Shown here piece by piece: positions 1 through 64,000 of a stretch of 64,000 bases of DNA (the stretch's first letter is position 1; each line of letters opens with the position of its first letter). The stretch is taken from positions 1 through 64,000 of the forward strand of contig CADAAA010000010.1 of assembly GCA_902785785.1 (NCBI GenBank). Direction: 5' to 3'. The notes under the pieces are model-generated. The model saw nothing but the letters and a program-made list of their open reading frames with translations, had not been told where the DNA came from and searched no databases. The position numbers were made by a program, and so were the translations under genes. Source of the stretch: an uncultured Bacteroidia bacterium. GTDB taxonomy: Bacteria > Bacteroidota > Bacteroidia > Bacteroidales > UBA932.

Positions 1-94
1 CGCCAGGTATTGCTACCCGCGCTGCCCCGCGACTTGCATGTGTTAAGCCTGCCGCTAGCGTTCATCCTGAGCCAGGATCAAACTCTTCTTTGTA
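1..94 (-). rRNA. rrs: 16S ribosomal RNA, 5' end only (partial)
   Basis: Read on the minus strand, this stretch contains the universal 16S start (AGAGTTTGATCCTGGCTCAG) at about 86-67, followed by the conserved GATGAACGCTAGCGGCAGGC and ACATGCAAGTC segments. The gene runs off the left edge, so only about 90 bases are present. The mature 5' end is placed near 94 by analogy with other 16S genes and is approximate. The sequence is of Bacteroidota type, but the fragment is too short for a genus call. Confidence 0.95.
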
Positions 95-230
95 TAATTT
101 CTATAACTCTAGTCTGTCCTGACGCTTTTCAAAGAAATCAACGCTCTCGATTCTTTTTTATTCTCGGTACTTGCTTGTACTTATCTTTCAATATTGTCAA
201 ATAACTGGCCGCTTCTATCGAAACGGGCTG

Positions 231-261
231 CAAAGATAACTACTTTTTCTTTCCCAGCAAA
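231..261 (-). promoter_or_regulatory. rRNA operon promoter (Bacteroidota sigma type)
   Basis: On the minus strand there is TTTG at 261-258, a 19-nt spacer, then TATCTTTG at 238-231. This is an exact match to the Bacteroidota housekeeping consensus TTTG-N19-TAnnTTTG. It lies about 140 nt upstream of the 16S 5' end, leaving a leader of the usual kind for an rRNA operon. Confidence 0.85.
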
Positions 262-322
262 TTTTTTTTGACAAAAAAGGCAAAAAAACTCCCTTTCCCT
301 GAATCATTCGGAAGCAATTCCT

Positions 323-330
323 TATCTTTG
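323..330 (+). promoter_or_regulatory. -7 promoter element for the chromate transporter genes
   Basis: TATCTTTG at 323-330 matches TAnnTTTG exactly. The -33 position holds only a weak match (CCTG near 299-302). The first possible ATG is 7 nt downstream, at 338, and a second in-frame ATG is at 353, so the message would have little or no leader. Confidence 0.5.
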
Positions 331-337
331 TTTTCCC

Positions 338-916
338 ATGGGAGAACAGAGGATGAAAGAGCAGGTTTCACTAATGGAAATTTTCGGCGTTTTCGCCAAG
401 GTCGGGGCCTTCACCATAGGTGGAGGGTATGCCATGATTCCCATCATCCAGCGCGAGATGAATTCGCGCGGATGGATAGGGGAAGACGAGCTTCCGGACA
501 TCATCGCATTGGCGCAGAGCGCTCCTGGCGTGCTCGCCGTGAACATGTCCATCTTTGCCGGCTACAAGCTCCGGGGCGTGAAGGGCAGCATCGCCGCTAC
601 GCTGGGCGCGACGCTTCCGTCCTTCGTGACCATCCTCCTTATCGCCATCCTTTTCTCCTCGTTCAAGGATTCTCCCGTAGTCATCAGGATATTCAAGGGT
701 ATACGCCCGGTAGTGGCTTCGCTCATCGCCGTGCCGATGATCAACATGGCCGTCAAGAACAACCATACGTGGTGGGCATGGGTGATTTCCGCAGCCGCGC
801 TTGTGGCCGTAGCCGTCCTGAAATTCTCGCCGATATACATACTGCTTGTGCTGATCGTGCTGGCCGTGGCAGTCACGATGTTCCGCGAGCATAAAGGAAA
901 GGAGGGGCGGGAATGA
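338..916 (+). CDS. Chromate transporter, short-chain half protein (first of pair)
   Basis: Inner-membrane protein of the CHR (chromate ion transporter) family. The protein is 192 residues, about half of a full ChrA, as expected for the monodomain members encoded as adjacent pairs. The family N-terminal signature is visible (FAKVGAFTIGGGYAMIP, then APGVLAVNMSIFAGYK), followed by several hydrophobic segments. It overlaps the second half by 4 nt (ATGA), so the two are translationally coupled and probably form a heterodimer. The start could also be the ATG at 353. The family exports chromate or takes up sulfate-like oxyanions; the true substrate cannot be read from sequence. Confidence 0.88.
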   Translation: MGEQRMKEQVSLMEIFGVFAKVGAFTIGGGYAMIPIIQREMNSRGWIGEDELPDIIALAQSAPGVLAVNMSIFAGYKLRGVKGSIAATLGATLPSFVTILLIAILFSSFKDSPVVIRIFKGIRPVVASLIAVPMINMAVKNNHTWWAWVISAAALVAVAVLKFSPIYILLVLIVLAVAVTMFREHKGKEGRE

Positions 917-1509
917 TAGCACTGCTCGCGCAACTCTTCTTGACCTTCTTCCTGATAGGCATGTTCACGTTCGGGGGGGGCTATGCCATGCTCTCGCTCA
1001 TACAGGCGGAGGTGGTGGTCAAGCATGCATGGCTGAGCGAAAGTATGTTCGCCGATATCGTGGCCATCTCGCAGATGACCCCCGGCCCGATAGGCATCAA
1101 CTGCGCCACGTATGTGGGCTATGATGTCCTGGCTACCTCCGGGGCCGGGCATCTGATGGGCATAGTCGGCTCTCTTACGGCCACGCTGGCCATCATGCTG
1201 CCGTCGTTCATCATCGTCCTTCTGCTGGTCAGGTTCTACAACCGTGTCAAAGGCAGTCCTATGTTCGAGGGTGTCATGAGCGTGATCCGTCCGGCCGTGG
1301 TAGGCTTGATCGGCGCGGCAGCAATCGTCCTGATGTTCAAGGTTGACTGGAACGGTCTTGTCCCGTCATTGCAGGTTGTAGAAGAGAACTTCCCCGACTG
1401 GAAGAGCTGGTGCCTGTTTGCGGCGGCTTTCCTGGCATCGTTCAAGTTCAAGGTCAACCCCATCCTCCTGATCGTCCTTTCGGGAGTGATGGGCCTGCTG
1501 CTGTATTGA
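913..1509 (+). CDS. Chromate transporter, short-chain half protein (second of pair)
   Basis: Second CHR-family half protein, 198 residues, overlapping the first by 4 nt. It repeats the family signature (GMFTFGGGYAMLSLIQ and QMTPGPIGINCATYVGY), which aligns with the matching segments of its neighbour and supports the view that the two are ancient duplicates with opposite membrane topology. It is multi-pass and hydrophobic, ending with a run of helices. It is expected to work together with the upstream half in the inner membrane. No cytoplasmic regulator of the ChrB type is nearby. Confidence 0.88.
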   Translation: MIALLAQLFLTFFLIGMFTFGGGYAMLSLIQAEVVVKHAWLSESMFADIVAISQMTPGPIGINCATYVGYDVLATSGAGHLMGIVGSLTATLAIMLPSFIIVLLLVRFYNRVKGSPMFEGVMSVIRPAVVGLIGAAAIVLMFKVDWNGLVPSLQVVEENFPDWKSWCLFAAAFLASFKFKVNPILLIVLSGVMGLLLY

Positions 1510-1548
1510 TTTTTTTGACTATCTTAGCATCCGCTAAATTTCCGGACC

Positions 1549-3201
1549 ATGAATAGATTACGGACGATACTCGCTGTACTGCTGATAATGCTGCCCTTTA
1601 CCGGCTCTGCCAAGGACTTGTTCATCCGCATCGTACCTCAACCCGAAAGTATCGAGTTGACGGGAGGGACCTTCAAGGCCATAGGAGCCAGTGTCAACTG
1701 CGACGATGCATTCGATGCAGCGTCGCGCACGGTGGCCCAGGATTTCGCCGCCAGGATGTCCCTGGCGACCGGCAAGGTGAGTTCTTTTGCCGTGCCGGTA
1801 GGCATCTCTTCCTCCGTCGTTGCCGGCAAGATCAAGGGATTCGTATTCATCCGTGATGCGCACATCGCAGATGAAGGGTACAGCATCGAGATCGGCAAGA
1901 AGTCCGTGATAGTCCGGGCGTCCGGTTCCGCCGGCTTGAGATATGCGGTTGAAACTATCAAGCAGATGCTCCCGGAGGCCATCTATGGCAAGTCCGTCGG
2001 CGTCAAGGCCAGTTGGTACCTTCCTTGCGCCGTGATTTCCGACAAACCGCGTTTCTCCTACCGCGGCATGCATCTCGACTGCGCCAGGCATTTCTTCAGC
2101 GTGGACGTAGTCAAGCGGTATCTCGATATCATGGCAGTCTACAAGCTCAACCGCTTCCATTGGCATCTGTCCGACGACCAGGGATGGCGTGTCGAGATCA
2201 GGCAGTACCCTGAGCTCACTTTGGTAGGCGGATATCGCAGCGGTACCATGATTGGCAGGGACTTCAATTCCGATGACGGGATCCGCTATGGCGGATATTA
2301 TACCCAGGACCAGATAAGGGAGGTCGTGGACTATGCCTCGAAACTGGGCATTACGGTCATCCCGGAGATCGACCTGCCCGGGCACATGCTCGCAGCGATG
2401 TCGGCCTATCCTTGGCTCGGCTGTAGCGGCGGCCCTTACGAGGCCTGGCACAAGTGGGGCGTTGCCGACCAGGTGCTCTGTGCCGGTAAGGAGACGACCT
2501 ACGAGTTCCTTGAGAATGTCCTCGGCGAGATCGCCGATCTCTTCCCCGGGGAGTACATACATATCGGTGGTGACGAATGCCCGAAGGGGGAATGGGAGAA
2601 GTGTCCGCATTGTCAGGCCAAGATTGCCGAACTGGGGCTAAAGGCCGATGACCGCTTCAGCGCGGAACAGTACCTGCAGTGCTACGTGACTTCGCGCATG
2701 CAGGAGTTCCTTGCCACGAAGGGCAAGAAGATCATCGGATGGGACGAGATCCTCGAGGGTGAGCTTGCAAAGGGCGCTACCGTCATGTCCTGGCGTGGCG
2801 TGGATGGCGGCAGGGAAGCCGCCTCGCACGGCTTCGATGCGATCATGACGCCCACGTCGCATTTCTATTTCGACTACATGCAGAGCAAGGATACCGACAA
2901 TGAGCCCGTAGGCATCGGCGGTTTCCTCCCGCTTGACAAAGTATATGGCTTCGAGCCGCTTGAAGGCATTCCGGAAAGTGACAGGAAGCATATCCTCGGA
3001 GTCCAGGCCAATCTATGGACAGAGTACATCGCCACCGAGGAGCACCTTCAGTACATGCTGCTGCCGCGCCTGATGGCCCTCAGCGAGGTGCAGTGGTGCA
3101 AGCCTGAGAACAAGGATTTCGAAGGCTTCAGGACCAAGCTCTCCGAGCATGAACTGAAGATCCTCGAAGTCATGGGATACAATTACCGAAGACTTGATTA
3201 A
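1549..3201 (+). CDS. Beta-N-acetylhexosaminidase, glycoside hydrolase family 20
   Basis: Exported hexosaminidase that removes terminal beta-linked GlcNAc or GalNAc from glycans. It has 550 residues, with a signal peptide ending near residue 21, an N-terminal GH20b-like alpha/beta domain (about 25-165), and a TIM-barrel catalytic domain. Family landmarks are FHWHLSDDQGWRVEI, IPEIDLPGH and HIGGDECPKGEW; the D-E pair in the last is the catalytic pair of this substrate-assisted family. The GWDEILEG segment is also typical. A cyclophilin gene follows after 11 nt, so they are probably cotranscribed. A weak -7 match (TATCTTAG, 1520-1527) lies 21 nt upstream. Confidence 0.93.
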   Translation: MNRLRTILAVLLIMLPFTGSAKDLFIRIVPQPESIELTGGTFKAIGASVNCDDAFDAASRTVAQDFAARMSLATGKVSSFAVPVGISSSVVAGKIKGFVFIRDAHIADEGYSIEIGKKSVIVRASGSAGLRYAVETIKQMLPEAIYGKSVGVKASWYLPCAVISDKPRFSYRGMHLDCARHFFSVDVVKRYLDIMAVYKLNRFHWHLSDDQGWRVEIRQYPELTLVGGYRSGTMIGRDFNSDDGIRYGGYYTQDQIREVVDYASKLGITVIPEIDLPGHMLAAMSAYPWLGCSGGPYEAWHKWGVADQVLCAGKETTYEFLENVLGEIADLFPGEYIHIGGDECPKGEWEKCPHCQAKIAELGLKADDRFSAEQYLQCYVTSRMQEFLATKGKKIIGWDEILEGELAKGATVMSWRGVDGGREAASHGFDAIMTPTSHFYFDYMQSKDTDNEPVGIGGFLPLDKVYGFEPLEGIPESDRKHILGVQANLWTEYIATEEHLQYMLLPRLMALSEVQWCKPENKDFEGFRTKLSEHELKILEVMGYNYRRLD

Positions 3202-3212
3202 CGTTTAATGAT

Positions 3213-3917
3213 ATGAAAAGAATCCTTTTAGGCGCGCTCTGCATAGCAGGCGCCGTCCTCCTCGCCGCAAGCTGCGGCAATTCCTCCAAGAAAGCCGAAC
3301 GCAAGGCCGCCGAGGCCGCGGCCGAGCAGGCCCGCCTCGACTCGCTCGAGCAGGTTGAAATGCAACAAAAACAGAAAGAAGCCATGGCCACTATCGCCAC
3401 ACTGCCGGATGAACCGGTATTTGACATTGTCACCAACATGGGCACGATGAAGATCAGGCTCTATTCGGGCACTCCCAAACATCGCGAAAATTTCGCCAAG
3501 CTCGCCCTTTCGGGCTATTACAACGGACTGCTCTTCCACCGTGTGATCAACGGATTCATGATCCAGGGCGGAGACCCGCTCACCAAGAATCCCGCCAATG
3601 CCGACAAGTTCGGTACCGGCGGTCCGGGATATACCGTCCCGGCCGAGTTCGTTCCCGAGTATACCCACAAGAAGGGCGCCCTGGCCGCGGCACGCCGCGG
3701 TGACGCCGCCAACCCGATGAAGGAGTCTTCCGGCTCGCAGTTCTACATCGTGCAGAACGAGGCCGCCTGCGCTGCGCTTGACGGTGACTACACCGTGTTC
3801 GGCGAGACCATATCGGGGCTCGATGTGATCGACAAGATCGCAGCCGTCCAGACCGACCAGAAGGACCGTCCCCTGAACGATGTCAAGATCGTTTCGATCA
3901 CCCTTGCGAAAGATTAA
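3213..3917 (+). CDS. Cyclophilin-type peptidyl-prolyl isomerase, lipoprotein
   Basis: Prolyl cis-trans isomerase probably anchored in the envelope. The N-terminus is a lipoprotein signal with lipobox LAASC (Cys near residue 21), then a charged, alanine-rich helix (about 28-55) that may serve as a stalk. The cyclophilin fold fills residues 70-230, with the conserved LLFHRVINGFMIQGGDP and SSGSQFYIV segments and the FGETISGLDVIDKI segment near the end. Length of 234 residues is normal for Bacteroidota lipoprotein cyclophilins. It follows the GH20 gene closely and is followed by a strong terminator. Confidence 0.93.
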   Translation: MKRILLGALCIAGAVLLAASCGNSSKKAERKAAEAAAEQARLDSLEQVEMQQKQKEAMATIATLPDEPVFDIVTNMGTMKIRLYSGTPKHRENFAKLALSGYYNGLLFHRVINGFMIQGGDPLTKNPANADKFGTGGPGYTVPAEFVPEYTHKKGALAAARRGDAANPMKESSGSQFYIVQNEAACAALDGDYTVFGETISGLDVIDKIAAVQTDQKDRPLNDVKIVSITLAKD

Positions 3918-4033
3918 TCATTCTTGACGAATAAATTTGATTTATGTTAAAACTTTTTTTCAGTTATGGCATAGTCATTGCAATATCTGTAATCGAATAG
4001 TTTTTTCATAGGTTAAATTTTGGTTAGAATTGC

Positions 4034-4071
4034 AAACGCTCCTTGCTGTGAAGCACGGAGCGTTTTTCTTT
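4034..4071 (+). terminator. Intrinsic terminator after the cyclophilin gene
   Basis: AAACGCTCC at 4034-4042 pairs with GGAGCGTTT at 4057-4065, extended inward by TGCT/AGCA, and is followed by TTTTTCTTTT. The T-tract is on the plus strand only, so it ends the GH20-cyclophilin transcript. The 110 nt between the cyclophilin stop and the hairpin are AT-rich with no ORF. Confidence 0.85.
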
Positions 4072-4075
4072 TATC

Positions 4076-6688
4076 CTAAATGGTCACCTCGACGGCCTTG
4101 AGGTCACTGTCGCGGGAAGATCCGCCGTAGAGGATCTGGTAGCGGCCGTGCTTGAGCGACAGGCCGTCAACCCTCTCATCATAGAAGTTGAAGGCTTCGT
4201 CGCTGAGCTGTACGGTGACGGTCTCGGTGCTGCCGGAGGCAATCTTCACGCGCTTAAAGCCCTTGAGGGACTTGATAGGAGCATTGGGATTGTCGAGTGC
4301 CTTGACGTAGACCTGGACAACCTCTTCGCCGTCACGTGCACCGGTGTTGGTGACGGGAACGGTGAGGGTCATATTCGTGGCGCCGCCGTTGACCTTGCCT
4401 TCACCGTAGCTGAAGCTGGTATAGCTCAGGCCGTAGCCGAACGGATAGAGCGGCTCGCCCTTGAAGTAACGGTAGGTCCTGTTGTCCATGGAGTAGTCCT
4501 GGAAGTCGGGGAGCTGGTCTGTCGAGGCATAGAAAGTGACGGGTAGACGTCCTGCGGGATTGTAGTCACCGAAGAGGACGTCGGCCACTGCAATGCCGCA
4601 AGCCTGGCCGCCGTACCATGCCTGGACGAGGGCGTCATACTGCTTCTCAACGGGACCGAAGCCGATGGCGCTGCCGGAAACATTGACGACGACGACGGGC
4701 TTTCCGGTGGCGTCAAGTGTGGCAAGGAGCTGCTGCTGGATCTCGGGGAGCTCGATGTAGGAACGGTCGTGGCCTTCTCCTTCAATGTCGGAGGAGATGC
4801 CGCTGACCATCACGATCACGTCAGCGTCACGGATACTCTCAACGACGGGTACGAAGTCCGCGGGTTTGCGGCTGAACAGGTCGAATGAGAAGGATGCGGA
4901 ACGTGCTTCGGGCTGGGAAAGCTCGATGGAGATATCATAGGTCTTGCCGGCTACGACGGGGAAGGTGGTGGGAGCGAAGCCCCTGCCGAAACCGCCGAAT
5001 CCGCGGCCTGCGGGAGCGCCGGCTTGCTCGGCTACGGTTTCACCGTTGACCTTAAAAGTGTATTTGCCGCTTCCGCGAACGGTATAGGCCATGTCGCCGG
5101 TGAAGTCGGAAGTGAAGCTTCCGTTGTAACGCGCGGAGAAATTGGTGAGATTCAGTCCTTCTACCCATGCGCAGTCCTCGTGTGCGAGGGCGGGAGAAGT
5201 GGTATTGAGCGAGAGCGGCTGGTCGTAGTTGACCGTGGCCACGGTGGCTCCGCCGAACTCGGTGCCGTTGAAATACTCGGCCTTGAGGCCGGCGCCGCCG
5301 TTTAAGCGGGAGATGTAGTGCGTGGTGATGGAAGGATCTGCGAGGTCGCAAGCCTGCTCGTAGATGATCTTGGCGCCGGGAGCTGCGTCACGGATGGCTC
5401 CGAGGATGGTCTTGGTGTTGGCTGCGGTAGGGTAGCCGTTGTAATTGCCGAGGATAACTCGGGCGTTGTCGGCATTCGGGCCGACGACGGCGATGGTGAT
5501 GTTGTCCTTGCGGAGGGGGAGGACATTACCTTCGTTCTTGAGAAGGACGATGGCCTCACGGGCAGCCTTCTTGGCAAGCTCTGTATGTGCGGGGCTGCTG
5601 AGGTCGTCCAGTCCGAGGTTGGCCCAAGGGAGCATCTCGGCAGGATCGAACATACCGAGTTCGAAGCGGGAGCGGAGGATGCGGCGGACGTTCACGTCGA
5701 TGTCGGCCTCGGAGATGAGTCCCCTCTCGATGGCTTCGGTCAAGGACTTGTAGGCGGTACCGCACTCGACATCCGTGCCTGAGAGCACTGCATCCGCGGA
5801 TGCGGTGGCAGCGTCAGGATGGGTGCCATGGTTGGTCGTACGGTAGAAGTCGTTGATGGCGCCGCAGTCGGATACCACTATGCCGCTGAATCCCCACTTG
5901 TCGCGGAGGATGTCCTGGAGCAGCCTGTCGCTGGCGCAGCAGGGCTCGCCCTCATAGCGGTGGTATGCGCACATGACTTCCTGGACATTTCCGTCCTCGA
6001 CGATGGACTTGAATGCGGGAAGGTAGGTCTCCCATAGGTCGCGCATGGAGACGGACACGTCGAATCTGTGGCGTAGCGGCTCGGGACCGCTGTGGACAGC
6101 ATAATGCTTGGCGCACGAATGCAGCTTGAAGTACTTCTTGTCATTGCCCTGCATGGCCTTGACGGTCTGGGTTCCCATCACGGCGCTGAGGTAGGGATCC
6201 TCGCCGGGGGTCTCCTGGCCGCGTCCCCATCTGGGGTCGCGGAAGATGTTGACGTTGGGGCACCAGAATGAAAGTCCCTGATGCCAGATGCTGCCGTTGG
6301 GCTCGGTGACGCCGAGGACATGATGGTCGGTCGTGTTCCACACGGCGCGCGCTTCATCGGACACGGCGGTGTAGATCTCATACTGCTGGTCGGCATCGAA
6401 TGTCGCTCCGAGGGCGATCACCTGGGGAAATACCGTAACGTCGTCGTAGCAGATACCGTGACAGGCTTCGTTCCACCAGTTGTAAGCCGGGATGTCAAGA
6501 CGGTCGACGGATACCGACCCGTTCATCATAAGTCCGATCTTCTCTTCGGGAGTGAGAAGGGACAGGAGATTCTCAACCCTCTTGTCGATATTGAGACGGG
6601 GGTTCTGGAAAGGATACTCGTAACGCTGGCAGGCGGCAAAGAGCATCGCCGTGGCCAGGACAAGGATTAAGGAGATCCGTTTAGACAT
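4076..6688 (-). CDS. Glycoside hydrolase family 3 beta-glycosidase with PA14 insert, lipoprotein
   Basis: Surface or periplasmic exo-glycosidase of 870 residues. The order is: lipobox LFAAC near residue 20; GH3 N-terminal barrel with PRWGRGQETPGEDPYL and the nucleophile motif VVSDCGAI; GH3 C-terminal domain; a PA14-like insertion (around LKAEYFNGTEFGG, residues about 465-600) within that domain; and a C-terminal fibronectin-III-like domain. This layout matches beta-xylosidase or beta-glucosidase subfamilies; the sugar specificity is not readable. It lies 22 nt downstream of the acyltransferase gene on the same strand and may be read through from it. Confidence 0.93.
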   Translation of the reverse strand: MSKRISLILVLATAMLFAACQRYEYPFQNPRLNIDKRVENLLSLLTPEEKIGLMMNGSVSVDRLDIPAYNWWNEACHGICYDDVTVFPQVIALGATFDADQQYEIYTAVSDEARAVWNTTDHHVLGVTEPNGSIWHQGLSFWCPNVNIFRDPRWGRGQETPGEDPYLSAVMGTQTVKAMQGNDKKYFKLHSCAKHYAVHSGPEPLRHRFDVSVSMRDLWETYLPAFKSIVEDGNVQEVMCAYHRYEGEPCCASDRLLQDILRDKWGFSGIVVSDCGAINDFYRTTNHGTHPDAATASADAVLSGTDVECGTAYKSLTEAIERGLISEADIDVNVRRILRSRFELGMFDPAEMLPWANLGLDDLSSPAHTELAKKAAREAIVLLKNEGNVLPLRKDNITIAVVGPNADNARVILGNYNGYPTAANTKTILGAIRDAAPGAKIIYEQACDLADPSITTHYISRLNGGAGLKAEYFNGTEFGGATVATVNYDQPLSLNTTSPALAHEDCAWVEGLNLTNFSARYNGSFTSDFTGDMAYTVRGSGKYTFKVNGETVAEQAGAPAGRGFGGFGRGFAPTTFPVVAGKTYDISIELSQPEARSASFSFDLFSRKPADFVPVVESIRDADVIVMVSGISSDIEGEGHDRSYIELPEIQQQLLATLDATGKPVVVVNVSGSAIGFGPVEKQYDALVQAWYGGQACGIAVADVLFGDYNPAGRLPVTFYASTDQLPDFQDYSMDNRTYRYFKGEPLYPFGYGLSYTSFSYGEGKVNGGATNMTLTVPVTNTGARDGEEVVQVYVKALDNPNAPIKSLKGFKRVKIASGSTETVTVQLSDEAFNFYDERVDGLSLKHGRYQILYGGSSRDSDLKAVEVTI

Positions 6689-6710
6689 AGTGATAATATT
6701 TAGAGTTAAA

Positions 6711-7433
6711 TTATGAATCCTTAAGTGCGATCATGCGCTCCTTTAGCTCAGAGGAAATCCGGACCTTTTCCGCACGGTCTTCGTTGGCAGGGTCGAAGCT
6801 GACCGGCTTACCGATCCTGAAACTGTGGGACTTGCCGTCTGACCAGATGGGGTAGAAGTCGAGGCGTTCCCCCGTACGTTCGAAATACACTTTCCCCAGT
6901 GCGGCGAAACCGGTGTTGAACTCCTTGTATGAGTGTTCATCATAGCGGTCTCCCGGCTTCTCCGGGAAGATTAGGAGATTGTATCCTTGCACCAGTGCGT
7001 CGACGCTCTGGCGTATGGTCTCCAGGGATTCTTTGGATTTGCCCTTGAATACTGGTATGGGCTCAAAGGAGTTGAGGAAATGGCATACTACTCCGGACGC
7101 TGCGTAGAGCAAGCGCCGCTTGATACCGTTACCGAGAAAAGTGAACTTGTCCCTGAAAGTGCGCATCATCGTCGCAGTAGCCTCTTCGCGGTCAAGCATG
7201 CAGGCATTGATCCAAGGCTTGAACCGGACGGGGAGATGTATCACCGCCGATGCCGGTCCGGAAGTCCTTCCGTGATTGCAGGTGAAAACGCCGGGTTTGG
7301 AGAAATCTATATTTTCCTTGCCATATACCTTCCTCCGCCAGAACAGCAGCCTGCCCAGGAAAACCGCCAGGCGGGTGAAACGGCTGTTCGGAAGCCTGTG
7401 AAGGGAGTCTGGACTATCATTGCTCATTGTCAT
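6711..7433 (-). CDS. PlsC-like lysophospholipid acyltransferase family protein, altered catalytic motif
   Basis: Member of the glycerolipid acyltransferase superfamily, 240 residues. The acyl-acceptor motif region reads TCNHGRTSGPAS, where the usual HX4D has glycine instead of aspartate. The later LLIFPEKPGDR matches the FPEG block. The lost aspartate may mean a changed mechanism or an inactive enzyme. The start codon overlaps the end of the CDP-alcohol phosphatidyltransferase by 17 nt (a second ATG at 7427 reduces this to 11), so the two are coupled and probably act in one lipid pathway at the inner membrane. Confidence 0.78.
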   Translation of the reverse strand: MTMSNDSPDSLHRLPNSRFTRLAVFLGRLLFWRRKVYGKENIDFSKPGVFTCNHGRTSGPASAVIHLPVRFKPWINACMLDREEATATMMRTFRDKFTFLGNGIKRRLLYAASGVVCHFLNSFEPIPVFKGKSKESLETIRQSVDALVQGYNLLIFPEKPGDRYDEHSYKEFNTGFAALGKVYFERTGERLDFYPIWSDGKSHSFRIGKPVSFDPANEDRAEKVRISSELKERMIALKDS

Positions 7434-8091
7434 CCTTCGGCAGCGGATCGATCTTCGAATAGTACTTGATGTCGGAGATTACGGTAATGACATAAATGAT
7501 GCACAGCATCAAAACTACAAATCCAATGAAGCAATTGGGGACGATGGAACTGAGGATACGCTCTCCGAAACACAGCATCACTGTGTTGGCTATGGCGATG
7601 ATGAGACGAAACTCGGTAGGACCGAGCTTGAGATAGGTAAGCTTGAATTCGCTCCTGAGATGTGCGTTCATGCTGACATTCAGCGTCAGCACTAAGTATA
7701 GAACGAATGCAGCGACAGTGAGCCTCATGTCGAAGAATGGTGCCATACCGGCGCCGAAAAACATCATGGCTTCATTGATCACATCCATGGTGTGGTCAAT
7801 GTAATAACCATAGATCGGACGCTGTTTGCGACGGTATCTGGCGAGGTTTCCGTCAAGGGAATCCCCGTACCAGTTGACGAACAGTCCGAAAGTGGAAAGC
7901 CAAAGGAAATTGATGTTTATGGAAGTGAGGGCATATCCAAGTCCGATGAGGAATGCGCCGGCAGTGCCGACCGCGGTGAGCATGTCGGAAGTCACCCACT
8001 TGGGCTGGCGTGCGGCAAGCCAGATCAAAACCTTGTGTTCCAAGGCGTTCAGCACTGAAGACTGTATGCGGGTAGCTTGTTTTTTCTCCAT
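7417..8091 (-). CDS. CDP-alcohol phosphatidyltransferase family protein
   Basis: Integral membrane enzyme that swaps CMP on a CDP-alcohol for a second alcohol. The family motif is visible as DGNLARYRRKQRP followed by GYYIDHTMD, giving the DG..AR..G...D...D metal-binding set. It has about six hydrophobic segments. I place the start at the ATG at 8091, not the upstream ATG at 8109, because a strong -7 promoter element lies between them at 8097-8104. The resulting protein is 224 residues. The partner gene downstream is an acyltransferase-like protein, suggesting an uncharacterised phospholipid route; the alcohol substrate is unknown. Confidence 0.85.
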   Translation of the reverse strand: MEKKQATRIQSSVLNALEHKVLIWLAARQPKWVTSDMLTAVGTAGAFLIGLGYALTSININFLWLSTFGLFVNWYGDSLDGNLARYRRKQRPIYGYYIDHTMDVINEAMMFFGAGMAPFFDMRLTVAAFVLYLVLTLNVSMNAHLRSEFKLTYLKLGPTEFRLIIAIANTVMLCFGERILSSIVPNCFIGFVVLMLCIIYVITVISDIKYYSKIDPLPKDDNEQ

Positions 8092-8092
8092 G

Positions 8093-8124
8093 TTTACAAA
8101 GATAAGCAAAAATCGTTATTTTTG
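8093..8124 (+). promoter_or_regulatory. Promoter for aspartokinase, overlapping the divergent promoter
   Basis: TTTA at 8093-8096, a 20-nt spacer, and TATTTTTG at 8117-8124 fit the Bacteroidota consensus on the plus strand. The element overlaps the opposing -7 box at 8097-8104, so the two transcripts may compete for polymerase. The leader to the ATG at 8149 is about 20 nt. Confidence 0.6.
8097..8104 (-). promoter_or_regulatory. -7 element for the CDP-alcohol phosphatidyltransferase operon
   Basis: On the minus strand, TATCTTTG occupies 8104-8097, with only 5 nt before the ATG at 8091. No clear TTTG lies at -33. The short spacing implies a leaderless or nearly leaderless mRNA. Confidence 0.6.
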
Positions 8125-8148
8125 CATAGCATAATCGAAAGCTCCGGT

Positions 8149-9462
8149 ATGTCAGGAATCAACAAGGTATTCAAGTTCGGAGGAGCGTCCGTGAAGGATG
8201 CCGCCGCAGTCCGCAACCTTGCGGATATCGTCTCGTCAAGGGTGGGTGAAAACATCCTGCTCGTAGTTTCCGCAATGGGCAAGACGACCAACCTTTTGGA
8301 GAAGATACTGGCCGAGTACCGCCGTTGCAACGGCTCTCCCGATCCCGGGACTATCCAGCCGCTGATAGAGTATCATAAAGGCATCATGTCCGGGCTTTTT
8401 CCGGACCTCTTCCATCCTGTGTACGAGACAGTTTCGCATCTCGTCGAAGAGTTGCGCTCACATCTGGAAGATCCGGAGCCGGACTATGACCGGCACTATG
8501 ACCGTACGGTGTGTTTCGGCGAGCTTATCTCCACTACCATAGTCAGCGCTTATCTTGAGAGCAGGGGTATACCTTCGACATGGCTGGATGCACGGGACTA
8601 TGTCATCACGGACCGCGTTTTCCGCGCCGCCGGAGTGGATTGGGATGAGACCGCGCGGCGGATAAAACCGCTGAACGCGGCATATAAACCGGGGGGAGTG
8701 TTCGTTGTCCAGGGCTTTATCGGAGGCACTGCCGACGGGATCGATTCCACCACCCTTGGAAGGGAGGGCTCTGACTATACCGCGGCCATCTTCGCCAACT
8801 GCCTGGATGCGGAGGAAGTAACTATCTGGAAGGATGTCAGCGGACTTCTCAATGCCGATCCCAAGCGTTTCAGCGATACGGTGAAGATTCCCAGGATCTC
8901 CTATTCCGAAGCCATCGAGCTGGCTTTCTACGGGGCTACCATCATTCACCCCAAGACCATCAAACCGTTGCAGAACAAGAACATACGCCTGAAGGTGCAG
9001 TCTTTTCTCGACCCTTCGTCCGATCCTACCGTCATCGACGGCAGCGAGGATGCGCGCTCATCATCACGCGAGACGTCTGTCCCTTCGTATATCGTGAAGG
9101 ACCGCCAGGTACTGGTCTCCATCTCGCCGCGGGATTATTCGTTCATGAACGAGCACAATCTCCAGATAGTTTTCGCCACCTGCGACGAACTGCATATCCA
9201 TGCCAACATGATGCAGACTTCCGCGCTCATGCTCTCCATCTGTTTCGATTATGATGAGGCAAAACTCAAGGGGCTGCTTTCACGTTTGTCAGACCGTTTC
9301 AGCGTGAAATACAATGTCGGTCTGCAACTCTTTACCGTCAGGCACTACCGTGCCGAAGGGCCGACTCCTGTCGAGGAGGCGTTCCTCCGCTGCAAGAACA
9401 TTATAGTCAAGCAGGGTAGCCGCAGTACGCTCCAGTATGTCTTGGAGCCGCTTCTGATCTAG
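8149..9462 (+). CDS. lysC: Aspartate kinase
   Basis: Phosphorylates aspartate, the first step towards lysine, threonine and methionine. Residues 5-12 are the kinase signature KFGGASVK; TTLGREGSDYTAA and WKDVSGLLNADPK are the aspartate- and ATP-binding segments. ACT-like regulatory domains follow from about residue 300. At 437 residues it is a monofunctional enzyme without homoserine dehydrogenase. The start at 8149 is chosen over an upstream in-frame ATG at 8077 because that one precedes the promoter. Its stop overlaps the convergent gene by 4 nt. Confidence 0.93.
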   Translation: MSGINKVFKFGGASVKDAAAVRNLADIVSSRVGENILLVVSAMGKTTNLLEKILAEYRRCNGSPDPGTIQPLIEYHKGIMSGLFPDLFHPVYETVSHLVEELRSHLEDPEPDYDRHYDRTVCFGELISTTIVSAYLESRGIPSTWLDARDYVITDRVFRAAGVDWDETARRIKPLNAAYKPGGVFVVQGFIGGTADGIDSTTLGREGSDYTAAIFANCLDAEEVTIWKDVSGLLNADPKRFSDTVKIPRISYSEAIELAFYGATIIHPKTIKPLQNKNIRLKVQSFLDPSSDPTVIDGSEDARSSSRETSVPSYIVKDRQVLVSISPRDYSFMNEHNLQIVFATCDELHIHANMMQTSALMLSICFDYDEAKLKGLLSRLSDRFSVKYNVGLQLFTVRHYRAEGPTPVEEAFLRCKNIIVKQGSRSTLQYVLEPLLI

Positions 9463-10751
9463 TTCCCGACCGTGAGGTTGATACCGGCCTTGAGCGAGAG
9501 GTTGAAGGGGTTCTCTGTATTGTAGGTCGGAAGTTCCGTCTTGGTGAACCAATAGGAAAGCTCGGGGGCGAGGAATATGCCCACGTGCGGGGTAAAGTCG
9601 TATTGGAAGGCTGCGCTTCCGACTGCAGCCAGTTGGATGCCAGGCTCCTTGAATCTCTGCCCGTCGCGTAATGCCAGGATGCACTTTTCCGCTTTCGCGC
9701 CCGCGCTGAAAGACAGCGAAGTGCGACGCGACATGCCCATACGCCAGCCCGCTTTGACCGGTATGCCCACGAAATGCAGGGACTGGTCCGAAACAGTATG
9801 GGAAGTGGAATGCAGGTACGAATAGTAAAGCCCGCTCTCCAGGAACAAATGGTCGTTCAGGGGCAATGACAATGCGACACCGGCGCTGACCGGTCTTGAA
9901 TGGTTCATGTCCGGTCCGGGATTGTTGGTATAGTATTGGAAATGATTGGACTCCAGCGGAGTTTCGGGATTGTACGAGATGCCGCTGTCCGCGCTGACGA
10001 ATCCTGTGCTGGAACCTAAGGATGCGCCCTTCTTTTCGTTGTTGCTGACGGCGTAATTACCCTGCATGACAGGTAGATCATTGGAAATGAGGGCGTTTGT
10101 GGAAACCATGCCCGCAGCATAGACTGCGGCAGTCAGGCGACGGCCCGGCTTGCGCTTCTTTTCTTCCACATTCAGGTAGTCCTCCAGGCTCATCGCCTTT
10201 TCATCCGCGTCAACGTGCTTTTCCGTCGCAGTCATAGAACTCACAGTACCGGAATCTGTTTTTGTTACGGCGGCAACCGCCGGCTGAGTATATTCTTCTA
10301 CTTTAGGCTGAACGTTTGTGACTTCAACAGACCCAGCGTTAGAGGGGACCTCTTCGATCAGGATGGGAGCTTCCACCATTTTTATCGTCGCGGCGGATCT
10401 CTTTGGAGCGACGCTTTGGGTTTCCGTAGCGGCAGCCGGTTCGGTGACGGCATCCTGCTCCGCGATGACTCTCTGCTCGGCCATGGGCGCAGCTGTGGTC
10501 GGGACGACCTCTATGCGGCCGGCATCCTCCCGGGTCCCTGCGGGACGCAGGAAGAGGATGCCGGCGAGGGCGGCGGCAGCCGCGGCGCCGATGGCGCCGC
10601 CCCAGGCGAGCCGCCGCACTTTGCGCGGCGCGCCCGCCTGCGGCACCGCCGCACCGATCCGCCCCCAGAGCGCATCGGACGGCGTCAGCTCCCGGCCCTC
10701 CAGCCGTTCGCGGACAGCACCGGTCCAGTCGTTATGCTTGTTGTTATCCAT
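9459..10751 (-). CDS. Anti-sigma-like / outer-membrane barrel fusion (dual membrane-spanning type), copy 1
   Basis: 430 residues in four parts: a cytoplasmic stretch of about 45 residues ending in LTPSDALWGRIGAAV; one transmembrane helix (about 48-68); a long Pro/Glu/Ala/Thr-rich, probably disordered linker (70-190); and a C-terminal region with alternating beta strands and aromatic girdles typical of an 8-strand outer-membrane barrel (about 200-430). It overlaps the ECF sigma gene by 8 nt. I infer that the N-terminus binds the sigma factor while the barrel senses the outer membrane. Proteins of this build are known in Bacteroides thetaiotaomicron as dual membrane-spanning anti-sigma factors. 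Two relatives lie in this window, sharing a C-terminal NTEN/RTEN block. Confidence 0.75.
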   Translation of the reverse strand: MDNNKHNDWTGAVRERLEGRELTPSDALWGRIGAAVPQAGAPRKVRRLAWGGAIGAAAAAALAGILFLRPAGTREDAGRIEVVPTTAAPMAEQRVIAEQDAVTEPAAATETQSVAPKRSAATIKMVEAPILIEEVPSNAGSVEVTNVQPKVEEYTQPAVAAVTKTDSGTVSSMTATEKHVDADEKAMSLEDYLNVEEKKRKPGRRLTAAVYAAGMVSTNALISNDLPVMQGNYAVSNNEKKGASLGSSTGFVSADSGISYNPETPLESNHFQYYTNNPGPDMNHSRPVSAGVALSLPLNDHLFLESGLYYSYLHSTSHTVSDQSLHFVGIPVKAGWRMGMSRRTSLSFSAGAKAEKCILALRDGQRFKEPGIQLAAVGSAAFQYDFTPHVGIFLAPELSYWFTKTELPTYNTENPFNLSLKAGINLTVGN

Positions 10752-11292
10752 TGTTCCTTATATATTCCTTGATCTTTCCTGCCAGCAGGGCCCTGGCCCT
10801 GAAATATTGTGAAGAGGATGTTTTTTCCTTGATTCCAAGCATTTTGCCTATCTCCCGATGGGAGTATCCGTCGATGGCGAAAAGGTTGAAAACCGTCCTG
10901 TATCCGTCCGGCAGGTCTTCGACCATCCCCGCCAGGACATCCTCCGGGACGACGGCCACTTCATCCTCATCCACCTCCGCGGATGTACGCGTTTCTTCGA
11001 TAGGAACAGTCCCGTTCCTTTTCTCCTTTCTCAACCAGTCCAGGGATTGGTTGATCACCACCCTCCGTATCCAGGCGTACAGCGATCCCTCTCCGCGATA
11101 GCGGAATGACGAAATGGATGAGAATACTTTGATGAAGGCTTCCTGGAGTACGTCTTCGGCAGCTTCCTGGGATCCGGTGTAGCGCGTACTTAGGGCAAGG
11201 AGCCGTCCTGCACAGCTGTCATACAGCTCCCTGCAGGCCGGCTTCTCTCCTCTTGCACATCGCTCGGAAAGCTGCCGTTCGTCGTACATCAA
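10744..11292 (-). CDS. ECF RNA polymerase sigma factor (partner of barrel copy 1)
   Basis: Sigma-70 family, extracytoplasmic-function group, 182 residues. Region 2 is seen in GSQEAAEDVLQEAFIKVFSS and YAWIRRVVINQSLDW; region 4 in GYSHREIGKMLGIKEKTSSS, the helix-turn-helix that reads the -35 element. The start codon overlaps the serpin stop by 4 nt (ATGA) and its end overlaps the barrel gene by 8 nt, so four genes form one leftward operon. It probably directs transcription of its own operon when released from the anti-sigma protein. Confidence 0.92.
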   Translation of the reverse strand: MMYDERQLSERCARGEKPACRELYDSCAGRLLALSTRYTGSQEAAEDVLQEAFIKVFSSISSFRYRGEGSLYAWIRRVVINQSLDWLRKEKRNGTVPIEETRTSAEVDEDEVAVVPEDVLAGMVEDLPDGYRTVFNLFAIDGYSHREIGKMLGIKEKTSSSQYFRARALLAGKIKEYIRNNG

Positions 11293-12494
11293 CTGACTTT
11301 CTGCCCTATGAACAACACCGCTCCGGTGCTGTTTTCCTGAATGACGAATATGAACGGCCTGTCCGCGATGAACATGACTATGTCCTGCGGATTGCCGTCA
11401 ATCGCATTTTTATACATTCCGACTATGGTAACAGCCGCGGCCTCTGTACCACTCTCATTGACATCAATGAAGGTTTTCTGCTTTACGAATCCGATGTACA
11501 GTCCATCGCTCATCTTGGAGAAATCGGCTTTTGCACAGTCAAAAGCGTCCTCCATCCCCAGCGCGACCAGGACTTTGTCAAGGTCGCTCTGGTACTCGAA
11601 AGAGAATTTCGGCATCTTCAGGAATACGTCCTTAGAGGTGAGCTTGCCATTCAGCTTGTCCAGGATTCCGGCGTCGAAACGCTTTACCGCCTTGCCGAAA
11701 TCCTCCTTTTCGTCGGGCAGGATAACCTTCATGCTGAAAGCTCCGTTGCCGTAAGGGAGATCCACCATCCTGAAACCGTCGTACTCTCCGTAGGAAAGCT
11801 CCGTGGAAAGCTGCATCATCTCCATCCCCGTAGTCTTGCCCGAGATGGTTGTGAACCGATCCTTGAACACCTCCGGGAACGTATACTTCCACGACCCGTT
11901 GAAATACAAGGCATTCATGAGAGCCATCACCAGCTCGGGATCCGGCTCTTCGAGTATGCTGGTTATCTTGCCATGAGTCTTGTCAGAACACCATTTGTTG
12001 ACCTTATCTATCGTGGCCTGTGATGAGAAATCCGCAGGATATACCTCGGATGCATAATACTTCTTGCAGTCGTCGATGAATCCCTGCTTTACCTTTATCT
12101 TGTCATCTATCCATATGGAATTGGCAATCTCGAAGGCCGTACCGGGATCGACCGTCAGCAAGGCATCTATCATCTTACGGTAATACCTGTTTACATCGTC
12201 CGTCGAGAATTTGTCAAACCCCAGGACCTTGGTCATCTGCGATGCGGTCTCACCTGCAGCTCCGGTGGCTGTCATCGACAGCGCCAGGGAGGCGCTCAGG
12301 GGCGAGAACAATACCTGATCCTCCTTGTAGAGTTCGTGGAATACGTTGAAACCGAAGTCGTTGGCGGAAGCGTTGATGCCTTCCTCCGCCTTGGTCAGTG
12401 GAATGGCGCCTTCCGAATACTCAGGATCGTTTTTCCCGCAAGATGCAGCGACAAGAACGAGTGCCGAAAAGGCAAACAAAAACCCCCTTTTCAT
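11289..12494 (-). CDS. Serpin (serine protease inhibitor), lipoprotein, copy 1
   Basis: Suicide inhibitor of proteases, probably tethered to the outer membrane through a lipobox (VAASC, Cys near residue 19). The protein of 401 residues carries the whole serpin fold: NSIWIDDKIKV, the breach-region segment FIDVNESGTEAAAVT, which is the hinge of the reactive loop, and DRPFIFVIQENSTGAVLFIG near the end. Counting from the hinge glycine as P15, the scissile bond falls around residues Y-K-N-A, so the target protease class is uncertain. It is 9 nt downstream of a second serpin and directly coupled to the sigma factor gene. Confidence 0.93.
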   Translation of the reverse strand: MKRGFLFAFSALVLVAASCGKNDPEYSEGAIPLTKAEEGINASANDFGFNVFHELYKEDQVLFSPLSASLALSMTATGAAGETASQMTKVLGFDKFSTDDVNRYYRKMIDALLTVDPGTAFEIANSIWIDDKIKVKQGFIDDCKKYYASEVYPADFSSQATIDKVNKWCSDKTHGKITSILEEPDPELVMALMNALYFNGSWKYTFPEVFKDRFTTISGKTTGMEMMQLSTELSYGEYDGFRMVDLPYGNGAFSMKVILPDEKEDFGKAVKRFDAGILDKLNGKLTSKDVFLKMPKFSFEYQSDLDKVLVALGMEDAFDCAKADFSKMSDGLYIGFVKQKTFIDVNESGTEAAAVTIVGMYKNAIDGNPQDIVMFIADRPFIFVIQENSTGAVLFIGQKVS

Positions 12495-12503
12495 AACAAT
12501 CTT

Positions 12504-13742
12504 CTATTTAACTTTCTGTCCCATAAACAATACCGCTCCCGTACTTATTTCACGTATGACGAACAGGAAAGGACGGTCGACGAAGAAATCCACCGTCGGT
12601 GGCTCTTCCGGTCTGTATGCCGTTGTCACGAATCCTATGAATGTGACAGCTGCGGCTTCGGTACCCTTTTCGTTTACATCTATGAAGGTCTTCTGCTTGA
12701 CCATGGATATCATCAATGGCTTTTCCGCCATAGCGGAGAAATCTGCATCAGAACCATTGAACGCAGCCTTAATGCCTAGTGCCAGGAGTGCATCATTCAA
12801 CATCGTGGTGTAGTCAAAGGTGAATTTCGGCAGCTTGAGGTTCACCTTGGCGGGTCTGGAACTTGCCGCAAGTGCCATAAAGGTAGAGGCATCAAAGCGT
12901 GCCACCGCCTTTGCAAAGTCCTCATCCTTCGGGGGAAGGATGACGTCCATGGTGAAAGCGCCGTTGCCGTATGGCAGGCTTACCATGCCGTAACCGTCGT
13001 ATTCAGCATAAGACTCGCGCTGGGCGGTCATCATTTCGACCTTGGACTTGCTCCCGGACAACGTGGTGAAATCCTCCTTTTTGACCTTTTCGTCGAAATC
13101 GAAAGCCCAGGTCCCCTTGAAATACAATGCGTTGATGAGCGCCATTACCAAATCAGGGTCAGGACCGTCCAAGATGGTAGGGATCTTGCCGTGAGTCTTG
13201 TCCGAGCACCATTTGTTGATCCTATCTACCGTTGCCTGCTCCGAAAAGTCTGCAGGATACACTTCCGATGAAAAATACTTCTTGGTGACGTCGGTGAAGG
13301 ATTTCTTTATGCCGATGCTCTCGTTGGCCCAGATGGAGTTGGCGACCTCGAAGGTGGTCTTGGGATCGGCTTCGAGAAGCGCCGAGATCATCTTCTGGTA
13401 GTAGGAATTCATATCGTCCTTGGCCTGGCCTGCAAAGCCCAGAGTCGAAAGCATCTCTTCCGCAGTCTTGCCCTCGGCTCCGTTTGTCGCCATTGAAAGG
13501 GCGAGGGACAGGCTCAGGGGCGAGATGAGGATATTGTTTCCTGCGTAAATCTTGTGATAGACATCGAATCCGAACTGGTTGGAGGCGGTGTTGATCTCCC
13601 GTTCGGCCTTTGTGAGGGTTATGGGTTCAAAAGGCTTGTCCGGAACATCGTTGCCCGGGTCGTCTGGATTCTGCTTGTTGCATGCACAAAGGGTTCCGAT
13701 GGCAAGCAAACAGACTGCGATGAAACTGACGGTCTTCTTCAT
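12504..13742 (-). CDS. Serpin (serine protease inhibitor), lipoprotein, copy 2
   Basis: Paralogue of the downstream serpin, 412 residues, with its own lipobox (LCAC, Cys near residue 21). The hinge FIDVNEKGTEAAAVT is intact, so it should be inhibitory, and DRPFLFVIREISTGAVLFMG closes the fold. The reactive loop after the hinge differs from copy 1 (FIGFVTTAYRPEEPP versus IVGMYKNAIDGNPQ), so the two probably inhibit different proteases. It is first in the four-gene operon and has a good promoter about 37 nt upstream. Confidence 0.93.
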   Translation of the reverse strand: MKKTVSFIAVCLLAIGTLCACNKQNPDDPGNDVPDKPFEPITLTKAEREINTASNQFGFDVYHKIYAGNNILISPLSLSLALSMATNGAEGKTAEEMLSTLGFAGQAKDDMNSYYQKMISALLEADPKTTFEVANSIWANESIGIKKSFTDVTKKYFSSEVYPADFSEQATVDRINKWCSDKTHGKIPTILDGPDPDLVMALINALYFKGTWAFDFDEKVKKEDFTTLSGSKSKVEMMTAQRESYAEYDGYGMVSLPYGNGAFTMDVILPPKDEDFAKAVARFDASTFMALAASSRPAKVNLKLPKFTFDYTTMLNDALLALGIKAAFNGSDADFSAMAEKPLMISMVKQKTFIDVNEKGTEAAAVTFIGFVTTAYRPEEPPTVDFFVDRPFLFVIREISTGAVLFMGQKVK

Positions 13743-13778
13743 ATCAAAATGCGTTTTGACCTCTAAACGGACTGTTCA

Positions 13779-13809
13779 CAAAAATACTGCATCGGAACGA
13801 ATAAAAAAA
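13779..13809 (-). promoter_or_regulatory. Promoter of the serpin-sigma operon
   Basis: On the minus strand, TTTT at 13809-13806, a 19-nt spacer, and TATTTTTG at 13786-13779 match the housekeeping consensus well. The leader to the serpin ATG (13742) is about 30 nt. The -33 box touches the terminator of the gene upstream. Confidence 0.6.
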
Positions 13810-13835
13810 GTCCGCGGCAGCCAGCCGCGGACTTT
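13803..13835 (-). terminator. Intrinsic terminator after the first GH43-like gene
   Basis: AAAGTCCGCGGC (13807-13818) is the reverse complement of GCCGCGGACTTT (13824-13835). Read leftwards, the 12-bp stem is followed by a T-run (TTTTTTTAT), so it ends the leftward GH43-like transcript. Confidence 0.88.
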
Positions 13836-13855
13836 CAGTCATATTACAGTAAGTC

Positions 13856-15313
13856 TTACTTCAGTGCGTTGAAGTGCTTGAGGTTCCACTTGCAGTTGTC
13901 GCTGTTGAAGTTGAACTTCGCGAGGGACGGGGTGCTGTCGGCAACGGAGACAAGGCAGAGAGCCTCATCGCATCCGGGAACAGCCTTAGGCATGATCCTG
14001 TAGGTACCATCGGTGAGCTGGTCGACACGCCAGAGCTGGGCGTCGGAGCCGTTGAAAGCGGCGCTCTCGAGCTCGCAGTCAGCAGTAGCGGTCAGAGCCC
14101 TGTCGGTACCCTCGATGACGATCTTGAAGTAAGGACCGCCAAGGTAGCCTCCGGCCTCAGGGACAGCTACGAAGGACCACCTCTGGTGAGGACGGTTCAT
14201 GTAGTCGCTGATGCGGATCTCTGTCTTCTCGGGCCAGCCTTCGCAGACCTCCTCGAGCTTCTGGTTCTCGATGACGACGTTGGGCTGGTCGCCTCCGCGG
14301 CCGAAGCCTCTCATGCCGCCTGCGGCGCGGACGAAGTCGACAGCAAGCTCAAGGGCATAGCCCCTGCGGACGGACTCGATCTCATAGGTGCCTTCGGCTA
14401 CGAGCTCGCCGACCTCCGGCCAGTCGTTCTTCCAGAGGAGAGGACGGATGGCGAGAGTGCTGCGGCCGCTGAGGTCGAGGTCAGCCTCCCAGTGGAAGGA
14501 AGCCTTCTCGACACCTTCGTCAACGACATAGCGTCCGAAGTGGCCGGCGCCGAAACGCCTTTCTTCGGCTGCAGCGACCATCTTGCCGCCACCTTCGATC
14601 ATGGTGCGGCCGACATTGTCGATGAACGGTCCGTTAGGGTTCCTGGAACGGCCGCAGATGATATTGTAGGTAGCATTCACACCGTCGCAGCAGGTGCCGT
14701 GGGTGCCAAGCAGATAGTACCAGCCGTTGTTGTACATCATGACGGAAGCCTCGCAGTCGATGGCCACATCGATGGCTTCGTTGCCCGCAAGGCGATGTCC
14801 GGTCTTGGGATCGAGCTCGACCTGGCGGATGAATCCGAAGTAAGTGCCGTAGGTGCAGAAGAGACGTCCGGTGCTGGGGTCGAGGAGGAAGCCGATGTCG
14901 ATGGCGTCGCAGTCCTCGTCAACGAGGGATGCGGCGACTTCGACCGCCTCGGAATATTCGAAGTCCGGGGACTCCGGGTCAAGGGTCTTGTTCCACATGG
15001 TCAGGATGCGGCCTGCGTGGCCACCGCCGAGACCACCGCCAGTGGCGCTGTAGCCGACGAGGTAACGGTCGCCGATCTTGACTGCATCAGGGGCGGCGCC
15101 GCCACCGGGGCGGACTGCTCCGCTGTGCCAGCTCCAGCCGTCCTCGGAAATGAGGCCGCCGCCACCGGTACCGAAAGTGTAATATTTGCCGTCACACTCC
15201 ATGATGGTGGAAGGGTCGTGGATGAAAGGAGCACCGACCTGTGCAATGGCGGTCTTGGAAGCGAAGAGGGATACGAGGGCAACGGCCCCCAGAAGTGCTA
15301 TCCTTGATTTCAT
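13856..15313 (-). CDS. Secreted GH43-like glycosidase with C-terminal beta-trefoil-like domain, copy 1
   Basis: 485 residues with a cleavable signal (ending near TAIAQ). The first 300 residues resemble five-blade propeller enzymes of GH43 and related arabinanase families: an early FIHDPSTIMECDGKYYTFGT with the characteristic Asp, the glycine-rich WHSGAVRPGGGAAPD, and DEDCDAIDIGFLLDP. The last 150 residues (ALTATADCELESAAF, AQLWRVDQLTDGTYRI) look like a ricin-type carbohydrate-binding fold. A close paralogue lies at 26.7-28.2 kb. Its partner gene is 22 nt upstream. Exact substrate unknown; arabinan or related plant glycans are plausible. Confidence 0.8.
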   Translation of the reverse strand: MKSRIALLGAVALVSLFASKTAIAQVGAPFIHDPSTIMECDGKYYTFGTGGGGLISEDGWSWHSGAVRPGGGAAPDAVKIGDRYLVGYSATGGGLGGGHAGRILTMWNKTLDPESPDFEYSEAVEVAASLVDEDCDAIDIGFLLDPSTGRLFCTYGTYFGFIRQVELDPKTGHRLAGNEAIDVAIDCEASVMMYNNGWYYLLGTHGTCCDGVNATYNIICGRSRNPNGPFIDNVGRTMIEGGGKMVAAAEERRFGAGHFGRYVVDEGVEKASFHWEADLDLSGRSTLAIRPLLWKNDWPEVGELVAEGTYEIESVRRGYALELAVDFVRAAGGMRGFGRGGDQPNVVIENQKLEEVCEGWPEKTEIRISDYMNRPHQRWSFVAVPEAGGYLGGPYFKIVIEGTDRALTATADCELESAAFNGSDAQLWRVDQLTDGTYRIMPKAVPGCDEALCLVSVADSTPSLAKFNFNSDNCKWNLKHFNALK

Positions 15314-15335
15314 GGTAGAATGTCTTTTAGGGGTT

Positions 15336-16127
15336 TTACTTGCTGTAGATCTTGAGGTTCCTGACGGGCTTGCCGTTCTCGTCGATGAAGCGGACGCAGA
15401 AGTCGCTCATGCCGGGGCCGTTGATGACGGATCCGCGGATGATGTTGCGGCCCTTCTTGAGGGTAAGGCGCTTGGACATGCAGTCATCCACGACCATACG
15501 GCGGTCGCCGGAGAGGATGACGGCCTCTTCGCCGTTGAGCCACCACATGGAGGCGGAGTTGGAACCGACGGCCATGCGGACATTCTCGATATCCTCGTCG
15601 CACTCGACGACGGTGTAAGCCTCGAAGATGGCGCCGTAACGCTCCTTGTCAAGCCCGGTAGCGAAGCGGAAAAGCTTCACGTTGAAGAGCTTGCTGTCGA
15701 GGGCGTACCAGGTGAGGGTAGCCTTTTCGAAAACGGGCTCCTGGGGTCCGGTCGGCATCTGCGGGCGGCCTGCAGTGAGGTTGACAGGGGCCTGCTTCTC
15801 AACCATGACCTTCACCTTCTGTCCGTCCTTGGGGAGGGTGGTGAACATGCCCTCATAAGGCTCTTTTGCGAAAGCATCACGGATATAGCTGTCCGTGAAG
15901 ACGGTGTTGGAACGGTTGGGTTTGCTGATCGGCTCGAGGAGCAGCCACCTTCTGATGAATCCCTTGGAGTCGGGAGTGGCAGCCTCGTCGGTTGCAACGG
16001 TGAAATACCCGGAAAGGGCCTCACCGACGTCGATCTTCTTTGATTTCTTCTGACCGGATGCCGCTGCACAGGACAGCAGGACCAAGGCCGAAACGAGCGC
16101 GATGCGCAAGATGAGTGATTTTTTCAT
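15336..16127 (-). CDS. Secreted protein of unknown function paired with the GH43-like gene, copy 1
   Basis: 263 residues with an N-terminal export signal (hydrophobic to about residue 25; the Cys in LLSC could also be a lipidation site). I do not recognise a named family. The C-terminal third contains ASMWWLNGEEAVILSG and LKKGRNIIRGSVINGPG, which resembles the jelly-roll galactose-binding-like modules where a G-N-I/V core precedes a V-x-N turn. A paralogue sits beside the second GH43-like gene, so the two families travel together; a role in binding or processing the same glycan is inferred only from that. Confidence 0.7.
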   Translation of the reverse strand: MKKSLILRIALVSALVLLSCAAASGQKKSKKIDVGEALSGYFTVATDEAATPDSKGFIRRWLLLEPISKPNRSNTVFTDSYIRDAFAKEPYEGMFTTLPKDGQKVKVMVEKQAPVNLTAGRPQMPTGPQEPVFEKATLTWYALDSKLFNVKLFRFATGLDKERYGAIFEAYTVVECDEDIENVRMAVGSNSASMWWLNGEEAVILSGDRRMVVDDCMSKRLTLKKGRNIIRGSVINGPGMSDFCVRFIDENGKPVRNLKIYSK

Positions 16128-16168
16128 GTCGGTATCGTTTCGATGTTATTAAGTTGATTCTATCTACG

Positions 16169-16176
16169 CAAAAATA
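16169..16176 (-). promoter_or_regulatory. -7 element for the first GH43-like operon
   Basis: Minus-strand TATTTTTG at 16176-16169 matches TAnnTTTG. The -33 match is poor. It lies about 42 nt upstream of the partner gene ATG at 16127. The rest of the gap to 16362 is AT-rich, with no ORF and no other clear site. Confidence 0.45.
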
Positions 16177-16361
16177 GGCAGAAAACGCACAAGACGCATA
16201 AAAAATCGTGTCAATTCCGTCAAAAAGTGGTTCACGACATGTGAATCCGGCAGTTTTTACTGGGAAAACATACAAAAACCCATTTTTCTTTGACAAAAAC
16301 ATCTTTTGATAGGATAAAGATGATTTTGCGGTGCATCTTAGCGGAAAACTATTGTTCCGCC

Positions 16362-17921
16362 ATGCTTATAAATGTCACAGGAGCCAAGTGCATCGGGATC
16401 GATGCAGTACCCGTCACCGTCGAAGTGGACGTGATCCTCGGCATAGGGATCCACCTCGTCGGACTGGCCGATACCGCCGTCAAGGAGAGTCTTCTCAGGA
16501 CGATCACCGCCCTTCAGGCGCTCGGATACAGGATTCCGGGGCGCAAGATAGTCATCAATCTCGCGCCCGCAGACCTGCACAAGAGCGGGAGCGGCTATGA
16601 CCTGCCCATCGCACTGGGCATTATCGCTGCTTCCGGGCAGCGCTCCTTCCCTGACCTCGGGTCGTATCTCGTTATGGGAGAGCTCGGGCTGGACGGCGCG
16701 GTGCGCGACATCGCAGGAGCCCTTCCTATCGTTGATATGGCCCGTTCAAGGGGCATGAAAGCCTGCATACTTCCACTACATTCCGCCCTGGAGGCGGCCG
16801 AGTTCACCGATATTTCCATTTATGGAGTAGAAACGCTCGCTGACTGCGTCCGCATCCTTTCCGGTGAGGAGTGCGAAGGACTGCTTGTAAGGAATACCCG
16901 CACATGGAGGAAAATGCAGCGGGCGCGGCATCATGCCGTGCCCGCTGCCGGCGTGATGGATTTCGAGGACATCATCGGCCAGGAGGGGGCAAAGCGTGGC
17001 GCCGAGATAGCCGCTGCGGGCGGGCACAATCTCATAATGCTCGGCCCGCCAGGCAGCGGGAAAAGTTCCCTGGCCAAGGCCATGTCGGGCATACTTCCGC
17101 ACATGACGCATGAGGAGTCGGTGGTGACCAGCAAGATATATTCCGTTGCCGGCATAGGGGAAAAAGCTTTGGGCCTGATACGTTCCCGTCCCTTCCGCAT
17201 GCCGCATTACAGCGCTTCGCTTCCGGCCATAGTCGGCGGCGGCGCAGGTGACAATATCATTCCCGGGGAGATCACACTCGCTCACGGAGGAGTGCTCTTC
17301 CTCGATGAGTTCAACCAGATGCCGCGGTCAGTCATCGAGGCATTGCGAGGCCCGCTTGAAGACCGCAAAGTGACGGTATCGCGCCTCAAGGCCAAGGTGG
17401 AGTATCCCGCTTCCTTCATGCTTGTGGCAGCATCCAATCCCTGCCCATGCGGGTACTATGGCGAGGGTGACAAATGCACCTGTTCTCCTTCTCAGCGGAT
17501 CACTTACCTCTCGAAGCTCTCGGGTCCCATTCTGGACAGGATAGACATACATCTCTGGCTCCACCCGGTGGATCCGCAGCGGATGATGTCCCTCAGGAGG
17601 GGAGAGCCAAGTGCGGCGGTGGCCGAGCGGGTGCTGAAGGCACGCATCATACAGAAGATGAGGTTCGCCGCGGACGATATCTTCACCAATGCCGAAATGA
17701 ACAACAAACAGATCGAAAAGTACTGTCCCCTGTCCGATACCGGACGGGAGGCGATGGAGAAGGTCATGGATCGGATGAGCCTCTCCATGAGGGCTTTCTA
17801 CCGCATCATACGCGTGGCCAGGACCATCGCTGACCTCGACGGGTCGGATGATATCAAGGCAGGGCATATCATAGAGGCGGCCGGCTATCGTTTCCTTGAC
17901 CGCCAGAATCTCGGACAATGA
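16362..17921 (+). CDS. comM: YifB/ComM family magnesium-chelatase-like AAA+ ATPase
   Basis: Cytoplasmic AAA+ motor of the ComM family, which in other bacteria drives branch migration during recombination of incoming DNA. The N-terminal domain (residues 1-180) matches the family start (LINVTGAKCIGIDAVPVTVE, then ADTAVKES). Walker A is MLGPPGSGKS at about residue 225, Walker B is GGVLFLDEFNQ, and the C-terminal ComM domain follows. A zinc-like NPCPCGYYG segment is typical. I place the start at ATG 16362; an in-frame upstream ATG at 16290 would add 24 residues that do not fit the family. Length from this start is 519 residues. Confidence 0.92.
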   Translation: MLINVTGAKCIGIDAVPVTVEVDVILGIGIHLVGLADTAVKESLLRTITALQALGYRIPGRKIVINLAPADLHKSGSGYDLPIALGIIAASGQRSFPDLGSYLVMGELGLDGAVRDIAGALPIVDMARSRGMKACILPLHSALEAAEFTDISIYGVETLADCVRILSGEECEGLLVRNTRTWRKMQRARHHAVPAAGVMDFEDIIGQEGAKRGAEIAAAGGHNLIMLGPPGSGKSSLAKAMSGILPHMTHEESVVTSKIYSVAGIGEKALGLIRSRPFRMPHYSASLPAIVGGGAGDNIIPGEITLAHGGVLFLDEFNQMPRSVIEALRGPLEDRKVTVSRLKAKVEYPASFMLVAASNPCPCGYYGEGDKCTCSPSQRITYLSKLSGPILDRIDIHLWLHPVDPQRMMSLRRGEPSAAVAERVLKARIIQKMRFAADDIFTNAEMNNKQIEKYCPLSDTGREAMEKVMDRMSLSMRAFYRIIRVARTIADLDGSDDIKAGHIIEAAGYRFLDRQNLGQ

Positions 17922-17938
17922 CCTGAAAGACAAGGACT

Positions 17939-19039
17939 ATGAAGAATTCCAAAGTATTTCTGACAACGGTTGTCTTGCTGGCGGTCGCCGCGTCCTGCAT
18001 GACCGATGAGGAAAACACGGGCAAGTCGCATCTAATGGCCTTCCCCGACCGTTACCGCGAGGTGCGGAGGAATGGGGGAGGAGGTGCTCCGGCGCATGCA
18101 AGGCTCGATACGTCAATATTCATGACGGCCGTATCGTTCCCGGAGGATTACGACTGGCGTCGTGATACCTCTCTGGGCAATGTCCGCGGCAGCATAGAAC
18201 TGTATCGTAACGGAGAGAAGATACTCTCCGTACCTGCGGGTTCCGGTTCCCGCGTCAGTCTGGATCCCGACCTGCACCATCTCGTAGATGGCCATCTGTA
18301 TACGGAGTACTGTACCGATGGAAAAACCGTCATCGGCCTTGACGGGGAGGAGTTGTTCTCCTACCCTGGCCGTGAACTGCTGTGCGGCCTGCTGGTCGAG
18401 GACGGGGATGTCTATACCCTTGGCCAGAACCGTTCCGGAGGCGGTTTTTCACTCAGACGGAACGGTGGGGAGATCCTGTCGCGCAAGGATGGTTACATAG
18501 CAGTCCACATGTCCGACAACCCCGAATATCCGACGGGAGCGCTGTACCGTGACAGCGGACACCTTTATTTCAGTTACTGGGAGGCGGGGCTGTCCGGAAA
18601 CGGCAGGTTCTGGTATATCGTAGAGGACGGAGAGGGAACCCCCGTGGACAACTTGGGTGCCGAAGGCGCGTACGACATCCGCATCCGCAACGGAACGATG
18701 CATTTCAGTACCATGGGAAGTACAACTGTGCGGCGCTGGGCATACACCGACGGTACTTGGAGGGCGAGCATGAACATCTACGGAGACGGGCAGGTCATCG
18801 TGATGGCTCCGAGCGGATCGTCTGCTTATTATCTGAGCCCGGCATTGTTCTTCTCGTTCAGGAACGCCTGTCTCTGCGGACGTGATTTCTATATAGGGAT
18901 CAATCCTGCGGAACCCGGGGAGACGCCGTTTCTCTGGAAGGATGGGGATACTGTCTTCCGTCCGGATATCAACGGTTTTATCACTGCAGTGGAGGTTTTG
19001 ATAAAGAAGGATTTAGTCCTCCCAGGAGACGGTTCTTGA
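17939..19039 (+). CDS. Lipoprotein of unknown function, possible beta-propeller
   Basis: 366 residues with lipobox VAASC (Cys near residue 20). I do not recognise the family. It carries several short repeats of the form aromatic-(R/K)-x-G-(G/E/D)-x-(I/T/V), for example LYRNGEKILSV, LRRNGGEILSR and FLWKDGDTVFR, spaced as in beta-propeller blades. It follows comM by 17 nt and may be cotranscribed. Its 3' end overlaps the convergent tsaE gene by 27 nt. Confidence 0.7.
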   Translation: MKNSKVFLTTVVLLAVAASCMTDEENTGKSHLMAFPDRYREVRRNGGGGAPAHARLDTSIFMTAVSFPEDYDWRRDTSLGNVRGSIELYRNGEKILSVPAGSGSRVSLDPDLHHLVDGHLYTEYCTDGKTVIGLDGEELFSYPGRELLCGLLVEDGDVYTLGQNRSGGGFSLRRNGGEILSRKDGYIAVHMSDNPEYPTGALYRDSGHLYFSYWEAGLSGNGRFWYIVEDGEGTPVDNLGAEGAYDIRIRNGTMHFSTMGSTTVRRWAYTDGTWRASMNIYGDGQVIVMAPSGSSAYYLSPALFFSFRNACLCGRDFYIGINPAEPGETPFLWKDGDTVFRPDINGFITAVEVLIKKDLVLPGDGS

Positions 19040-19438
19040 CCCGTCCTCACCGACGTTTATGCAGACTCTGAGCGTCTCTTCAGGGAGGATGTCCTCGATG
19101 TTCTCAGGCCACTCCATCAAGCACAGGCAGCCGCTGTCGATATAGTCGTAGAATCCTATGTCGAGCGCTTCCGAAGTCTTGTTGATGCGATAGAAATCAA
19201 AGTGGAATATCGACTCTCCGCCTTTCGTGCGGTACTCGTTCACTATCGAGAAAGTCGGGCTGCTGATGGCGTCGCCCTCGACGCCGAGAGCCCGGCATAT
19301 CGCCGTTGTGAAAGTAGTCTTGCCGGCACCCATGGGAGCGTAGAAGGCTATGAGGTCATGGCCTTGTGTCTGTGCGATGAAATCCTTCGCCGCCGTGTCG
19401 ATGGAGGGAAGGTCTGGAATGACTATGACATGCTTCAT
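19013..19438 (-). CDS. tsaE: tRNA threonylcarbamoyladenosine biosynthesis ATPase TsaE
   Basis: Small ATPase needed by TsaB/TsaD to make t6A37 on ANN-decoding tRNAs. The P-loop APMGAGKTTFTTAI is at about residues 32-45, followed by SSPTFSIVNEY and the conserved HFDFYRI segment; LMEWPENI near the end is also diagnostic. The start is ATG 19438; a GTG one codon upstream (19441) is possible. It starts 4 nt after the stop of the anti-sigma/barrel gene, so it is probably the third gene of that sigma operon, a surprising place for a housekeeping gene. Confidence 0.92.
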   Translation of the reverse strand: MKHVIVIPDLPSIDTAAKDFIAQTQGHDLIAFYAPMGAGKTTFTTAICRALGVEGDAISSPTFSIVNEYRTKGGESIFHFDFYRINKTSEALDIGFYDYIDSGCLCLMEWPENIEDILPEETLRVCINVGEDGSRTVSWED

Positions 19439-19442
19439 CACC

Positions 19443-20738
19443 CTATAGGTTGAATCTGAGACCTACCTCGTAGTTCATCATGAAAGGACGCTCGGTACGG
19501 ATGCTGAGGGGCTGTCCGCAGTCGAAGTAGTAGCGGGCGCTGGGGTCGAGATAGAGTCCGAGGTGCTCGCCGAGGAGGAACTCGAGACCGAGTCCCGCGG
19601 CCGCAGACCACTGGAATCCGTTAACACTTTCCTTGTAGGAGATGTCTCCGGGATTGCTCTGGATGCGGAAACGGCTAACGAGGCCCTTCTCCACACTTCC
19701 TCCTCCCCATGCATAGAAGCGGAGGTTCCTGCTGTCGAAGATGTTGAAATACAGGTTGAGCGGGATGCCGATATAATGGATGTCGTTGACTATCTCGGAG
19801 TTGATGTTACGGACCATATCGCCGTTGTCGTTCACCTCGGTATAGACACCGTTGAAAGTCCTGGAGAGCTTGGACCAGTTGATGCCGGTGCCCACTGCCC
19901 AGCGGTCCGAGAGATCGAAGCGGACTCCGAGACCGAAAGTGATGGGTATGGAGAAGGTGGAAGACCCTTTGTCCTCAACGCCGGTGCGTGTCTTGATGCC
20001 GGAGGCGGGTGCGCGCATCTGGCGGATGTCTTGACCGCTGAAATCATTGGTCATGGCATTGCCGGCGACAACGAGTGACGGGAGGTGCCTGCCTTCTTCA
20101 GCGTCGGTATCCTCCGGCCATGCGAACGGGTCGTCCGGAGTGCCGGTGATGGCGGTACGGGTGTCCGTCTCCGCAGGGCGGGCAACGGGATCTTGCACGA
20201 GCGAAGCGCTTTCTGGAGTCGCAACCACTTCATTTTCATTGGATACCGCCTCTGTCTCTACTGCGACCTCCGAAGGGGTTTCGACAACGGCATCCGCAGT
20301 CTCTTCCTCCGCAGGGACGAAAGCATCGGCGGGGACGATCTCGGACGGGACGGTTCCCGATACGGTGCTCCTGGAACTGCGTGCCGGGACATCGGCAAGC
20401 GCTGTACCGGCGGAAACTATCTGCTCCTCGATGGTGGGAACGGTCTCCTCGGCGGTCATGTCCATGCTTGCGGCCTGCTCCTTCACCGCCGTCGCGGTCA
20501 GGTCTGGCTCGGCGGCACGGTCGCGGCCGAGGAATACGAAGATGCCCGACAGGACGGCTGCGGCGGCTGCGAAGCCGACGGCAGCCCGCCGCCACCTGAG
20601 GGCGACGACCTTCCTGCGATCCCGGCGGTCGAGCTCGTCGCTCACAGCATGCCAGATCCGCGAAGGAACTTCTTCCTCCGCGTCCTGAAGCATCCGCTTC
20701 AATTCGAGATCGAAATCTGTATACTTGTCGTTCTGCAT
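19443..20738 (-). CDS. Anti-sigma-like / outer-membrane barrel fusion (dual membrane-spanning type), copy 2
   Basis: 431 residues with the same plan as the 9.5-kb copy: a cytoplasmic N-terminus with EEEVPSRIWHAVSDEL, one membrane helix (about 48-68, FAAAAAVLSGIFVFLG), a 150-residue acidic Glu/Val/Thr/Ala-rich linker likely to be disordered in the periplasm, and a barrel-like C-terminus (about 235-431) ending in MMNYEVGLRFNL with a terminal aromatic/hydrophobic strand. It begins one nucleotide after the ECF sigma stop. The function as anti-sigma factor and outer-membrane sensor is inferred from layout and operon position. Confidence 0.73.
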   Translation of the reverse strand: MQNDKYTDFDLELKRMLQDAEEEVPSRIWHAVSDELDRRDRRKVVALRWRRAAVGFAAAAAVLSGIFVFLGRDRAAEPDLTATAVKEQAASMDMTAEETVPTIEEQIVSAGTALADVPARSSRSTVSGTVPSEIVPADAFVPAEEETADAVVETPSEVAVETEAVSNENEVVATPESASLVQDPVARPAETDTRTAITGTPDDPFAWPEDTDAEEGRHLPSLVVAGNAMTNDFSGQDIRQMRAPASGIKTRTGVEDKGSSTFSIPITFGLGVRFDLSDRWAVGTGINWSKLSRTFNGVYTEVNDNGDMVRNINSEIVNDIHYIGIPLNLYFNIFDSRNLRFYAWGGGSVEKGLVSRFRIQSNPGDISYKESVNGFQWSAAAGLGLEFLLGEHLGLYLDPSARYYFDCGQPLSIRTERPFMMNYEVGLRFNL

Positions 20739-20739
20739 C

Positions 20740-21345
20740 TTACTTTCTGTTCTTTATCTTGTTCTGCAACATGACCCTGGCGCGCTGGAGCTGGGAGCGG
20801 GAAGTGGCTTCCGTTATGCCCAGCGTTTCGCTGATCTCCTTGTGCGTGTAACCTTCGATCAGGAACATGTTGAAAACGGTCCTGAATCCCGGCGGCAATT
20901 CGGCTATCATACCCATAAGCTCCTTGTACGATATGCTTTGCAGGGCTCCGGGATCGTCGCTCGAAAGGCTTCGGGCGTATTCGATGTCCTCGCTCTGGCG
21001 CATGACGTCGCTTTTCCTAAGCGTCATGAGTGCAGTATTGACAAAGACCTTGCGAGCCCAACCCTCGAAGGATCCCTCCCCCGTGTAGCTGTCCAACTTT
21101 GAAAACAGTGATATGAAGCCTTCCTGTAGGACATCCTCTGCCGCTTCCCTTGCGCCCATGTAGCGCAGGCAAACGGGGAACATCCTGGCGGACAACCTGT
21201 CGAACAACACCTTCTGTGCAGCCCTGTCGCCTTTCTTGCAAAGTGCGATGATCTGCTGCTCGTTCAGGGTCGTCACGGTCTCCGAAGTTGGTTTCTGGGC
21301 TGTCACCCGTGTGATAAGATGCGTTTTGTCACCGAAATGTTGCAT
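20740..21345 (-). CDS. ECF RNA polymerase sigma factor (partner of barrel copy 2)
   Basis: 201 residues. Region 2: GAREAAEDVLQEGFISLFSK and FEGWARKVFVNTALM; region 4: GYTHKEISETLGITEATSRS. The N-terminal 25 residues (up to TTLNEQQ) are longer than usual, and a GTG at 21279 could be the real start; the ATG at 21345 is the only upstream ATG. It sits at the head of a sigma / anti-sigma-barrel / tsaE operon and is divergent from the TPR gene, from which it is separated by 95 nt. Confidence 0.91.
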   Translation of the reverse strand: MQHFGDKTHLITRVTAQKPTSETVTTLNEQQIIALCKKGDRAAQKVLFDRLSARMFPVCLRYMGAREAAEDVLQEGFISLFSKLDSYTGEGSFEGWARKVFVNTALMTLRKSDVMRQSEDIEYARSLSSDDPGALQSISYKELMGMIAELPPGFRTVFNMFLIEGYTHKEISETLGITEATSRSQLQRARVMLQNKIKNRK

Positions 21346-21428
21346 GACGCATCCGAATTTTTAACAAATCGTGGTACGAAATTAGCTAAAATATCAGAAA
21401 ACAGCCTCAGCGAAACCAATAATTGTAG

Positions 21429-21436
21429 TATTTTTG
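21429..21436 (+). promoter_or_regulatory. -7 element for the TPR-EnvC operon
   Basis: TATTTTTG at 21429-21436 lies only 4 nt before the ATG at 21441. No convincing -33 box. If used, the mRNA would be leaderless. Confidence 0.55.
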
Positions 21437-21440
21437 TAAC

Positions 21441-23162
21441 ATGAAGAAAACCGCGGTTATCCTATATACCTTTGTCTTTCTTGTCCTTTCTGCCCCCGCA
21501 CTCCGGGCTCAGGACCGCACTTCCCGCCTCAGGGATACTGCCGAGTCGCTTCTGGTGGATGCCGTCCAGGCTTATGACAGCGGTGCGACAAAGGCTGCCA
21601 TGGACCGCTTCTCCGCCATTCTCGAGGCTTTCCCCGACAATGATGCCGCCCATTTTTACCAGGGTATGTGCCATGCCCGTCTCGGGGATATCGCTTCCGG
21701 ACTTAAAGAGATAAGCGAGGCCGTCCGCCTCGCTCCCGACAATTACTGGTACAGGGACCGCCTAGCCTCGCTTTATGCCATGAACGGACAGGACGACCAG
21801 GCGGTGGCCACATACGAGGCGTTGCTTGCCGATTTCCCCCGCAAGACCGAGATCCACTATTCGCTCGTCAACCTTTATGTCAGGCAGAACCGCCTTGACA
21901 AGGTCCTGGAGACCCTCGATGAGATCGAGCGGGTGATGGGGCGCGACGAGACCACCGCACTTGCGCGGTACGACATACTCATGCATCAGGACAAGGCCGC
22001 GGAGGCTTTCTCGGTGCTGGAGGAGTTCAACGAGGATTTCCCTACGCCTCAGGTACTTGCAATGATGGGAGACTCCAAGGCTGCCGCAGATGAGGATTCG
22101 CTGGCCATGGCCTATTATGACCAGGCCCTCGCCCTTGATTCAGGCTATGCCCCTGCGCTCCTGGGCAAGTCGGAGGTGTACAGGATGAACCGTTCGTTCG
22201 ACGGCTTCTTCAATACTTTGGAGGAGTTCGTTTCCAGCCCATCCATCCCCGCCCAGGCCAAGAGCCAGTACCTCTCCAACCTGACACAGTACCTCGATGC
22301 GCGGTTCTTCCAGAATTTCCAGCCCCAGCTGGATTCCCTGTTCGACAACGGAGTGAAGGCACATCCGTCAGACTCCACCATGCTCCTAGCAGCCGGCACG
22401 TATTTCTTCCGGTCGGACCGCCGTGACAGGGGCGTGGAACTGTTCAAGACCAACAGCGACTTGTACCCCGGCGACTTCAACGCCCGTGCGATGTATATCC
22501 AGTCACTCAGCTACAGCGAGGACTGGGATGCCCTGCTCAAGGCCTCCGAGGAGGCGTATGCCGCCTTCCCGGACGAGCCTGCGTTCCTGAACATGCGCAT
22601 AATGGCCTATTACAACCAGGACAACCTTCAGTCAGTCATCTCCGAGAGCGCACGCATGGCGGAGGCTTTCAAGGACAATCCAGATGTCGTTGTCCAGGCG
22701 CTGTCTACCATAGGTGACACCTATCACCAGCTCGACAACGAGAAAGAGGCATTCGCTGCATATGAAAAGGCACTGAAGATCAATCCGGAATATGCCCCGG
22801 TGCTGAACAACTATGCCTATTATCTGTCCCTGAAGGGCAAGAAGCTCAAGAGGGCGGCGGAGATGAGCCGCATCACCGTGGAGCAGGAGCCTGACAACGC
22901 CACATATCTCGACACTTACGGGTGGATCCTTCATCTTCAGAAAAAGTCGCAGGAGGCGAAGTCCTATTTCAAGCATGCCATGCTCTACGGGGGCAAGGAC
23001 AGCGCCACCATACTCGACCACTATGCAGAGGTCCTCTATTCTCTCGGAGAGTATGACCTGGCCAAGGTCTACTGGGACGATGCTGTCAAGAAAGATACGG
23101 ACAACGAGATACCCGACCTCGTGTCAAGGATCGGGGAGCGCATGAAGGCGATAGGCAGATGA
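21441..23162 (+). CDS. Exported tetratricopeptide-repeat protein
   Basis: 573 residues: a signal peptide (to about LRAQD, residue 25), then helical TPR units over almost the whole length, for example DNDAAHFYQGMCHARLGDI, QDDQAVATYEALLADFP and KEAFAAYEKALKINPEYAPV. TPRs are scaffolds for protein binding; no catalytic domain is visible. The stop overlaps the EnvC-like gene by 4 nt (ATGA), which suggests a shared role in cell-wall division or in assembling an envelope complex. Confidence 0.87.
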   Translation: MKKTAVILYTFVFLVLSAPALRAQDRTSRLRDTAESLLVDAVQAYDSGATKAAMDRFSAILEAFPDNDAAHFYQGMCHARLGDIASGLKEISEAVRLAPDNYWYRDRLASLYAMNGQDDQAVATYEALLADFPRKTEIHYSLVNLYVRQNRLDKVLETLDEIERVMGRDETTALARYDILMHQDKAAEAFSVLEEFNEDFPTPQVLAMMGDSKAAADEDSLAMAYYDQALALDSGYAPALLGKSEVYRMNRSFDGFFNTLEEFVSSPSIPAQAKSQYLSNLTQYLDARFFQNFQPQLDSLFDNGVKAHPSDSTMLLAAGTYFFRSDRRDRGVELFKTNSDLYPGDFNARAMYIQSLSYSEDWDALLKASEEAYAAFPDEPAFLNMRIMAYYNQDNLQSVISESARMAEAFKDNPDVVVQALSTIGDTYHQLDNEKEAFAAYEKALKINPEYAPVLNNYAYYLSLKGKKLKRAAEMSRITVEQEPDNATYLDTYGWILHLQKKSQEAKSYFKHAMLYGGKDSATILDHYAEVLYSLGEYDLAKVYWDDAVKKDTDNEIPDLVSRIGERMKAIGR

Positions 23163-24379
23163 GGCGCTTCCTGTCCATACTCGTCCTTTCCTTGCTGCTT
23201 CCGGCAGCTTATACGGCGTCAGCCCAGGACACCTCCGCCCAGACGACCCGCAGGGCGCGTCTGGAGCATGAGATAGCCATCATCGACGGCCAGCTGCGCG
23301 AGAACGCCACGCGCAATTCCAACGCTCTCAATACACTCTCACTTGTCCAGCAGAAGATCGAACTTCGCCGTGGGCTCATCAAGGAAGGTGAGCAGGAGAT
23401 TGCGCGCCTGGACGGCGAGATGCGCCGCAAGCAGATGCGCATCGACAGCCTCCAGGTCCGTCTTGATACCATGACCTTCTATTACAACAAGCTCGTCAAG
23501 GGTGCGTACAAGAACCGCGATGCCCGCGTGTGGTACATGTACATCCTTGCCAGCGAGAACCTTGCACAGGGCCTGAGGCGTTATTCTTTCCTCAAGAATC
23601 TCTCGCGCGAGATGAACAGCCAGGGCGTGAAGATCAAGGCTGCCAAGGAAGTCCTCGAAGGCGAGAAGGAACAGCTTGCCGGTATGCGGGCCGAAGCCGC
23701 CGAGCTCCAGAAAGCGCGCATGGCCGAGCTGGAGACCCTGAGGAGGGAGGAGGCTACCGCGCAGCAGACCATACAGGTCCTGAAAAAGGAAAAGAACAAA
23801 TACCAGAGTCAGCTCAATTCCAAGCGGAAGGAGGTCGAGGCTTTGAACAAGGAGATAGCCCGCATCATCGCGGAGGCCATGAATACCAAGGCCAAGTCAA
23901 GCAGCAGCAACAAGAAGTCTTCCTCGTCATCGTCGAAGGCTGCGGCCGCGCCTATAGACTATACCCTCGGCAAGGAGTTCTCTTCGAACAAGGGCAAACT
24001 GTCCTGGCCGGCTGAAGGCCCCGTTGTCGAGAAGTTCGGCGCGCAATACCATCCTGTGTACACCCAACTCAAACTGCCTGACAGCGAGGGCATCTCCATT
24101 GCGCTCTCCAACGGCGCACAAGTCAAGGCCGTGTTCGACGGCGTAGTCAAGAGCGTTATCGTCCAACCCGGATACAACAAATGCGTGCTGGTCCAGCACG
24201 GAGATTATTTCACTTTCTACTGCAAGCTCGGAACCGTTTCGGTCAAGGCCGGTGACAAGGTCAAGACCGGGCAGGTACTCGGCGCCGTCGAACCCATCGG
24301 AGGCTCCACCCAGCTGCATTTCCAGCTATGGTCGTCGAAGGGTCCCCAGAACCCCGTTCCCTGGCTCAGGCCGAGATAA
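23159..24379 (+). CDS. EnvC-like murein hydrolase activator with degenerate LytM (M23) domain
   Basis: 406 residues. A signal peptide (to about ASAQD) is followed by a long coiled coil (about 25-245, rich in E/K/Q/R heptads), a serine/lysine-rich linker (KSSSSNKKSSSSSSK) and a LytM fold (300-406). The LytM zinc ligands are missing: the usual H-x3-D is not seen at PDSEGISIALSNGA and the HxH becomes LHFQLW. This is the EnvC pattern, in which the domain activates cell-wall amidases instead of cutting peptidoglycan itself. It is coupled to the upstream TPR gene. Confidence 0.88.
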   Translation: MRRFLSILVLSLLLPAAYTASAQDTSAQTTRRARLEHEIAIIDGQLRENATRNSNALNTLSLVQQKIELRRGLIKEGEQEIARLDGEMRRKQMRIDSLQVRLDTMTFYYNKLVKGAYKNRDARVWYMYILASENLAQGLRRYSFLKNLSREMNSQGVKIKAAKEVLEGEKEQLAGMRAEAAELQKARMAELETLRREEATAQQTIQVLKKEKNKYQSQLNSKRKEVEALNKEIARIIAEAMNTKAKSSSSNKKSSSSSSKAAAAPIDYTLGKEFSSNKGKLSWPAEGPVVEKFGAQYHPVYTQLKLPDSEGISIALSNGAQVKAVFDGVVKSVIVQPGYNKCVLVQHGDYFTFYCKLGTVSVKAGDKVKTGQVLGAVEPIGGSTQLHFQLWSSKGPQNPVPWLRPR

Positions 24380-24531
24380 AATAAAAGGCGCGAGCTGTTG
24401 CCCGCGCCCCTGACAAAGTGAAATACGTATCGTCTATCTGAACAACACGGTTTTTCAATTCCACGAATATCTAGATATCGCGTGGTGTCTGCTTTGGTCT
24501 TTTGGTTGGTTGCCGGAGACAATGCCTCCCA
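24380..24531 (-). ncRNA. Candidate small RNA between envC-like and PPTase genes
   Basis: A -7 element (TATCTTTG, 24544-24537) and a strong leftward intrinsic terminator bracket about 150 nt. The terminator stem is GGCGCGGGC / GCTCGCGCC around an AACA loop (24408-24387, one G-U pair), followed by TTTTATTTTA. An ORF opening at 24534 runs straight through the terminator into antisense of the EnvC-like gene and is not convincing as protein. I cannot match it to 6S, SRP or tmRNA. It could instead be the distal terminator region of the PPTase transcript. Confidence 0.4.
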
Positions 24532-24536
24532 CATCA

Positions 24537-24544
24537 CAAAGATA
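24537..24544 (-). promoter_or_regulatory. -7 element for the candidate small RNA
   Basis: Exact TATCTTTG on the minus strand. There is no good TTTG at the expected -33 position, so it is supported mainly by the terminator 130 nt downstream. Confidence 0.4.
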
Positions 24545-24601
24545 GCATATAATGTAATGTGTGGGGCCGAAAGCCCCCAAAAAGTTATCAACAATCATGA
24601 A

Positions 24602-24635
24602 ATAAACCTGTTAATTCGTTGATTAACAGGTTTAT
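24602..24635. terminator. Perfect 14-bp inverted repeat, probable terminator of the PPTase gene
   Basis: ATAAACCTGTTAAT (24602-24615) is the exact reverse complement of ATTAACAGGTTTAT (24622-24635), with a 6-nt loop. It lies 34 nt past the PPTase stop. The T-run on the minus strand is short (TTTATTTC), so termination may be partial. Confidence 0.5.
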
Positions 24636-24669
24636 AAATTGTGGTATTTGTTGGAAATGCCGGAAAAGG

Positions 24670-25311
24670 CTACTCCCTGACCCATACGAGGACGTGGCGG
24701 TCGAAGGTGATGTATTCCAGTTCGAGGTCCTCTTCGTAGCCGTCCTTGTGGATGAACGTGGCCTCCAGTTCGCCTTCGCCCTTCGAGCGGAAGCGCTCGA
24801 TCTCGATCTGCTCGACGAAGTCGACGTTGTACTGCGACATTTTCTTGAATATCGCTTCCTTGGCGCACCAGTAGATGGCGAGCTGCTCGTTCTTCTCCTC
24901 GCGGTCATCCTCGAGGTCATCGATCTCGTCCTCGGACAGGGCTTTCTTCTCGACGACGGAGAAATCGCGGTCCAGGGACTCGATGTCGATGCCGACTTCG
25001 TCGTCCCTGTCAAGTATGACGGCGACGTATTTCTCGGTGTGGGTGATGCTGATGTTGATGGAGTTGTTCTCTATGTACGGCTTGCCGTTGTCGTGGTGTG
25101 CGAGGTATACTTTGTCTTCGAAGAGCTCGTTGAGGAGGGCGCGGACCGCCAGGCGCTGCTTGCGCAGCGACTCGCTCTTGATGAAGGAGATCTCTTCCAT
25201 TTCATCGGAGGGAGTCGAGCTGAGGGCGCGGAGTTCCTCTTCCGTCTCGGTTATCTGCCAGACGGCGACTTTGGCGTTGTTGTCAAGCTCTTTCAGTAAA
25301 TAAAGTGCCAT
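24670..25311 (-). CDS. 4'-phosphopantetheinyl transferase superfamily protein
   Basis: Transfers phosphopantetheine from CoA to the serine of carrier proteins. 213 residues. The two family motifs are present: DDEVGIDIESL (metal-binding Asp) at about residue 97 and YWCAKEAIFKKM (the W-x-x-KEA block) at about 148. Size suits the Sfp/AcpT class, not the short AcpS. A 55-codon ORF lies 8 nt upstream on the same strand and is probably the first gene of the operon. The carrier protein served is not visible in the window. Confidence 0.9.
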   Translation of the reverse strand: MALYLLKELDNNAKVAVWQITETEEELRALSSTPSDEMEEISFIKSESLRKQRLAVRALLNELFEDKVYLAHHDNGKPYIENNSINISITHTEKYVAVILDRDDEVGIDIESLDRDFSVVEKKALSEDEIDDLEDDREEKNEQLAIYWCAKEAIFKKMSQYNVDFVEQIEIERFRSKGEGELEATFIHKDGYEEDLELEYITFDRHVLVWVRE

Positions 25312-25319
25312 ATTCGGTA

Positions 25320-25487
25320 TTAAAAGTTCGGTTCTTGGATGGTACGGACACGACGGAGCGCGCCTGGGACTTTCATCCCGGCGTCGTATAAGCTGATGTT
25401 CTGTATAGGAGTGGCTGTCAACGGGTCCTCAGAGGCTGGATCCGCTTGCATGCCGTTGTCTGTCTGATTAGAACTGGGAGGCTCCAT
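25320..25487 (-). CDS. Small hypothetical protein (55 aa) upstream of the PPTase gene
   Basis: Short ORF of 55 codons from ATG 25487 to TAA 25320, beginning MEPPSSNQTDN and ending RTIQEPNF. It is hydrophilic, with no membrane segment. Support: a strong -7 element (TATATTTG) about 25 nt upstream, a leader of about 20 nt, and 8-nt spacing to the PPTase start. I know no family, and it could be just the leader of the PPTase mRNA. Confidence 0.45.
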   Translation of the reverse strand: MEPPSSNQTDNGMQADPASEDPLTATPIQNISLYDAGMKVPGALRRVRTIQEPNF

Positions 25488-25511
25488 ATAAGTGTCACAA
25501 ATTCAACATTG

Positions 25512-25540
25512 CAAATATAGCGTTTTTTTTGATTTCCAAG
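25512..25540 (-). promoter_or_regulatory. Promoter of the small ORF-PPTase operon
   Basis: Minus-strand CTTG at 25540-25537, a 17-nt spacer, and TATATTTG at 25519-25512. The -7 element is exact; the spacer is slightly short. Confidence 0.55.
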
Positions 25541-25572
25541 AAGCGCTCGATTTTTTTGTCATATATTTTAAG

Positions 25573-25580
25573 TATATTTG
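25573..25580 (+). promoter_or_regulatory. -7 element for malate dehydrogenase
   Basis: TATATTTG at 25573-25580 with a T-rich region at -33. The leader to the mdh ATG at 25621 is about 36 nt, longer than most in this window. Confidence 0.55.
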
Positions 25581-25620
25581 CATGCTCAAACAGAATAATG
25601 ATTTAAATCAATAACTAGTT

Positions 25621-26613
25621 ATGAAATTTCTGACTGACGAAAAATTGCTCATTGTCGGTGCCGGCGGCATGATCGGCTCCAACATGGCCCAGACCGCTAT
25701 GATGCTCGGTCTCACTCCGAACATCTGTCTGTATGACATCTATGAGCCCGGCGTGCACGGCGTCGCCGAGGAGATGTACCATTGCGCATTCCCGGATGCC
25801 AACATCACCTGGACCGTCGACCCCGAGGTCGCTTTCAAGGATGCCAAGTATATCATCTCTTCCGGTGGAGCTCCCCGCAAGGAGGGCATGACCCGTGAGG
25901 ACCTCCTCAAGGGCAACTGCCAGATCGCCGCTGAGTTCGGCGAGCTCATCGAGAAATACTGCCCCGACGTGAAGCACGTCGTCGTCATCTTCAACCCTGC
26001 CGATGTTACGGCCCTCACAGCCCTCATCCGTTCCGGCCTCAAGCCCAACCAGCTGACTTCCCTTGCTGCCCTTGACTCCACCCGCCTGCAGGAGGCACTC
26101 GCCGCCGAGTGCGGTGTCCAGCAGTGCAAGGTCACCAATGCCTATACTTACGGCGGTCACGGCGAGGCCATGGCGGTCTTCGCCTCCGAGGCCCTCATCG
26201 ACGGCAAGCCCATCGACGAGTTCAATATCTCCGAGGAGCGTTGGGCCGAGATCAAGCACAATACTATCCAGGGCGGTTCCAACATCATCAAGCTCCGTGG
26301 CCGCAGCTCCTTCCAGAGCCCTGCCTACCAGGCAGTCAAGATGATCGAGGCCGCGATGGGCGGCGAGAAGTTCACCTGGCCTGCCGGATGCTATGTCAAC
26401 AGCGACGAGATGGGTTTCAAGAACGTCATGATGGCCATGCCGACCGTTATCGACGCCGACGGTGTCCACTACACGGCTCCCAAGGGCACTCCCGAGGAGA
26501 TGGCTGCCCTTCAGGCTTCTTACGAGCACCTCTGCAAGATGCGTGACGAGATCATTTCCCTCGGCATCGTCCCTGCAGTCGCCGACTGGGGCAAGGAGAA
26601 TCCCAACCTGTAG
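25621..26613 (+). CDS. mdh: Malate dehydrogenase (Bacteroidota type)
   Basis: NAD-linked oxidation of malate to oxaloacetate in the cytoplasm; in anaerobic Bacteroidales it mostly runs in the reductive direction to fumarate and succinate. 330 residues. The Rossmann motif is LIVGAGGMIGSNMAQ (9-23), the NAD-ribose acidic residue is in CLYDIYEPG, and the active loop carries SSGGAPRKEGMTREDLL with catalytic and substrate arginines. The catalytic His is probably in YTYGGHGEAM. Highly biased codon use suggests strong expression. A terminator follows. Confidence 0.93.
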   Translation: MKFLTDEKLLIVGAGGMIGSNMAQTAMMLGLTPNICLYDIYEPGVHGVAEEMYHCAFPDANITWTVDPEVAFKDAKYIISSGGAPRKEGMTREDLLKGNCQIAAEFGELIEKYCPDVKHVVVIFNPADVTALTALIRSGLKPNQLTSLAALDSTRLQEALAAECGVQQCKVTNAYTYGGHGEAMAVFASEALIDGKPIDEFNISEERWAEIKHNTIQGGSNIIKLRGRSSFQSPAYQAVKMIEAAMGGEKFTWPAGCYVNSDEMGFKNVMMAMPTVIDADGVHYTAPKGTPEEMAALQASYEHLCKMRDEIISLGIVPAVADWGKENPNL

Positions 26614-26632
26614 TTTTATACCAAACTATAAG

Positions 26633-26668
26633 GAATGGGGGCTGGCCGTCAGGTCAGCCCCATTTTCG
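26633..26668 (+). terminator. Intrinsic terminator after mdh
   Basis: AATGGGGGCTG pairs with CAGCCCCATT (one bulged G) around GCCGTCAGGT and is followed by TTCGTTC after ATTT. The T-run is short but the stem is GC-rich. Confidence 0.7.
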
Positions 26669-26736
26669 TTCATCTGTGTGATATGTCGCATTTTATTGCT
26701 ATATTGTAACGAATGGCTCAAAATCATCTTCTGAAT

Positions 26737-28197
26737 ATGGAAAAGCTTATGAGAACAGTTGCCGGAGCCGTGGCAGTCATGCTTGCTTCTGTTTCTGCAT
26801 TCGCGCAGACCGGCAATCCCTACATCCATGACCCTTCGACTATTGTCGAATGTGACGGGAAATACTACACTTTCGGGACAGGTGGAGGAGGCCTCATTTC
26901 CGAGGACGGCTGGACCTGGAATCCCGGCGCCGTCCGTCCCGGCGGCGGTGCGGCTCCCGATGCGATGAAGATAGGCGACCGTTATCTCGTCGTCTATGGG
27001 ACCACCGGCGGCGGGACCGGCGGCGGCCATGCCAGCAGGATCGTGACGATGTGGAACAAGACCCTCGATCCCGAGTCCCCGGATTTCGCATATTCAGAGC
27101 CGGTGACGGTATACGAATCCCTCGTGGACGAAGATTTCAATGCCATAGACCCTGGCCTCATGCTGGATCCCACCACCGGCCGGCTCTGGCTGACCTGCGG
27201 AACATATTTCGGACATATCCGGCAGGTCGAGATCGATCCTAAGACCGGGGCACGTGTAGAGGGCACGGAGGCCATCGATATAGGCCGTAATCTCGAAGCA
27301 TCCGTCATGATGTACCGCGATGGCTGGTACTATATGCTTGGAACCCATGGGACCTGCTGCGACGGCGTCAATTCCACATACAACATAGTCGCTGGACGCT
27401 CGAGGAGCCCCAGGGGACCTTTCATCGACAATGTGGGACGCTCGATGATCCAAGGCGGCGGACGGGCCGTGATCACGACTGAAGGCCGTCTGGTAGGCCC
27501 CGGCCATTTCGGCCGTTACATCGAGGAGGAAGGTGTAGAGAAAATGTCGTTCCACTGGGAGGCGGACATGGACCAGAGCGGCAGGAGCGTGCTTGGGATC
27601 AGGCCCCTCCTCTGGAAGGACGGCTGGCCGGAGGCCGGCGACGCCTTTGTCCCCGGCACCTACGAGATCAAGTCCCTCAGGAGCGGATATGCCCTGGAGG
27701 TCGCCGTGGACTTTATCCGTGCACAAGGCGGCATGCGTGTCGCCCGCAATGCCACGGATGTCCCGAAGGTCAGCATCGAGGCGCAGAAGCTTGAGGATGT
27801 GATAGATACATGGCCGGAAGGTGTCCTTGAAGTCAGGAACGGCTACTATATGGCCCGCCCCTGGCAGAGGTGGTCGATAATCCCCGTGCCTGAGGCTGGT
27901 GGTACCCTTGCGGGGCCCTACTACAAGATCGTCATCGAAGGCACCGGGAAAGCCCTCGCCGCGACTCCCGACGCAGAGGTCGAGGCCGTCCCCGAGTTCA
28001 CGGGCGCTCCTGAGCAGCTTTGGCGGATAGACCAGCTCACCGACGGAACGTTCCGCATCATGCCGAAGGAGGTACCCGGCCACAGCGAGCCGCTGGCCCT
28101 GGTCTGCTTCGGCGATTCCTCGGCTACGCTGGCGAAATTCGATTTCGGCAGCGACAACTGCAAGTGGGACTTCAAGCGGTATTCTCCCATAAAGTAA
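26737..28197 (+). CDS. Secreted GH43-like glycosidase with C-terminal beta-trefoil-like domain, copy 2
   Basis: Close paralogue of the 13.9-kb gene over its full length: YIHDPSTIVECDGKYYTFGT, LISEDGWTWNPGAVRPGG and LGTHGTCCDGVNSTYNI are nearly identical, as is the C-terminal EQLWRIDQLTDGTFRIMPK. The signal peptide ends near SAFAQ. In-frame ATGs exist at 26713, 26737 and 26749; the first lies at the predicted transcription start of a -7-like TATATTGT (26700-26707), so I prefer 26737. The partner gene follows 28 nt downstream. Substrate unknown. Confidence 0.8.
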   Translation: MEKLMRTVAGAVAVMLASVSAFAQTGNPYIHDPSTIVECDGKYYTFGTGGGGLISEDGWTWNPGAVRPGGGAAPDAMKIGDRYLVVYGTTGGGTGGGHASRIVTMWNKTLDPESPDFAYSEPVTVYESLVDEDFNAIDPGLMLDPTTGRLWLTCGTYFGHIRQVEIDPKTGARVEGTEAIDIGRNLEASVMMYRDGWYYMLGTHGTCCDGVNSTYNIVAGRSRSPRGPFIDNVGRSMIQGGGRAVITTEGRLVGPGHFGRYIEEEGVEKMSFHWEADMDQSGRSVLGIRPLLWKDGWPEAGDAFVPGTYEIKSLRSGYALEVAVDFIRAQGGMRVARNATDVPKVSIEAQKLEDVIDTWPEGVLEVRNGYYMARPWQRWSIIPVPEAGGTLAGPYYKIVIEGTGKALAATPDAEVEAVPEFTGAPEQLWRIDQLTDGTFRIMPKEVPGHSEPLALVCFGDSSATLAKFDFGSDNCKWDFKRYSPIK

Positions 28198-28225
28198 CTA
28201 TGTGTGACTTTTTTACTTTGACGAT

Positions 28226-29011
28226 ATGAGAAACATTATAAGGATACTTGTTCTGGCATCAGCCATCTCGGTTGCAGCCTGCCCTTCTGCCAGCGGTCAG
28301 AAGAGGATGAAGAATGCTGACGTTGCAAAGGCGCTTGAAGGGTATTTCACCCTCGCTACGGGCGACAGCGCCAGACCAGACAGTGAAGGATTCATCAGGA
28401 GGTGGATGCTTCTGGACCCCATAAGCAAGATCAACAACACGAACCGGGTTTTTACCGACAGCTATACGAGGAATGCCATCATGCATGAGTATTTCCCCGG
28501 TCAGTTTACCGCCCTTCCGAAGGACGGCGACCAGGTTAAGGTCACGATGGAGTATCAGCCGCCCGTGGACCTGACCACCAACAGGTCGTCCGTCCCCGGC
28601 GGAGACGAGCAGAAGATGGTGAAGGCCAACCTGTACTGGCATGCGCTGGACAGCGACCATTTCTTCGTGAAGCTGTTCCGCTTCGCTACAGGGCTGGACA
28701 AGACCAGATACGGCGTGATATTCTGGTCAGTCACTGTCATCAACTGCGATGAGGATTTGGAGAACGTCCGACTTGCAGTCGGTTCCAACTGCGGCTCCAT
28801 GTGGTGGCTCAACGGCCAGGAATTGCTGCTCATGTCCAGCGACCGTCACATGGGCGTGGACAGCGCGGTATCAAAGAAAGTGACGCTGCATAAGGGTAAG
28901 AACATCCTTCGCGGCGCCACTATAAACGGTATCGGAATGAGCGAATTCTGCGTCCGGTTCCTGGATGACTCGGGTCATCCGGTCACAAACTTCACAGTCA
29001 GCTGCGATTAG
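28226..29011 (+). CDS. Secreted protein of unknown function paired with the GH43-like gene, copy 2
   Basis: 261 residues, paralogue of the 15.3-kb gene. It has a lipobox (SVAAC, Cys near residue 19). Conserved between the two are the DSEGFIRRWMLLDPISK/DSKGFIRRWLLLEPISK segment, VKLFRFATGLDK, CGSMWWLNGQE and GKNILRGATINGIGMSEFCV, the last with a jelly-roll look. Here the gene follows its GH43 neighbour; at 15 kb it precedes it. Only 6 nt separate it from the convergent dehydrogenase. Confidence 0.7.
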   Translation: MRNIIRILVLASAISVAACPSASGQKRMKNADVAKALEGYFTLATGDSARPDSEGFIRRWMLLDPISKINNTNRVFTDSYTRNAIMHEYFPGQFTALPKDGDQVKVTMEYQPPVDLTTNRSSVPGGDEQKMVKANLYWHALDSDHFFVKLFRFATGLDKTRYGVIFWSVTVINCDEDLENVRLAVGSNCGSMWWLNGQELLLMSSDRHMGVDSAVSKKVTLHKGKNILRGATINGIGMSEFCVRFLDDSGHPVTNFTVSCD

Positions 29012-29017
29012 GGCAGA

Positions 29018-30064
29018 TCAGCCGATCCTGATCACTCCCTTGATAATGTTGGCCTTGTCGCCGACGCAGGCATCGAGAGCCTCCTGGACGTGGGGGAACT
29101 CGAACATGTTGGTGACGATCTTCTTGATCGGCACCCTTCCGTCCGAGATAGCCTCTATCGCCATCGGATAGATGTGGCGGTAGCGGAATATACCCTTGAT
29201 CGTCAGTTCCTTGTCCATTATCTGGCTGTGCGGCAAGGTCATCTCTCCGGAGGCGGTGTATCCTACGAAGACGACGGTTGCGCCCTTGTTGGTCGAATAG
29301 AGACACTGTCTCGCGGTGATCTCCGTTCCTGCTGTCTCATAGGCGAGGTCGACGCCGCGCCCTCCGGTAAGCTCCATGATCCTTGCGACAGCATCGACTT
29401 CCTTTCCGTTGATGACCTCCGTCGCTCCGAGTTCGAGAGCCTTCTCCAAACGTTTCGGGAGGATATCCACGACATACACCTTGCTGACACCTTCTGCCTT
29501 GAGGGCCATGAGGGTTACAAGGCCGATGCAGCCTGCACCGAATACCACTGCGACCTGTCCGGCGTGTGCGCCGCCTATGTTCGCAGCATGGAAACCAACG
29601 GCAAGCGGTTCGACGAGTGCGCCCTCCATGGTGTCCACATTGTCGGGAAGCTTGAAGCACAGGTCAGCCTCGTGGGCGACATACTCCTGGAAAACGCCGT
29701 CGACAGGCGGAGTAGCGAAGAATTCCACGTCCTTGCAGAGGTTGTAGTGCCCGTTGCGGCAATGCTCGCAATGCCCGCAGGTTTTGCCGGGCTCGAGCGC
29801 TACGCGGTCTCCGACCTTGAGATGCTTTACATCCTTGCCGACTTCTATGACCGTACCACCGGATTCGTGGCCGAGGACGAGAGGGGCCTTTACGATGAAA
29901 TCCCCGATCCGTCCCGCCTCGAAATAATGCAGGTCGGATCCGCAGATGCCTACGTATTCGATCTTTACTAGAACCTCGTCATCCTTTGGCTGGGGGATGG
30001 GACGCTCCACCATTTCAATCTTGCCGATGCCCGTCATGAGGGCGACTTTCATATTTCCTTCCAT
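29018..30064 (-). CDS. Zinc-dependent polyol dehydrogenase (xylitol/sorbitol type)
   Basis: Medium-chain zinc alcohol dehydrogenase, 348 residues. Catalytic zinc residues: CGSDLHYF and GHESGGTV. Structural zinc site: [15 protein letters not shown]. Rossmann motif [15 protein letters not shown]. The pattern fits NAD-dependent xylitol or L-iditol dehydrogenases, oxidising the polyol to the ketose. A second ATG at 30052 (MKVALMTG) fits homologues equally well. It lies 25 nt downstream of a GPH-family symporter, so uptake and oxidation of a pentitol or pentoside seem linked. Confidence 0.88.
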
Positions 30065-30089
30065 GATTGGTTATTGTTATTGTTGTGTG

Positions 30090-31496
30090 TTATTCTTGAC
30101 TGTCCCTGGCTTCTATCTCCATGTTGATCTTGTCGATGACCTCGTCGGTCAGGGTGTACTGCTTGATGATCAGCATCGAGATGACGATGAGGATGGCGGG
30201 GATGACCGTGATCAGCCAGAGGATGCCCTGCTGGGCAAAGGCGCTCTGGGTGACTTCGTTGGTCTGGTCGAAGCCGACGATCGAAAGCACGATGCCGGGG
30301 ATGACTCCTCCGAGGGCCATGCCGGCCTTGAAGAAGATGCCCGTGAGGGCATTGACGATGCCGGCGATGCGCCTTCCGCTGGTGTACTCGGAATATGAGA
30401 TCACTTCGGGGATGAGAGCCCACATGTAACCTCCAGTGACCATCGTGCCTACCGAGCGGATGAACTGGCCGGCGTAGATCAACCATATCTTGTCCTTCAG
30501 GGCCGGTACGGTGGATGCAAGATAGAGTATAGCGATACCGAGAAGGGCTATCCCGAGAAACATGTAGAACATGTTCTTCTTTCCGACGAGACGCTTGAAG
30601 AACGGCACCATGGGGAGGAAGATGATGGGAGCGATGGCGCTGAGCCCCATGAAGGCCGAGACCTGGCTGGTGGAAGCATGCACGTTGTAGATCATGAAAT
30701 AGGATCCGGCGGCATTGCCCACGCTCGAGATTGTGAAGGTCACGATGAAGAAGAAAGCGAGGACCCTCAGGGGCTTGTTCCGGACAAACTCCATCCACAG
30801 GTCGCTGACCTTGACGTTTACTGCATCCTTAGCATTCATGACGACCCTTTCCTTGGTCTGGAAGAAGCAGAAGATGAGGAGCAGGAGCCCTGCGATGCTG
30901 TAGATGGTCATGGTCGTGAACCATGCCCCTCCGGACGCGGCGGAATTCATCTTGCCGTCAGGTGACAGGGCGCCGACGATGATGGGGATTCCGACCGACA
31001 CGATCAGGCCTCCCACATTGGCCAGGACCATTCTGACGGAAGTCAGGATCGTGATCTCATTGGTGTCCCTGGTCAGCGATGAGTTGAGCGCTCCGTAAGG
31101 CACGTTGATCAGGGTGTAACACATGGACATTCCGACATACGTCACGTAGGCATACAGCAGGTTGCCCGAAAAGCCGTTCCAGAAGCACAGGATGGCGAAC
31201 ACCGAGAGCGGGATGCCGGCAAGCAGGAGATAGCTGCGGTATTTTCCCCAGCGGGGGTGGTGCTTGTCTATGAAAGCTCCTACCACCGGATCCCAAAGGA
31301 CATCCACGAGACGGACTACGAGGAACATGGTGGCCGCGACCGAGGGCGCAAGTCCGAAGACATTGGTGTAGAATATCAGCAGATACATGCTGATAGTCTG
31401 ATAGATAAGGTTTTGGGCAAGGTCTCCGGAACCGAAACCGATCCTCTGGAGCCATGAGAGTTTGTAGAAACCCTTAGTTTCTTGTGTCAGTGCCAT
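30090..31496 (-). CDS. GPH-family sugar:cation symporter (MelB/XynP type)
   Basis: Inner-membrane transporter with about twelve transmembrane helices, 468 residues. Family signatures are the N-terminal GFGSGDLAQNLIYQ, the DVLWDPVVGAFIDK loop with MelB-type cation-binding acidic residues, and HPRWGKYRSYLL. It moves glycosides, pentosides or hexuronides with Na+ or H+. Neighbouring polyol dehydrogenase suggests a pentose-related substrate. It begins 19 nt after lepA on the same strand, so it may be partly read from that promoter. Confidence 0.9.
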   Translation of the reverse strand: MALTQETKGFYKLSWLQRIGFGSGDLAQNLIYQTISMYLLIFYTNVFGLAPSVAATMFLVVRLVDVLWDPVVGAFIDKHHPRWGKYRSYLLLAGIPLSVFAILCFWNGFSGNLLYAYVTYVGMSMCYTLINVPYGALNSSLTRDTNEITILTSVRMVLANVGGLIVSVGIPIIVGALSPDGKMNSAASGGAWFTTMTIYSIAGLLLLIFCFFQTKERVVMNAKDAVNVKVSDLWMEFVRNKPLRVLAFFFIVTFTISSVGNAAGSYFMIYNVHASTSQVSAFMGLSAIAPIIFLPMVPFFKRLVGKKNMFYMFLGIALLGIAILYLASTVPALKDKIWLIYAGQFIRSVGTMVTGGYMWALIPEVISYSEYTSGRRIAGIVNALTGIFFKAGMALGGVIPGIVLSIVGFDQTNEVTQSAFAQQGILWLITVIPAILIVISMLIIKQYTLTDEVIDKINMEIEARDSQE

Positions 31497-31515
31497 TATG
31501 GGTTCAGTTCTAGTG

Positions 31516-33306
31516 TCAATCCAATTTCAGGACGGCCATGAAAGCGCTCTGCGGCACCTGCACGGTGCCGATCTGGCGCATGCGCTTCTTGCCTTCCTTC
31601 TGCTTCTCGAGCAGCTTGCGCTTGCGGGTGATGTCGCCGCCGTAGCATTTGGCGGTGACATCCTTTCTGACCTGCTTGACGGTCTCGCGGGCGATGATCT
31701 TGGCGCCGATGGCGGCCTGGATCGGGATGTCGAACTGCTGCCGGGGTATCAGGTCCTTGAGCTTGACGCACATCTTGCGGCCGAAGTCGTAGGCGTTGTC
31801 CTCGTGGATAAGTGTCGAAAGTGCGTCGGCCGGCTCGCCGTTGAGCAGAATGTCAAGCTTGACGAGCTTCGCCGGCCGGAAGCCGGTCATATGGTAGTCG
31901 AAGGAGGCATAGCCTTTCGAGATGGACTTCAGCTTGTCATAGAAGTCGAATACGATCTCGGAGAGGGGCATGTCATAGTTGAGTTCGACCCGGTCTGCGG
32001 TGATGTAGTGCTGGCTTACGAGTGTGCCGCGCTTGTCCAGGCAGAGCTTCATGATGGGCCCGAAGAAATCGGCCTTGGAGATGATCTGCGCCCTGATGAA
32101 CGGCTCTTCGATATGGTCTATCAGGGTAGGGGCGGGGAGTCCCGAAGGGTTGTGGACGTCCAGTACCTCCCCCTGGGTAGTGTAGACCTTGTACGACACG
32201 TTCGGCACCGTGGTGATCACGTCCATGTCGAACTCGCGGAAAAGGCGCTCCTGTACGATCTCGAGGTGCAGAAGACCGAGGAATCCGCAGCGGAAGCCCG
32301 AGCCCAGCGCCAGCGACGACTCGGGCTCGTATACGAACGACGCGTCGTTGAGCTGGAACTTCTCCAGCACGGCGCGGAGTTCCTCGAATTTCGAGGCATC
32401 CACGGGATACATGCCGGCGAAGACCATGGGCTTGACTTCCTCGAAGCCGGCGATGGCCTCGGCGCAGGCGTCCTTGCCAAGATGCGTGATGGTGTCGCCC
32501 ACCTTGACCTCGGTGGCGCTCTTGATGCCTGTGATGATGTAACCCACATCACCGCAGCCCACTTCCTGGGTAGGGACGAGCTTCATCTTGAGCACTCCGA
32601 CCTCCTCGACTTCGTAGTCCATTCCCGTGGCGAAGAACTTGACCTTGTCACCCTTGCGGATGGAGCCGTTCTTGACCTTGAAGTAGCCGATTACGCCGCG
32701 GAAGGAGTTGAATACCGAGTCGAAGACGAGGGCCTGGAGCGGCGCATCCGGATCCCCTACGGGGGCCGGGATCTTCTCGACTATGGCGTCGAGTATGGGT
32801 GCTACGCCCTCGCCCGTACGAGCCGAGATTTTGAACACATCCTCGGGATCACAGCCCAGCAGGTCACAGACCTGGTCGGTAACGACCTCTATCTGGGCGG
32901 ACTCCATGTCTATCTTGTTGAGGATGGGGATGATCTCCAGACCGTGGTCGATCGCCTGGTAGAGGTTGGAGATGGTCTGGGCCTGCACGCCCTGCGAAGC
33001 GTCAACGACCAGCAGTGCGCCTTCGCAGGATGCGATGGAGCGTGAGACTTCGTAGGAAAAGTCCACATGGCCGGGAGTGTCGATGAGGTTGAGCTTGTAC
33101 TGCTCGCCCTTGTACGTATAGAGCATCTGGATCGCATGGCTCTTGATCGTGATGCCCTTCTCCTTCTCGAGGTCCATGTCGTCGAGGACCTGGTTCTCCA
33201 TGTCACGGGCGCTCAGGGTGCTGGTGAGCTCCAGCAGGCGGTCGGCGAGCGTGCTCTTGCCGTGGTCAATATGGGCTATGATGCAGAAGTTTCTGATGTG
33301 TTTCAT
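31516..33306 (-). CDS. lepA: Elongation factor 4 (LepA), ribosomal back-translocase GTPase
   Basis: Translational GTPase with 596 residues from the ATG at 33306. G1 is [10 protein letters not shown]3 is DTPGHVDF, G4 is NKID; the LepA-specific C-terminal domain carries [20 protein letters not shown] and ends in [10 protein letters not shown]. An upstream ATG at 33330 falls inside the -7 promoter box, so 33306 is preferred. Housekeeping, involved in ribosome assembly or initiation. Confidence 0.96.
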
Positions 33307-33327
33307 CTCGCGGGGGCAATTTATATG

Positions 33328-33335
33328 CAAATATA
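33328..33335 (-). promoter_or_regulatory. -7 element for lepA
   Basis: Minus-strand TATATTTG at 33335-33328, about 21 nt upstream of the lepA ATG. No clean TTTG at -33. Confidence 0.55.
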
Positions 33336-33349
33336 ATTCAAAAAATTGT

Positions 33350-33357
33350 TAGCTTTG
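33350..33357 (+). promoter_or_regulatory. -7 element for the transketolase operon
   Basis: TAGCTTTG at 33350-33357 is an exact TAnnTTTG. It gives a leader of about 25 nt to the ATG at 33389; an in-frame ATG at 33359 would be leaderless. Confidence 0.5.
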
Positions 33358-33388
33358 TATGTTTGAAACTATCTTAATTCCTAACAAT

Positions 33389-34231
33389 ATGTCTACAGTA
33401 CAAGAATTGACCAGAACCGCATCCCAGATCCGGCGCGACATCGTCCGGATGGTTTGCGAAGCCAAGTCCGGACACCCGGGCGGATCGCTCAGCAGCACCG
33501 ACGTGATGACGGCTCTCTATTTCCATGTAATGAAGCAGGATCCGGCCAAGTGGACCCGTGACGGCAAGGACGCCGATGTCTTCATCCTTTCGGCAGGCCA
33601 CCTGGCTCCCGTCTATTACGCCACTCTCTCCCGCGCCGGTTATTTCCCGCCGGCAGAGCTCGGCACCCTCCGCAAGTTCGGTACCCGCCTGCAGGGCCAC
33701 CCTTGTGTGGAGACCGGACTTCCTGGCATCTTCCAGCCCTCCGGCTCCCTCGGACAGGGTCTTTCCGTTGCCGCCGGTTTCGCCCTCGGCAAGAAGATGG
33801 ACGGTGAGAAGAACTACGTCTTTACCCTCATGGGAGACGGCGAGAGCGAGGAAGGACAGATCTGGGAGGCCGCAATCTTCGCCGCCCACCACAAGCTCGA
33901 CAACCTTATCGCCTTCACCGACTGGAACGGCCAGCAGATCGACGGTGCCGTCGAGAACGTCGCCGGACTCGGCGACCTCGCCGACAAGTGGAGCGCATTC
34001 GGATGGAACGTCATCGTCGTAGAGGACGGACATGACTTCGAGAAGATCCTTGCAGCGTTCGATATCGCCAAGGCGTCCGAAGGTAAGCCTTCGATGATCC
34101 TTCTCAAGACCGAGATGGGCCATGGCGTCGACTTCATGGCCGGTACGCACAAGTGGCACGGCAAAGCTCCTTCCGAGGAGCAGCGCGATGCCGCCCTCGC
34201 CCAGCTCGAGGAGACCCTCGGTGATTATTAA
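33389..34231 (+). CDS. Transketolase, N-terminal (thiamine-diphosphate-binding) subunit
   Basis: First half of a split transketolase, 280 residues from ATG 33389. It moves two-carbon units between sugar phosphates in the non-oxidative pentose phosphate pathway. The thiamine-diphosphate motif GDGESEEGQIWEA...NLIAFTDWN is visible, with the early EAKSGHPGGSLSSTD and SGSLGQGLSVAAGFALG. The partner subunit follows after 20 nt. An in-frame ATG at 33359 gives ten more residues that do not fit the family. Codon use is strongly biased, as for a highly expressed gene. Confidence 0.94.
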   Translation: MSTVQELTRTASQIRRDIVRMVCEAKSGHPGGSLSSTDVMTALYFHVMKQDPAKWTRDGKDADVFILSAGHLAPVYYATLSRAGYFPPAELGTLRKFGTRLQGHPCVETGLPGIFQPSGSLGQGLSVAAGFALGKKMDGEKNYVFTLMGDGESEEGQIWEAAIFAAHHKLDNLIAFTDWNGQQIDGAVENVAGLGDLADKWSAFGWNVIVVEDGHDFEKILAAFDIAKASEGKPSMILLKTEMGHGVDFMAGTHKWHGKAPSEEQRDAALAQLEETLGDY

Positions 34232-34251
34232 TCCTTAAACCCGACACTATC

Positions 34252-35205
34252 ATGAAAGAATATATCGTCACTGGAAAGAAAGACACCCGCAGCGGTTTCG
34301 GCGATGGCCTCTATGAGGCCGGCAAGAAGAATCCCGCCGTCGTCGCCATGACCGCCGACCTTCTCCCTTCCCTGAAGATGGAGAAGTTCGCAGCCGAGTT
34401 CCCCGAGCGTTTCGTGGAGTGCGGCATCGCCGAGGCCAACATGGTCGGCTCCGCCGCCGGTCTCGCCCTCACCGGCAAGATCCCGTTCATCGGCTCCTTC
34501 GCCGAGTTCGTCACCGGCCGCGTCTATGACCAGGTCCGCCAGGAGGTCGCTTATGGCCATACCAATGTCAAGATCGCATCCTCCCACGCGGGTATCACCC
34601 TCGGCGAGGACGGCGCTACCCACCAGACCATGGAGGATGTCGCCCTCATGCGCGCCCTTCCCGGCATGGTGGTCATCAACCCCTGCGACTACAACCAGAC
34701 CAAGGCCGCTACCATCGCTGCCGCCGAGTATGTCGGACCGGTCTACCTCCGTTTCGGCCGTCCTTCCGTCCCTATCTTCACCCCTGAGGACCAGAAGTTC
34801 GAGATCGGCAAGGCCATCGTGTTCGAGGAGGGCAAGGACGTGACCGTCTTCGCCACCGGACACCTTGTATGGGAGGCTCTCCAGGCCTGCAAGGCTCTCG
34901 AGGAGCAGGGCATCAGCGCCGAGATCATCGACATCGCGACCATCAAGCCCCTCGACGAGGAGGCCGTTCTGGCATCAGCTTTGAAGACGAAAGCCGTTGT
35001 GGTGGCTGAGGAGCACAGCGTGCACGGAGGCCTCGGCGAGCTCATCGCCGGCGTCCTCGCCCGCAAGGCTCCCACCCCGATGGAGTTCATCAACGGCGGC
35101 GACAAGTTCGGACAGTCCGGTACCCCGGCCGAGCTCATGAAGGCCTACGGACTGGATGCCGACCATATCGTCGAAGCCGCGAAGAAAGCGATTGCAAGAA
35201 AGTAA
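34252..35205 (+). CDS. Transketolase, C-terminal (pyrimidine-binding) subunit
   Basis: Second half of the split transketolase, 317 residues. The catalytic glutamate lies in RFVECGIAEANMVGSAAGLA, and the pyrimidine-binding domain continues to about residue 170; the C-terminal transketolase domain includes GKDVTVFATGHLVWEAL and EEHSVHGGLGE. It works as a heterotetramer with the upstream subunit. The following ECF sigma gene starts immediately after its stop codon (TAAATG), which suggests read-through of the sigma factor from this strong operon. Confidence 0.94.
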   Translation: MKEYIVTGKKDTRSGFGDGLYEAGKKNPAVVAMTADLLPSLKMEKFAAEFPERFVECGIAEANMVGSAAGLALTGKIPFIGSFAEFVTGRVYDQVRQEVAYGHTNVKIASSHAGITLGEDGATHQTMEDVALMRALPGMVVINPCDYNQTKAATIAAAEYVGPVYLRFGRPSVPIFTPEDQKFEIGKAIVFEEGKDVTVFATGHLVWEALQACKALEEQGISAEIIDIATIKPLDEEAVLASALKTKAVVVAEEHSVHGGLGELIAGVLARKAPTPMEFINGGDKFGQSGTPAELMKAYGLDADHIVEAAKKAIARK

Positions 35206-35751
35206 ATGACCGACAAGGAGATCCTCGAGCTGTACCACGGCGGACAGCAGCAGAGGGCGTTCAACGAGATCGTCAAGAATTACAGCGAGCGGCTCTACTG
35301 GCACGTCCGCTCGCTTGTATGCTCCCACGAGGACACCGATGACCTCCTTCAGGACATTTTCGTGAAAGTATGGACTGCGCTTCCTTCCTTCAGGGGGGAT
35401 GCGCAGTTCTTTACATGGCTCTACAGGATCGCCACCAACGTGGCGCTGAACTTCCTGAACAAGCAGAAAGTACGTTCCGCGCTCTCGTTCGAGAGCCTTT
35501 CGGACAGTCTCGAGCGCAAGGTCGACGAGGATCCGTGGTTCAACGGCAACGAAGTCGAACTCGAGCTCAGCAAGGCCATACAGAAACTTCCCCAGAAGCA
35601 GAAGGCTGTTTTCTGCATGAGATACTATCAGGAGCTCTCGTACGAGGAGATCTCCGAGATCATGGGCACTTCGGTCGGGGCGCTTAAAGCTTCGTACCAT
35701 TTTGCTTATGAAAAGATTAAAAAGGAGTTGAAGGAGAAAATTTCCGTTTGA
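35206..35751 (+). CDS. ECF RNA polymerase sigma factor (with CpxP/Spy-like operon)
   Basis: 181 residues. Region 2: CSHEDTDDLLQDIFVKVWTA and FTWLYRIATNVALNFL; region 4: ELSYEEISEIMGTSVGALK, with the S-V-G-A-L-K ending typical of a Bacteroidota RpoE group. Start at 35206 directly abuts the transketolase stop. The next two genes encode a single-span membrane protein and a periplasmic CpxP/Spy-like protein, a layout recalling envelope-stress or metal-response sigma systems. Confidence 0.93.
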   Translation: MTDKEILELYHGGQQQRAFNEIVKNYSERLYWHVRSLVCSHEDTDDLLQDIFVKVWTALPSFRGDAQFFTWLYRIATNVALNFLNKQKVRSALSFESLSDSLERKVDEDPWFNGNEVELELSKAIQKLPQKQKAVFCMRYYQELSYEEISEIMGTSVGALKASYHFAYEKIKKELKEKISV

Positions 35752-35791
35752 TTTTAAACCTGCTTCAAACATTCATGTCTAAGGATCGGTT

Positions 35792-36199
35792 ATGAAAGAG
35801 ATGAATAATATTTACAAAGTGCCGGACGGCTATTTCGATTCGCTTCAGAAGCGTCTCGAGGCCATTCCTTCGCAGCATACGGAGGAGCGTGCTTCGGTTG
35901 TCGCCATGCCGCTGTGGACGAGGGTGCGCCCTTATGTCGCGCTTGCAGCATGTATGCTCATGGCGTTTTTCATCGGGAACTTCTTCCTTGGACGGAACCA
36001 GGCTTCCGCACCGGCGGAGTTCGGCTTGCAGGACTACTACATGGCTGACCTCATACCGGTCACCAATCCATACGCCATCTATGACGATGCTCCTATGGAC
36101 CTCTATACGATGGAGAGCAGTTCCGAGGATGACGTCGTGCAGTATCTGATCTCCTCCGGTACCTCGGTGGATTATATCGCTTACCTTTTGAATCAATAG
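35792..36199 (+). CDS. Single-span membrane protein, putative anti-sigma factor
   Basis: 135 residues. The N-terminal 50 residues are cytoplasmic in appearance (YKVPDGYFDSLQKRLEAIP, a segment common at the start of small Bacteroidota anti-sigma proteins), then one transmembrane helix (about 50-66, LAACMLMAFFIGNFFLG), then a periplasmic acidic tail ending ISSGTSVDYIAYLLNQ. Position between the sigma factor and the CpxP/Spy-like gene supports an anti-sigma role; I see no zinc-binding ZAS motif, so this is inference. Confidence 0.65.
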   Translation: MKEMNNIYKVPDGYFDSLQKRLEAIPSQHTEERASVVAMPLWTRVRPYVALAACMLMAFFIGNFFLGRNQASAPAEFGLQDYYMADLIPVTNPYAIYDDAPMDLYTMESSSEDDVVQYLISSGTSVDYIAYLLNQ

Positions 36200-36202
36200 G
36201 AT

Positions 36203-36742
36203 ATGAGAAATTTATTCAGAGCCATCTTCGTTTCCGTCCTCATGGCGGTATCCGTTGCAGCCTTCGGCCAGAACAACGGCATGGGAGACTTCGCCCGTCA
36301 GTGGCAGGAGCGGATCGAGAGCGAAAAGATAGCTTTCCTCACCAACGAGATGTCCCTCACCCCCAAGGAGGCCCAGACTTTCTGGCCCATTTACAACCAG
36401 GCCCAGAAGGAGCAGCGCGAAGCCATCGAGGCTTCCATGAAGGCCTTCGGCGAGCTTGACAAGGCTATCCGTGACGGCAAGACCGGCAAGGAGATCAATA
36501 CCCTTCTGGAGAAATATACCAGGGCGATTGACAGTCAGGATGTCTCTTCCAGGTATCTCAAGGAGTATCTCAAGATACTTCCTGCCGAGAAGGTGGCCAA
36601 GCTCTTCCTTGGCGAGGAGAGGTTCCGCCAGTCCCAGATCAACAGGCTCCGCCAGCCCATGGGAGGGCAGCCGATGGGGCAGCCGGGCAATTTCGGCAAC
36701 GGCAACCGCCGGCAGCAGCAGAAGTCCGACAGCAACAAATGA
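36203..36742 (+). CDS. Periplasmic CpxP/Spy-like protein (LTXXQ-type)
   Basis: 179 residues: a signal peptide (to about AFGQN), then an all-helical domain with the LTPKEAQTFWPIYNQ segment that corresponds to the LTxxQ repeat of CpxP, Spy and CnrX, and a Gln/Gly/Asn-rich tail (RQPMGGQPMGQPGNFGNGN). Such proteins bind misfolded proteins or metals and keep envelope sigma systems off. It is 3 nt downstream of the putative anti-sigma gene and is followed by a strong terminator. Confidence 0.8.
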   Translation: MRNLFRAIFVSVLMAVSVAAFGQNNGMGDFARQWQERIESEKIAFLTNEMSLTPKEAQTFWPIYNQAQKEQREAIEASMKAFGELDKAIRDGKTGKEINTLLEKYTRAIDSQDVSSRYLKEYLKILPAEKVAKLFLGEERFRQSQINRLRQPMGGQPMGQPGNFGNGNRRQQQKSDSNK

Positions 36743-36762
36743 TGTCGTGACGGAATGACAGA

Positions 36763-36793
36763 GGGACACTTATCGCAAGTGTCCCTTTTTTTT
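36763..36793 (+). terminator. Intrinsic terminator after the transketolase-sigma-CpxP operon
   Basis: GGGACACTT pairs with AAGTGTCCC across ATCGC, followed by a run of eight or more T residues. It lies immediately upstream of the lolD promoter. Confidence 0.92.
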
Positions 36794-36795
36794 CA

Positions 36796-36803
36796 TATCT
36801 TTG
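36796..36803 (+). promoter_or_regulatory. -7 element for lolD
   Basis: TATCTTTG at 36796-36803 is 4 nt upstream of the ATG at 36808. The -33 region overlaps the terminator hairpin and has no TTTG. A leaderless mRNA is implied. Confidence 0.6.
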
Positions 36804-36807
36804 GACC

Positions 36808-37479
36808 ATGATCATCCAGGCTGAAAACATCGAAAAGTCTTTCGGCTCCCTCAAGGTGCTGAAGGGGGTTGATTTCTCCGCCTCCCAGGGGGAGGTCGTT
36901 TCCATAATGGGCGCTTCCGGCGCGGGCAAGTCCACGCTTCTGCAGATACTCGGTACGCTTTCCACACCCGATGCCGGGCAGCTGGTAATCGACGGCAGTG
37001 ACGTGCTGGCTCTCGGGAGCAAGGAACTCTCGGCCTTCCGCAACCTCAGGCTGGGTTTCGTGTTCCAGTTCCATCACCTGCTGCCGGAGTTCACTTCGCT
37101 GGAGAACGTCATGATTCCCGCGCTGATCGCGGGCAAGCCTGTGGCCCAGGCCCGCTCCGAGGCGCGGGAACTGCTCGGGATGATGGGACTCGCCGAGCGC
37201 GAGGGCCACAAGCCCTCCGAGCTCTCAGGCGGCGAACAGCAGCGCGTGGCTATCGCCCGGGCGCTGGTGAACCGCCCCGCCATCCTTTTCGCTGACGAGC
37301 CTTCCGGCAACCTCGACACCCGCACCAAGGACGAGATCCACAAGCTTTTCTTCTCTCTGCGTGACCGCCTCGGTCAGACCATCGTCATCGTCACGCACGA
37401 TCCTGAGTTGGCCGGCATGTGCGACCGATGCCTATTCATGCGTGACGGACAGTTTGTCGAAGACTATCTCTCGAAGTAG
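36808..37479 (+). CDS. lolD: ABC transporter ATP-binding protein, LolD type
   Basis: ATPase of the LolCDE or a related MacB-like complex, which extracts lipoproteins from the inner membrane. 223 residues. Walker A is GASGAGKST (about 34-42), the Q-loop follows in [18 protein letters not shown], the signature is [15 protein letters not shown], Walker B is [12 protein letters not shown], and the H-loop is VTHDPEL. The permease partners are not adjacent in this window, common in this phylum. Given the many lipoproteins nearby, LolD is the best guess among this subfamily. Confidence 0.88.
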
Positions 37480-37481
37480 CA

Positions 37482-37513
37482 GTTGTTTTTTTCTTGAAAG
37501 AGCCGTATATTTG
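37482..37513 (+). promoter_or_regulatory. Promoter of tRNA-Pro
   Basis: GTTG at 37482-37485, a 20-nt spacer, and TATATTTG at 37506-37513. The -7 element is exact. Confidence 0.65.
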
Positions 37514-37540
37514 CAACCCCTTCCGGAATGGAAGGGGTTG
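37514..37540 (+). other. Perfect 11-bp hairpin in the tRNA-Pro leader
   Basis: CAACCCCTTCC (37514-37524) and GGAAGGGGTTG (37530-37540) flank a GGAAT loop. The hairpin begins just after the -7 box and ends 6 nt before the mature tRNA, so nearly the whole 5' leader is one stem. No T-run follows, so it is not a terminator for the plus strand. Confidence 0.7.
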
Positions 37541-37546
37541 ACATCT

Positions 37547-37620
37547 CGGGGTGTGGCGCAGTTGGCTAGCGCATCTGGTTTGGGACCAGAGGGTCGTGTG
37601 TTCGAGTCACATCACCCCGA
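37547..37620 (+). tRNA. tRNA-Pro, anticodon TGG
   Basis: 74 nt that fold as a cloverleaf. Acceptor CGGGGTG pairs with CACCCCG; the anticodon stem TCTGG/CCAGA encloses the loop TTTGGGA with anticodon TGG (34-36); the T arm holds GTTCGAGTC. C1-G72 with A73 is the proline identity pattern. The CCA end is not encoded (the next bases are CAT), so it must be added by nucleotidyltransferase. Confidence 0.96.
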
Positions 37621-37631
37621 CATAACAAAGT

Positions 37632-37670
37632 AAGGAACCTGCTAATTATCAGCAAGTTCCTTTCTTTTTG
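37632..37670 (+). terminator. Intrinsic terminator after tRNA-Pro
   Basis: AAGGAAC-C-TGCT pairs with AGCA-A-GTTCCTT (one mismatch), followed by TTTCTTTTTG. Confidence 0.8.
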
Positions 37671-37689
37671 CTCTGTATTATGCTCTGTA

Positions 37690-38223
37690 TTATTTGAAGT
37701 AATCGGTCAGTTCACCGGTCACGAAGGTAAGGTCGCCGTTCAGGATGTAGTTGTTGAAAACTGCATTGTCGAAACGAAGAGTGACACTGGAACCGTCGTA
37801 TTCCTTGAGGTAGATGTGCCCGGTAAACGAATAGGATGAATCTCCTGAGTAACTCGAGAGCGGGAGGCATAACAATGTCCTTTCGAATTCCGGTTCCGCT
37901 CCTTTTTTCAGGCCAGCTTTTTTCATGTAAAGGCTTAAAAAGAAAGAATCATCGACCATCCTTCCATTGGTGAAAGCATGAAGATGAATGCATCCTTCGA
38001 TGTCGGAAGGATCTCTTAGGAGAGCGACCCTCCATGCAAGGACGGATTCTTCGCCATCACTGGACTTGGCTTCAATTGTCCGGGTCAGCTTGCCGGTGGT
38101 GAAACTGAACTGAACGTCCTTGGTAAGTTCTTCATCTGATAGCCTGTCGCCGGACTCCTTGTCGCAAGCGGAAAATGCGAGGAGCCCCAGACATATGGCG
38201 ATAAATGGGAACAATCTTTTCAT
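37690..38223 (-). CDS. Lipoprotein of unknown function in the third sigma operon (second cargo gene)
   Basis: 177 residues with lipobox LLAFSAC (Cys near residue 20). After a hydrophilic start (DKESGDRLSDEELTKD) the remainder alternates short beta-type segments such as VTLRFDNAVFNNYILNGDLT; no known domain is recognised. It is 11 nt downstream of another lipoprotein of the same operon. Base composition is lower in GC than the neighbours, hinting at a more variable or recently acquired gene. Confidence 0.68.
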   Translation of the reverse strand: MKRLFPFIAICLGLLAFSACDKESGDRLSDEELTKDVQFSFTTGKLTRTIEAKSSDGEESVLAWRVALLRDPSDIEGCIHLHAFTNGRMVDDSFFLSLYMKKAGLKKGAEPEFERTLLCLPLSSYSGDSSYSFTGHIYLKEYDGSSVTLRFDNAVFNNYILNGDLTFVTGELTDYFK

Positions 38224-38234
38224 AATGATAAAAG

Positions 38235-38954
38235 CTATTTGTTAAACAATCCGTCTCTTAGAGTGAACAGGTGCATCATTTCTACTATATTGTCATCGAA
38301 CTTGATACCGAGTCCCAGGCGTTCGTTCATGTATGCAAGGGGAATCAGGGAATCGTTTGAGAATGAACTGTCAGCCTTGCGCTCAGCCATTTTCCGAGAG
38401 ACGATAGTCTTGAGTCTCTCCTTGTTGGAGTTGGAGTCCATGCCGGGAACAAGTCTTGTACCGAGGAATAATTCGAGGAATACTTCGTCCATAAGGGATA
38501 TGACCTCATAGTCCGAAGAAACTGTAAGGTTGATATCGATCCTTGTCCTATCAAATATATCTATCAGTACGGTGGCTGCATCCTTCCTTGCGGCGAGTGC
38601 CTGGTGGAGACTGCTTCTGTCGTATATCATTTTGACAGGTACATCCCAATAATTGTATGCATATACGATACCGTTCAACGGGTAATGAAGGATGGAGAGC
38701 CCCAGAGCCCTCGTAGTCTTGGCATTCAGGACTTCAGGCGATACTTCGCATGCACTGAAACGTTCCTCCAGTCCTTCTAAATGCGTCCATGCGCCGTAGT
38801 CGGTTTCACGGAGAAAGACAATAGGGGTATCGTCTTCTCCGGGATCGCTGTTCCATGGATTCGGATGGTCGGTGTCCATATTGGAACATGCAGATGCCAA
38901 GACAACAGCCATCAGCAGTATGTGGAGTTTATTTATCATGGCCCTCATTGTCAA
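38235..38954 (-). CDS. Lipoprotein of unknown function in the third sigma operon (first cargo gene)
   Basis: 239 residues; the lipobox is VLASAC (Cys near residue 23 from ATG 38954; later in-frame ATGs at 38948 and 38939 shorten the leader). I do not recognise a family. A predicted mixed alpha/beta body includes RLKTIVSRKMAERKADSSFS. Its start overlaps the stop of the anti-sigma/barrel gene by 4 nt (ATGA), so it is translationally coupled to it. A role in sensing or responding to the same envelope signal is inferred from that coupling only. Confidence 0.68.
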   Translation of the reverse strand: MTMRAMINKLHILLMAVVLASACSNMDTDHPNPWNSDPGEDDTPIVFLRETDYGAWTHLEGLEERFSACEVSPEVLNAKTTRALGLSILHYPLNGIVYAYNYWDVPVKMIYDRSSLHQALAARKDAATVLIDIFDRTRIDINLTVSSDYEVISLMDEVFLELFLGTRLVPGMDSNSNKERLKTIVSRKMAERKADSSFSNDSLIPLAYMNERLGLGIKFDDNIVEMMHLFTLRDGLFNK

Positions 38955-40483
38955 TGGTTTATGTCGAAGAGAATGCCTGCTCTGAGGTTGAGTCCGAGGC
39001 GGTTCTCAGTACGATATGAAGTAAGGTTGGTCCTCGTGAAGTAGTAGGAAATGTCAGGCTGAAAGTAGATCCACGCGTTCTTTGAGAGTCTGGACCGTGC
39101 ACCTACATTGAAGGATCCTGACCATTGAAGGTCTCGTTCCTTGACACGCATCCCTCCGAGGCTTGCTTTCAGACACTTCTCTACTTTCCCACCGATCCCG
39201 GTGTAGAATTCGACCGGACCTGCGTTGAACAGGCTGTAATCCACCCGGAGTGGAATGCCGGCAAAATGCATGACGGTGTGGATATCGTCGAGTCTGGAAT
39301 GCAGGTAAGAATACTCGAGACCGCTCTCGACAGAGAGTCTGTCTGACAGCCAGTACCTTGCACTCAGGCCGAAACTCAAGGGAAGGTCATGAACGTATTC
39401 CTTTTGCATGATCACTCCTTTCGAGTTGTTCAGGAAGCTGTTTGAGGCGACATTTGACGATTTGGTGACGAGGCCTCCTGCAAGGCTTGAGACGGTGACG
39501 GTGGTGGGGGCGCCGTCGGCCATGGAGGCCGCGCTTATGCCGGCCGTCAGGCGGTGCGCCCTCCTGGCCGGCGTCGCCTCTTCGGCATCGTAGAAGTCTG
39601 CACTGACGTGCTCCGGATCCGCTTCTCTGAGCACCGAGGACTCGCTCGTCATGCCGCTGTGCTCAGAATCGGTCTCGCTGAGCACCGAGGACTCATTTGC
39701 CGTGCCTCCGTGCTCAGAATTGGCGTTTCGGAGCACCGAGTGCTCGTTTGCCGTGCCTCCGTGCTCGGAATTGGCGTTTCGGAGCACCGAGGACTCGCTC
39801 GTCATGCCGCTGTGCTCAGAACCGGTCTCGCTGAGCACCGAGTGCTCGTTTGCCGTGCTTCCGTGCTCAGAATTGGCGTTTCGGAGCACCGACAACTCGT
39901 TCGTCATGCCGCTGTGCTCAGAACGGCTCTCGCTGAGCACAGAGGACTCATTTGCCATGCTACTGTGCTCGGAATTGGCGTTTCGGAGCACCGGAGGCTC
40001 GTTTGCCGTGCCTCCGTGCTCAGAATTGGCGTTTCGGAGCACCGAGGACTCGCTCGTCATGCCGTTGTGCTCAGAACCGGTCTCGCTGAGCACCGAGGAC
40101 TCATTTGCCGTGCCTCCGTGCTCGAAATGGGCTTCGCTGAGTACCGAGGGCTCATTTGCCGTGCCTCTGTGCTCAGAACGGGTATCTCTGAGCACCGGGG
40201 TATCGTTCGTCAGACCGTCGCTCTGTTCGGGGACTTGTGCTACGAGCCCGGGAGCTTCCCGCACTTCTATCAGGGTCTCCCCGTTGTCGGGGCGGTTCAG
40301 GAAGAAGACGCCGCCGGCGAGCGGCAGGGCGAGGGCTGCGGCCGCAATGGCGGCCCTGCGCCTCGCTGCGGCGCGCCGCAGCCGCCCGGCGACGGCCTCC
40401 CAGCCGCCGTCAGTCGGCCGGACCTCCTCCGGGAAGCTTTCCCGGAAAGCGTCGGTCCATTCTTTTTGCGTATCAGTCCTCAT
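38951..40483 (-). CDS. Anti-sigma-like / outer-membrane barrel fusion (dual membrane-spanning type), copy 3, with repeat linker
   Basis: 510 residues. The N-terminus (RPTDGGWEAVAGRLRRAA) matches the anti-sigma-like part of the other two copies; one membrane helix follows (about 45-62). Residues 86-289 are twelve tandem copies of a 17-residue unit of the form SEHxGxxxExSVLxxxx, filling the periplasmic linker. The barrel (about 300-510) ends with SYYFTRTNLTSYRTENRLGL, similar to copy 1 (YWFTKTELPTYNTENPF). It overlaps the sigma gene by 11 nt. Anti-sigma function is inferred. Confidence 0.75.
   Translation of the reverse strand: MRTDTQKEWTDAFRESFPEEVRPTDGGWEAVAGRLRRAAARRRAAIAAAALALPLAGGVFFLNRPDNGETLIEVREAPGLVAQVPEQSDGLTNDTPVLRDTRSEHRGTANEPSVLSEAHFEHGGTANESSVLSETGSEHNGMTSESSVLRNANSEHGGTANEPPVLRNANSEHSSMANESSVLSESRSEHSGMTNELSVLRNANSEHGSTANEHSVLSETGSEHSGMTSESSVLRNANSEHGGTANEHSVLRNANSEHGGTANESSVLSETDSEHSGMTSESSVLREADPEHVSADFYDAEEATPARRAHRLTAGISAASMADGAPTTVTVSSLAGGLVTKSSNVASNSFLNNSKGVIMQKEYVHDLPLSFGLSARYWLSDRLSVESGLEYSYLHSRLDDIHTVMHFAGIPLRVDYSLFNAGPVEFYTGIGGKVEKCLKASLGGMRVKERDLQWSGSFNVGARSRLSKNAWIYFQPDISYYFTRTNLTSYRTENRLGLNLRAGILFDINH
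39617..40228 (-). repeat. Twelve tandem 51-bp repeats encoding the periplasmic linker
   Basis: 612 bp, exactly 12 x 51 bp, in frame with the barrel-fusion gene. The unit translates as 17 residues. Two main versions alternate irregularly: one with GGTANE and one with SGMTSE. The first unit (residues 86-102) is the most diverged, as is usual at the edge of an expanding array. The other two barrel fusions in the window have linkers of similar length but without repeats. Confidence 0.95.
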
Positions 40484-41024
40484 GATTGTACTCCTTAATC
40501 TTCTTTGCCAAAATCACCCTTGCCCTTGAAAGGCTGCAGGATGCGCTGTTCTCCTTGATCCCGAGCGTCGAGGCTATCTCTTTGTGCGACAGGCCTTCCA
40601 AGCAGTGCAGCTTGAATACCGTCCGATATCCTTCCGGCAGTTCCTCGACCATCGCCTGCAGTCTTTCGACCGGGATTGAGGCCGTCTCTCCGTAGTCGGG
40701 CGGATCCTCGGCTATCTGCTCCAGTCCCGAATCGTCCCGGATCAGTGCCGCCAGTCTCCGGCGCTTCTTCATGGAGTCGAAGCATAGGTTGAGCGTCACC
40801 CGTGCCATCCATGAGTAGAGGGAGCCTTGGCGCTCCCAGCGGAACTTGCGTATGACCCGGAAAATCTTTATGAATGCATCCTGCATGAGATCTTCTGCGG
40901 AATCCCTGTCCGCAGCGTATCTCATGCACAGGGCCAGCAGGCGGGGACTGTACGTACGATACAGTTCCTCGCGGGCTTTGGCATCCCCCCGGGCGCATAG
41001 TCTGGCCAGTTCCGCTTCTTGCAT
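40473..41024 (-). CDS. ECF RNA polymerase sigma factor (partner of barrel copy 3)
   Basis: 183 residues from the ATG at 41024. Region 2: DRDSAEDLMQDAFIKIFRVI and YSWMARVTLNLCFDSM; region 4: GLSHKEIASTLGIKENSASC. An in-frame ATG at 41129 would add 35 residues but lies upstream of the -7 box at 41028-41035 and overlaps the neighbouring terminator, so I reject it. The ATG is only 3 nt from the -7 element. It heads an operon with the barrel fusion and two lipoproteins. Confidence 0.92.
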   Translation of the reverse strand: MQEAELARLCARGDAKAREELYRTYSPRLLALCMRYAADRDSAEDLMQDAFIKIFRVIRKFRWERQGSLYSWMARVTLNLCFDSMKKRRRLAALIRDDSGLEQIAEDPPDYGETASIPVERLQAMVEELPEGYRTVFKLHCLEGLSHKEIASTLGIKENSASCSLSRARVILAKKIKEYNHED

Positions 41025-41027
41025 GCA

Positions 41028-41035
41028 CAAATATA
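41028..41035 (-). promoter_or_regulatory. -7 element for the third sigma operon
   Basis: Minus-strand TATATTTG at 41035-41028, 3 nt upstream of the sigma ATG. The -33 position reads CAGG. A leaderless mRNA is implied; this box alone decides the start choice for the sigma gene. Confidence 0.6.
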
Positions 41036-41074
41036 ACTTGTCTTGTCCTGTAATCCTGCGTCCCGAAATAACAA

Positions 41075-41105
41075 AAGCGCGGATTTTCAGCAGAAATCCG
41101 CGCTT
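41075..41105 (-). terminator. Intrinsic terminator after ispF
   Basis: AAGCGCGGATTT (41075-41086) and AAATCCGCGCTT (41094-41105) form a perfect 12-bp stem; read leftwards it is followed by TTGTTATTT. It ends the guaB-guaA-ispF transcript. Confidence 0.88.
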
Positions 41106-41125
41106 GTTACTTAAATTAGGTCCCG

Positions 41126-41605
41126 TCAAGCCTTCTCGAGCAGGCAGACGGCCCAGACCTCGCAGCCTTCTCCGCGGCCGACAAAGCCGAGGCGCTCGGT
41201 CGTCGTGGCCTTTACGCTGACGCAGTCCACGCCGACACCAAGCAGACCGGCGAGCGTTTCCCGCATCGCGGGGACATAACTGCCGATCTTCGGAGCCTGG
41301 AGTGCTATGGTAATGTCAGCGTTGCCCACGGAGTAACCCTTGCCGCGGACAAGATCCATCACCCGTGCCAGAAGTATCTTGGAATCTATGCCCTTGAACT
41401 CATCTGAAGAATCGGGGAAATGGTGGCCGATGTCGCCGAGCGCGAGCGCGCCCAGCAGGGCGTCGCACAACGCATGTATGGCGACATCGCCGTCGGAGTG
41501 CGCCACGAAGCCCGTCGGGCTGTCGATGCGCACTCCGCACAGCCACATCGGAATGCCTTCCGCAATCCGGTGGACATCATATCCCTGACCTATCCTTATT
41601 CCCAT
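41126..41605 (-). CDS. ispF: 2-C-methyl-D-erythritol 2,4-cyclodiphosphate synthase
   Basis: Step five of the MEP isoprenoid pathway, forming the cyclic diphosphate. 159 residues, the family length. Zinc ligands in GYDVHR (Asp8, His10) and the HSDGDVAIHALCDALLGA block are present, with GDIGHHFPDSS and KATTTERLGFVGRGEG in the later part. The start overlaps the end of the GMP synthase gene by 10 nt. Confidence 0.95.
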   Translation of the reverse strand: MGIRIGQGYDVHRIAEGIPMWLCGVRIDSPTGFVAHSDGDVAIHALCDALLGALALGDIGHHFPDSSDEFKGIDSKILLARVMDLVRGKGYSVGNADITIALQAPKIGSYVPAMRETLAGLLGVGVDCVSVKATTTERLGFVGRGEGCEVWAVCLLEKA

Positions 41606-42579
41606 TCTATCGTTCCCGTGGGCTTCGGTGTGAGGTCGTAGAGTACGCGGTTGACACCCGGGACTTCCGTGACGATACGCTTTGTGATGTGGTGCAGCAA
41701 CTCATAGGGGATCTCCTCGATGGTGGCTGTCATGGCATCGCGGGTATTGACGGCACGGATGATTACGGGCCAGTCCCAGCTGCGTTTGTTGTCCTTCACG
41801 CCCGTGGACTTATAGTCGGGAACAATGGTGAAGTACTGCCAGACTTTGCCTTCCAGACCGTTCTTTGCGAATTCCTCGCGCAGGATGGCATCGCTCTCGC
41901 GAAGGGCCTCCAGGCGGTCGCGGGTGATGGCGCCCGTGCAGCGGACACCCAGACCGGGGCCCGGGAACGGCTGGCGGTAAACCATGTTGTCGGGCAGTCC
42001 CAATTCCTTGCCCACTACGCGGACCTCGTCCTTGAACAGCAGTTTGATGGGCTCAACGAGCTCGAACTGAAGGTCTTCCGGAAGGCCGCCTACATTGTGG
42101 TGGGACTTGACGGGACCGGATTCGATGATATCCGGATAAATGGTTCCCTGGGCCAGGAAACTGATACCCTCCAGTTTGCGGGCCTCCTCCTCAAACACGC
42201 GGATGAACTCCGCTCCGATGATCTTGCGCTTCTGCTCGGGATCGGCCACGCCTGCGAGCTTGTCCAGGAAACGGTCGACGGCATCCACATAGATAAGGTT
42301 GGCGTTCAGCTCGTCGCGGAACACGCGGACCACCTGCTCGGGCTCGCCTTTGCGCAGAAGGCCGTGATTGACGTGGACGGATACCAACTGCTTGCCGACA
42401 GCCTTGATCAGCAAGGCCGCCACAACCGATGAGTCCACGCCGCCGGAGAGCGCCAGCAGCACTTTCTTGTCACCGATCTGAGCTCGGAGTTCTTTAATCT
42501 GTTCATCAATAAATCTCTTGGCCAGAGCTGGAGTGGTGATACGCTCCATGTCTGCGGGACGGACGTTACCTGTTGTCAT
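41596..42579 (-). CDS. guaA: GMP synthase ATP-pyrophosphatase subunit, without glutaminase domain
   Basis: Adenylates XMP and aminates it to GMP. 327 residues: the PP-loop is LLALSGGVDSSVVAALL (about 42-58), followed by the ATP-PPase body, the XMP/dimerisation domain with RQPFPGPGLGVRC, and the ending PKPTGTIEWE. The class-I glutaminase half found in the usual 500-residue GuaA is absent; the protein starts near where that half would end. It must use free ammonia or a separate glutaminase subunit. Sits between guaB and ispF. Confidence 0.92.
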   Translation of the reverse strand: MTTGNVRPADMERITTPALAKRFIDEQIKELRAQIGDKKVLLALSGGVDSSVVAALLIKAVGKQLVSVHVNHGLLRKGEPEQVVRVFRDELNANLIYVDAVDRFLDKLAGVADPEQKRKIIGAEFIRVFEEEARKLEGISFLAQGTIYPDIIESGPVKSHHNVGGLPEDLQFELVEPIKLLFKDEVRVVGKELGLPDNMVYRQPFPGPGLGVRCTGAITRDRLEALRESDAILREEFAKNGLEGKVWQYFTIVPDYKSTGVKDNKRSWDWPVIIRAVNTRDAMTATIEEIPYELLHHITKRIVTEVPGVNRVLYDLTPKPTGTIEWE

Positions 42580-42604
42580 AATGTTAAGTATCTGTTTCTA
42601 ATAA

Positions 42605-44113
<1,509 letters not shown>

Positions 44114-44126
44114 CAAATAAAATCAC

Positions 44127-44134
44127 TATTTTTG
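44127..44134 (+). promoter_or_regulatory. -7 element for the mutL operon
   Basis: TATTTTTG at 44127-44134, about 22 nt before the ATG at 44157. No good -33 box. Confidence 0.5.
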
Positions 44135-44156
44135 TAAATCATAAAGCGACATTGTT

Positions 44157-44459
44157 ATGGGAATTTTCAACTGGTTCGGAGAGCAGGAACACAAATCTTT
44201 CGACTACAAGCCGATCTTCTATGACAAGGAGAAGGACGAGCTCCGCCAGAAGTTCGGACATGTGGACGGTACGGTGGAGAAGGAGATGAAAGACGAGAAA
44301 TATGTGCCAGGCTCATACATAAAGGGTTCGCTCCGTGACGGCAATTACCAGAAGTCTGTCCGTACCGGTAACAAGGCCCAGAGTTTCATCGGCCTTGTGG
44401 GCCTGATGCTCGTGGTCGGAGTGTTGTTCTATATCCTCAAGTTCTACTCTCTCCTGTAA
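44157..44459 (+). CDS. Small single-span membrane protein of unknown function upstream of mutL
   Basis: 100 residues: a hydrophilic, charged N-terminal part (KPIFYDKEKDELRQKFG) and one C-terminal transmembrane helix (about 77-97, SFIGLVGLMLVVGVLFYIL). Tail-anchored topology is likely. No family recognised. The last base of its stop is shared with the mutL ATG (TAATG), so translation is coupled. Confidence 0.75.
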   Translation: MGIFNWFGEQEHKSFDYKPIFYDKEKDELRQKFGHVDGTVEKEMKDEKYVPGSYIKGSLRDGNYQKSVRTGNKAQSFIGLVGLMLVVGVLFYILKFYSLL

Positions 44460-46285
44460 TGCCGGAGCTCAGGATACTGCCCGGCAACGTAGCCAACATG
44501 ATCGCCGCGGGCGAGGTCGTGCAGCGGCCCGCGTCCGTGGTGAAGGAGCTCATGGAGAATTCCCTGGACGCCGGCGCGCGCAGCGTGTCGGTGGTCGCCA
44601 CCGACGCGGGGCGCACGCTCCTCCAGGTCATCGACGACGGCTGCGGCATGTCCGCTGACGACGCCGTGCTCTGTTTCGAGCGTCACGCGACTTCCAAGAT
44701 CGCTACTGCCGAGGATCTTGAGCACATAATGACCTTCGGCTTCCGCGGCGAGGCGCTGGCCTCGATAGCGGCGGTGGCCGAAGTCACCCTGCGCACCCGC
44801 CGCCCCGAAGACGAGGTCGGCACCGAGGTCGTCTTCGCCGCCTCCAAGCTCGTCTCGCAGGAAGAAGTAGCTGCTCCCAGCGGCTCTTCCTTCGCCGTGC
44901 GCAACATCTTCTACAACGTTCCCGCACGCCGCAAGTTCCTCAAGTCCGACAACGTCGAGTTCAAGCATATCGTAGAGGAGTTCACCCGGATAGCCATCAC
45001 CCGTCCGGACGTTTCCTTCACCCTCTCGCACAACGGCCGGGACATCTTCGTGCTCAAGCCCGCCAAGTCCCTTAAGTTCAGGATACTGGACCTCCTTGGA
45101 AGCAATGTCGCCGGGGATATCGTCGATATCAGCGCGGATACTTCCCTGATGTGCGTCAGGGGCTTTGTCGGCCGTCCCGACACGGCTAAGAAGACCCTTG
45201 GCAACCAATTCTTCTTCGTGAACGGAAGGTATTTCCGCAGCCCTTACCTGCACAAGGCGGTCATGAAGGCCTATGAGGAGTTCGTCCCGGAGGGCCTCAC
45301 CCCGTCATATTTCATCTTCCTCGAGGTGGATCCCGGTTCGGTAGATGTGAATATCCATCCTACCAAGTCCGAGATCAAGTTCGAGGAGGACAACCTCGTG
45401 TTCCGTACCTTGTATGCCTGTGTTCGCGAGACGCTTGGACGGAACTCCTTCGGGGCCAGCATAGATTTCGACAACGGGGCAGCAGCCCAGATGCCTGTGA
45501 TCGGCAAGAGTTTCGACGAGTACAAGCCTTCCGTCTCTCCTGCCGTCGCAACCGATCCGGACTACAATCCCTTCGAACCGGCTCCGATCCCGTCGGACTA
45601 CGATTTTTCCAACTATTCCCCGGTTTCGGAACCCGGGCCTGCGAAGCATCCTGCCGGGACATCGCAGTATGTGGACAAGCATGAGGATTACGGCAAGCTT
45701 TTCGAGTCCAAGGTCCTGCCCACGACGCAAGTCCTGACAGTGAAAGAAAAATACATCGTGACGACCGCCCGTTCCGGGTTGATGGTGGTCCACATCCGCA
45801 GGGCTTTCGAACGCATCCTTTACGAGCGTTTCCTCCGCGCCCTGTCCAAGGGTGAGCATGTGTCGCAGGCCTCGCTCTTCCCGGAGCAGGTCCGTGTCGG
45901 GGTGGAGAACCGCCTCCTCTTCGACGAGAATGCCGGACTGCTGAAGTCCCTCGGATTCGACATAACCCCGTTCGGCAACGATACCGTAGTCGTGAATGGT
46001 GTTCCGGACGGTTTTTCCTGCGAAAGCGGCAAGGTTGAAGCCATGGTTTCCGACCTGCTTCTGATCCTTTCCGAAGGCCATGCATCCCTCTCCGAGACCA
46101 TGCATTCGTCCCTGGCGGAGAAGTTCGCCATCCTCGGAGCCTCTTCGGCCAAGCTGCCTTCCTCTCCTTTCGAGGCGCAGCATCTGATCGACTCGCTCTT
46201 CGCCTCCGGCAATGCCGAACTCACATCCCGCGGCCGCCGCATAGTTAACATCATTCCAGTCGAGGATATCGACAAGAAATTCTGA
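44459..46285 (+). CDS. mutL: DNA mismatch repair protein MutL
   Basis: 608 residues. The GHKL ATPase half is intact: ANMIAAGEVVQRPASVVKEL, MENSLDAG, DDGCGM and TFGFRGEALASI. After a linker rich in Pro, Asp and Ser (about 350-415), the C-terminal dimerisation half carries SGLMVVHIRRAFERILYERF where nicking MutLs have a DQHA-type metal motif; here the D, Q and H positions are replaced. The end, GRRIVNIIPVEDIDKKF, is Bacteroidota-like. Coordinates mismatch repair between MutS and downstream nucleases. Confidence 0.95.
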   Translation: MPELRILPGNVANMIAAGEVVQRPASVVKELMENSLDAGARSVSVVATDAGRTLLQVIDDGCGMSADDAVLCFERHATSKIATAEDLEHIMTFGFRGEALASIAAVAEVTLRTRRPEDEVGTEVVFAASKLVSQEEVAAPSGSSFAVRNIFYNVPARRKFLKSDNVEFKHIVEEFTRIAITRPDVSFTLSHNGRDIFVLKPAKSLKFRILDLLGSNVAGDIVDISADTSLMCVRGFVGRPDTAKKTLGNQFFFVNGRYFRSPYLHKAVMKAYEEFVPEGLTPSYFIFLEVDPGSVDVNIHPTKSEIKFEEDNLVFRTLYACVRETLGRNSFGASIDFDNGAAAQMPVIGKSFDEYKPSVSPAVATDPDYNPFEPAPIPSDYDFSNYSPVSEPGPAKHPAGTSQYVDKHEDYGKLFESKVLPTTQVLTVKEKYIVTTARSGLMVVHIRRAFERILYERFLRALSKGEHVSQASLFPEQVRVGVENRLLFDENAGLLKSLGFDITPFGNDTVVVNGVPDGFSCESGKVEAMVSDLLLILSEGHASLSETMHSSLAEKFAILGASSAKLPSSPFEAQHLIDSLFASGNAELTSRGRRIVNIIPVEDIDKKF

Positions 46286-46291
46286 CCGCCT

Positions 46292-47002
46292 ATGCCTGAT
46301 TACTACTATTATAACGGCAATGACAACTCACGTGGAGGTTTCATGTCCAGCGTCCCTACCGTGACACGCAACCTCATCATCATCAACGTGATATTCTTCA
46401 TCGCTACCCTGATCAACGAAGATTTCATGGTCAGGACTTTCGCGATGTTCTATCCTGCATCGCAGTATTTCCACTCCTGGCAGATACTGACCCACATGTT
46501 CATGCATGGTGGGTTCTGGCACATCCTCTTCAACATGTACACGTTGTGGATGTTCGGCTCCGTGCTTGAGCGTATGATAGGGGAGAAGAAGTTCCTGATC
46601 TTCTATTTCGTCTGCGGTCTCGGCGCCGTCGCCCTTCATACGGGAGTCGAGTTCCTCCAGGCGCAGGGTTACATGGCTGCGATGGCGGATGGTTCCACGA
46701 CTGCGGCGCAGTCGTATGCCATGCTCAAGATGACTCCCACCCTCGGCGCTTCCGGCGCCATCTACGGAGTCATCATCGGATATGCCATGCTCTTTCCCGA
46801 GTCCCGCCTCACCTTGCTGTTCCCTCCCGTTACGCTGAGTGCCAAGTGGATGGTCATCATATTCGCCGTTGCCGAGCTTCTCTTCGGTATCACCGGCACG
46901 GCGGTCAGCGTGGCGCATTTCGCCCATCTGGGCGGCATGCTCTTCGGCTGGCTGCTGATCAAGTACTGGAGGAAGAAAGGCACGCTCTTCGACCGCAACT
47001 AG
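46292..47002 (+). CDS. Rhomboid family intramembrane serine protease
   Basis: 236 residues with about six membrane helices. The catalytic serine is in GASGAIYG and the catalytic histidine in HFAHLGGMLFGW; the loop-1 HMFMHGGFWHILFNMYTLW segment with its His and Asn is also present. It cleaves transmembrane proteins within the membrane; the substrate is unknown. It is 6 nt downstream of mutL and 12 nt upstream of a nuclease/phosphatase-fold gene, so it belongs to a long rightward operon. Confidence 0.92.
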   Translation: MPDYYYYNGNDNSRGGFMSSVPTVTRNLIIINVIFFIATLINEDFMVRTFAMFYPASQYFHSWQILTHMFMHGGFWHILFNMYTLWMFGSVLERMIGEKKFLIFYFVCGLGAVALHTGVEFLQAQGYMAAMADGSTTAAQSYAMLKMTPTLGASGAIYGVIIGYAMLFPESRLTLLFPPVTLSAKWMVIIFAVAELLFGITGTAVSVAHFAHLGGMLFGWLLIKYWRKKGTLFDRN

Positions 47003-47014
47003 TTCTTCGTTAGG

Positions 47015-48106
47015 ATGGCTGAGAAAAAGAAAAAAGGATTCGGACGCTTTTTGTTCGGGCTGACCGCCCGGACATTGATGCTCATGAACGCCGGTGTCCT
47101 GATCCTGAGCTACCTGTCCATGTACGTCAATCCCGCCAAGGCGTGGTTCATGACGATCTTCGGACTGCTCTTCATCGTCTTTTTCATCGTCAACCTGCTT
47201 TTGCTTGTCTGGGCCCTGCGCAGGCATTCCGGTTCGTTCGTCATTCCGTTGCTGGCATTGCTGCCGTCGGTGTTTCTCATCGGACGCTATGTACAGTTTT
47301 CCGGTCACGACCAGGTTTCGGACGATGCAGTGACGCTCGTCGACTTCAATGTCGGGAAGTTTTCGATGTATCCGTCGCACTCCCGCCTGGAGAGCATTGA
47401 AGCCTGCAGGGATTCGGTGTTTTCATTCATTCGGAGCGTTGACGCCGATATCGTCTGCCTCCAGGAGTTCCGCGGGCCGAAGGGTGTAGGGGTAGAGGAG
47501 TATTTCGCCAAGGTCATGCCCGGGTACAATGTAGAGCATTATACGCGCATAACGGGGCGAGGTTATTTCGGCAACGTCATCCTGAGCCGTTTCCCCGTCG
47601 TGGGAGAGGGGAAGTTCGATTTCGAGGAGAGTTCCAACCAAGCGCATTACGCCGATCTGGACATCAGAGGTGAAGTTATACGCGTATATAACTGCCATTT
47701 CGAGAGTTACAGCCTGTCCATCCCCCGCCTGGTCAAGGCATTCACCAGCCGAGAGGATGGAAAGGTCCTTGAGGCGGAGGAGAAGATGCGCAACTCCATC
47801 ACCCGCCGTCCCCAGCAGGTGGATATAGTCCTCGATGACATCCGTAACTCCCCGGTGGAGTCCATAGTCACCGGTGACTTCAATGACACCCCGATGTCTT
47901 ATACTTATCAGCAGTTGCAAAGGGGCAACAAGGACTCTTTCATCGAGGCCGGCAAGGGCATGGGAGGGACGTATTCCGGCCTGTGGCCGTTCATCCGCAT
48001 CGACTACGTGCTTTTGCCCAAGAAATGCGACGCACTGTACCACAAGGTCGAGAGGAAGCGGTACTCGGACCATTATCCTATTGTTACCCGACTGAAAATC
48101 AATTGA
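47015..48106 (+). CDS. Membrane-anchored endonuclease/exonuclease/phosphatase family protein
   Basis: 363 residues: two or three N-terminal transmembrane helices (about 18-95), then an EEP domain. Metal and catalytic segments are VDFNVGKF, CLQEFRGPKG, GDFNDTPMSYTYQQL and the terminal SDHYPIV (catalytic His). The active domain should face the periplasm. Family members cleave phosphodiester or phosphomonoester bonds in nucleic acids, lipids or inositides; the substrate cannot be read here. Lies between rhomboid and tsaC. Confidence 0.88.
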   Translation: MAEKKKKGFGRFLFGLTARTLMLMNAGVLILSYLSMYVNPAKAWFMTIFGLLFIVFFIVNLLLLVWALRRHSGSFVIPLLALLPSVFLIGRYVQFSGHDQVSDDAVTLVDFNVGKFSMYPSHSRLESIEACRDSVFSFIRSVDADIVCLQEFRGPKGVGVEEYFAKVMPGYNVEHYTRITGRGYFGNVILSRFPVVGEGKFDFEESSNQAHYADLDIRGEVIRVYNCHFESYSLSIPRLVKAFTSREDGKVLEAEEKMRNSITRRPQQVDIVLDDIRNSPVESIVTGDFNDTPMSYTYQQLQRGNKDSFIEAGKGMGGTYSGLWPFIRIDYVLLPKKCDALYHKVERKRYSDHYPIVTRLKIN

Positions 48107-48108
48107 AA

Positions 48109-48735
48109 ATGAAGAAAGCGGACATCCCTGCCGTCATGGCTGAGGCTTTGGAAGTCCTCCGCAGGGGCGGCGTTATCCTCTATCCTACTGACACCATCTG
48201 GGGGATAGGGTGCGATGCTACGGACCCGGATGCGGTAAGGCGCGTCTATGAGATCAAGCGCCGTTCCGACTCCAAGTCGCTGGTTTTGCTGGCCAGCGAC
48301 CTGGACATGGTGGCGCGTTATATCACCAAGATTCCAGATGTGGCCATCGACCTCGTGGAGGTCAATGACAAGCCGATGACCATCATCTACCCCGGGGCGG
48401 TCTGCTCGCAGGCTCCCGCAGAAGGGGAGTCTGCCCCTAAGGACCGCTGGCACTTGGCATGGAACACTGTTGCGGAGGACGGTTCCGTCGGCATCCGTAT
48501 ACCGATGATGGACTTCTGCAAGGAACTCGTACGCCGTCTCGGGCGTCCGCTGGTGTCCACTTCCGCCAATATTTCCGGCGAGCCTTCGCCGAAGGCCTTT
48601 GCCGATATCCCGGAGGAGATCCGCACTGCCGTGGATTATGTGGTGGAGCCTTCCCTGGAAAGGGGATCGACCGGCCTGGCCTCGCAGATCATCAAACTGG
48701 AGGTCGACGGCGAAGTGACCATCATCCGTCCTTAG
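48109..48735 (+). CDS. tsaC: L-threonylcarbamoyladenylate synthase (TsaC/Sua5 family)
   Basis: Makes the TC-AMP intermediate for tRNA t6A37. 208 residues from ATG 48109, 2 nt after the previous stop; an upstream in-frame ATG at 47983 lies inside the EEP gene and is rejected. Segments: GGVILYPTDTIWGIGCDATD, KRRSDSKSLVLL, KPMTIIYPGAV, and STSANISGEPSP. Between the last two an extra stretch of about 17 residues (around APAEGESAPKD, residues 97-113) is underlain by small inverted repeats. TsaE of the same pathway is at 19 kb. Confidence 0.93.
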   Translation: MKKADIPAVMAEALEVLRRGGVILYPTDTIWGIGCDATDPDAVRRVYEIKRRSDSKSLVLLASDLDMVARYITKIPDVAIDLVEVNDKPMTIIYPGAVCSQAPAEGESAPKDRWHLAWNTVAEDGSVGIRIPMMDFCKELVRRLGRPLVSTSANISGEPSPKAFADIPEEIRTAVDYVVEPSLERGSTGLASQIIKLEVDGEVTIIRP

Positions 48736-48738
48736 GCC

Positions 48739-49590
48739 ATGGAACTGTTCTTCTCGAGGGAAATCGACGGCTCCATCTGCCGTTTGGACGCTGACGAGTC
48801 GGCGCACTGCGTCAAGGTGCTCAGGCACCGGGAGGGCGACGACATCCATGTCATCGACGGCGAGGGCACGCTATATACCTGCCGCATCCTGTCGGCTTCG
48901 CCGAAAGAGGTGGAGGCACAGGTGACCGGGGTGGAGCGCGACTGGGGCTCGCATCCTTACAGGCTGAGGATGGCGGTGTGTCCGACGAAGAATACCGACC
49001 GTTACGAGTGGTTTGCGGAAAAGGCCACCGAGCTTGGGGTGGATGTGATCACACCTGTGATCGGAGACCATTCCGAGCGCAAGGTCTTCAAGACCGACCG
49101 CCTGAAGCGCATCCTTCTCTCCGCATCCAAACAGTCCCTCAAGGGCGCCGTGCCCCAGGTCGACGAAGCCCTTCCGCTCCGCGACCTTATCCGGTCATAT
49201 GCTTCCGCTGAGGGTACTGACCCTCAAAACGTCCTTCGGACCCCCCCCAAGCAAAATGCTTGGGTCCCCCCCTCTTATGTTGCCGAGGGTGGCACAGTTT
49301 TGAAGGACAGTACCCTCAGCGGAGAGCAGGTACTTAAGCTGATCTGCTGTTGCTATGAGGGGGAGGAGAAGAGGACATCAATTGGAGAGTTGCTGGCGGA
49401 AAGCCAGGCTTCTGAGATAGTTATCCTTATCGGACCCGAGGGAGATTTTTCGAGGGAGGAAGTGGCGTTGGCGCTGGAGTGCGGATTCCGGCCGGTGCAT
49501 TTGGGGCCGTCAAGGCTCCGCACCGAGACGGCTGCGCTGGCCGCGGTAGCGGCTGTCTATTTCCATTACTGCGGAGATAAAGGGATGTAA
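48739..49590 (+). CDS. rsmE: 16S rRNA (uracil-1498-N3)-methyltransferase RsmE, with an in-frame palindromic insert
   Basis: SPOUT-class methyltransferase that modifies U1498 of 16S rRNA. PUA-like N-terminal domain (AHCVKVLRHREGDDIHVIDG), then KATELGVDVITPV, and the knotted SAM site ILIGPEGDFSREEVALA plus LGPSRLRTETAAL. Length is 283 residues against about 240 for the family. The extra 40 residues (about 156-195) are encoded by a self-complementary element at 49204-49323 with C8 and C7 tracts. The reading frame is kept, so the protein may still work with the loop. Confidence 0.92.
   Translation: MELFFSREIDGSICRLDADESAHCVKVLRHREGDDIHVIDGEGTLYTCRILSASPKEVEAQVTGVERDWGSHPYRLRMAVCPTKNTDRYEWFAEKATELGVDVITPVIGDHSERKVFKTDRLKRILLSASKQSLKGAVPQVDEALPLRDLIRSYASAEGTDPQNVLRTPPKQNAWVPPSYVAEGGTVLKDSTLSGEQVLKLICCCYEGEEKRTSIGELLAESQASEIVILIGPEGDFSREEVALALECGFRPVHLGPSRLRTETAALAAVAAVYFHYCGDKGM
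49204..49323 (+). repeat. Palindromic element inserted in frame within rsmE
   Basis: 120 bp (40 codons). The ends are a perfect 16-bp inverted repeat: TCCGCTGAGGGTACTG at 49204-49219 and its reverse complement at 49308-49323. Inside are smaller hairpins: GAGGGT/ACCCTC (49210-49225), GTCC-TTC-GGAC (49231-49241) and CCCAAGCA-AAA-TGCTTGGG (49246-49264). Two homopolymers, C8 (49241-49248) and C7 (49266-49272), sit inside. Build and in-frame placement recall Rickettsia palindromic elements, though no sequence match is claimed. Confidence 0.8.
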
Positions 49591-49593
49591 ATC

Positions 49594-50085
49594 ATGTATA
49601 TAGGCCTGCTATCAGATACGCACGGAGTCTTCAGTGACCCTTTCAAGGAATTCTTCCAGCCAGTCGATCAGATCTGGCATGCCGGGGATTTCGGCGGGGG
49701 ATTGGAGACAGCACAGAAGATAGCTGCCTTCAAACCGCTGATCGGAGTCTACGGCAATTGCGACGGACAGGACATCCGGATGGAGTATCCGCACCACCAG
49801 TTCTTCGAGTGCGGCGGGATGTCAGTGCTGATGATGCATATCGGAGGCTATCCCGGGCATTACGATCTCCGGGCAAGGGCTCTTATCGACAGCCTGCGTC
49901 CCCAGATCTTTGTCTGCGGACATTCCCATATCCTCAAAGTCATGCGTGACACGCAGTACGACATGATGACTATCAATCCCGGTGCCGCCGGCATCCAAGG
50001 CTGGCATGTCGTGCGCACTGCCTTGCGTTTCCGCATAGAAAACGGGAAGATATCCGACATGGAGGTCTTCAATCTTCCCAGATAA
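49594..50085 (+). CDS. YfcE/MJ0936-type metallophosphoesterase
   Basis: Small calcineurin-like phosphodiesterase of 163 residues. Metal ligands in order: SDTHG (7-11), HAGDFGGG, GNCDGQD, MMHIGGYPG and CGHSHILK. These are the five blocks of the family with all metal-binding residues in place. Homologues hydrolyse phosphodiesters such as bis-pNPP; the natural substrate is unknown. It is 3 nt downstream of rsmE and last in the operon that starts at 44157. Confidence 0.9.
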   Translation: MYIGLLSDTHGVFSDPFKEFFQPVDQIWHAGDFGGGLETAQKIAAFKPLIGVYGNCDGQDIRMEYPHHQFFECGGMSVLMMHIGGYPGHYDLRARALIDSLRPQIFVCGHSHILKVMRDTQYDMMTINPGAAGIQGWHVVRTALRFRIENGKISDMEVFNLPR

Positions 50086-50094
50086 TAATACCGT

Positions 50095-50454
50095 CTATTC
50101 CTGGCCGCCGGAAGGATTTGGAGGAGCGACAATGCCCATCTCTGGGGGAACGTCTCCCTGGAGCTGCTCTTCGTCAGGCTTATCTATATCGCCTTTAGTA
50201 CAGGATGTCACTATGGCGGGCGCGACTGCGGCGAGGCCTATGGCCAGGCCCGCGACGCGGGCCACGTGGCCGAGCCGGCGGCGCCGCTCCAGCTGCTCTT
50301 CCAAGTAACGCACCTCGGACTCGCATTTGGGGCAGGTCCCGGCGCAATCACCCTTGTGCCTGCATTCCTCCGTTACGAATTCTATGTCATTCGCCTTGGC
50401 TATCTGCCTTCTGATCTCCTTGAGGATCCGGCATATTTCTTTTCCTCTTTCCAT
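50095..50454 (-). CDS. Cys-rich protein of unknown function overlapping a radical SAM gene
   Basis: 119 residues. Residues 30-45 carry four cysteines in ECRHKGDCAGTCPKCESEVR, possibly binding an iron-sulfur cluster or zinc; a charged helix with EEQLERRRRL follows, then a hydrophobic segment (about 63-85, ARVAGLAIGLAAVAPAIV) ending in TSC, then a Pro/Glu-rich tail. I recognise no named family, though similar N-terminal cysteine patterns occur in Bacteroidota hypothetical proteins. Its first 68 bases overlap the radical SAM gene in another frame, an unusually long overlap suggesting tight coupling. Confidence 0.68.
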   Translation of the reverse strand: MERGKEICRILKEIRRQIAKANDIEFVTEECRHKGDCAGTCPKCESEVRYLEEQLERRRRLGHVARVAGLAIGLAAVAPAIVTSCTKGDIDKPDEEQLQGDVPPEMGIVAPPNPSGGQE

Positions 50455-51070
50455 CTATGTATGTTTTATATTCGAATCTGTCAAAATCGCTGAAGCCCAT
50501 GGCTTCCAACTCCTTGATGCTCCTGTCACGGTCGGCATTTTCGTTGTAGCCGGGGATGTGCGGGATGCGTATCGTACATCGTTGGCATAGTCCTTCCTTT
50601 GCCAGCAGCCGCAAGTTGCTGATGACCCTGCCGTTGTCCCTTCCCGTATACTTACGGTAGATGTCCGGATCCATGTCCTTGATGTCTATGAACCAGTAGT
50701 CGATGACGGGCATCAGTCCCCTGACATTATCTTCCGGAACGTTGAGGGAAGTCTCCACATTGAGTTTCCATTCATCGCCGCATAGGCTGCGGAAAGCCCG
50801 GATGAAATCCGGCCGCAGCAGCGGCTCGCCCCCGCCGAAGGTCACTCCTCCGCCTGTAGCGAGGAAGTATAGCTCATCCTTTCTGGTCTCTTCATACAAC
50901 TCGTCAGGCGTCAGGGTCCTGTGCGGCAAGCCGGCATCCAGCGTCTGCGGGTTCAGGCAGTATTTGCATCGCAGCGGGCAAGTCATGAAAACGACGAGGG
51001 TGTTCACTCCATCCCCGTCTACGGCTATCCTGTGTCTCGCCACGGCGGCGATATCTGCTTGCGTTTTCAT
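50387..51070 (-). CDS. Radical SAM protein, glycyl-radical-enzyme-activase-like
   Basis: 227 residues from ATG 51070 (the longer ORF from 51247 has an N-terminus that fits no family). The 4Fe-4S motif is CPLRCKYC (CX3CX2C) at about residues 31-38, the SAM-binding GGGEP motif is FGGGEPLLRPDF, and IDIKDMDPDIYRKYTG is typical of pyruvate-formate-lyase activase relatives. No glycyl radical enzyme is within this window. It is followed by the overlapping Cys-rich gene, probably a partner. Confidence 0.87.
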   Translation of the reverse strand: MKTQADIAAVARHRIAVDGDGVNTLVVFMTCPLRCKYCLNPQTLDAGLPHRTLTPDELYEETRKDELYFLATGGGVTFGGGEPLLRPDFIRAFRSLCGDEWKLNVETSLNVPEDNVRGLMPVIDYWFIDIKDMDPDIYRKYTGRDNGRVISNLRLLAKEGLCQRCTIRIPHIPGYNENADRDRSIKELEAMGFSDFDRFEYKTYIDGKRKRNMPDPQGDQKADSQGE

Positions 51071-51122
51071 ATTTCCGGTTAAAAAACGACGGTGATATGA
51101 AATTACTGCATGCAGATAAGGA

Positions 51123-52151
51123 TTATTTTTCTGCAAGGTGTCTTTCCCAGGCCCAGGCGGCGGCGAGGGTTTCCTCGACGCTGCGCTCCGCCTTCCAGCC
51201 CAGCTCCTTGTTGGCGAGTGTGGGATCGGCCCAGATGGCGGTGACATCGCCCGGGCGGCGCGGGGCGAAACGGTAGTTGAGCTTGATGCCGTTGACCTTC
51301 TCGAAGGTTGTCACAAGCTCAAGTACGGAGACCGGTCTGCCGGTGCCGATGTTGAAGATCTCGTAAGACTCTTTCATCTTGCCGTCGAGCATCCGGGATA
51401 CGGCGCAGACATGTGCTTTGGCCAAATCTACGATGTCTATGTAGTCGCGCAGGCAAGTCCCGTCAGGGGTAGGGTAGTCATTGCCGAAGATGTTCAGGCA
51501 CTCCCGCTTGCCTATGGCGGTCTGGGTGATGAAAGGGACAAGGTTGTTGGGGACTCCGCGCGGAAGCTCGCCGATGAGGGCGGAAGGATGCGCTCCGATA
51601 GGATTGAAGTAACGCAGGGCAATGCCGCGGATCTGAGGGTATGCTTTCACCGCGTCCCGCAGGAAATCCTCGCACATCTGCTTTGTATTGCCATAAGGCG
51701 AAGTGGCCGGCTGACGCGGCGAGCGCTCGGTTACGGGCAGTTCGTCCGGCTCGCCGTAGACTGTCGCAGACGATGAGAAGAGGACGTTGCAGCCGCCGTG
51801 TGTGCGTGCGGCTTCGAGGACGTTGAGGAACGACGAAAGATTGTTGCGGTAGTAGAGCACGGGCTCTTCGACGGACTCTCCAACGGCCTTGAAGGCCGCG
51901 AAATGGATGACGGCGTCAATGTGATACTCGGAGAACAGCCTGTCAACCGCCTCCATGTCGCAGAAATCCATCTGTATGAACGGGAGCCTGCGTCCGATGA
52001 TTTTGGTCACACCTTCGAAACCTGTCATGTCGCAGTTGGACATATTGTCGGCCACTACTACATCGTAACCGGCCTCGATAAGTTCCACGGTAACATGGCT
52101 GCCGATGAATCCGGCGCCCCCCGATACCAAAACAGTCTTTTTCATCATCAA
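51123..52151 (-). CDS. galE: UDP-glucose 4-epimerase
   Basis: Interconverts UDP-glucose and UDP-galactose using bound NAD. Short-chain dehydrogenase fold, 342 residues. NAD motif GGAGFIGSH (12-20); catalytic SSSATVYGEPDELPV with serine, and YGNTKQMCEDFL with the Y-x3-K pair; SALIGELPRGVPNNLVP and FGNDYPTPDGTCLRDYID are GalE-specific. Three ATGs in a row (52151, 52148, 52145) are equally possible starts. Divergent from dacB. Confidence 0.95.
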   Translation of the reverse strand: MMMKKTVLVSGGAGFIGSHVTVELIEAGYDVVVADNMSNCDMTGFEGVTKIIGRRLPFIQMDFCDMEAVDRLFSEYHIDAVIHFAAFKAVGESVEEPVLYYRNNLSSFLNVLEAARTHGGCNVLFSSSATVYGEPDELPVTERSPRQPATSPYGNTKQMCEDFLRDAVKAYPQIRGIALRYFNPIGAHPSALIGELPRGVPNNLVPFITQTAIGKRECLNIFGNDYPTPDGTCLRDYIDIVDLAKAHVCAVSRMLDGKMKESYEIFNIGTGRPVSVLELVTTFEKVNGIKLNYRFAPRRPGDVTAIWADPTLANKELGWKAERSVEETLAAAWAWERHLAEK

Positions 52152-52168
52152 ATCCGTTTTTGTGCCGT

Positions 52169-52176
52169 CAAAGTTA
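52169..52176 (-). promoter_or_regulatory. -7 element for galE
   Basis: Minus-strand TAACTTTG at 52176-52169, about 18 nt upstream of galE. The 51-nt gap to dacB holds both divergent promoters. Confidence 0.5.
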
Positions 52177-52188
52177 AGAATAAATGGC

Positions 52189-52196
52189 TAAATTTG
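52189..52196 (+). promoter_or_regulatory. -7 element for dacB
   Basis: TAAATTTG at 52189-52196, 6 nt before the ATG at 52203. Leaderless or nearly so. Confidence 0.5.
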
Positions 52197-52202
52197 TGTG
52201 AT

Positions 52203-53711
52203 ATGAGACGATTGTTGATGGCTTTCCTTGCAGTGATTTCCACTGCCTTGCTGGCCCAGGGCCAGAATGCCGTTCAGAAATACGTAGAGCAGTTGAAGAC
52301 CACGGATGAGTTGAAGGAAGCCGTCTGGGGTATCAGGGCTGTGAAGGTCGGTGGCGGAGGCATCGCAGAGTACAATTCGCGCACGCGTATGATGCCGGCC
52401 TCCAACGTCAAAGTCTTTACGACCGGTCTGGCGCTCAATGAACTTGGAGCGGATTATCGTTTCAGGACACGGCTGGCCTATAGCGGAAGCATCGAGGACG
52501 GGGTCCTGAAGGGTGACCTCTATATCGTCGGAGGGGGCGATCCCACCATCGGTGCGCGGGATAGTGTGGCTTTCGCGTTGCAGAAGTCTTTCTCTGATTG
52601 GGAGAAGCTGGTCCGCGCCGCGGGAATCAAATCCATAGAAGGTTATGTCGTGGGCGACGGGCGCTGGCTTGACTGTGAGCCTCAGAATGTCTCCTGGCAG
52701 CTGGAGGACGCTGCGACGGGTGACGGGACGGTCATGACCGGCCTCGGCTTCGGCAGCGGCTTGCAGGCCTTCACTGTCGCGCCCGGCACGAAAGCCGGCG
52801 ACCCCGTGAAGGTCACGCCGTCTTTCCCCGATACACCTTGGATGAACTGGACGCATACTGCTGTGACCGGCCCTTCCGGGTCCGGGGACCAGCTCTATTA
52901 TGCGTGTACCGACCTGGCTCCGGTCGCTTCCATGACAGGCTCCCTGGCTTTGGGTACGGCGGCCAAGCGCATCACTTGCACCAATCCGTTCGGGGCCCTT
53001 ACGTGCGCATTCTATTTCTACAGATATCTTGAGAATAAAGGTATTACGGCGTCCGAAGGTCCCGCAGACATAGACCCTTCGGGTCGTCTGCGGGACTTTG
53101 CCGGCGACGGCGCTGAGCTTCGCGCAGCCGTCGCGCAGGACGCCCTGACCTTCATCGGCGAGAGCAAGTCCCCGACCTTGAAGGATATCATAAAGCAGGC
53201 TAACGGCGAGAGCGACAATTACTACGCAGAGGCCTTGCTGCGCATACTTGCCAAGGAGCGTACGGGCTCGGCCTCTTTCGAGTCCTGCCAGACCGCGCGT
53301 CAGGACGCCTTCGCAAAGCTCGGCGTCTCCGGCGCGGACAGGGTGCAGTTCTACGACGGCAGCGGCCTCGCCCGCAAGAACTACATCACCCCCGATTTCA
53401 CCGTCCGTTTCCTGACGGCGATGACCAAGGTCCCGGGCTACAAGGATTATCTGTCGTCCCTGCCGCAGGCAGGCAGCGGCACTCTGGCCAGCCGCCTGCG
53501 CAGCGCTCCGGAGTCCGTCCGGAAGCGCGTCCGGATGAAGAGCGGCAGCATGAACGGCGTGCGCTGTTTCAGCGGATACATCCTGGCTTCCGACGGGAAG
53601 CCTGAGAACACCATCGTTTTCTCGATAATGACAAACAATACCGTGGTCCCTTCATCTAAGATGAATTTCATCATGGACCGCATCATCACCTTACTTGCGG
53701 AGGAGAATTGA
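52203..53711 (+). CDS. dacB: D-alanyl-D-alanine carboxypeptidase/endopeptidase (PBP4, peptidase S13)
   Basis: Periplasmic penicillin-binding protein that trims or cleaves peptidoglycan cross-links. 502 residues with a signal peptide (to about LAQGQ). The active-site SxxK is ASNVK (Ser67, Lys70), the SxN is GESDN, and the KTG-box is MKSGSM. The start at 52203 is chosen because it encodes the signal peptide and lies just after the -7 box; the ORF extends upstream into galE without meaning. A 38-nt hairpin lies within the coding sequence at residues 286-298. radA follows after 2 nt. Confidence 0.94.
   Translation: MRRLLMAFLAVISTALLAQGQNAVQKYVEQLKTTDELKEAVWGIRAVKVGGGGIAEYNSRTRMMPASNVKVFTTGLALNELGADYRFRTRLAYSGSIEDGVLKGDLYIVGGGDPTIGARDSVAFALQKSFSDWEKLVRAAGIKSIEGYVVGDGRWLDCEPQNVSWQLEDAATGDGTVMTGLGFGSGLQAFTVAPGTKAGDPVKVTPSFPDTPWMNWTHTAVTGPSGSGDQLYYACTDLAPVASMTGSLALGTAAKRITCTNPFGALTCAFYFYRYLENKGITASEGPADIDPSGRLRDFAGDGAELRAAVAQDALTFIGESKSPTLKDIIKQANGESDNYYAEALLRILAKERTGSASFESCQTARQDAFAKLGVSGADRVQFYDGSGLARKNYITPDFTVRFLTAMTKVPGYKDYLSSLPQAGSGTLASRLRSAPESVRKRVRMKSGSMNGVRCFSGYILASDGKPENTIVFSIMTNNTVVPSSKMNFIMDRIITLLAEEN
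53059..53096 (+). repeat. Intragenic hairpin in dacB
   Basis: GTCCCGCAGAC (53059-53069) and its exact reverse complement at 53086-53096, then GACCC/GGGTC around a TTC loop, with an ATA bulge. In all 16 bp of stem inside a coding region (residues about 286-298). It could be a palindromic insertion of the kind seen in rsmE, but no repeat copy is visible. Confidence 0.65.
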
Positions 53712-53713
53712 TT

Positions 53714-55078
53714 ATGGCTGGAAAGGTCAAGACCGTCTGGTACTGCACATCGTGCGGCAATGAAAGCCCGAAATGGATGGGGCGCTGCCCCGCCTGCGGC
53801 GAATGGAACACCATGGTGGAGCAGCCCCGCGAGAGCCGGAAGCCCGCTTCCGGATCCGCCCCTGTGGGGGAGCGCCGCCGCCCCGTGCAGCTGCGGGACA
53901 TCTCGGCTGCCGGCGAGGCGCGCATTTCGCTTCACAACGGTGAGGTGGACCGCATACTTGGAGGCGGCATAGTCCCGGGCTCGCTCGTGCTGATCGGCGG
54001 CGAGCCGGGCATTGGCAAGTCCACGCTCTCTCTCCAGATACCTCTGCATTGCAATGATCTCCGTACCCTTTATGTCACGGGTGAAGAGAGTGTCAACCAA
54101 GTCAAGATGCGTGCTGAACGCCTCGGAGGTGATGCCGGACAGTGCTATATCTTCAGCGAGACGCTGATGGAGAACATCCTTTCAGAGGCCCGCTCCATGA
54201 TGCCTCAGTTGATGATAGTCGATTCGGTGCAGACCATGTTCACGGAGACGCTTGATTCGGCTCCGGGTTCAGTGTCCCAGATCAAGGAAGTTGCAGCACA
54301 GCTCCTGCGTTTCGCCAAGGAGACGGGAGTCCCTGTGATACTGATTGGGCATATTACCAAGGACGGTTTCATCGCCGGGCCAAAGATCCTGGAACACATC
54401 GTGGACGTCGTCCTCCAGTTCGAAGGGGAGAACCGCGGTTCGTACCGCATTTTGCGGAGCATAAAGAACCGTTTCGGCTCCACCTCCGAGTTGGCAGTCT
54501 TCGAGATGACCGGACAGGGCCTGCGAGAAGTGTCCAATCCGTCGGAGTTGCTGATTCCCATGCACGAGCAGGGCCTCAGCGGCACGGCCGTGAGCGCCAT
54601 GCTGGACGGCTCGCGTCCTTTCCTCTTCGAGGTCCAGGCGCTCGTCAGCTCCGCCGCCTACGGCACGGCGCAGCGCTCGGCGACCGGCTTCGACGTGCGC
54701 CGGCTCAACATGCTGCTCGCCGTGCTCGAGCGCCGTGCCGGCTTCCACCTCAGTGCCAAGGACGTCTTCCTCAACATGGCCGGTGGCCTGCGGGTCAGCG
54801 ACCCGGCCTGCGACCTTGCTGTCATCTGCGCCGTTTTGTCGTCCAACTTCGACTTCGCCATCCCGTCGGATGTCTGCTTTGCGGGCGAGGTCGGGCTCAG
54901 CGGCGAGATCCGGCCGGTCGGCCAGACCGACCGGCGCATCGCCGAGGCCGCCCGCCTCGGCTTCCGCAAGGTCTTCGTGTCGTCATTCTCCTCCTTTGAC
55001 AAGAAATCCGCAGAGGGGATCCAAGTCGTCAAGGTCGCAGACGTCCCAGCCCTGGTAAAGGCCCTGTTCAAATCGTAA
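53714..55078 (+). CDS. radA: DNA repair protein RadA/Sms
   Basis: Hexameric RecA-like helicase that promotes branch migration in recombination. 454 residues from ATG 53714, 2 nt after dacB. Zinc finger CTSCGNESPKWMGRCPAC (about 11-28); Walker A GGEPGIGKST; the family-specific KNRFGSTSELAVFEM; and a C-terminal Lon-protease-like domain (AGGLRVSDPACDLAV, GEVGLSGEIRPV). A terminator follows. Confidence 0.96.
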   Translation: MAGKVKTVWYCTSCGNESPKWMGRCPACGEWNTMVEQPRESRKPASGSAPVGERRRPVQLRDISAAGEARISLHNGEVDRILGGGIVPGSLVLIGGEPGIGKSTLSLQIPLHCNDLRTLYVTGEESVNQVKMRAERLGGDAGQCYIFSETLMENILSEARSMMPQLMIVDSVQTMFTETLDSAPGSVSQIKEVAAQLLRFAKETGVPVILIGHITKDGFIAGPKILEHIVDVVLQFEGENRGSYRILRSIKNRFGSTSELAVFEMTGQGLREVSNPSELLIPMHEQGLSGTAVSAMLDGSRPFLFEVQALVSSAAYGTAQRSATGFDVRRLNMLLAVLERRAGFHLSAKDVFLNMAGGLRVSDPACDLAVICAVLSSNFDFAIPSDVCFAGEVGLSGEIRPVGQTDRRIAEAARLGFRKVFVSSFSSFDKKSAEGIQVVKVADVPALVKALFKS

Positions 55079-55084
55079 ACGAAG

Positions 55085-55116
55085 AAAGACCGGCACAATA
55101 GCCGGTCTTTCTTTTA
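55085..55116 (+). terminator. Intrinsic terminator after radA
   Basis: AAAGACCGGC (55085-55094) and GCCGGTCTTT (55101-55110) form a 10-bp stem with an ACAATA loop, followed by CTTTTA. Confidence 0.9.
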
Positions 55117-55135
55117 CGGTAAATAACGCGGATTA

Positions 55136-55414
55136 TTATTTCGAATCCTTTACGATGTTGCTGAGCTTGTCGTATAGAGCGTCCGTCTTCTCGAGGAGTT
55201 CCTTGCGGAGGCCGTTGAAATATGCCTTCTTGCTGCTCTCAGGCTTGACGTTGACCTTGTCCTTCAGATCGTTGAAGAGCTCAATGGCCTCGTCGAGGAG
55301 TCCTGAAAGCTTGTCATCTGGAATGGACGGGTTACAGGTAGCGAGGAAATAGCAGTCATCCACGAACGCGCTGAGCACGTATTCGATGTCTTTTTTGATG
55401 TCACGAAGATTCAT
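55136..55414 (-). CDS. Small helical protein of unknown function (92 aa)
   Basis: 92 residues, all predicted alpha-helix, starting MNLRDIKKDIEYVLSAF and ending in a lysine/aspartate-rich helix. No membrane segment or known domain. A clear -7 element lies 29 nt upstream. The first 20 nt of coding sequence recur at 59406-59426, where they belong to a stub of a second copy; both copies lie just downstream of an M64 peptidase gene, so the pair was duplicated together. Confidence 0.78.
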   Translation of the reverse strand: MNLRDIKKDIEYVLSAFVDDCYFLATCNPSIPDDKLSGLLDEAIELFNDLKDKVNVKPESSKKAYFNGLRKELLEKTDALYDKLSNIVKDSK

Positions 55415-55442
55415 AACTTTCTTTCTGTTTTGAAATACGTTG

Positions 55443-55450
55443 CAAAGATA
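55443..55450 (-). promoter_or_regulatory. -7 element for the 92-aa gene
   Basis: Minus-strand TATCTTTG at 55450-55443, with ATTG at the -33 position (55473-55470), 19-nt spacer. Located in the 40-nt gap after the M64 gene. Confidence 0.6.
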
Positions 55451-55454
55451 GTAA

Positions 55455-58160
55455 TTATTTCGAAAAGCTCAATCCCATATCTCCTGCGATATTGTCCAGA
55501 GATGATGCGGACGATGCATCGGCGGATGTCATACGATTGATGGCGTCATACTTGACGAATTCCTCATAATCAAACTCCCAGGCGCTGCCGTAGGCAAGTT
55601 TGTGGATGCGATAGTAAGCGGCTAGGCGTGAGGGTGCATTGAACCGGCTACCTTCTCCAGTAGGAGTATCATTTCGCATGATACTGTTGAAAGTAGGACG
55701 CCATACTCCTTTTTCAAAAGTCATCCCTCCTTCAAACACTCCGAGCCCATCATACTTATATCGTTCGTCTGAGAGGAATCTCGCCCATTTGACCTTGGTA
55801 GGATCCGATTCAAAATCGATATTCGAATAGAATCCCTTGGAGAAGAAATTGTCTATTATATATTGCTTTTGCTCTTCCGGGTAAGGTGTTCCGCCTTTGT
55901 AGAAATATTCGTCCTGTAATTTTGTGAATCCGTGGCCGTTCGCCTCATGGTTGAGAAGCAGACGGCGAGCCACTTCATCATCCTGCAAGCCGAAACATGC
56001 ATATGAGAATCCAGATCCATAGTCCGTATCAAAAGCAGGATAAGGGGGCATAAAGGCTGTTCCTGAATTACTGTTCTTGTTGACCATCACAATAGTCAGG
56101 GTCTCGTCCAGATTGTTGACCGCTTTGAGGCTGTACTGCTTGACGATCTCTTCGTCGCAGGAAACAGAAGAACCTTCCCCAAATACTACTCCAAGCGCAG
56201 TCTCATAATTTGAATAATTTGTCTTGGAGACAGCGGTTACGGCATACACATCAAAGAGATTCCGGAAAGAGGTAAACGGTTCGATACTGAAGAAATCCTC
56301 CATGGTCTGTCGCGCGACCGCATCGAATAATCCGGCGGCTATATCCCGGTCCGTGAAGCAGTCACCCGTGATTATAATATTGATACCATTACCTTTTTCA
56401 TGGGTTTGCAATTTGGTTACCTGCCCATCTTTGGAATAATCTGTGGACTCATAATAGTCGTACGTGAGCGTGTAGCCTTCTTGCTGGGGAATAATGTATT
56501 TATCCGGGGCCCAGATGTCCCAATTGGAACATGACGTCAGCTCCTCCGGAACAACACCGGAAAGACGGTTCCCATACAGTTCAAGATCGATCAACTTTGG
56601 CATTTTGGCGAAACATATGGGGATATTCCCTTCCAGATTGTTATTCTCAACCAGGAAGTATTCCAAATTTTGGAGTTTATCAAGATTATCAGGAATGGGG
56701 CCGGAAATTTCATTCGACGTTTCGGAAAAATGACCAAGAGCGATTTCGTGGTTCTCAAGACTCAAATAGTGGAGGTCCGTCAACTCCGCTATTTCCTTAG
56801 GTATGGTCCCAGTAAGCTGGTTTGATCCGAGCCCGAGCCACGTCAGCTTTTTCGCGTTTTTTATGGCAGGAGTCAATTGCCCAGAGATATTATTGTTAGT
56901 AAGAAGAAGTTGTTCGAGGTCGGGCAGACTCCATAGTCTTTCGGAAAGCTCTCCCGAAATCCGGTTAGAATCCATATTAACAAATCTGAGCTTTTTTAAG
57001 TCATAAAACGGGTCTGGTATCTCGCCGTGCAGGTTATTATATGAGAGTTCAAGAACCTCAAGGTCAGAAAGGGAGAAAAACTCGGAAGGAAGTTGACCAT
57101 CAAGATTGTTTTCATACAAGTAAATACTGCTAACTCGCCCATAACCATTCAAGACTATTCCGTACCATTCACTCAGCGGTTTGTCCGAGCACCAGTTTTG
57201 ATTATGGATCCATTTGTCTCCGCCTGTCGCCTTGTAGAATGCGATCAGCGCGGCACGCTCCACTTCTTGAATCGGAGGCGTGACCGTAATGGCGCAAGAA
57301 GCCTTGGCTTCACCGGCTGCGGCGGTGATGGTGGCTGTGCCCTGTGCGACGGCTGTTACTGTACCGTCTTCGGCTACAGTGGCTACGGATGCATTGTCCG
57401 TTGACCATGTAACGGTCTTGTCAGTTGCATTTTCCGGAAGAACAGTGACAGTCAAAGTCAGCGTCTCTCCGACCTCCAGTTCCGCGGTCTTAGGAGCGAT
57501 CTGGACGGAGGTTACGGCAATGAACGCGTCCTGTTCGAAAGTCAGGGTAATCGGTGCGACTTTCCCTTCGTTGTCCTTCACCGTGGCCTTGCCGGTACGG
57601 GCTTCGCCTTCATTTGCATCGACCTTGAATACCAGCGTGCCGCTCTGCATGGCCTTGGTTTCCACAAAGTGGAGCCAGGACTGGGCAGCCTGTTCGATAT
57701 CAATGGTGTAGGAAGTGTTGTACTGTATTTTGAACTCTGCCGTACCGCCCTGGACGGGTACCTTCGCGGTATTTCCGGTGATCACGATCTTCGCCTGCTC
57801 GGTGACCTTTACGGAGCAGGTTGCGGTCTTGCCGCCGTCGGCCGTGACGGTAATGGTGGCGGATCCGGCCTTGACTGCCGTGACCTTGCCGTTGTCGTCA
57901 ACCGTTGCCACCGCAGTGTCGGAGGACTTCCAGCTGACTTTCTTGTTGGTCGCGTTGTCGGGAGAGACGGTCGCGGTAAGTGTCTCAGTGCCTCCCTCGA
58001 TCAGGTCGAGCGAGGTCTTGTCGAGGGATACTCCTGTGACGGCGACAGTCGCGGGTGTCGGGTCCGGATCAGGCTCGGTAGGTCCGCAGCTGACGGTAAG
58101 GCTTGCGGCCATAACCAACATTATTGCCAGGGATACAAAACGGTAAATAGTCTGTTTCAT
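55455..58160 (-). CDS. M64 (IgA-peptidase-like) metallopeptidase lipoprotein with BIG2, BACON and LRR domains, copy 1
   Basis: 901 residues. A lipobox (VSC, Cys near residue 26) is followed by a BIG2 domain (37-118, [20 protein letters not shown]), a BACON domain (125-210), a second BIG2 (213-295), plant-type leucine-rich repeats (about 300-545, [16 protein letters not shown]), and the M64 catalytic domain. The zinc site is [15 protein letters not shown], starting near residue 738, matching the HEx2H pattern with a downstream Asp/Glu. Predicted to be on the cell surface, where Ig-like and LRR modules mediate binding; the true substrate is unknown. Confidence 0.9.
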
Positions 58161-58190
58161 AGCGATTCGAATAATAAAATGCCTCTCTTA

Positions 58191-58222
58191 CAAATATAAT
58201 TATTATCAGCCTATCCAGCAAA
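58191..58222 (-). promoter_or_regulatory. Promoter of M64 copy 1
   Basis: Minus-strand TTTG at 58222-58219, a 20-nt spacer, and TATATTTG at 58198-58191. Both boxes are exact. The leader is about 26 nt. Confidence 0.75.
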
Positions 58223-58329
58223 TCCTGCGGGCAGGACCTTGCAATAGTTTGCAATCGCAGCGCAATTGGATTCTCTTGGTATTAATTCTGGAGCAAAGCT
58301 AGTGATTGTCCTTGATTATCCCCCTTCTT

Positions 58330-58360
58330 TTTGATTTCTCGCGACGTGTTGTTATCTTTG
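58330..58360 (+). promoter_or_regulatory. Promoter of the ATPase/STAS-like cassette
   Basis: TTTG at 58330-58333, exactly 19 nt, then TATCTTTG at 58353-58360. A perfect consensus match. The leader to the ATG at 58386 is about 20 nt. No unusual regulatory repeat is seen between it and the divergent M64 promoter. Confidence 0.82.
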
Positions 58361-58385
58361 CAAGAGAGTGTTTGGTTGAGCCATT

Positions 58386-59036
58386 ATGAACGTAGATACA
58401 TTATTACATCAGTACTTTCCTGTAGCGGACAACGTCTGCATAGAGCTGTTCGATGAAAAGAACATCCAGCAGGTGTACCGCAGATTGGTAGAAGTTCTGA
58501 TTCATCAACCTGAAGTGGAAACTTCTCTGCTTCAGGCAATGAGTTATTGTTTCTACGAAGTAATGGATAACGTACTCATTCATTCCGGCAAAACTGTAGG
58601 CATTGTCATTACCAACTACTCGGAAGAGCAGCATCTGATTCAGATTCTTGTTGCCGATGACGGGATGGGTATTCAAGCGTCACTAGCTCAGAACAACGAG
58701 TATTCTTCAATCACAGAGCCGCAAGCGCTTGAGTATTGCATCAAGGACAGGGTGTCTGACGGTAAGGGTATGGGGTTCGGCCTATATTCCACATCCAGAT
58801 TGATCAATACTGCAGGCCATAAACTGATTATTCGCTCCGGAAGTCATACGCTTACTGCAAACGGAGATATGAGAGTCTCAGAATCAGAGCCGTGGGGTGG
58901 AACAATTGTATATTTTGAACTGCGGGCCAACATGGATATCGACCCTTCTTCTGTGGTGGACCATAGAACAGACCCGGCAGAGGAATTCAATGAATTGTTT
59001 TTGGAAAATCATACCGGATTAGAAAAGTTATGGTAG
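58386..59036 (+). CDS. GHKL-type ATP-binding protein (histidine-kinase-like/anti-sigma-kinase-like)
   Basis: 216 residues with a HATPase fold and no receptor, HAMP or dimerisation domain. N box: FYEVMDNVLIHSGK (about 60-73); G1: VADDGMGIQASL; G2: SDGKGMGFGLYSTSRLI. This resembles the RsbW/SpoIIAB class, where the ATPase phosphorylates or binds a STAS partner. The next gene, overlapping by 7 nt, encodes such a partner-like protein. A perfect promoter precedes it. The cassette sits alone between two M64 peptidase genes and has lower GC than most neighbours. Confidence 0.82.
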   Translation: MNVDTLLHQYFPVADNVCIELFDEKNIQQVYRRLVEVLIHQPEVETSLLQAMSYCFYEVMDNVLIHSGKTVGIVITNYSEEQHLIQILVADDGMGIQASLAQNNEYSSITEPQALEYCIKDRVSDGKGMGFGLYSTSRLINTAGHKLIIRSGSHTLTANGDMRVSESEPWGGTIVYFELRANMDIDPSSVVDHRTDPAEEFNELFLENHTGLEKLW

Positions 59037-59329
59037 TGTTTAAGTTTTCCAAATATGGAGACAGTATGGGAACACGTCTCCTCGGGGCTCGGATCAGGGC
59101 CGATCTCCGTCCACTTTTGGATGGAGACGAGAAAGTTGTCCTTGACTTTACCGGCATAGATACCGTTACTAATTCGTTTGCAGATGAGTGCATTGCGAAA
59201 CTTCTACTTGAAATGCCGCTGGATGAATTGAAGGCCAAAACCACATTTGCTGGTCTAACGCCCATGACGGAACGCAGTATCCTGACGGCATTACAACGTC
59301 GACATATGCAGATTCTACAGAATCATTAA
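59030..59329 (+). CDS. STAS-like (DUF4325-type) protein
   Basis: 99 residues. The body LDFTGIDTVTNSFADECIAK is the strand-loop-helix of a STAS-like fold, where the serine in TNSFADE corresponds to the regulatory phosphosite of anti-sigma antagonists; I recall this type under DUF4325. It overlaps the ATPase gene by 7 nt, so the two are made together and are predicted to bind each other. The output of the pair is unknown: no sigma factor or other effector is encoded in the cassette. A terminator follows. Confidence 0.8.
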   Translation: MVVFKFSKYGDSMGTRLLGARIRADLRPLLDGDEKVVLDFTGIDTVTNSFADECIAKLLLEMPLDELKAKTTFAGLTPMTERSILTALQRRHMQILQNH

Positions 59330-59335
59330 CACAAC

Positions 59336-59365
59336 AACAGGCCGCTTCACTGCGGCCTGTTTCGT
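59336..59365 (+). terminator. Intrinsic terminator after the STAS-like gene
   Basis: AACAGGCCGC and GCGGCCTGTT form a 10-bp stem with a TTCACT loop, followed by TCGTT. Confidence 0.82.
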
Positions 59366-59393
59366 TATATCCTGACATCAATGATTACAATTC

Positions 59394-59426
59394 TTAATGA
59401 CCTTTCTTGATGTCACGAAGATTCAT
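59394..59426 (-). pseudogene. Ten-codon remnant of the 92-aa gene downstream of M64 copy 2
   Basis: On the minus strand ATG 59426 opens MNLRDIKKGH and stops at once. The first eight residues equal those of the 92-aa protein at 55.4 kb, and 20 nt (59407-59426) are identical. A full -7 element remains 29 nt upstream. The rest of the gene has been lost, likely by deletion or by insertion of the ATPase/STAS-like cassette. Confidence 0.65.
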
Positions 59427-59454
59427 TTTTCTCAACCGTTTAGAATTGTCGCTG

Positions 59455-59462
59455 CAAATATA
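59455..59462 (-). promoter_or_regulatory. -7 element before the gene remnant
   Basis: Minus-strand TATATTTG at 59462-59455, 29 nt upstream of the remnant ATG, the same distance as at the intact copy (55443-55450 to 55414). Confidence 0.5.
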
Positions 59463-59489
59463 GTGATTTTTCGCAAAACATAGCCTCAA

Positions 59490-62285
59490 CTAACGGACAA
59501 TCACCGGAGGTGCTGTCGGGACGAAGGATCGGCGGCTGTTCTCTGCAGCCTTCATCGGAGGTCTGGCCGCGGCGGCGTTGACCGAAGCCTGACGGTTTAC
59601 GGCATCGTATTCAAGGAACTTGTCGAAGGAAGCTGCCTCGCCGCTAAGTTCCATGATCCGCTTGTAGATCGCCCAACGTGAAGGCGCGTTGAAATAAGGT
59701 GCGTCTTCGTTCATCATGCTGTTCGCAGAAGGACGCCAGACACCGGACGAATAGAGCGCACCTCCCTCGTAAACACTGACTTCTTTCTCGTAGCGCTTAT
59801 CCGAGAGGAACGCACTCCAGCGAATCTTCGACGGGTCATTCGTGAAGTCGACATTGGAATACCAGCCGTAGGCATTGTAAAGGCGGTTGTATTCATTGAC
59901 GGTTTCAGTCGGCACGGTGTTTTCGTACGACACGTATTCATCGGCCAGGAAAGCAAATCCGTGGCCTCCCGCCTCGTGCTGGAGAATAGCGCTGAATGCA
60001 TCCGAATGGTTACCGAAGCTTGAGAAGAATGCAACGCTGGACTGCAACGATTCGGACATGTAGGCCGTACCGGCATTCCGGCGGGTATTGACCATCACGG
60101 GAATCAACAGATTCTTAGTGTCGGTGATTCCCGGGACCTTCAGCGCGTACTCGTAACATTTTGCCTGGTCACCTTTCACTTCGGAGCCGTTGCCGAACGT
60201 CGAGCCGAGTGCAGTGGTATAGCCCTCACCGATCCGGTCGTGTCTGGAGACGGCCTTCACCGTATAGACATTGAACCGGTTGCGGAAGGTCTTGTAAGGC
60301 TCGATGGAGAAGAATTCTTCCATAGCCTGCTGCATGAGCTTCTCGTAGAGACCTCCGGCAGCCATATCTTTGTCGGAGTAACCATCGCCCAGGAAGACGA
60401 TGTTGATGCCCTTGCCCACCGAGGCTTTCTGCAGCGTCAGGACCTTGCCGTCCTGCGAGAAGTCCTTCGATTCATAGACCGGAGCGTCGGCAGGTCCGAG
60501 GAGCGTTTCCAGAAAAGGAATCAAGTCATTGAAAGCAGACTTTTCGTATTCGTAAGACCCGTATCGTTTGCGGACAGGGTCCGGCAAATAATACACGGAA
60601 CTGAAAAGGATGTTACCGTTCTTGTCATAGACCTCCGCTGTAGGGGTGTTGTGGCAGATGAACAATTCACCGTAGTAGGGCTTATAGAAGAAATTATACC
60701 ATTGGTCATATCCCTTCTCGTAGATGGTTTTTTCTTCCAGGGCCTTTTCGCTGTCGCTGAAGTCATGCCTATCCGGATGCCAGACCGTCGCGATGACTTC
60801 GAGGCCGTCCTGCCGGTATTTCTCATAGTATTCTTTCAAGGAAGGCATCAGGACGACAGAGTAAGGGCACCAGGTTGCCCAGTTGAGATAGACGGTATAC
60901 TCGTTCTGGCTGACCACGTCGGCGAAAGTAAATGTCTTCCCGTCAAAACCGGTTATAGTTCCCTTCGGCCAGTAGCCTGGAATGTCGATATCGCTGATGT
61001 CGAAACCGTAGCCTTCTTCCTGCTGCAGAATGCGGGCAAGCCGCCATGCCAGCTGCTCTCCTTTTGCCTGGAGGATGGTCTCCGGGATTTCCCCGGACAA
61101 GTGGTTCCACAGCAAATTCGTTCCTTGCACGTCCAGCAGCCTGGCCCATGAAGCAGGTATCGTTCCCGTAAAAGCATTGTCCTGAATCAAGATAGATTGC
61201 AGCTTCTCTGAATTGCCCAGGCTTTCCGGGAGCGGCCCGGTCATCTGTTTGTTGTAATAGACAAACACATAATCCAATTCCTTCATTCCGTCAAAGAGAT
61301 CCGGAAGGGAGGTCATCGAAGTATTGTGGATATTGACTGAAGTCAGATTGATCAGCTTGCGGAATGAATCCGGCAATGTCCCGGTAACTCCGGGTTCATT
61401 CTTGAAAAAGAACTCCCGAAGGCCCGTTAGTTCCCCGATGGCATCCGGTATTTCTCCCTTAAGGCCGAAATCATCGAAACGAAGGGAATAGATACCATTC
61501 TCATTGTCGAATCCGACACCGGCCCAAGTGTTGAGACCGGCATCTGTACCCCAGTTGTCCTGTTTCTTCCAATTCGGTCCATCCATGGCATCGTAAATCT
61601 GCATCAGTATAGCCTTAATCTGCTCTTCTTCCGAACCTACGTTTTCTTCCTGCTCGAATATCAGGGTTATGGGGCTCAGTTTCCCCTCATTGTCTTTCAC
61701 CGTGGCCTTGCCGGTACGGGCTTCTCCCTCATTCGCATCCACCTCGAAAACCAACGTGCCGCTCTGCATGGCCTTGGTCTCGACATAATGGAGCCAATCT
61801 TTGGCTGATTGTTCTATCTCGACGGTATAGGAAGTATTGAATTGGATATCGAATCCGACAATTCCGCCGGAGAAGGGGATATTGGCTGTGTTTCCAGTGA
61901 TAATGATCGTCGCCTGTTCGGTCACCGTAACGGAGCAGTCGGCGGTCTTGCCTCCGTCTGTCGTCGTGACGGTGATGGTGGCGGAGCCGGCTTTGACTGC
62001 CGTGACCTTGCCGCTGTCGTCGACCTTGGCGATGTCCGTGGCGGATGACTTCCAGGTGACGGATTTATTGGAAGCATTGTCCGGCGAGACCGTAGCTGTC
62101 AGGGTTTCAAAGTTTCCTTCCAGCAGAGATAGAGTTGTCTTGTTGAGGGTAACCCCGGTTACGGTAACCTTCTCGGGAGTAGGCGTCGGGGTAGGCGCAG
62201 GAGTAGGCTCATCCGGCCTGCAGCCGGAAAATACTCCTGCAAACAGAGCGAATATCGCGATAGTTCTGGAAAAGGTGTTTCTCAT
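59490..62285 (-). CDS. M64 metallopeptidase lipoprotein with BIG2, BACON, LRR and thioredoxin-like domains, copy 2
   Basis: 931 residues. Lipobox FSGC (Cys near residue 22), one BIG2 domain (about 40-120), BACON (about 125-213), LRRs (about 215-425), then a thioredoxin-like insert with VYLNWATWCPYSVVLMPSL (near residue 471) and the TlpA-style VIATVWHPDRH, and last the M64 domain with zinc site HEAGGHGFAFLADEY near residue 770. The thioredoxin active site is CPYS, with one cysteine. The second BIG2 of copy 1 is missing. Surface-exposed; it probably cuts a host or bacterial protein. Confidence 0.9.
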   Translation of the reverse strand: MRNTFSRTIAIFALFAGVFSGCRPDEPTPAPTPTPTPEKVTVTGVTLNKTTLSLLEGNFETLTATVSPDNASNKSVTWKSSATDIAKVDDSGKVTAVKAGSATITVTTTDGGKTADCSVTVTEQATIIITGNTANIPFSGGIVGFDIQFNTSYTVEIEQSAKDWLHYVETKAMQSGTLVFEVDANEGEARTGKATVKDNEGKLSPITLIFEQEENVGSEEEQIKAILMQIYDAMDGPNWKKQDNWGTDAGLNTWAGVGFDNENGIYSLRFDDFGLKGEIPDAIGELTGLREFFFKNEPGVTGTLPDSFRKLINLTSVNIHNTSMTSLPDLFDGMKELDYVFVYYNKQMTGPLPESLGNSEKLQSILIQDNAFTGTIPASWARLLDVQGTNLLWNHLSGEIPETILQAKGEQLAWRLARILQQEEGYGFDISDIDIPGYWPKGTITGFDGKTFTFADVVSQNEYTVYLNWATWCPYSVVLMPSLKEYYEKYRQDGLEVIATVWHPDRHDFSDSEKALEEKTIYEKGYDQWYNFFYKPYYGELFICHNTPTAEVYDKNGNILFSSVYYLPDPVRKRYGSYEYEKSAFNDLIPFLETLLGPADAPVYESKDFSQDGKVLTLQKASVGKGINIVFLGDGYSDKDMAAGGLYEKLMQQAMEEFFSIEPYKTFRNRFNVYTVKAVSRHDRIGEGYTTALGSTFGNGSEVKGDQAKCYEYALKVPGITDTKNLLIPVMVNTRRNAGTAYMSESLQSSVAFFSSFGNHSDAFSAILQHEAGGHGFAFLADEYVSYENTVPTETVNEYNRLYNAYGWYSNVDFTNDPSKIRWSAFLSDKRYEKEVSVYEGGALYSSGVWRPSANSMMNEDAPYFNAPSRWAIYKRIMELSGEAASFDKFLEYDAVNRQASVNAAAARPPMKAAENSRRSFVPTAPPVIVR

Positions 62286-62322
62286 AATCAGGATCTTTTG
62301 GGAAATACTTCGGATTCATCTA

Positions 62323-62330
62323 CTAAGATA
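62323..62330 (-). promoter_or_regulatory. -7-like element for M64 copy 2
   Basis: Minus-strand TATCTTAG at 62330-62323, 7 of 8 to consensus, about 38 nt before the ATG at 62285. It lies in the 68-nt gap after the esterase gene. Confidence 0.4.
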
Positions 62331-62353
62331 CGGAATAATCAGAATTATCCATA

Positions 62354-64000
62354 TCATTTTACGACGATCCGGACTTTGGAAAGATTCGGAATAAGGACGT
62401 ATGAATCGACATCAGCCCTTCCGTGGCGTTCGGAGTATACTCGCACCGTTGGGAAATATGTTCCCGGCCTGTCGTAGCTGACGGTCGTGTCAAATTCCAC
62501 ATGTTCACCATCCGCGCTGTATCTGGCCAGCCCCAAGTCTACCGGCAATGTGTATTCCTTGGAATCATCCAGGCACCATTCCGCCTTGACTATCTTGCCT
62601 TGCCCTTGCGGGACATCGACCGCCACATGGATTGTAACCTCCTCTCCGGCTTTTACTTCTGCCAGTTCCCTGCCGTCAATGGTTGCATAGGGCACGGGCT
62701 GGATACCACCACGGCTCCGCCCGTCCTTCCCGAGCAGCACCTGGCAATCCTTCACATCATACGTCGTGGTATGCGAAGGCGCGATGCCCCGCTCCACCCA
62801 GTCGCTTAAGTCAAGGAGGGCCTGATAGAGAGTGGAAAAATAATCGATCACCTCCGTAGGGTCATCCACTTCTCCATGGGTGCATCGGTCGGTGTACCAT
62901 AGCCTGAAATTGTCATCAGTTGCATCGCCAAGATATCCGGCAGCGTGTTTGCGGTACCAGTCGCCCTGCCAGGCGAATGCTTCGCGGTCCCACACCGAGC
63001 AGCACAGGATCATCTTTCCGTGGAATTTACCGGTAGGCAGACATCCGGCGGCGTCTTGCGTAAACAAGGGCCCCAGCAGCATCGGACGTTGAGGATAGAT
63101 AGGCTGGTCATTAAAGCCCCGGAACTGATCCCAGGCATAATAGTCCGGCGTAGGGACCTGATGACGGTAGTAGGTCTCCACGGCGATCCAGTCGCTGTTG
63201 TCCACCTGTACGCTGTCGCCTGAATTGAGTTTTGCAAGCAATTGCATGTCGTTGACCGATGCAAAGGTAACATAATGGCCTTTGGCACCGGTTATCTGCA
63301 GTTGTTCTCCCTTGCCACTGCCGGAGAGCAGCATCAGTTCTCCTCCTAAAGTCGGCATATTGACTTCGCGGTTTATCTCACAGGCTATCGGCTTCTCCTT
63401 GTTTTCTGTACCCATGCTGGCCCAGGCACGGTCGGCAGTGCCGCGGTCGGATTCGGACAAGGGCTCGACCAAACCCAGCCGTTCGGCTTCTAACTGGCCG
63501 ATGATCCGCTTCACCACTGCTTTTTCCTGAATGTGGTCGCGCTGAAGGGACGGGGGATTGTCATAGCCAAGATAACCGGGCTTGTGCCAGAAGTCTTCCC
63601 GGAAATACCCGGGATCAGATGCCACCACGCTCCTATATAGGACCAGGAAACCATGTGCGTCCATGTTCTTCCAGCCGTACCATGACTTTATGGGGAATCC
63701 CATCCTGGTCACTTCCTGAAGTACCTGACGCTGCTCTGCATCCAGCGTCGCATACGGATCGCCGCTTCCGCCGGGCTCCAACGCGTCATCTATGTCATCC
63801 ATCTTGTCCCGCAGGATGCGAAGTGCATACATCCTCGCAGCGAATACATTGGGGATAGCCTGGGGAGACCCCAGTACGTATGGAACGGCACCGTCCCAAA
63901 CGCCCTCTGTCGACTCCATTCCACCCACGGTACGATATGCTCCGCCGCTTCCGCCGTAGCAGTAACCGAACGGACGTCCGCAGTCATATATCAATTCTGC
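62354..64000 (-). CDS. Tannase/feruloyl-esterase-like alpha/beta-hydrolase with C-terminal PKD-like domain (partial, 5' end missing)
   Basis: The gene enters from the right edge; 548 codons are seen and its start lies outside. A nucleophile elbow GYCYGGSGGAYR appears at once, so the N-terminal part of the hydrolase lies off-window. Later segments KMILCCSVWDREAFAW, DNFRLWYTDRCTHGE and LSDWVERGIAPSH resemble the Asp, His and WVExGxAP blocks of tannase-type esterases. The last 90 residues (YDRPGTYFPTVRVYSER) are PKD-like. Stop at 62354. Substrate unknown; plant phenolic esters are a guess. Confidence 0.72.
   Translation of the reverse strand, partial: AELIYDCGRPFGYCYGGSGGAYRTVGGMESTEGVWDGAVPYVLGSPQAIPNVFAARMYALRILRDKMDDIDDALEPGGSGDPYATLDAEQRQVLQEVTRMGFPIKSWYGWKNMDAHGFLVLYRSVVASDPGYFREDFWHKPGYLGYDNPPSLQRDHIQEKAVVKRIIGQLEAERLGLVEPLSESDRGTADRAWASMGTENKEKPIACEINREVNMPTLGGELMLLSGSGKGEQLQITGAKGHYVTFASVNDMQLLAKLNSGDSVQVDNSDWIAVETYYRHQVPTPDYYAWDQFRGFNDQPIYPQRPMLLGPLFTQDAAGCLPTGKFHGKMILCCSVWDREAFAWQGDWYRKHAAGYLGDATDDNFRLWYTDRCTHGEVDDPTEVIDYFSTLYQALLDLSDWVERGIAPSHTTTYDVKDCQVLLGKDGRSRGGIQPVPYATIDGRELAEVKAGEEVTIHVAVDVPQGQGKIVKAEWCLDDSKEYTLPVDLGLARYSADGEHVEFDTTVSYDRPGTYFPTVRVYSERHGRADVDSYVLIPNLSKVRIVVK

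Follow-up and report, generated by a model that had tools for sequence, protein, structure and literature searches.

Background

Dual membrane-spanning anti-sigma factors (Dma proteins) are a recent class of regulators, described from Bacteroides thetaiotaomicron as consisting of an anti-sigma N-terminus, a membrane helix, a long disordered tether, and a C-terminal barrel (PMC13088901). The same account reports induction of nigD1 in a dma1 mutant. Natural fusions of such proteins with their sigma factors, and tethers built from repeats, bear on the nature of the signal and the mechanism of release.

Here, we analyzed a window of 64,000 nucleotides (the whole stretch of DNA to which all coordinates below refer, unless a contig is named) from the genome of an uncultured Bacteroidia bacterium, a relative of rumen Bacteroidales. 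The window encodes three extracytoplasmic function (ECF) sigma factors, each paired with a Dma-type partner. The pairs are new members of a known family; what had not been expected is that repeats make up most of the tether in the third pair.

Results

Three sigma/Dma pairs within 32 kb

An earlier note on this DNA had described three ECF sigma genes that abut or overlap genes for partners of 430–510 residues, and all three were recovered where it placed them, on the minus strand with the sigma gene directly 5′ of the partner gene. Pfam recognized sigma regions 2 and 4 in every sigma factor. In pair 1, the sigma gene (10744..11292; Sigma70_r2 6.7e-16, Sigma70_r4_2 2.8e-12) overlaps the gene of a 430-aa partner (9459..10751) by 8 nt; in pair 2, a single nucleotide lies between the sigma gene (20740..21345; Sigma70_r4_2 1e-14, Sigma70_r2 5.5e-12) and the gene of a 431-aa partner (19443..20738); and in pair 3, the sigma gene (40473..41024, with an ATG start in an ORF that opens at 41129; Sigma70_r2 4.3e-16, Sigma70_r4_2 3.5e-15) overlaps the gene of a 510-aa partner (38951..40483) by 11 nt. 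The W-x-x-V/I turn and the TE(N/R) block that the note had read from the partners are both present in all three. The whole 2.36-Mb genome holds five sigma/Dma pairs, two of them outside the window. The claimed clustering of three pairs within 32 kb was borne out, and 0.5% of simulations placed three of five random positions within 31 kb, a frequency that refers to a window chosen after the fact.

The proposed build, in which a single membrane helix and a linker join a short N-terminal segment to a barrel, agrees with the sequence of all three partners and with the predicted structure of the pair 3 protein. Hydrophobic 19-mers begin at residues 50, 52, and 44 in pairs 1, 2, and 3, respectively. 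Searches against barrel profiles matched the C-terminus of each partner to the OMP_b-brl barrel, with E-values of 1.1e-11 in pair 2 (OMP_b-brl_2), 1.6e-5 in pair 1 (OMP_b-brl_2, residues 281–354), and 6.5e-4 in pair 3, of which pair 2 alone exceeds the Pfam cut-off. The earlier note had made its reading depend on predicted barrels, and these were found by Pfam in all three partners and by structure prediction in pair 3. AlphaFold2 predicted helices at residues 4–14 and 25–62 of the pair 3 protein, low confidence (pLDDT <50) over most of residues 63–307, and eight strands at residues 312–507, which Foldseek matched to OmpA/OmpW/NspA barrels (best 7.3e-8); confidence was also low for the N-terminal segment (pLDDT 51–65).

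An in-frame palindromic array in the tether of pair 3

Crude estimates of tether length range from 104 to 344 residues across 50 rows (the three of the window included, one record counted twice), with the 248 residues of pair 3 ranking third longest. Most of this tether is encoded by an array of twelve 51-bp palindromic units (39608..40195, minus strand; TRF period 51 bp, 11.3 copies), eleven of which are exact copies of GTGCTC-N15-GAGCAC and one of which has one mismatch. The array encodes residues 97–292, approximately 196 of the 510 residues, and the reading frame is kept because 51 is 3 × 17. Within it lies a 102-bp duplication with 94% identity. Pfam also reported PF17474 (U71, a tegument protein family) above its cut-off at residues 262–279 (6.3e-6), a match inside the repeat that we took as chance. 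Among 33 Dma genes compared with codon-shuffled sequence, 10 were flagged as periodic, with periods of 15 to 102 bp, and among these ten the GTGCTC array is known in pair 3 only. A related gene (L050) shows weak periodicity at 51 bp (0.54 versus 0.48).

The palindrome is not confined to the Dma gene, as 33 exact copies of GTGCTC-N15-GAGCAC occur genome-wide (a reversed-pattern control gave 0), all of them on 51-bp grids and in eight clusters. Twenty-two of the 33 lie outside the pair 3 gene, and 12 of these flank both sides of a transposase-like gene elsewhere in the genome (C12:11201-12142). Among 37 genome handles scanned (35 distinct records), GTGCTC arrays were found in this genome (G000) and in RUG470 (G066) only. 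The transposase locus is common to the two genomes, with a protein 97% identical, and carries 5 exact copies to the left and 7 to the right here as compared with 2 and 8 in RUG470; since these numbers differ at an orthologous locus, arrays of the GTGCTC family change in length. The RUG470 ortholog of the pair 3 gene contains one exact unit, in frame, at the contig end, while the other pair 3 orthologs have no GTGCTC array and several have other dispersed repeats.

These observations could mean that the array is under selection within the gene, the number of units setting the length or stiffness of the tether and so tuning the sensor. The array being in frame in two species, the rank of the pair 3 tether, and the differing copy numbers at the transposase locus would fit, and we nevertheless consider such selection rather unlikely: tether estimates vary more than threefold across the family, the RUG470 contig ends at this point so that its unit count gives no comparison, and variation at codon positions 1–3 across the 12 units was 0.41, 0.22, and 0.38, with position 2 least variable and no third-position excess. 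This codon-position test thus gives no support for protein-level constraint on the array.

Less probable still is that a native coding segment was multiplied into the array through slippage or unequal crossing-over, without any connection to the transposase-linked repeats. Plain tandem repeats do occur in other Dma genes, such as one of 45 bp in L034, and the 102-bp internal duplication would fit. However, the seven other clusters of the genome share the 51-bp grid of the array as well as the loop length and the arms of its palindrome, and the genomes in which this gene was found to contain the array are precisely the two with the repeat family. The reading we prefer is that the tether array belongs to the transposase-linked family.

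A transposase-like gene family with flanking periodic arrays

The gene on contig C12 belongs to a family in which H76, H78, and Y134, corresponding to a HUH motif and a catalytic Tyr, are invariant in 33 rows. A Y1_Tnp match was obtained for 6 of these 33 members (best 7.8e-5), the C12 member not being among them; searched alone, the C12 protein gave no meaningful match in Pfam, NCBIfam, or PDB, and the family profile reached only E 0.11 against solved IS200 transposases. A 50–52 bp periodic array flanks 22 of 35 family members and none was flagged beside the other 13. The five members whose flanks were inspected have five different palindromes. Palindromes found both at the gene and dispersed in the genome are those of the C12 member; the flanks of the others are known from periodicity or from the inspected sequence only. 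No GTAG (or CGTC) tag was seen beside the palindromes in units inspected by eye, and a limited literature search found no published account of fixed-period arrays of this kind. After a single short insertion, the array in the Dma gene may have grown simply through tandem duplication, and the role of the transposase is therefore one by association.

One could go further and suppose that HUH/Tyr genes, each with its own palindrome at a fixed 50–52 bp period, feed in-frame sequence into Dma tethers throughout the genus, so that 17-codon units would be gained and lost in frame and tether length would be a mutable setting of a sensor that links the outer membrane to RNA polymerase; we offer this as a speculation with low odds.

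Relatives, sigma linkage, and neighboring genes

Relatives were sought within the phylum and by one contig scan with the pair 3 barrel. The phylum search, which scored at most six candidates per genome, found matches in 85 of 296 genomes, barrel-only matches in short frames included; among the matches listed, at least 28 genomes besides this one combine, within a single frame, an N-terminal match with one to the barrel. A same-strand sigma gene lies just upstream of, or is fused to, the Dma gene in 53 of 53 related rows (51 distinct, as two repeat a record). Two records outside the window (L128 and L132) are natural one-ORF fusions with the sigma factor N-terminal and the barrel C-terminal; both fall in the pair 3 branch, and the predicted structure of L132 has a pLDDT <50 at residues 226–327, its tether. 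Pair 1 forms its own branch and pair 2 groups with 12 other rows of its own genus. As the three pairs lie in separate branches, they are old paralogs, which rules out a recent tandem duplication of the modules.

The agreement with dual membrane-spanning anti-sigma factors that the earlier note had drawn thus holds for the four-part build, as far as it is testable, and for sigma adjacency, which supports assigning the three modules to the Dma family as putative sigma/anti-sigma pairs. That the partners are instead ordinary eight-strand outer membrane proteins whose signal anchor remains uncleaved, beside a sigma factor they do not bind, would suit N-terminal segments that are short and, judged by eye, lack the zinc anti-sigma motif, but is very improbable given the invariable sigma linkage, the natural fusions, and the published dma2 mutant, whose vesicle phenotype is described as requiring its sigma gene (PMC13088901).

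The suggestion that the three pairs have different cargo genes is meaningful only in part, and TsaE and IspF are housekeeping genes. The commonest neighbors in related loci, many of which are short, are a TPR protein gene divergent from pair 2 (21441..23162, plus strand), with TPR matches and a relative in 8 of 13 pair-2-branch loci, and a lipoprotein-like gene downstream of pair 3 (37690..38223, minus strand), with a relative in 6 of 10 pair-3-branch loci. A second lipoprotein-like gene, adjoining the pair 3 Dma gene (38235..38954, minus strand), recurs in 1 of the 10 (L124 only); neither lipoprotein-like gene has a Pfam match. NigD-like genes adjoin the sigma–Dma pairs of two related loci (L024 and L029).

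Discussion

We consider it highly probable that the three pairs are sigma/anti-sigma modules of the Dma family and that the third tether is mostly a transposase-linked repeat array. From the architecture, the sigma adjacency, and the predicted fold found here, we infer a mechanism in which the N-terminal ~40 residues would hold the cognate ECF sigma factor at the inner membrane, one helix would cross this membrane, and the disordered tether would span the periplasm to an eight-strand barrel in the outer membrane, which may sense the state of the membrane or a ligand. Loss of or change in the barrel would then free the sigma factor, most likely via proteolysis at the inner membrane. Proteolysis is favored because a sigma factor covalently joined to a membrane helix, as in the fusions, cannot simply be let go. 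Likewise, that a tether can take in ~196 repeat-encoded residues suggests that it is not a rod of fixed length but behaves like a loose polymer.

The array, a probable member of the REP/RAYT-like repeat family of this lineage, would have been acquired in the common branch of this genome and RUG470 or retained by these two alone. It was presumably tolerated because its period equals 17 codons and because an unfolded tether offers no structure to disrupt. Fixed-period, transposase-linked arrays of this type provide a clear case of mobile-element-like sequence that has come to make up much of a regulatory protein.

Comparison with known systems

By description rather than alignment, the pairs resemble Dma1/Dma2 and Das1/Das2 of B. 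thetaiotaomicron in their four-part build and adjacent sigma gene (PMC13088901), and the NigD-like genes beside two related loci recall the response of nigD1 in the dma1 mutant of that study. They differ from Dma1/Dma2 in that five pairs occur in this one genome, three of them within 32 kb, in the repeat-array tether of one, and in their other neighbors. The two single-ORF fusions are comparable to Dma3, in which a sigma factor is fused to Dma (PMC13088901).

The repeats are similar to REP/RAYT systems and intragenic REPs, as described in PMC3733652 and, for subclass 2.6 of Bacteroidetes, in PMC6006769, in that a palindrome-flanked gene encodes a HUH and Tyr protein, copies lie elsewhere, and palindromes occur inside ORFs. 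Unlike those described there, they are in tandem with a period of 50–52 bp and lie inside a membrane-spanning sensor, where they encode 196 residues as compared with 43–82 in the larger published intragenic REP clusters. Rickettsia palindromic elements (as cited in PMC3733652) are likewise palindromic repeats read in frame within ORFs, whereas the repeats and the host are different here and the units form a long tandem array.

Three sigma/Dma pairs and their relatives

Three pairs of an ECF sigma gene and a partner of the dual membrane-spanning anti-sigma factor (Dma) type were found at the positions reported in the earlier note (9459-11292, 19443-21345 and 38951-41024), and its reading of both genes held: Pfam regions 2 and 4 are present in each sigma, the C-terminus of every partner matches an outer-membrane barrel (with pair 2 alone passing the Pfam cut-off), and all three partners carry a W-x-x-V/I motif at the N-terminus and a TE(N/R) motif at the C-terminus. 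A profile built from these partners recovered two further Dma-type genes in the same genome, each adjoining a sigma gene, giving five in 2.36 Mb. Sigma region 2 is matched at 17 places in this genome, one of them below the cut-off; another, a 302-residue ORF, is probably the main sigma. A fourth ECF sigma in the window (35206-35751, + strand) is not part of a Dma pair; the two small ORFs that follow it (up to 36742) have no Pfam match over the cut-off. Two similar GH43 plus ricin-type lectin genes lie at 13856-15313 and 26713-28197, with about 11 kb between them.

A first search for Dma-type genes matched 28 of 41 genomes, comprising 22/25 of the own genus and 6/16 from other genera of the order. 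All 53 Dma rows have a sigma on the same strand, at most 900 bp upstream or fused; as two rows repeat a record, the adjacency holds for 51/51 distinct cases. Because the tree places pairs 1, 2 and 3 in different branches, they are old paralogs lying close together. Genes related to the divergent TPR gene of pair 2 occur in 8/13 pair-2-branch loci and TsaE in 4/13, the lipoprotein-like gene of pair 3 (37690-38223) recurs in 6/10 pair-3-branch loci, and a serpin adjoins one of six pair-1-like Dma genes (the own genome's two other pairs included), many loci being so short that absences carry little weight. Two tandem serpins (11289-13742) lie directly upstream of the pair-1 sigma, and a serpin is also found beside a related Dma (locus L023); NigD-like genes adjoin sigma-Dma pairs in loci L024 and L029.

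The AlphaFold2 model of the pair-3 partner (510 aa, 38951-40483, minus strand; alignment of 11 rows; mean pLDDT 57) has an N-terminal helix and a long helix at residues 25-62. Residues 63-307 are mostly at low confidence, and eight strands follow within 312-507 (barrel blocks mostly >80). Its best Foldseek matches include OmpA (7.3e-8), OmpW (2.8e-6) and NspA (1.1e-5). Two loci of the pair-3 branch have an ECF sigma and a Dma-type protein naturally joined in one ORF (L128:3750-5444, 564 aa; L132:1844-3529, 561 aa). The model of the L132 fusion, from a related genome (20 rows, mean pLDDT 73), combines a mostly confident sigma, a helix with a membrane segment (190-225), a tether (226-327) with pLDDT <50 and a barrel, and its Foldseek matches include both ECF sigmas and OmpW/OmpA. 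The published part of the Dma description that we draw on lists an anti-sigma N-terminus, a membrane helix, a disordered tether and a C-terminal barrel beside an ECF21 sigma (PMC13088901). The agreement with this build proposed earlier is borne out where computation can reach it, namely in gene order, motifs and, for the pair-3 partner and the L132 fusion, predicted fold and low-confidence tether. In such a build, the N-terminus would hold the sigma, the outer-membrane barrel would act as sensor, and proteolysis would set the sigma free; the fusions argue for proteolysis, because a change of shape alone could not release a sigma attached to the membrane helix.

A palindromic repeat family within the pair-3 tether

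Within the pair-3 Dma gene, Tandem Repeats Finder reports a repeat with a 51-bp unit at 39624-40197, present in 11.3 copies. On the coding strand, twelve units encode residues 97-292, all in frame, and the arms GTGCTC-N15-GAGCAC are exact in 11/12 units, with one mismatch in the other. The array belongs to a repeat family of this lineage: a genome-wide scan gave 33 exact matches to the palindrome in the own genome (pair-3 tether 11, contigs C12 12, C3 4, C5 4 and C1 2; reversed pattern 0), and these copies with their one-mismatch neighbours all fall on 51-bp grids in eight clusters. The seven clusters outside the pair-3 gene are intergenic or lie under short, mechanically called ORFs of 109-136 aa, which we do not take for genes. 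In some GTGCTC arrays (C3:149597-150996, L077; C5:178645-180839, L078) the spacer holds a second palindrome, AGCACAAA...TTTTGTGCT, similar to one beside another transposase-like gene (C6:68 kb).

The two C12 clusters bracket, one on each side, a 313-residue ORF (C12:11201-12142) of a transposase-like HUH/Tyr family, in which only M1, H76, H78 and Y134 are invariant (33 rows) and 6/33 members match Y1_Tnp. At E 1e-5 the family is found in 33/37 genomes of the own genus and 0/24 of other genera. In a periodicity test of 35 members (one locus per genome plus seven from the own genome), a flanking array beat shuffled sequence in 22, with periods of 51 bp (15), 50 bp (2) or 52 bp (5); the other 13 have no 50-52 bp array above it. 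Palindromes were seen in the flanks inspected directly, those of five members, each with a different palindrome at a period of about 50-52 bp. These five lie in the own genome at C12:10758-12539 (L061), C5:134500-138500 (L110), C5:147000-151000 (L111) and C6:67000-71200 (L112), and in genome G004 on C13 (L117).

Across 36 genome handles (G008 = G061 and G024 = G362 being the same records), the GTGCTC palindrome has 17 copies in RUG470 (G066), an uncultured Bacteroidales record, with one 52-bp step and one isolated copy; ten others hold 1-2 isolated copies each, and the reversed pattern matched once each in G042 and RUG470. RUG470 shares the transposase locus (protein 97% identical, arrays present) and a pair-3 ortholog (L124, barrel 75% identical), which starts at a contig end within the tether and retains one exact unit, read in the frame used by pair 3. 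The array is absent from the other nine pair-3-branch loci, several of which have other short repeats in its place.

Tether repeats also recur elsewhere in the same genome in five hosts (G006, G062, G063, G061 and G064), as counts of two motifs show. GTCATYCYGAGCG-N3-4-CGAAGRA has 47 copies in the pair-2-branch host G006, two of which lie in the tether; G062 has 17 copies and G063 has 9, with a single tether copy in both genomes. G065 holds 8 copies, G064 holds 3, and G061, RUG470 and the own genome have one each (control 0 in all genomes scanned); the G061 copy is the tether's own, so this motif is not dispersed there. The palindrome CCCCGA...TCGGGG (at most one mismatch, both strands merged) has six sites in G061, six in G064, four in G062 and three in G063. 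G006 and G065 have a single site apiece, that of G065 being the tether's own, and the own genome and RUG470 have none (control 0). Among pair-2-branch Dma genes, L034:1498-3018 has a 45-bp tandem repeat in its tether and L050:1498-2739 a weak 51-bp periodicity (0.54 vs 0.48 shuffled).

The tether array probably derives from the lineage's GTGCTC family. Differences between its units at codon positions 1, 2 and 3 are 0.41, 0.22 and 0.38 (0.34, 0.19 and 0.30 without the last unit), with no third-position excess either way. Because of this, and because estimated tether lengths in the Dma family span 104-344 residues, tolerance is the most likely reason for the array's persistence; the low second-position value leaves room for some constraint.

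Comparison with known systems

Neither half of this finding is by itself a new kind, since, in the parts of the literature consulted, REPs within ORFs are known, the larger clusters in Thauera and R. conorii reportedly encoding 43-82 residues (PMC3733652), and Bacteroidetes tnpA subclass 2.6 is described with flanking 'atypical secondary structures' that have copies elsewhere (PMC6006769). The new points are the combination, the length of the array and its strict period.
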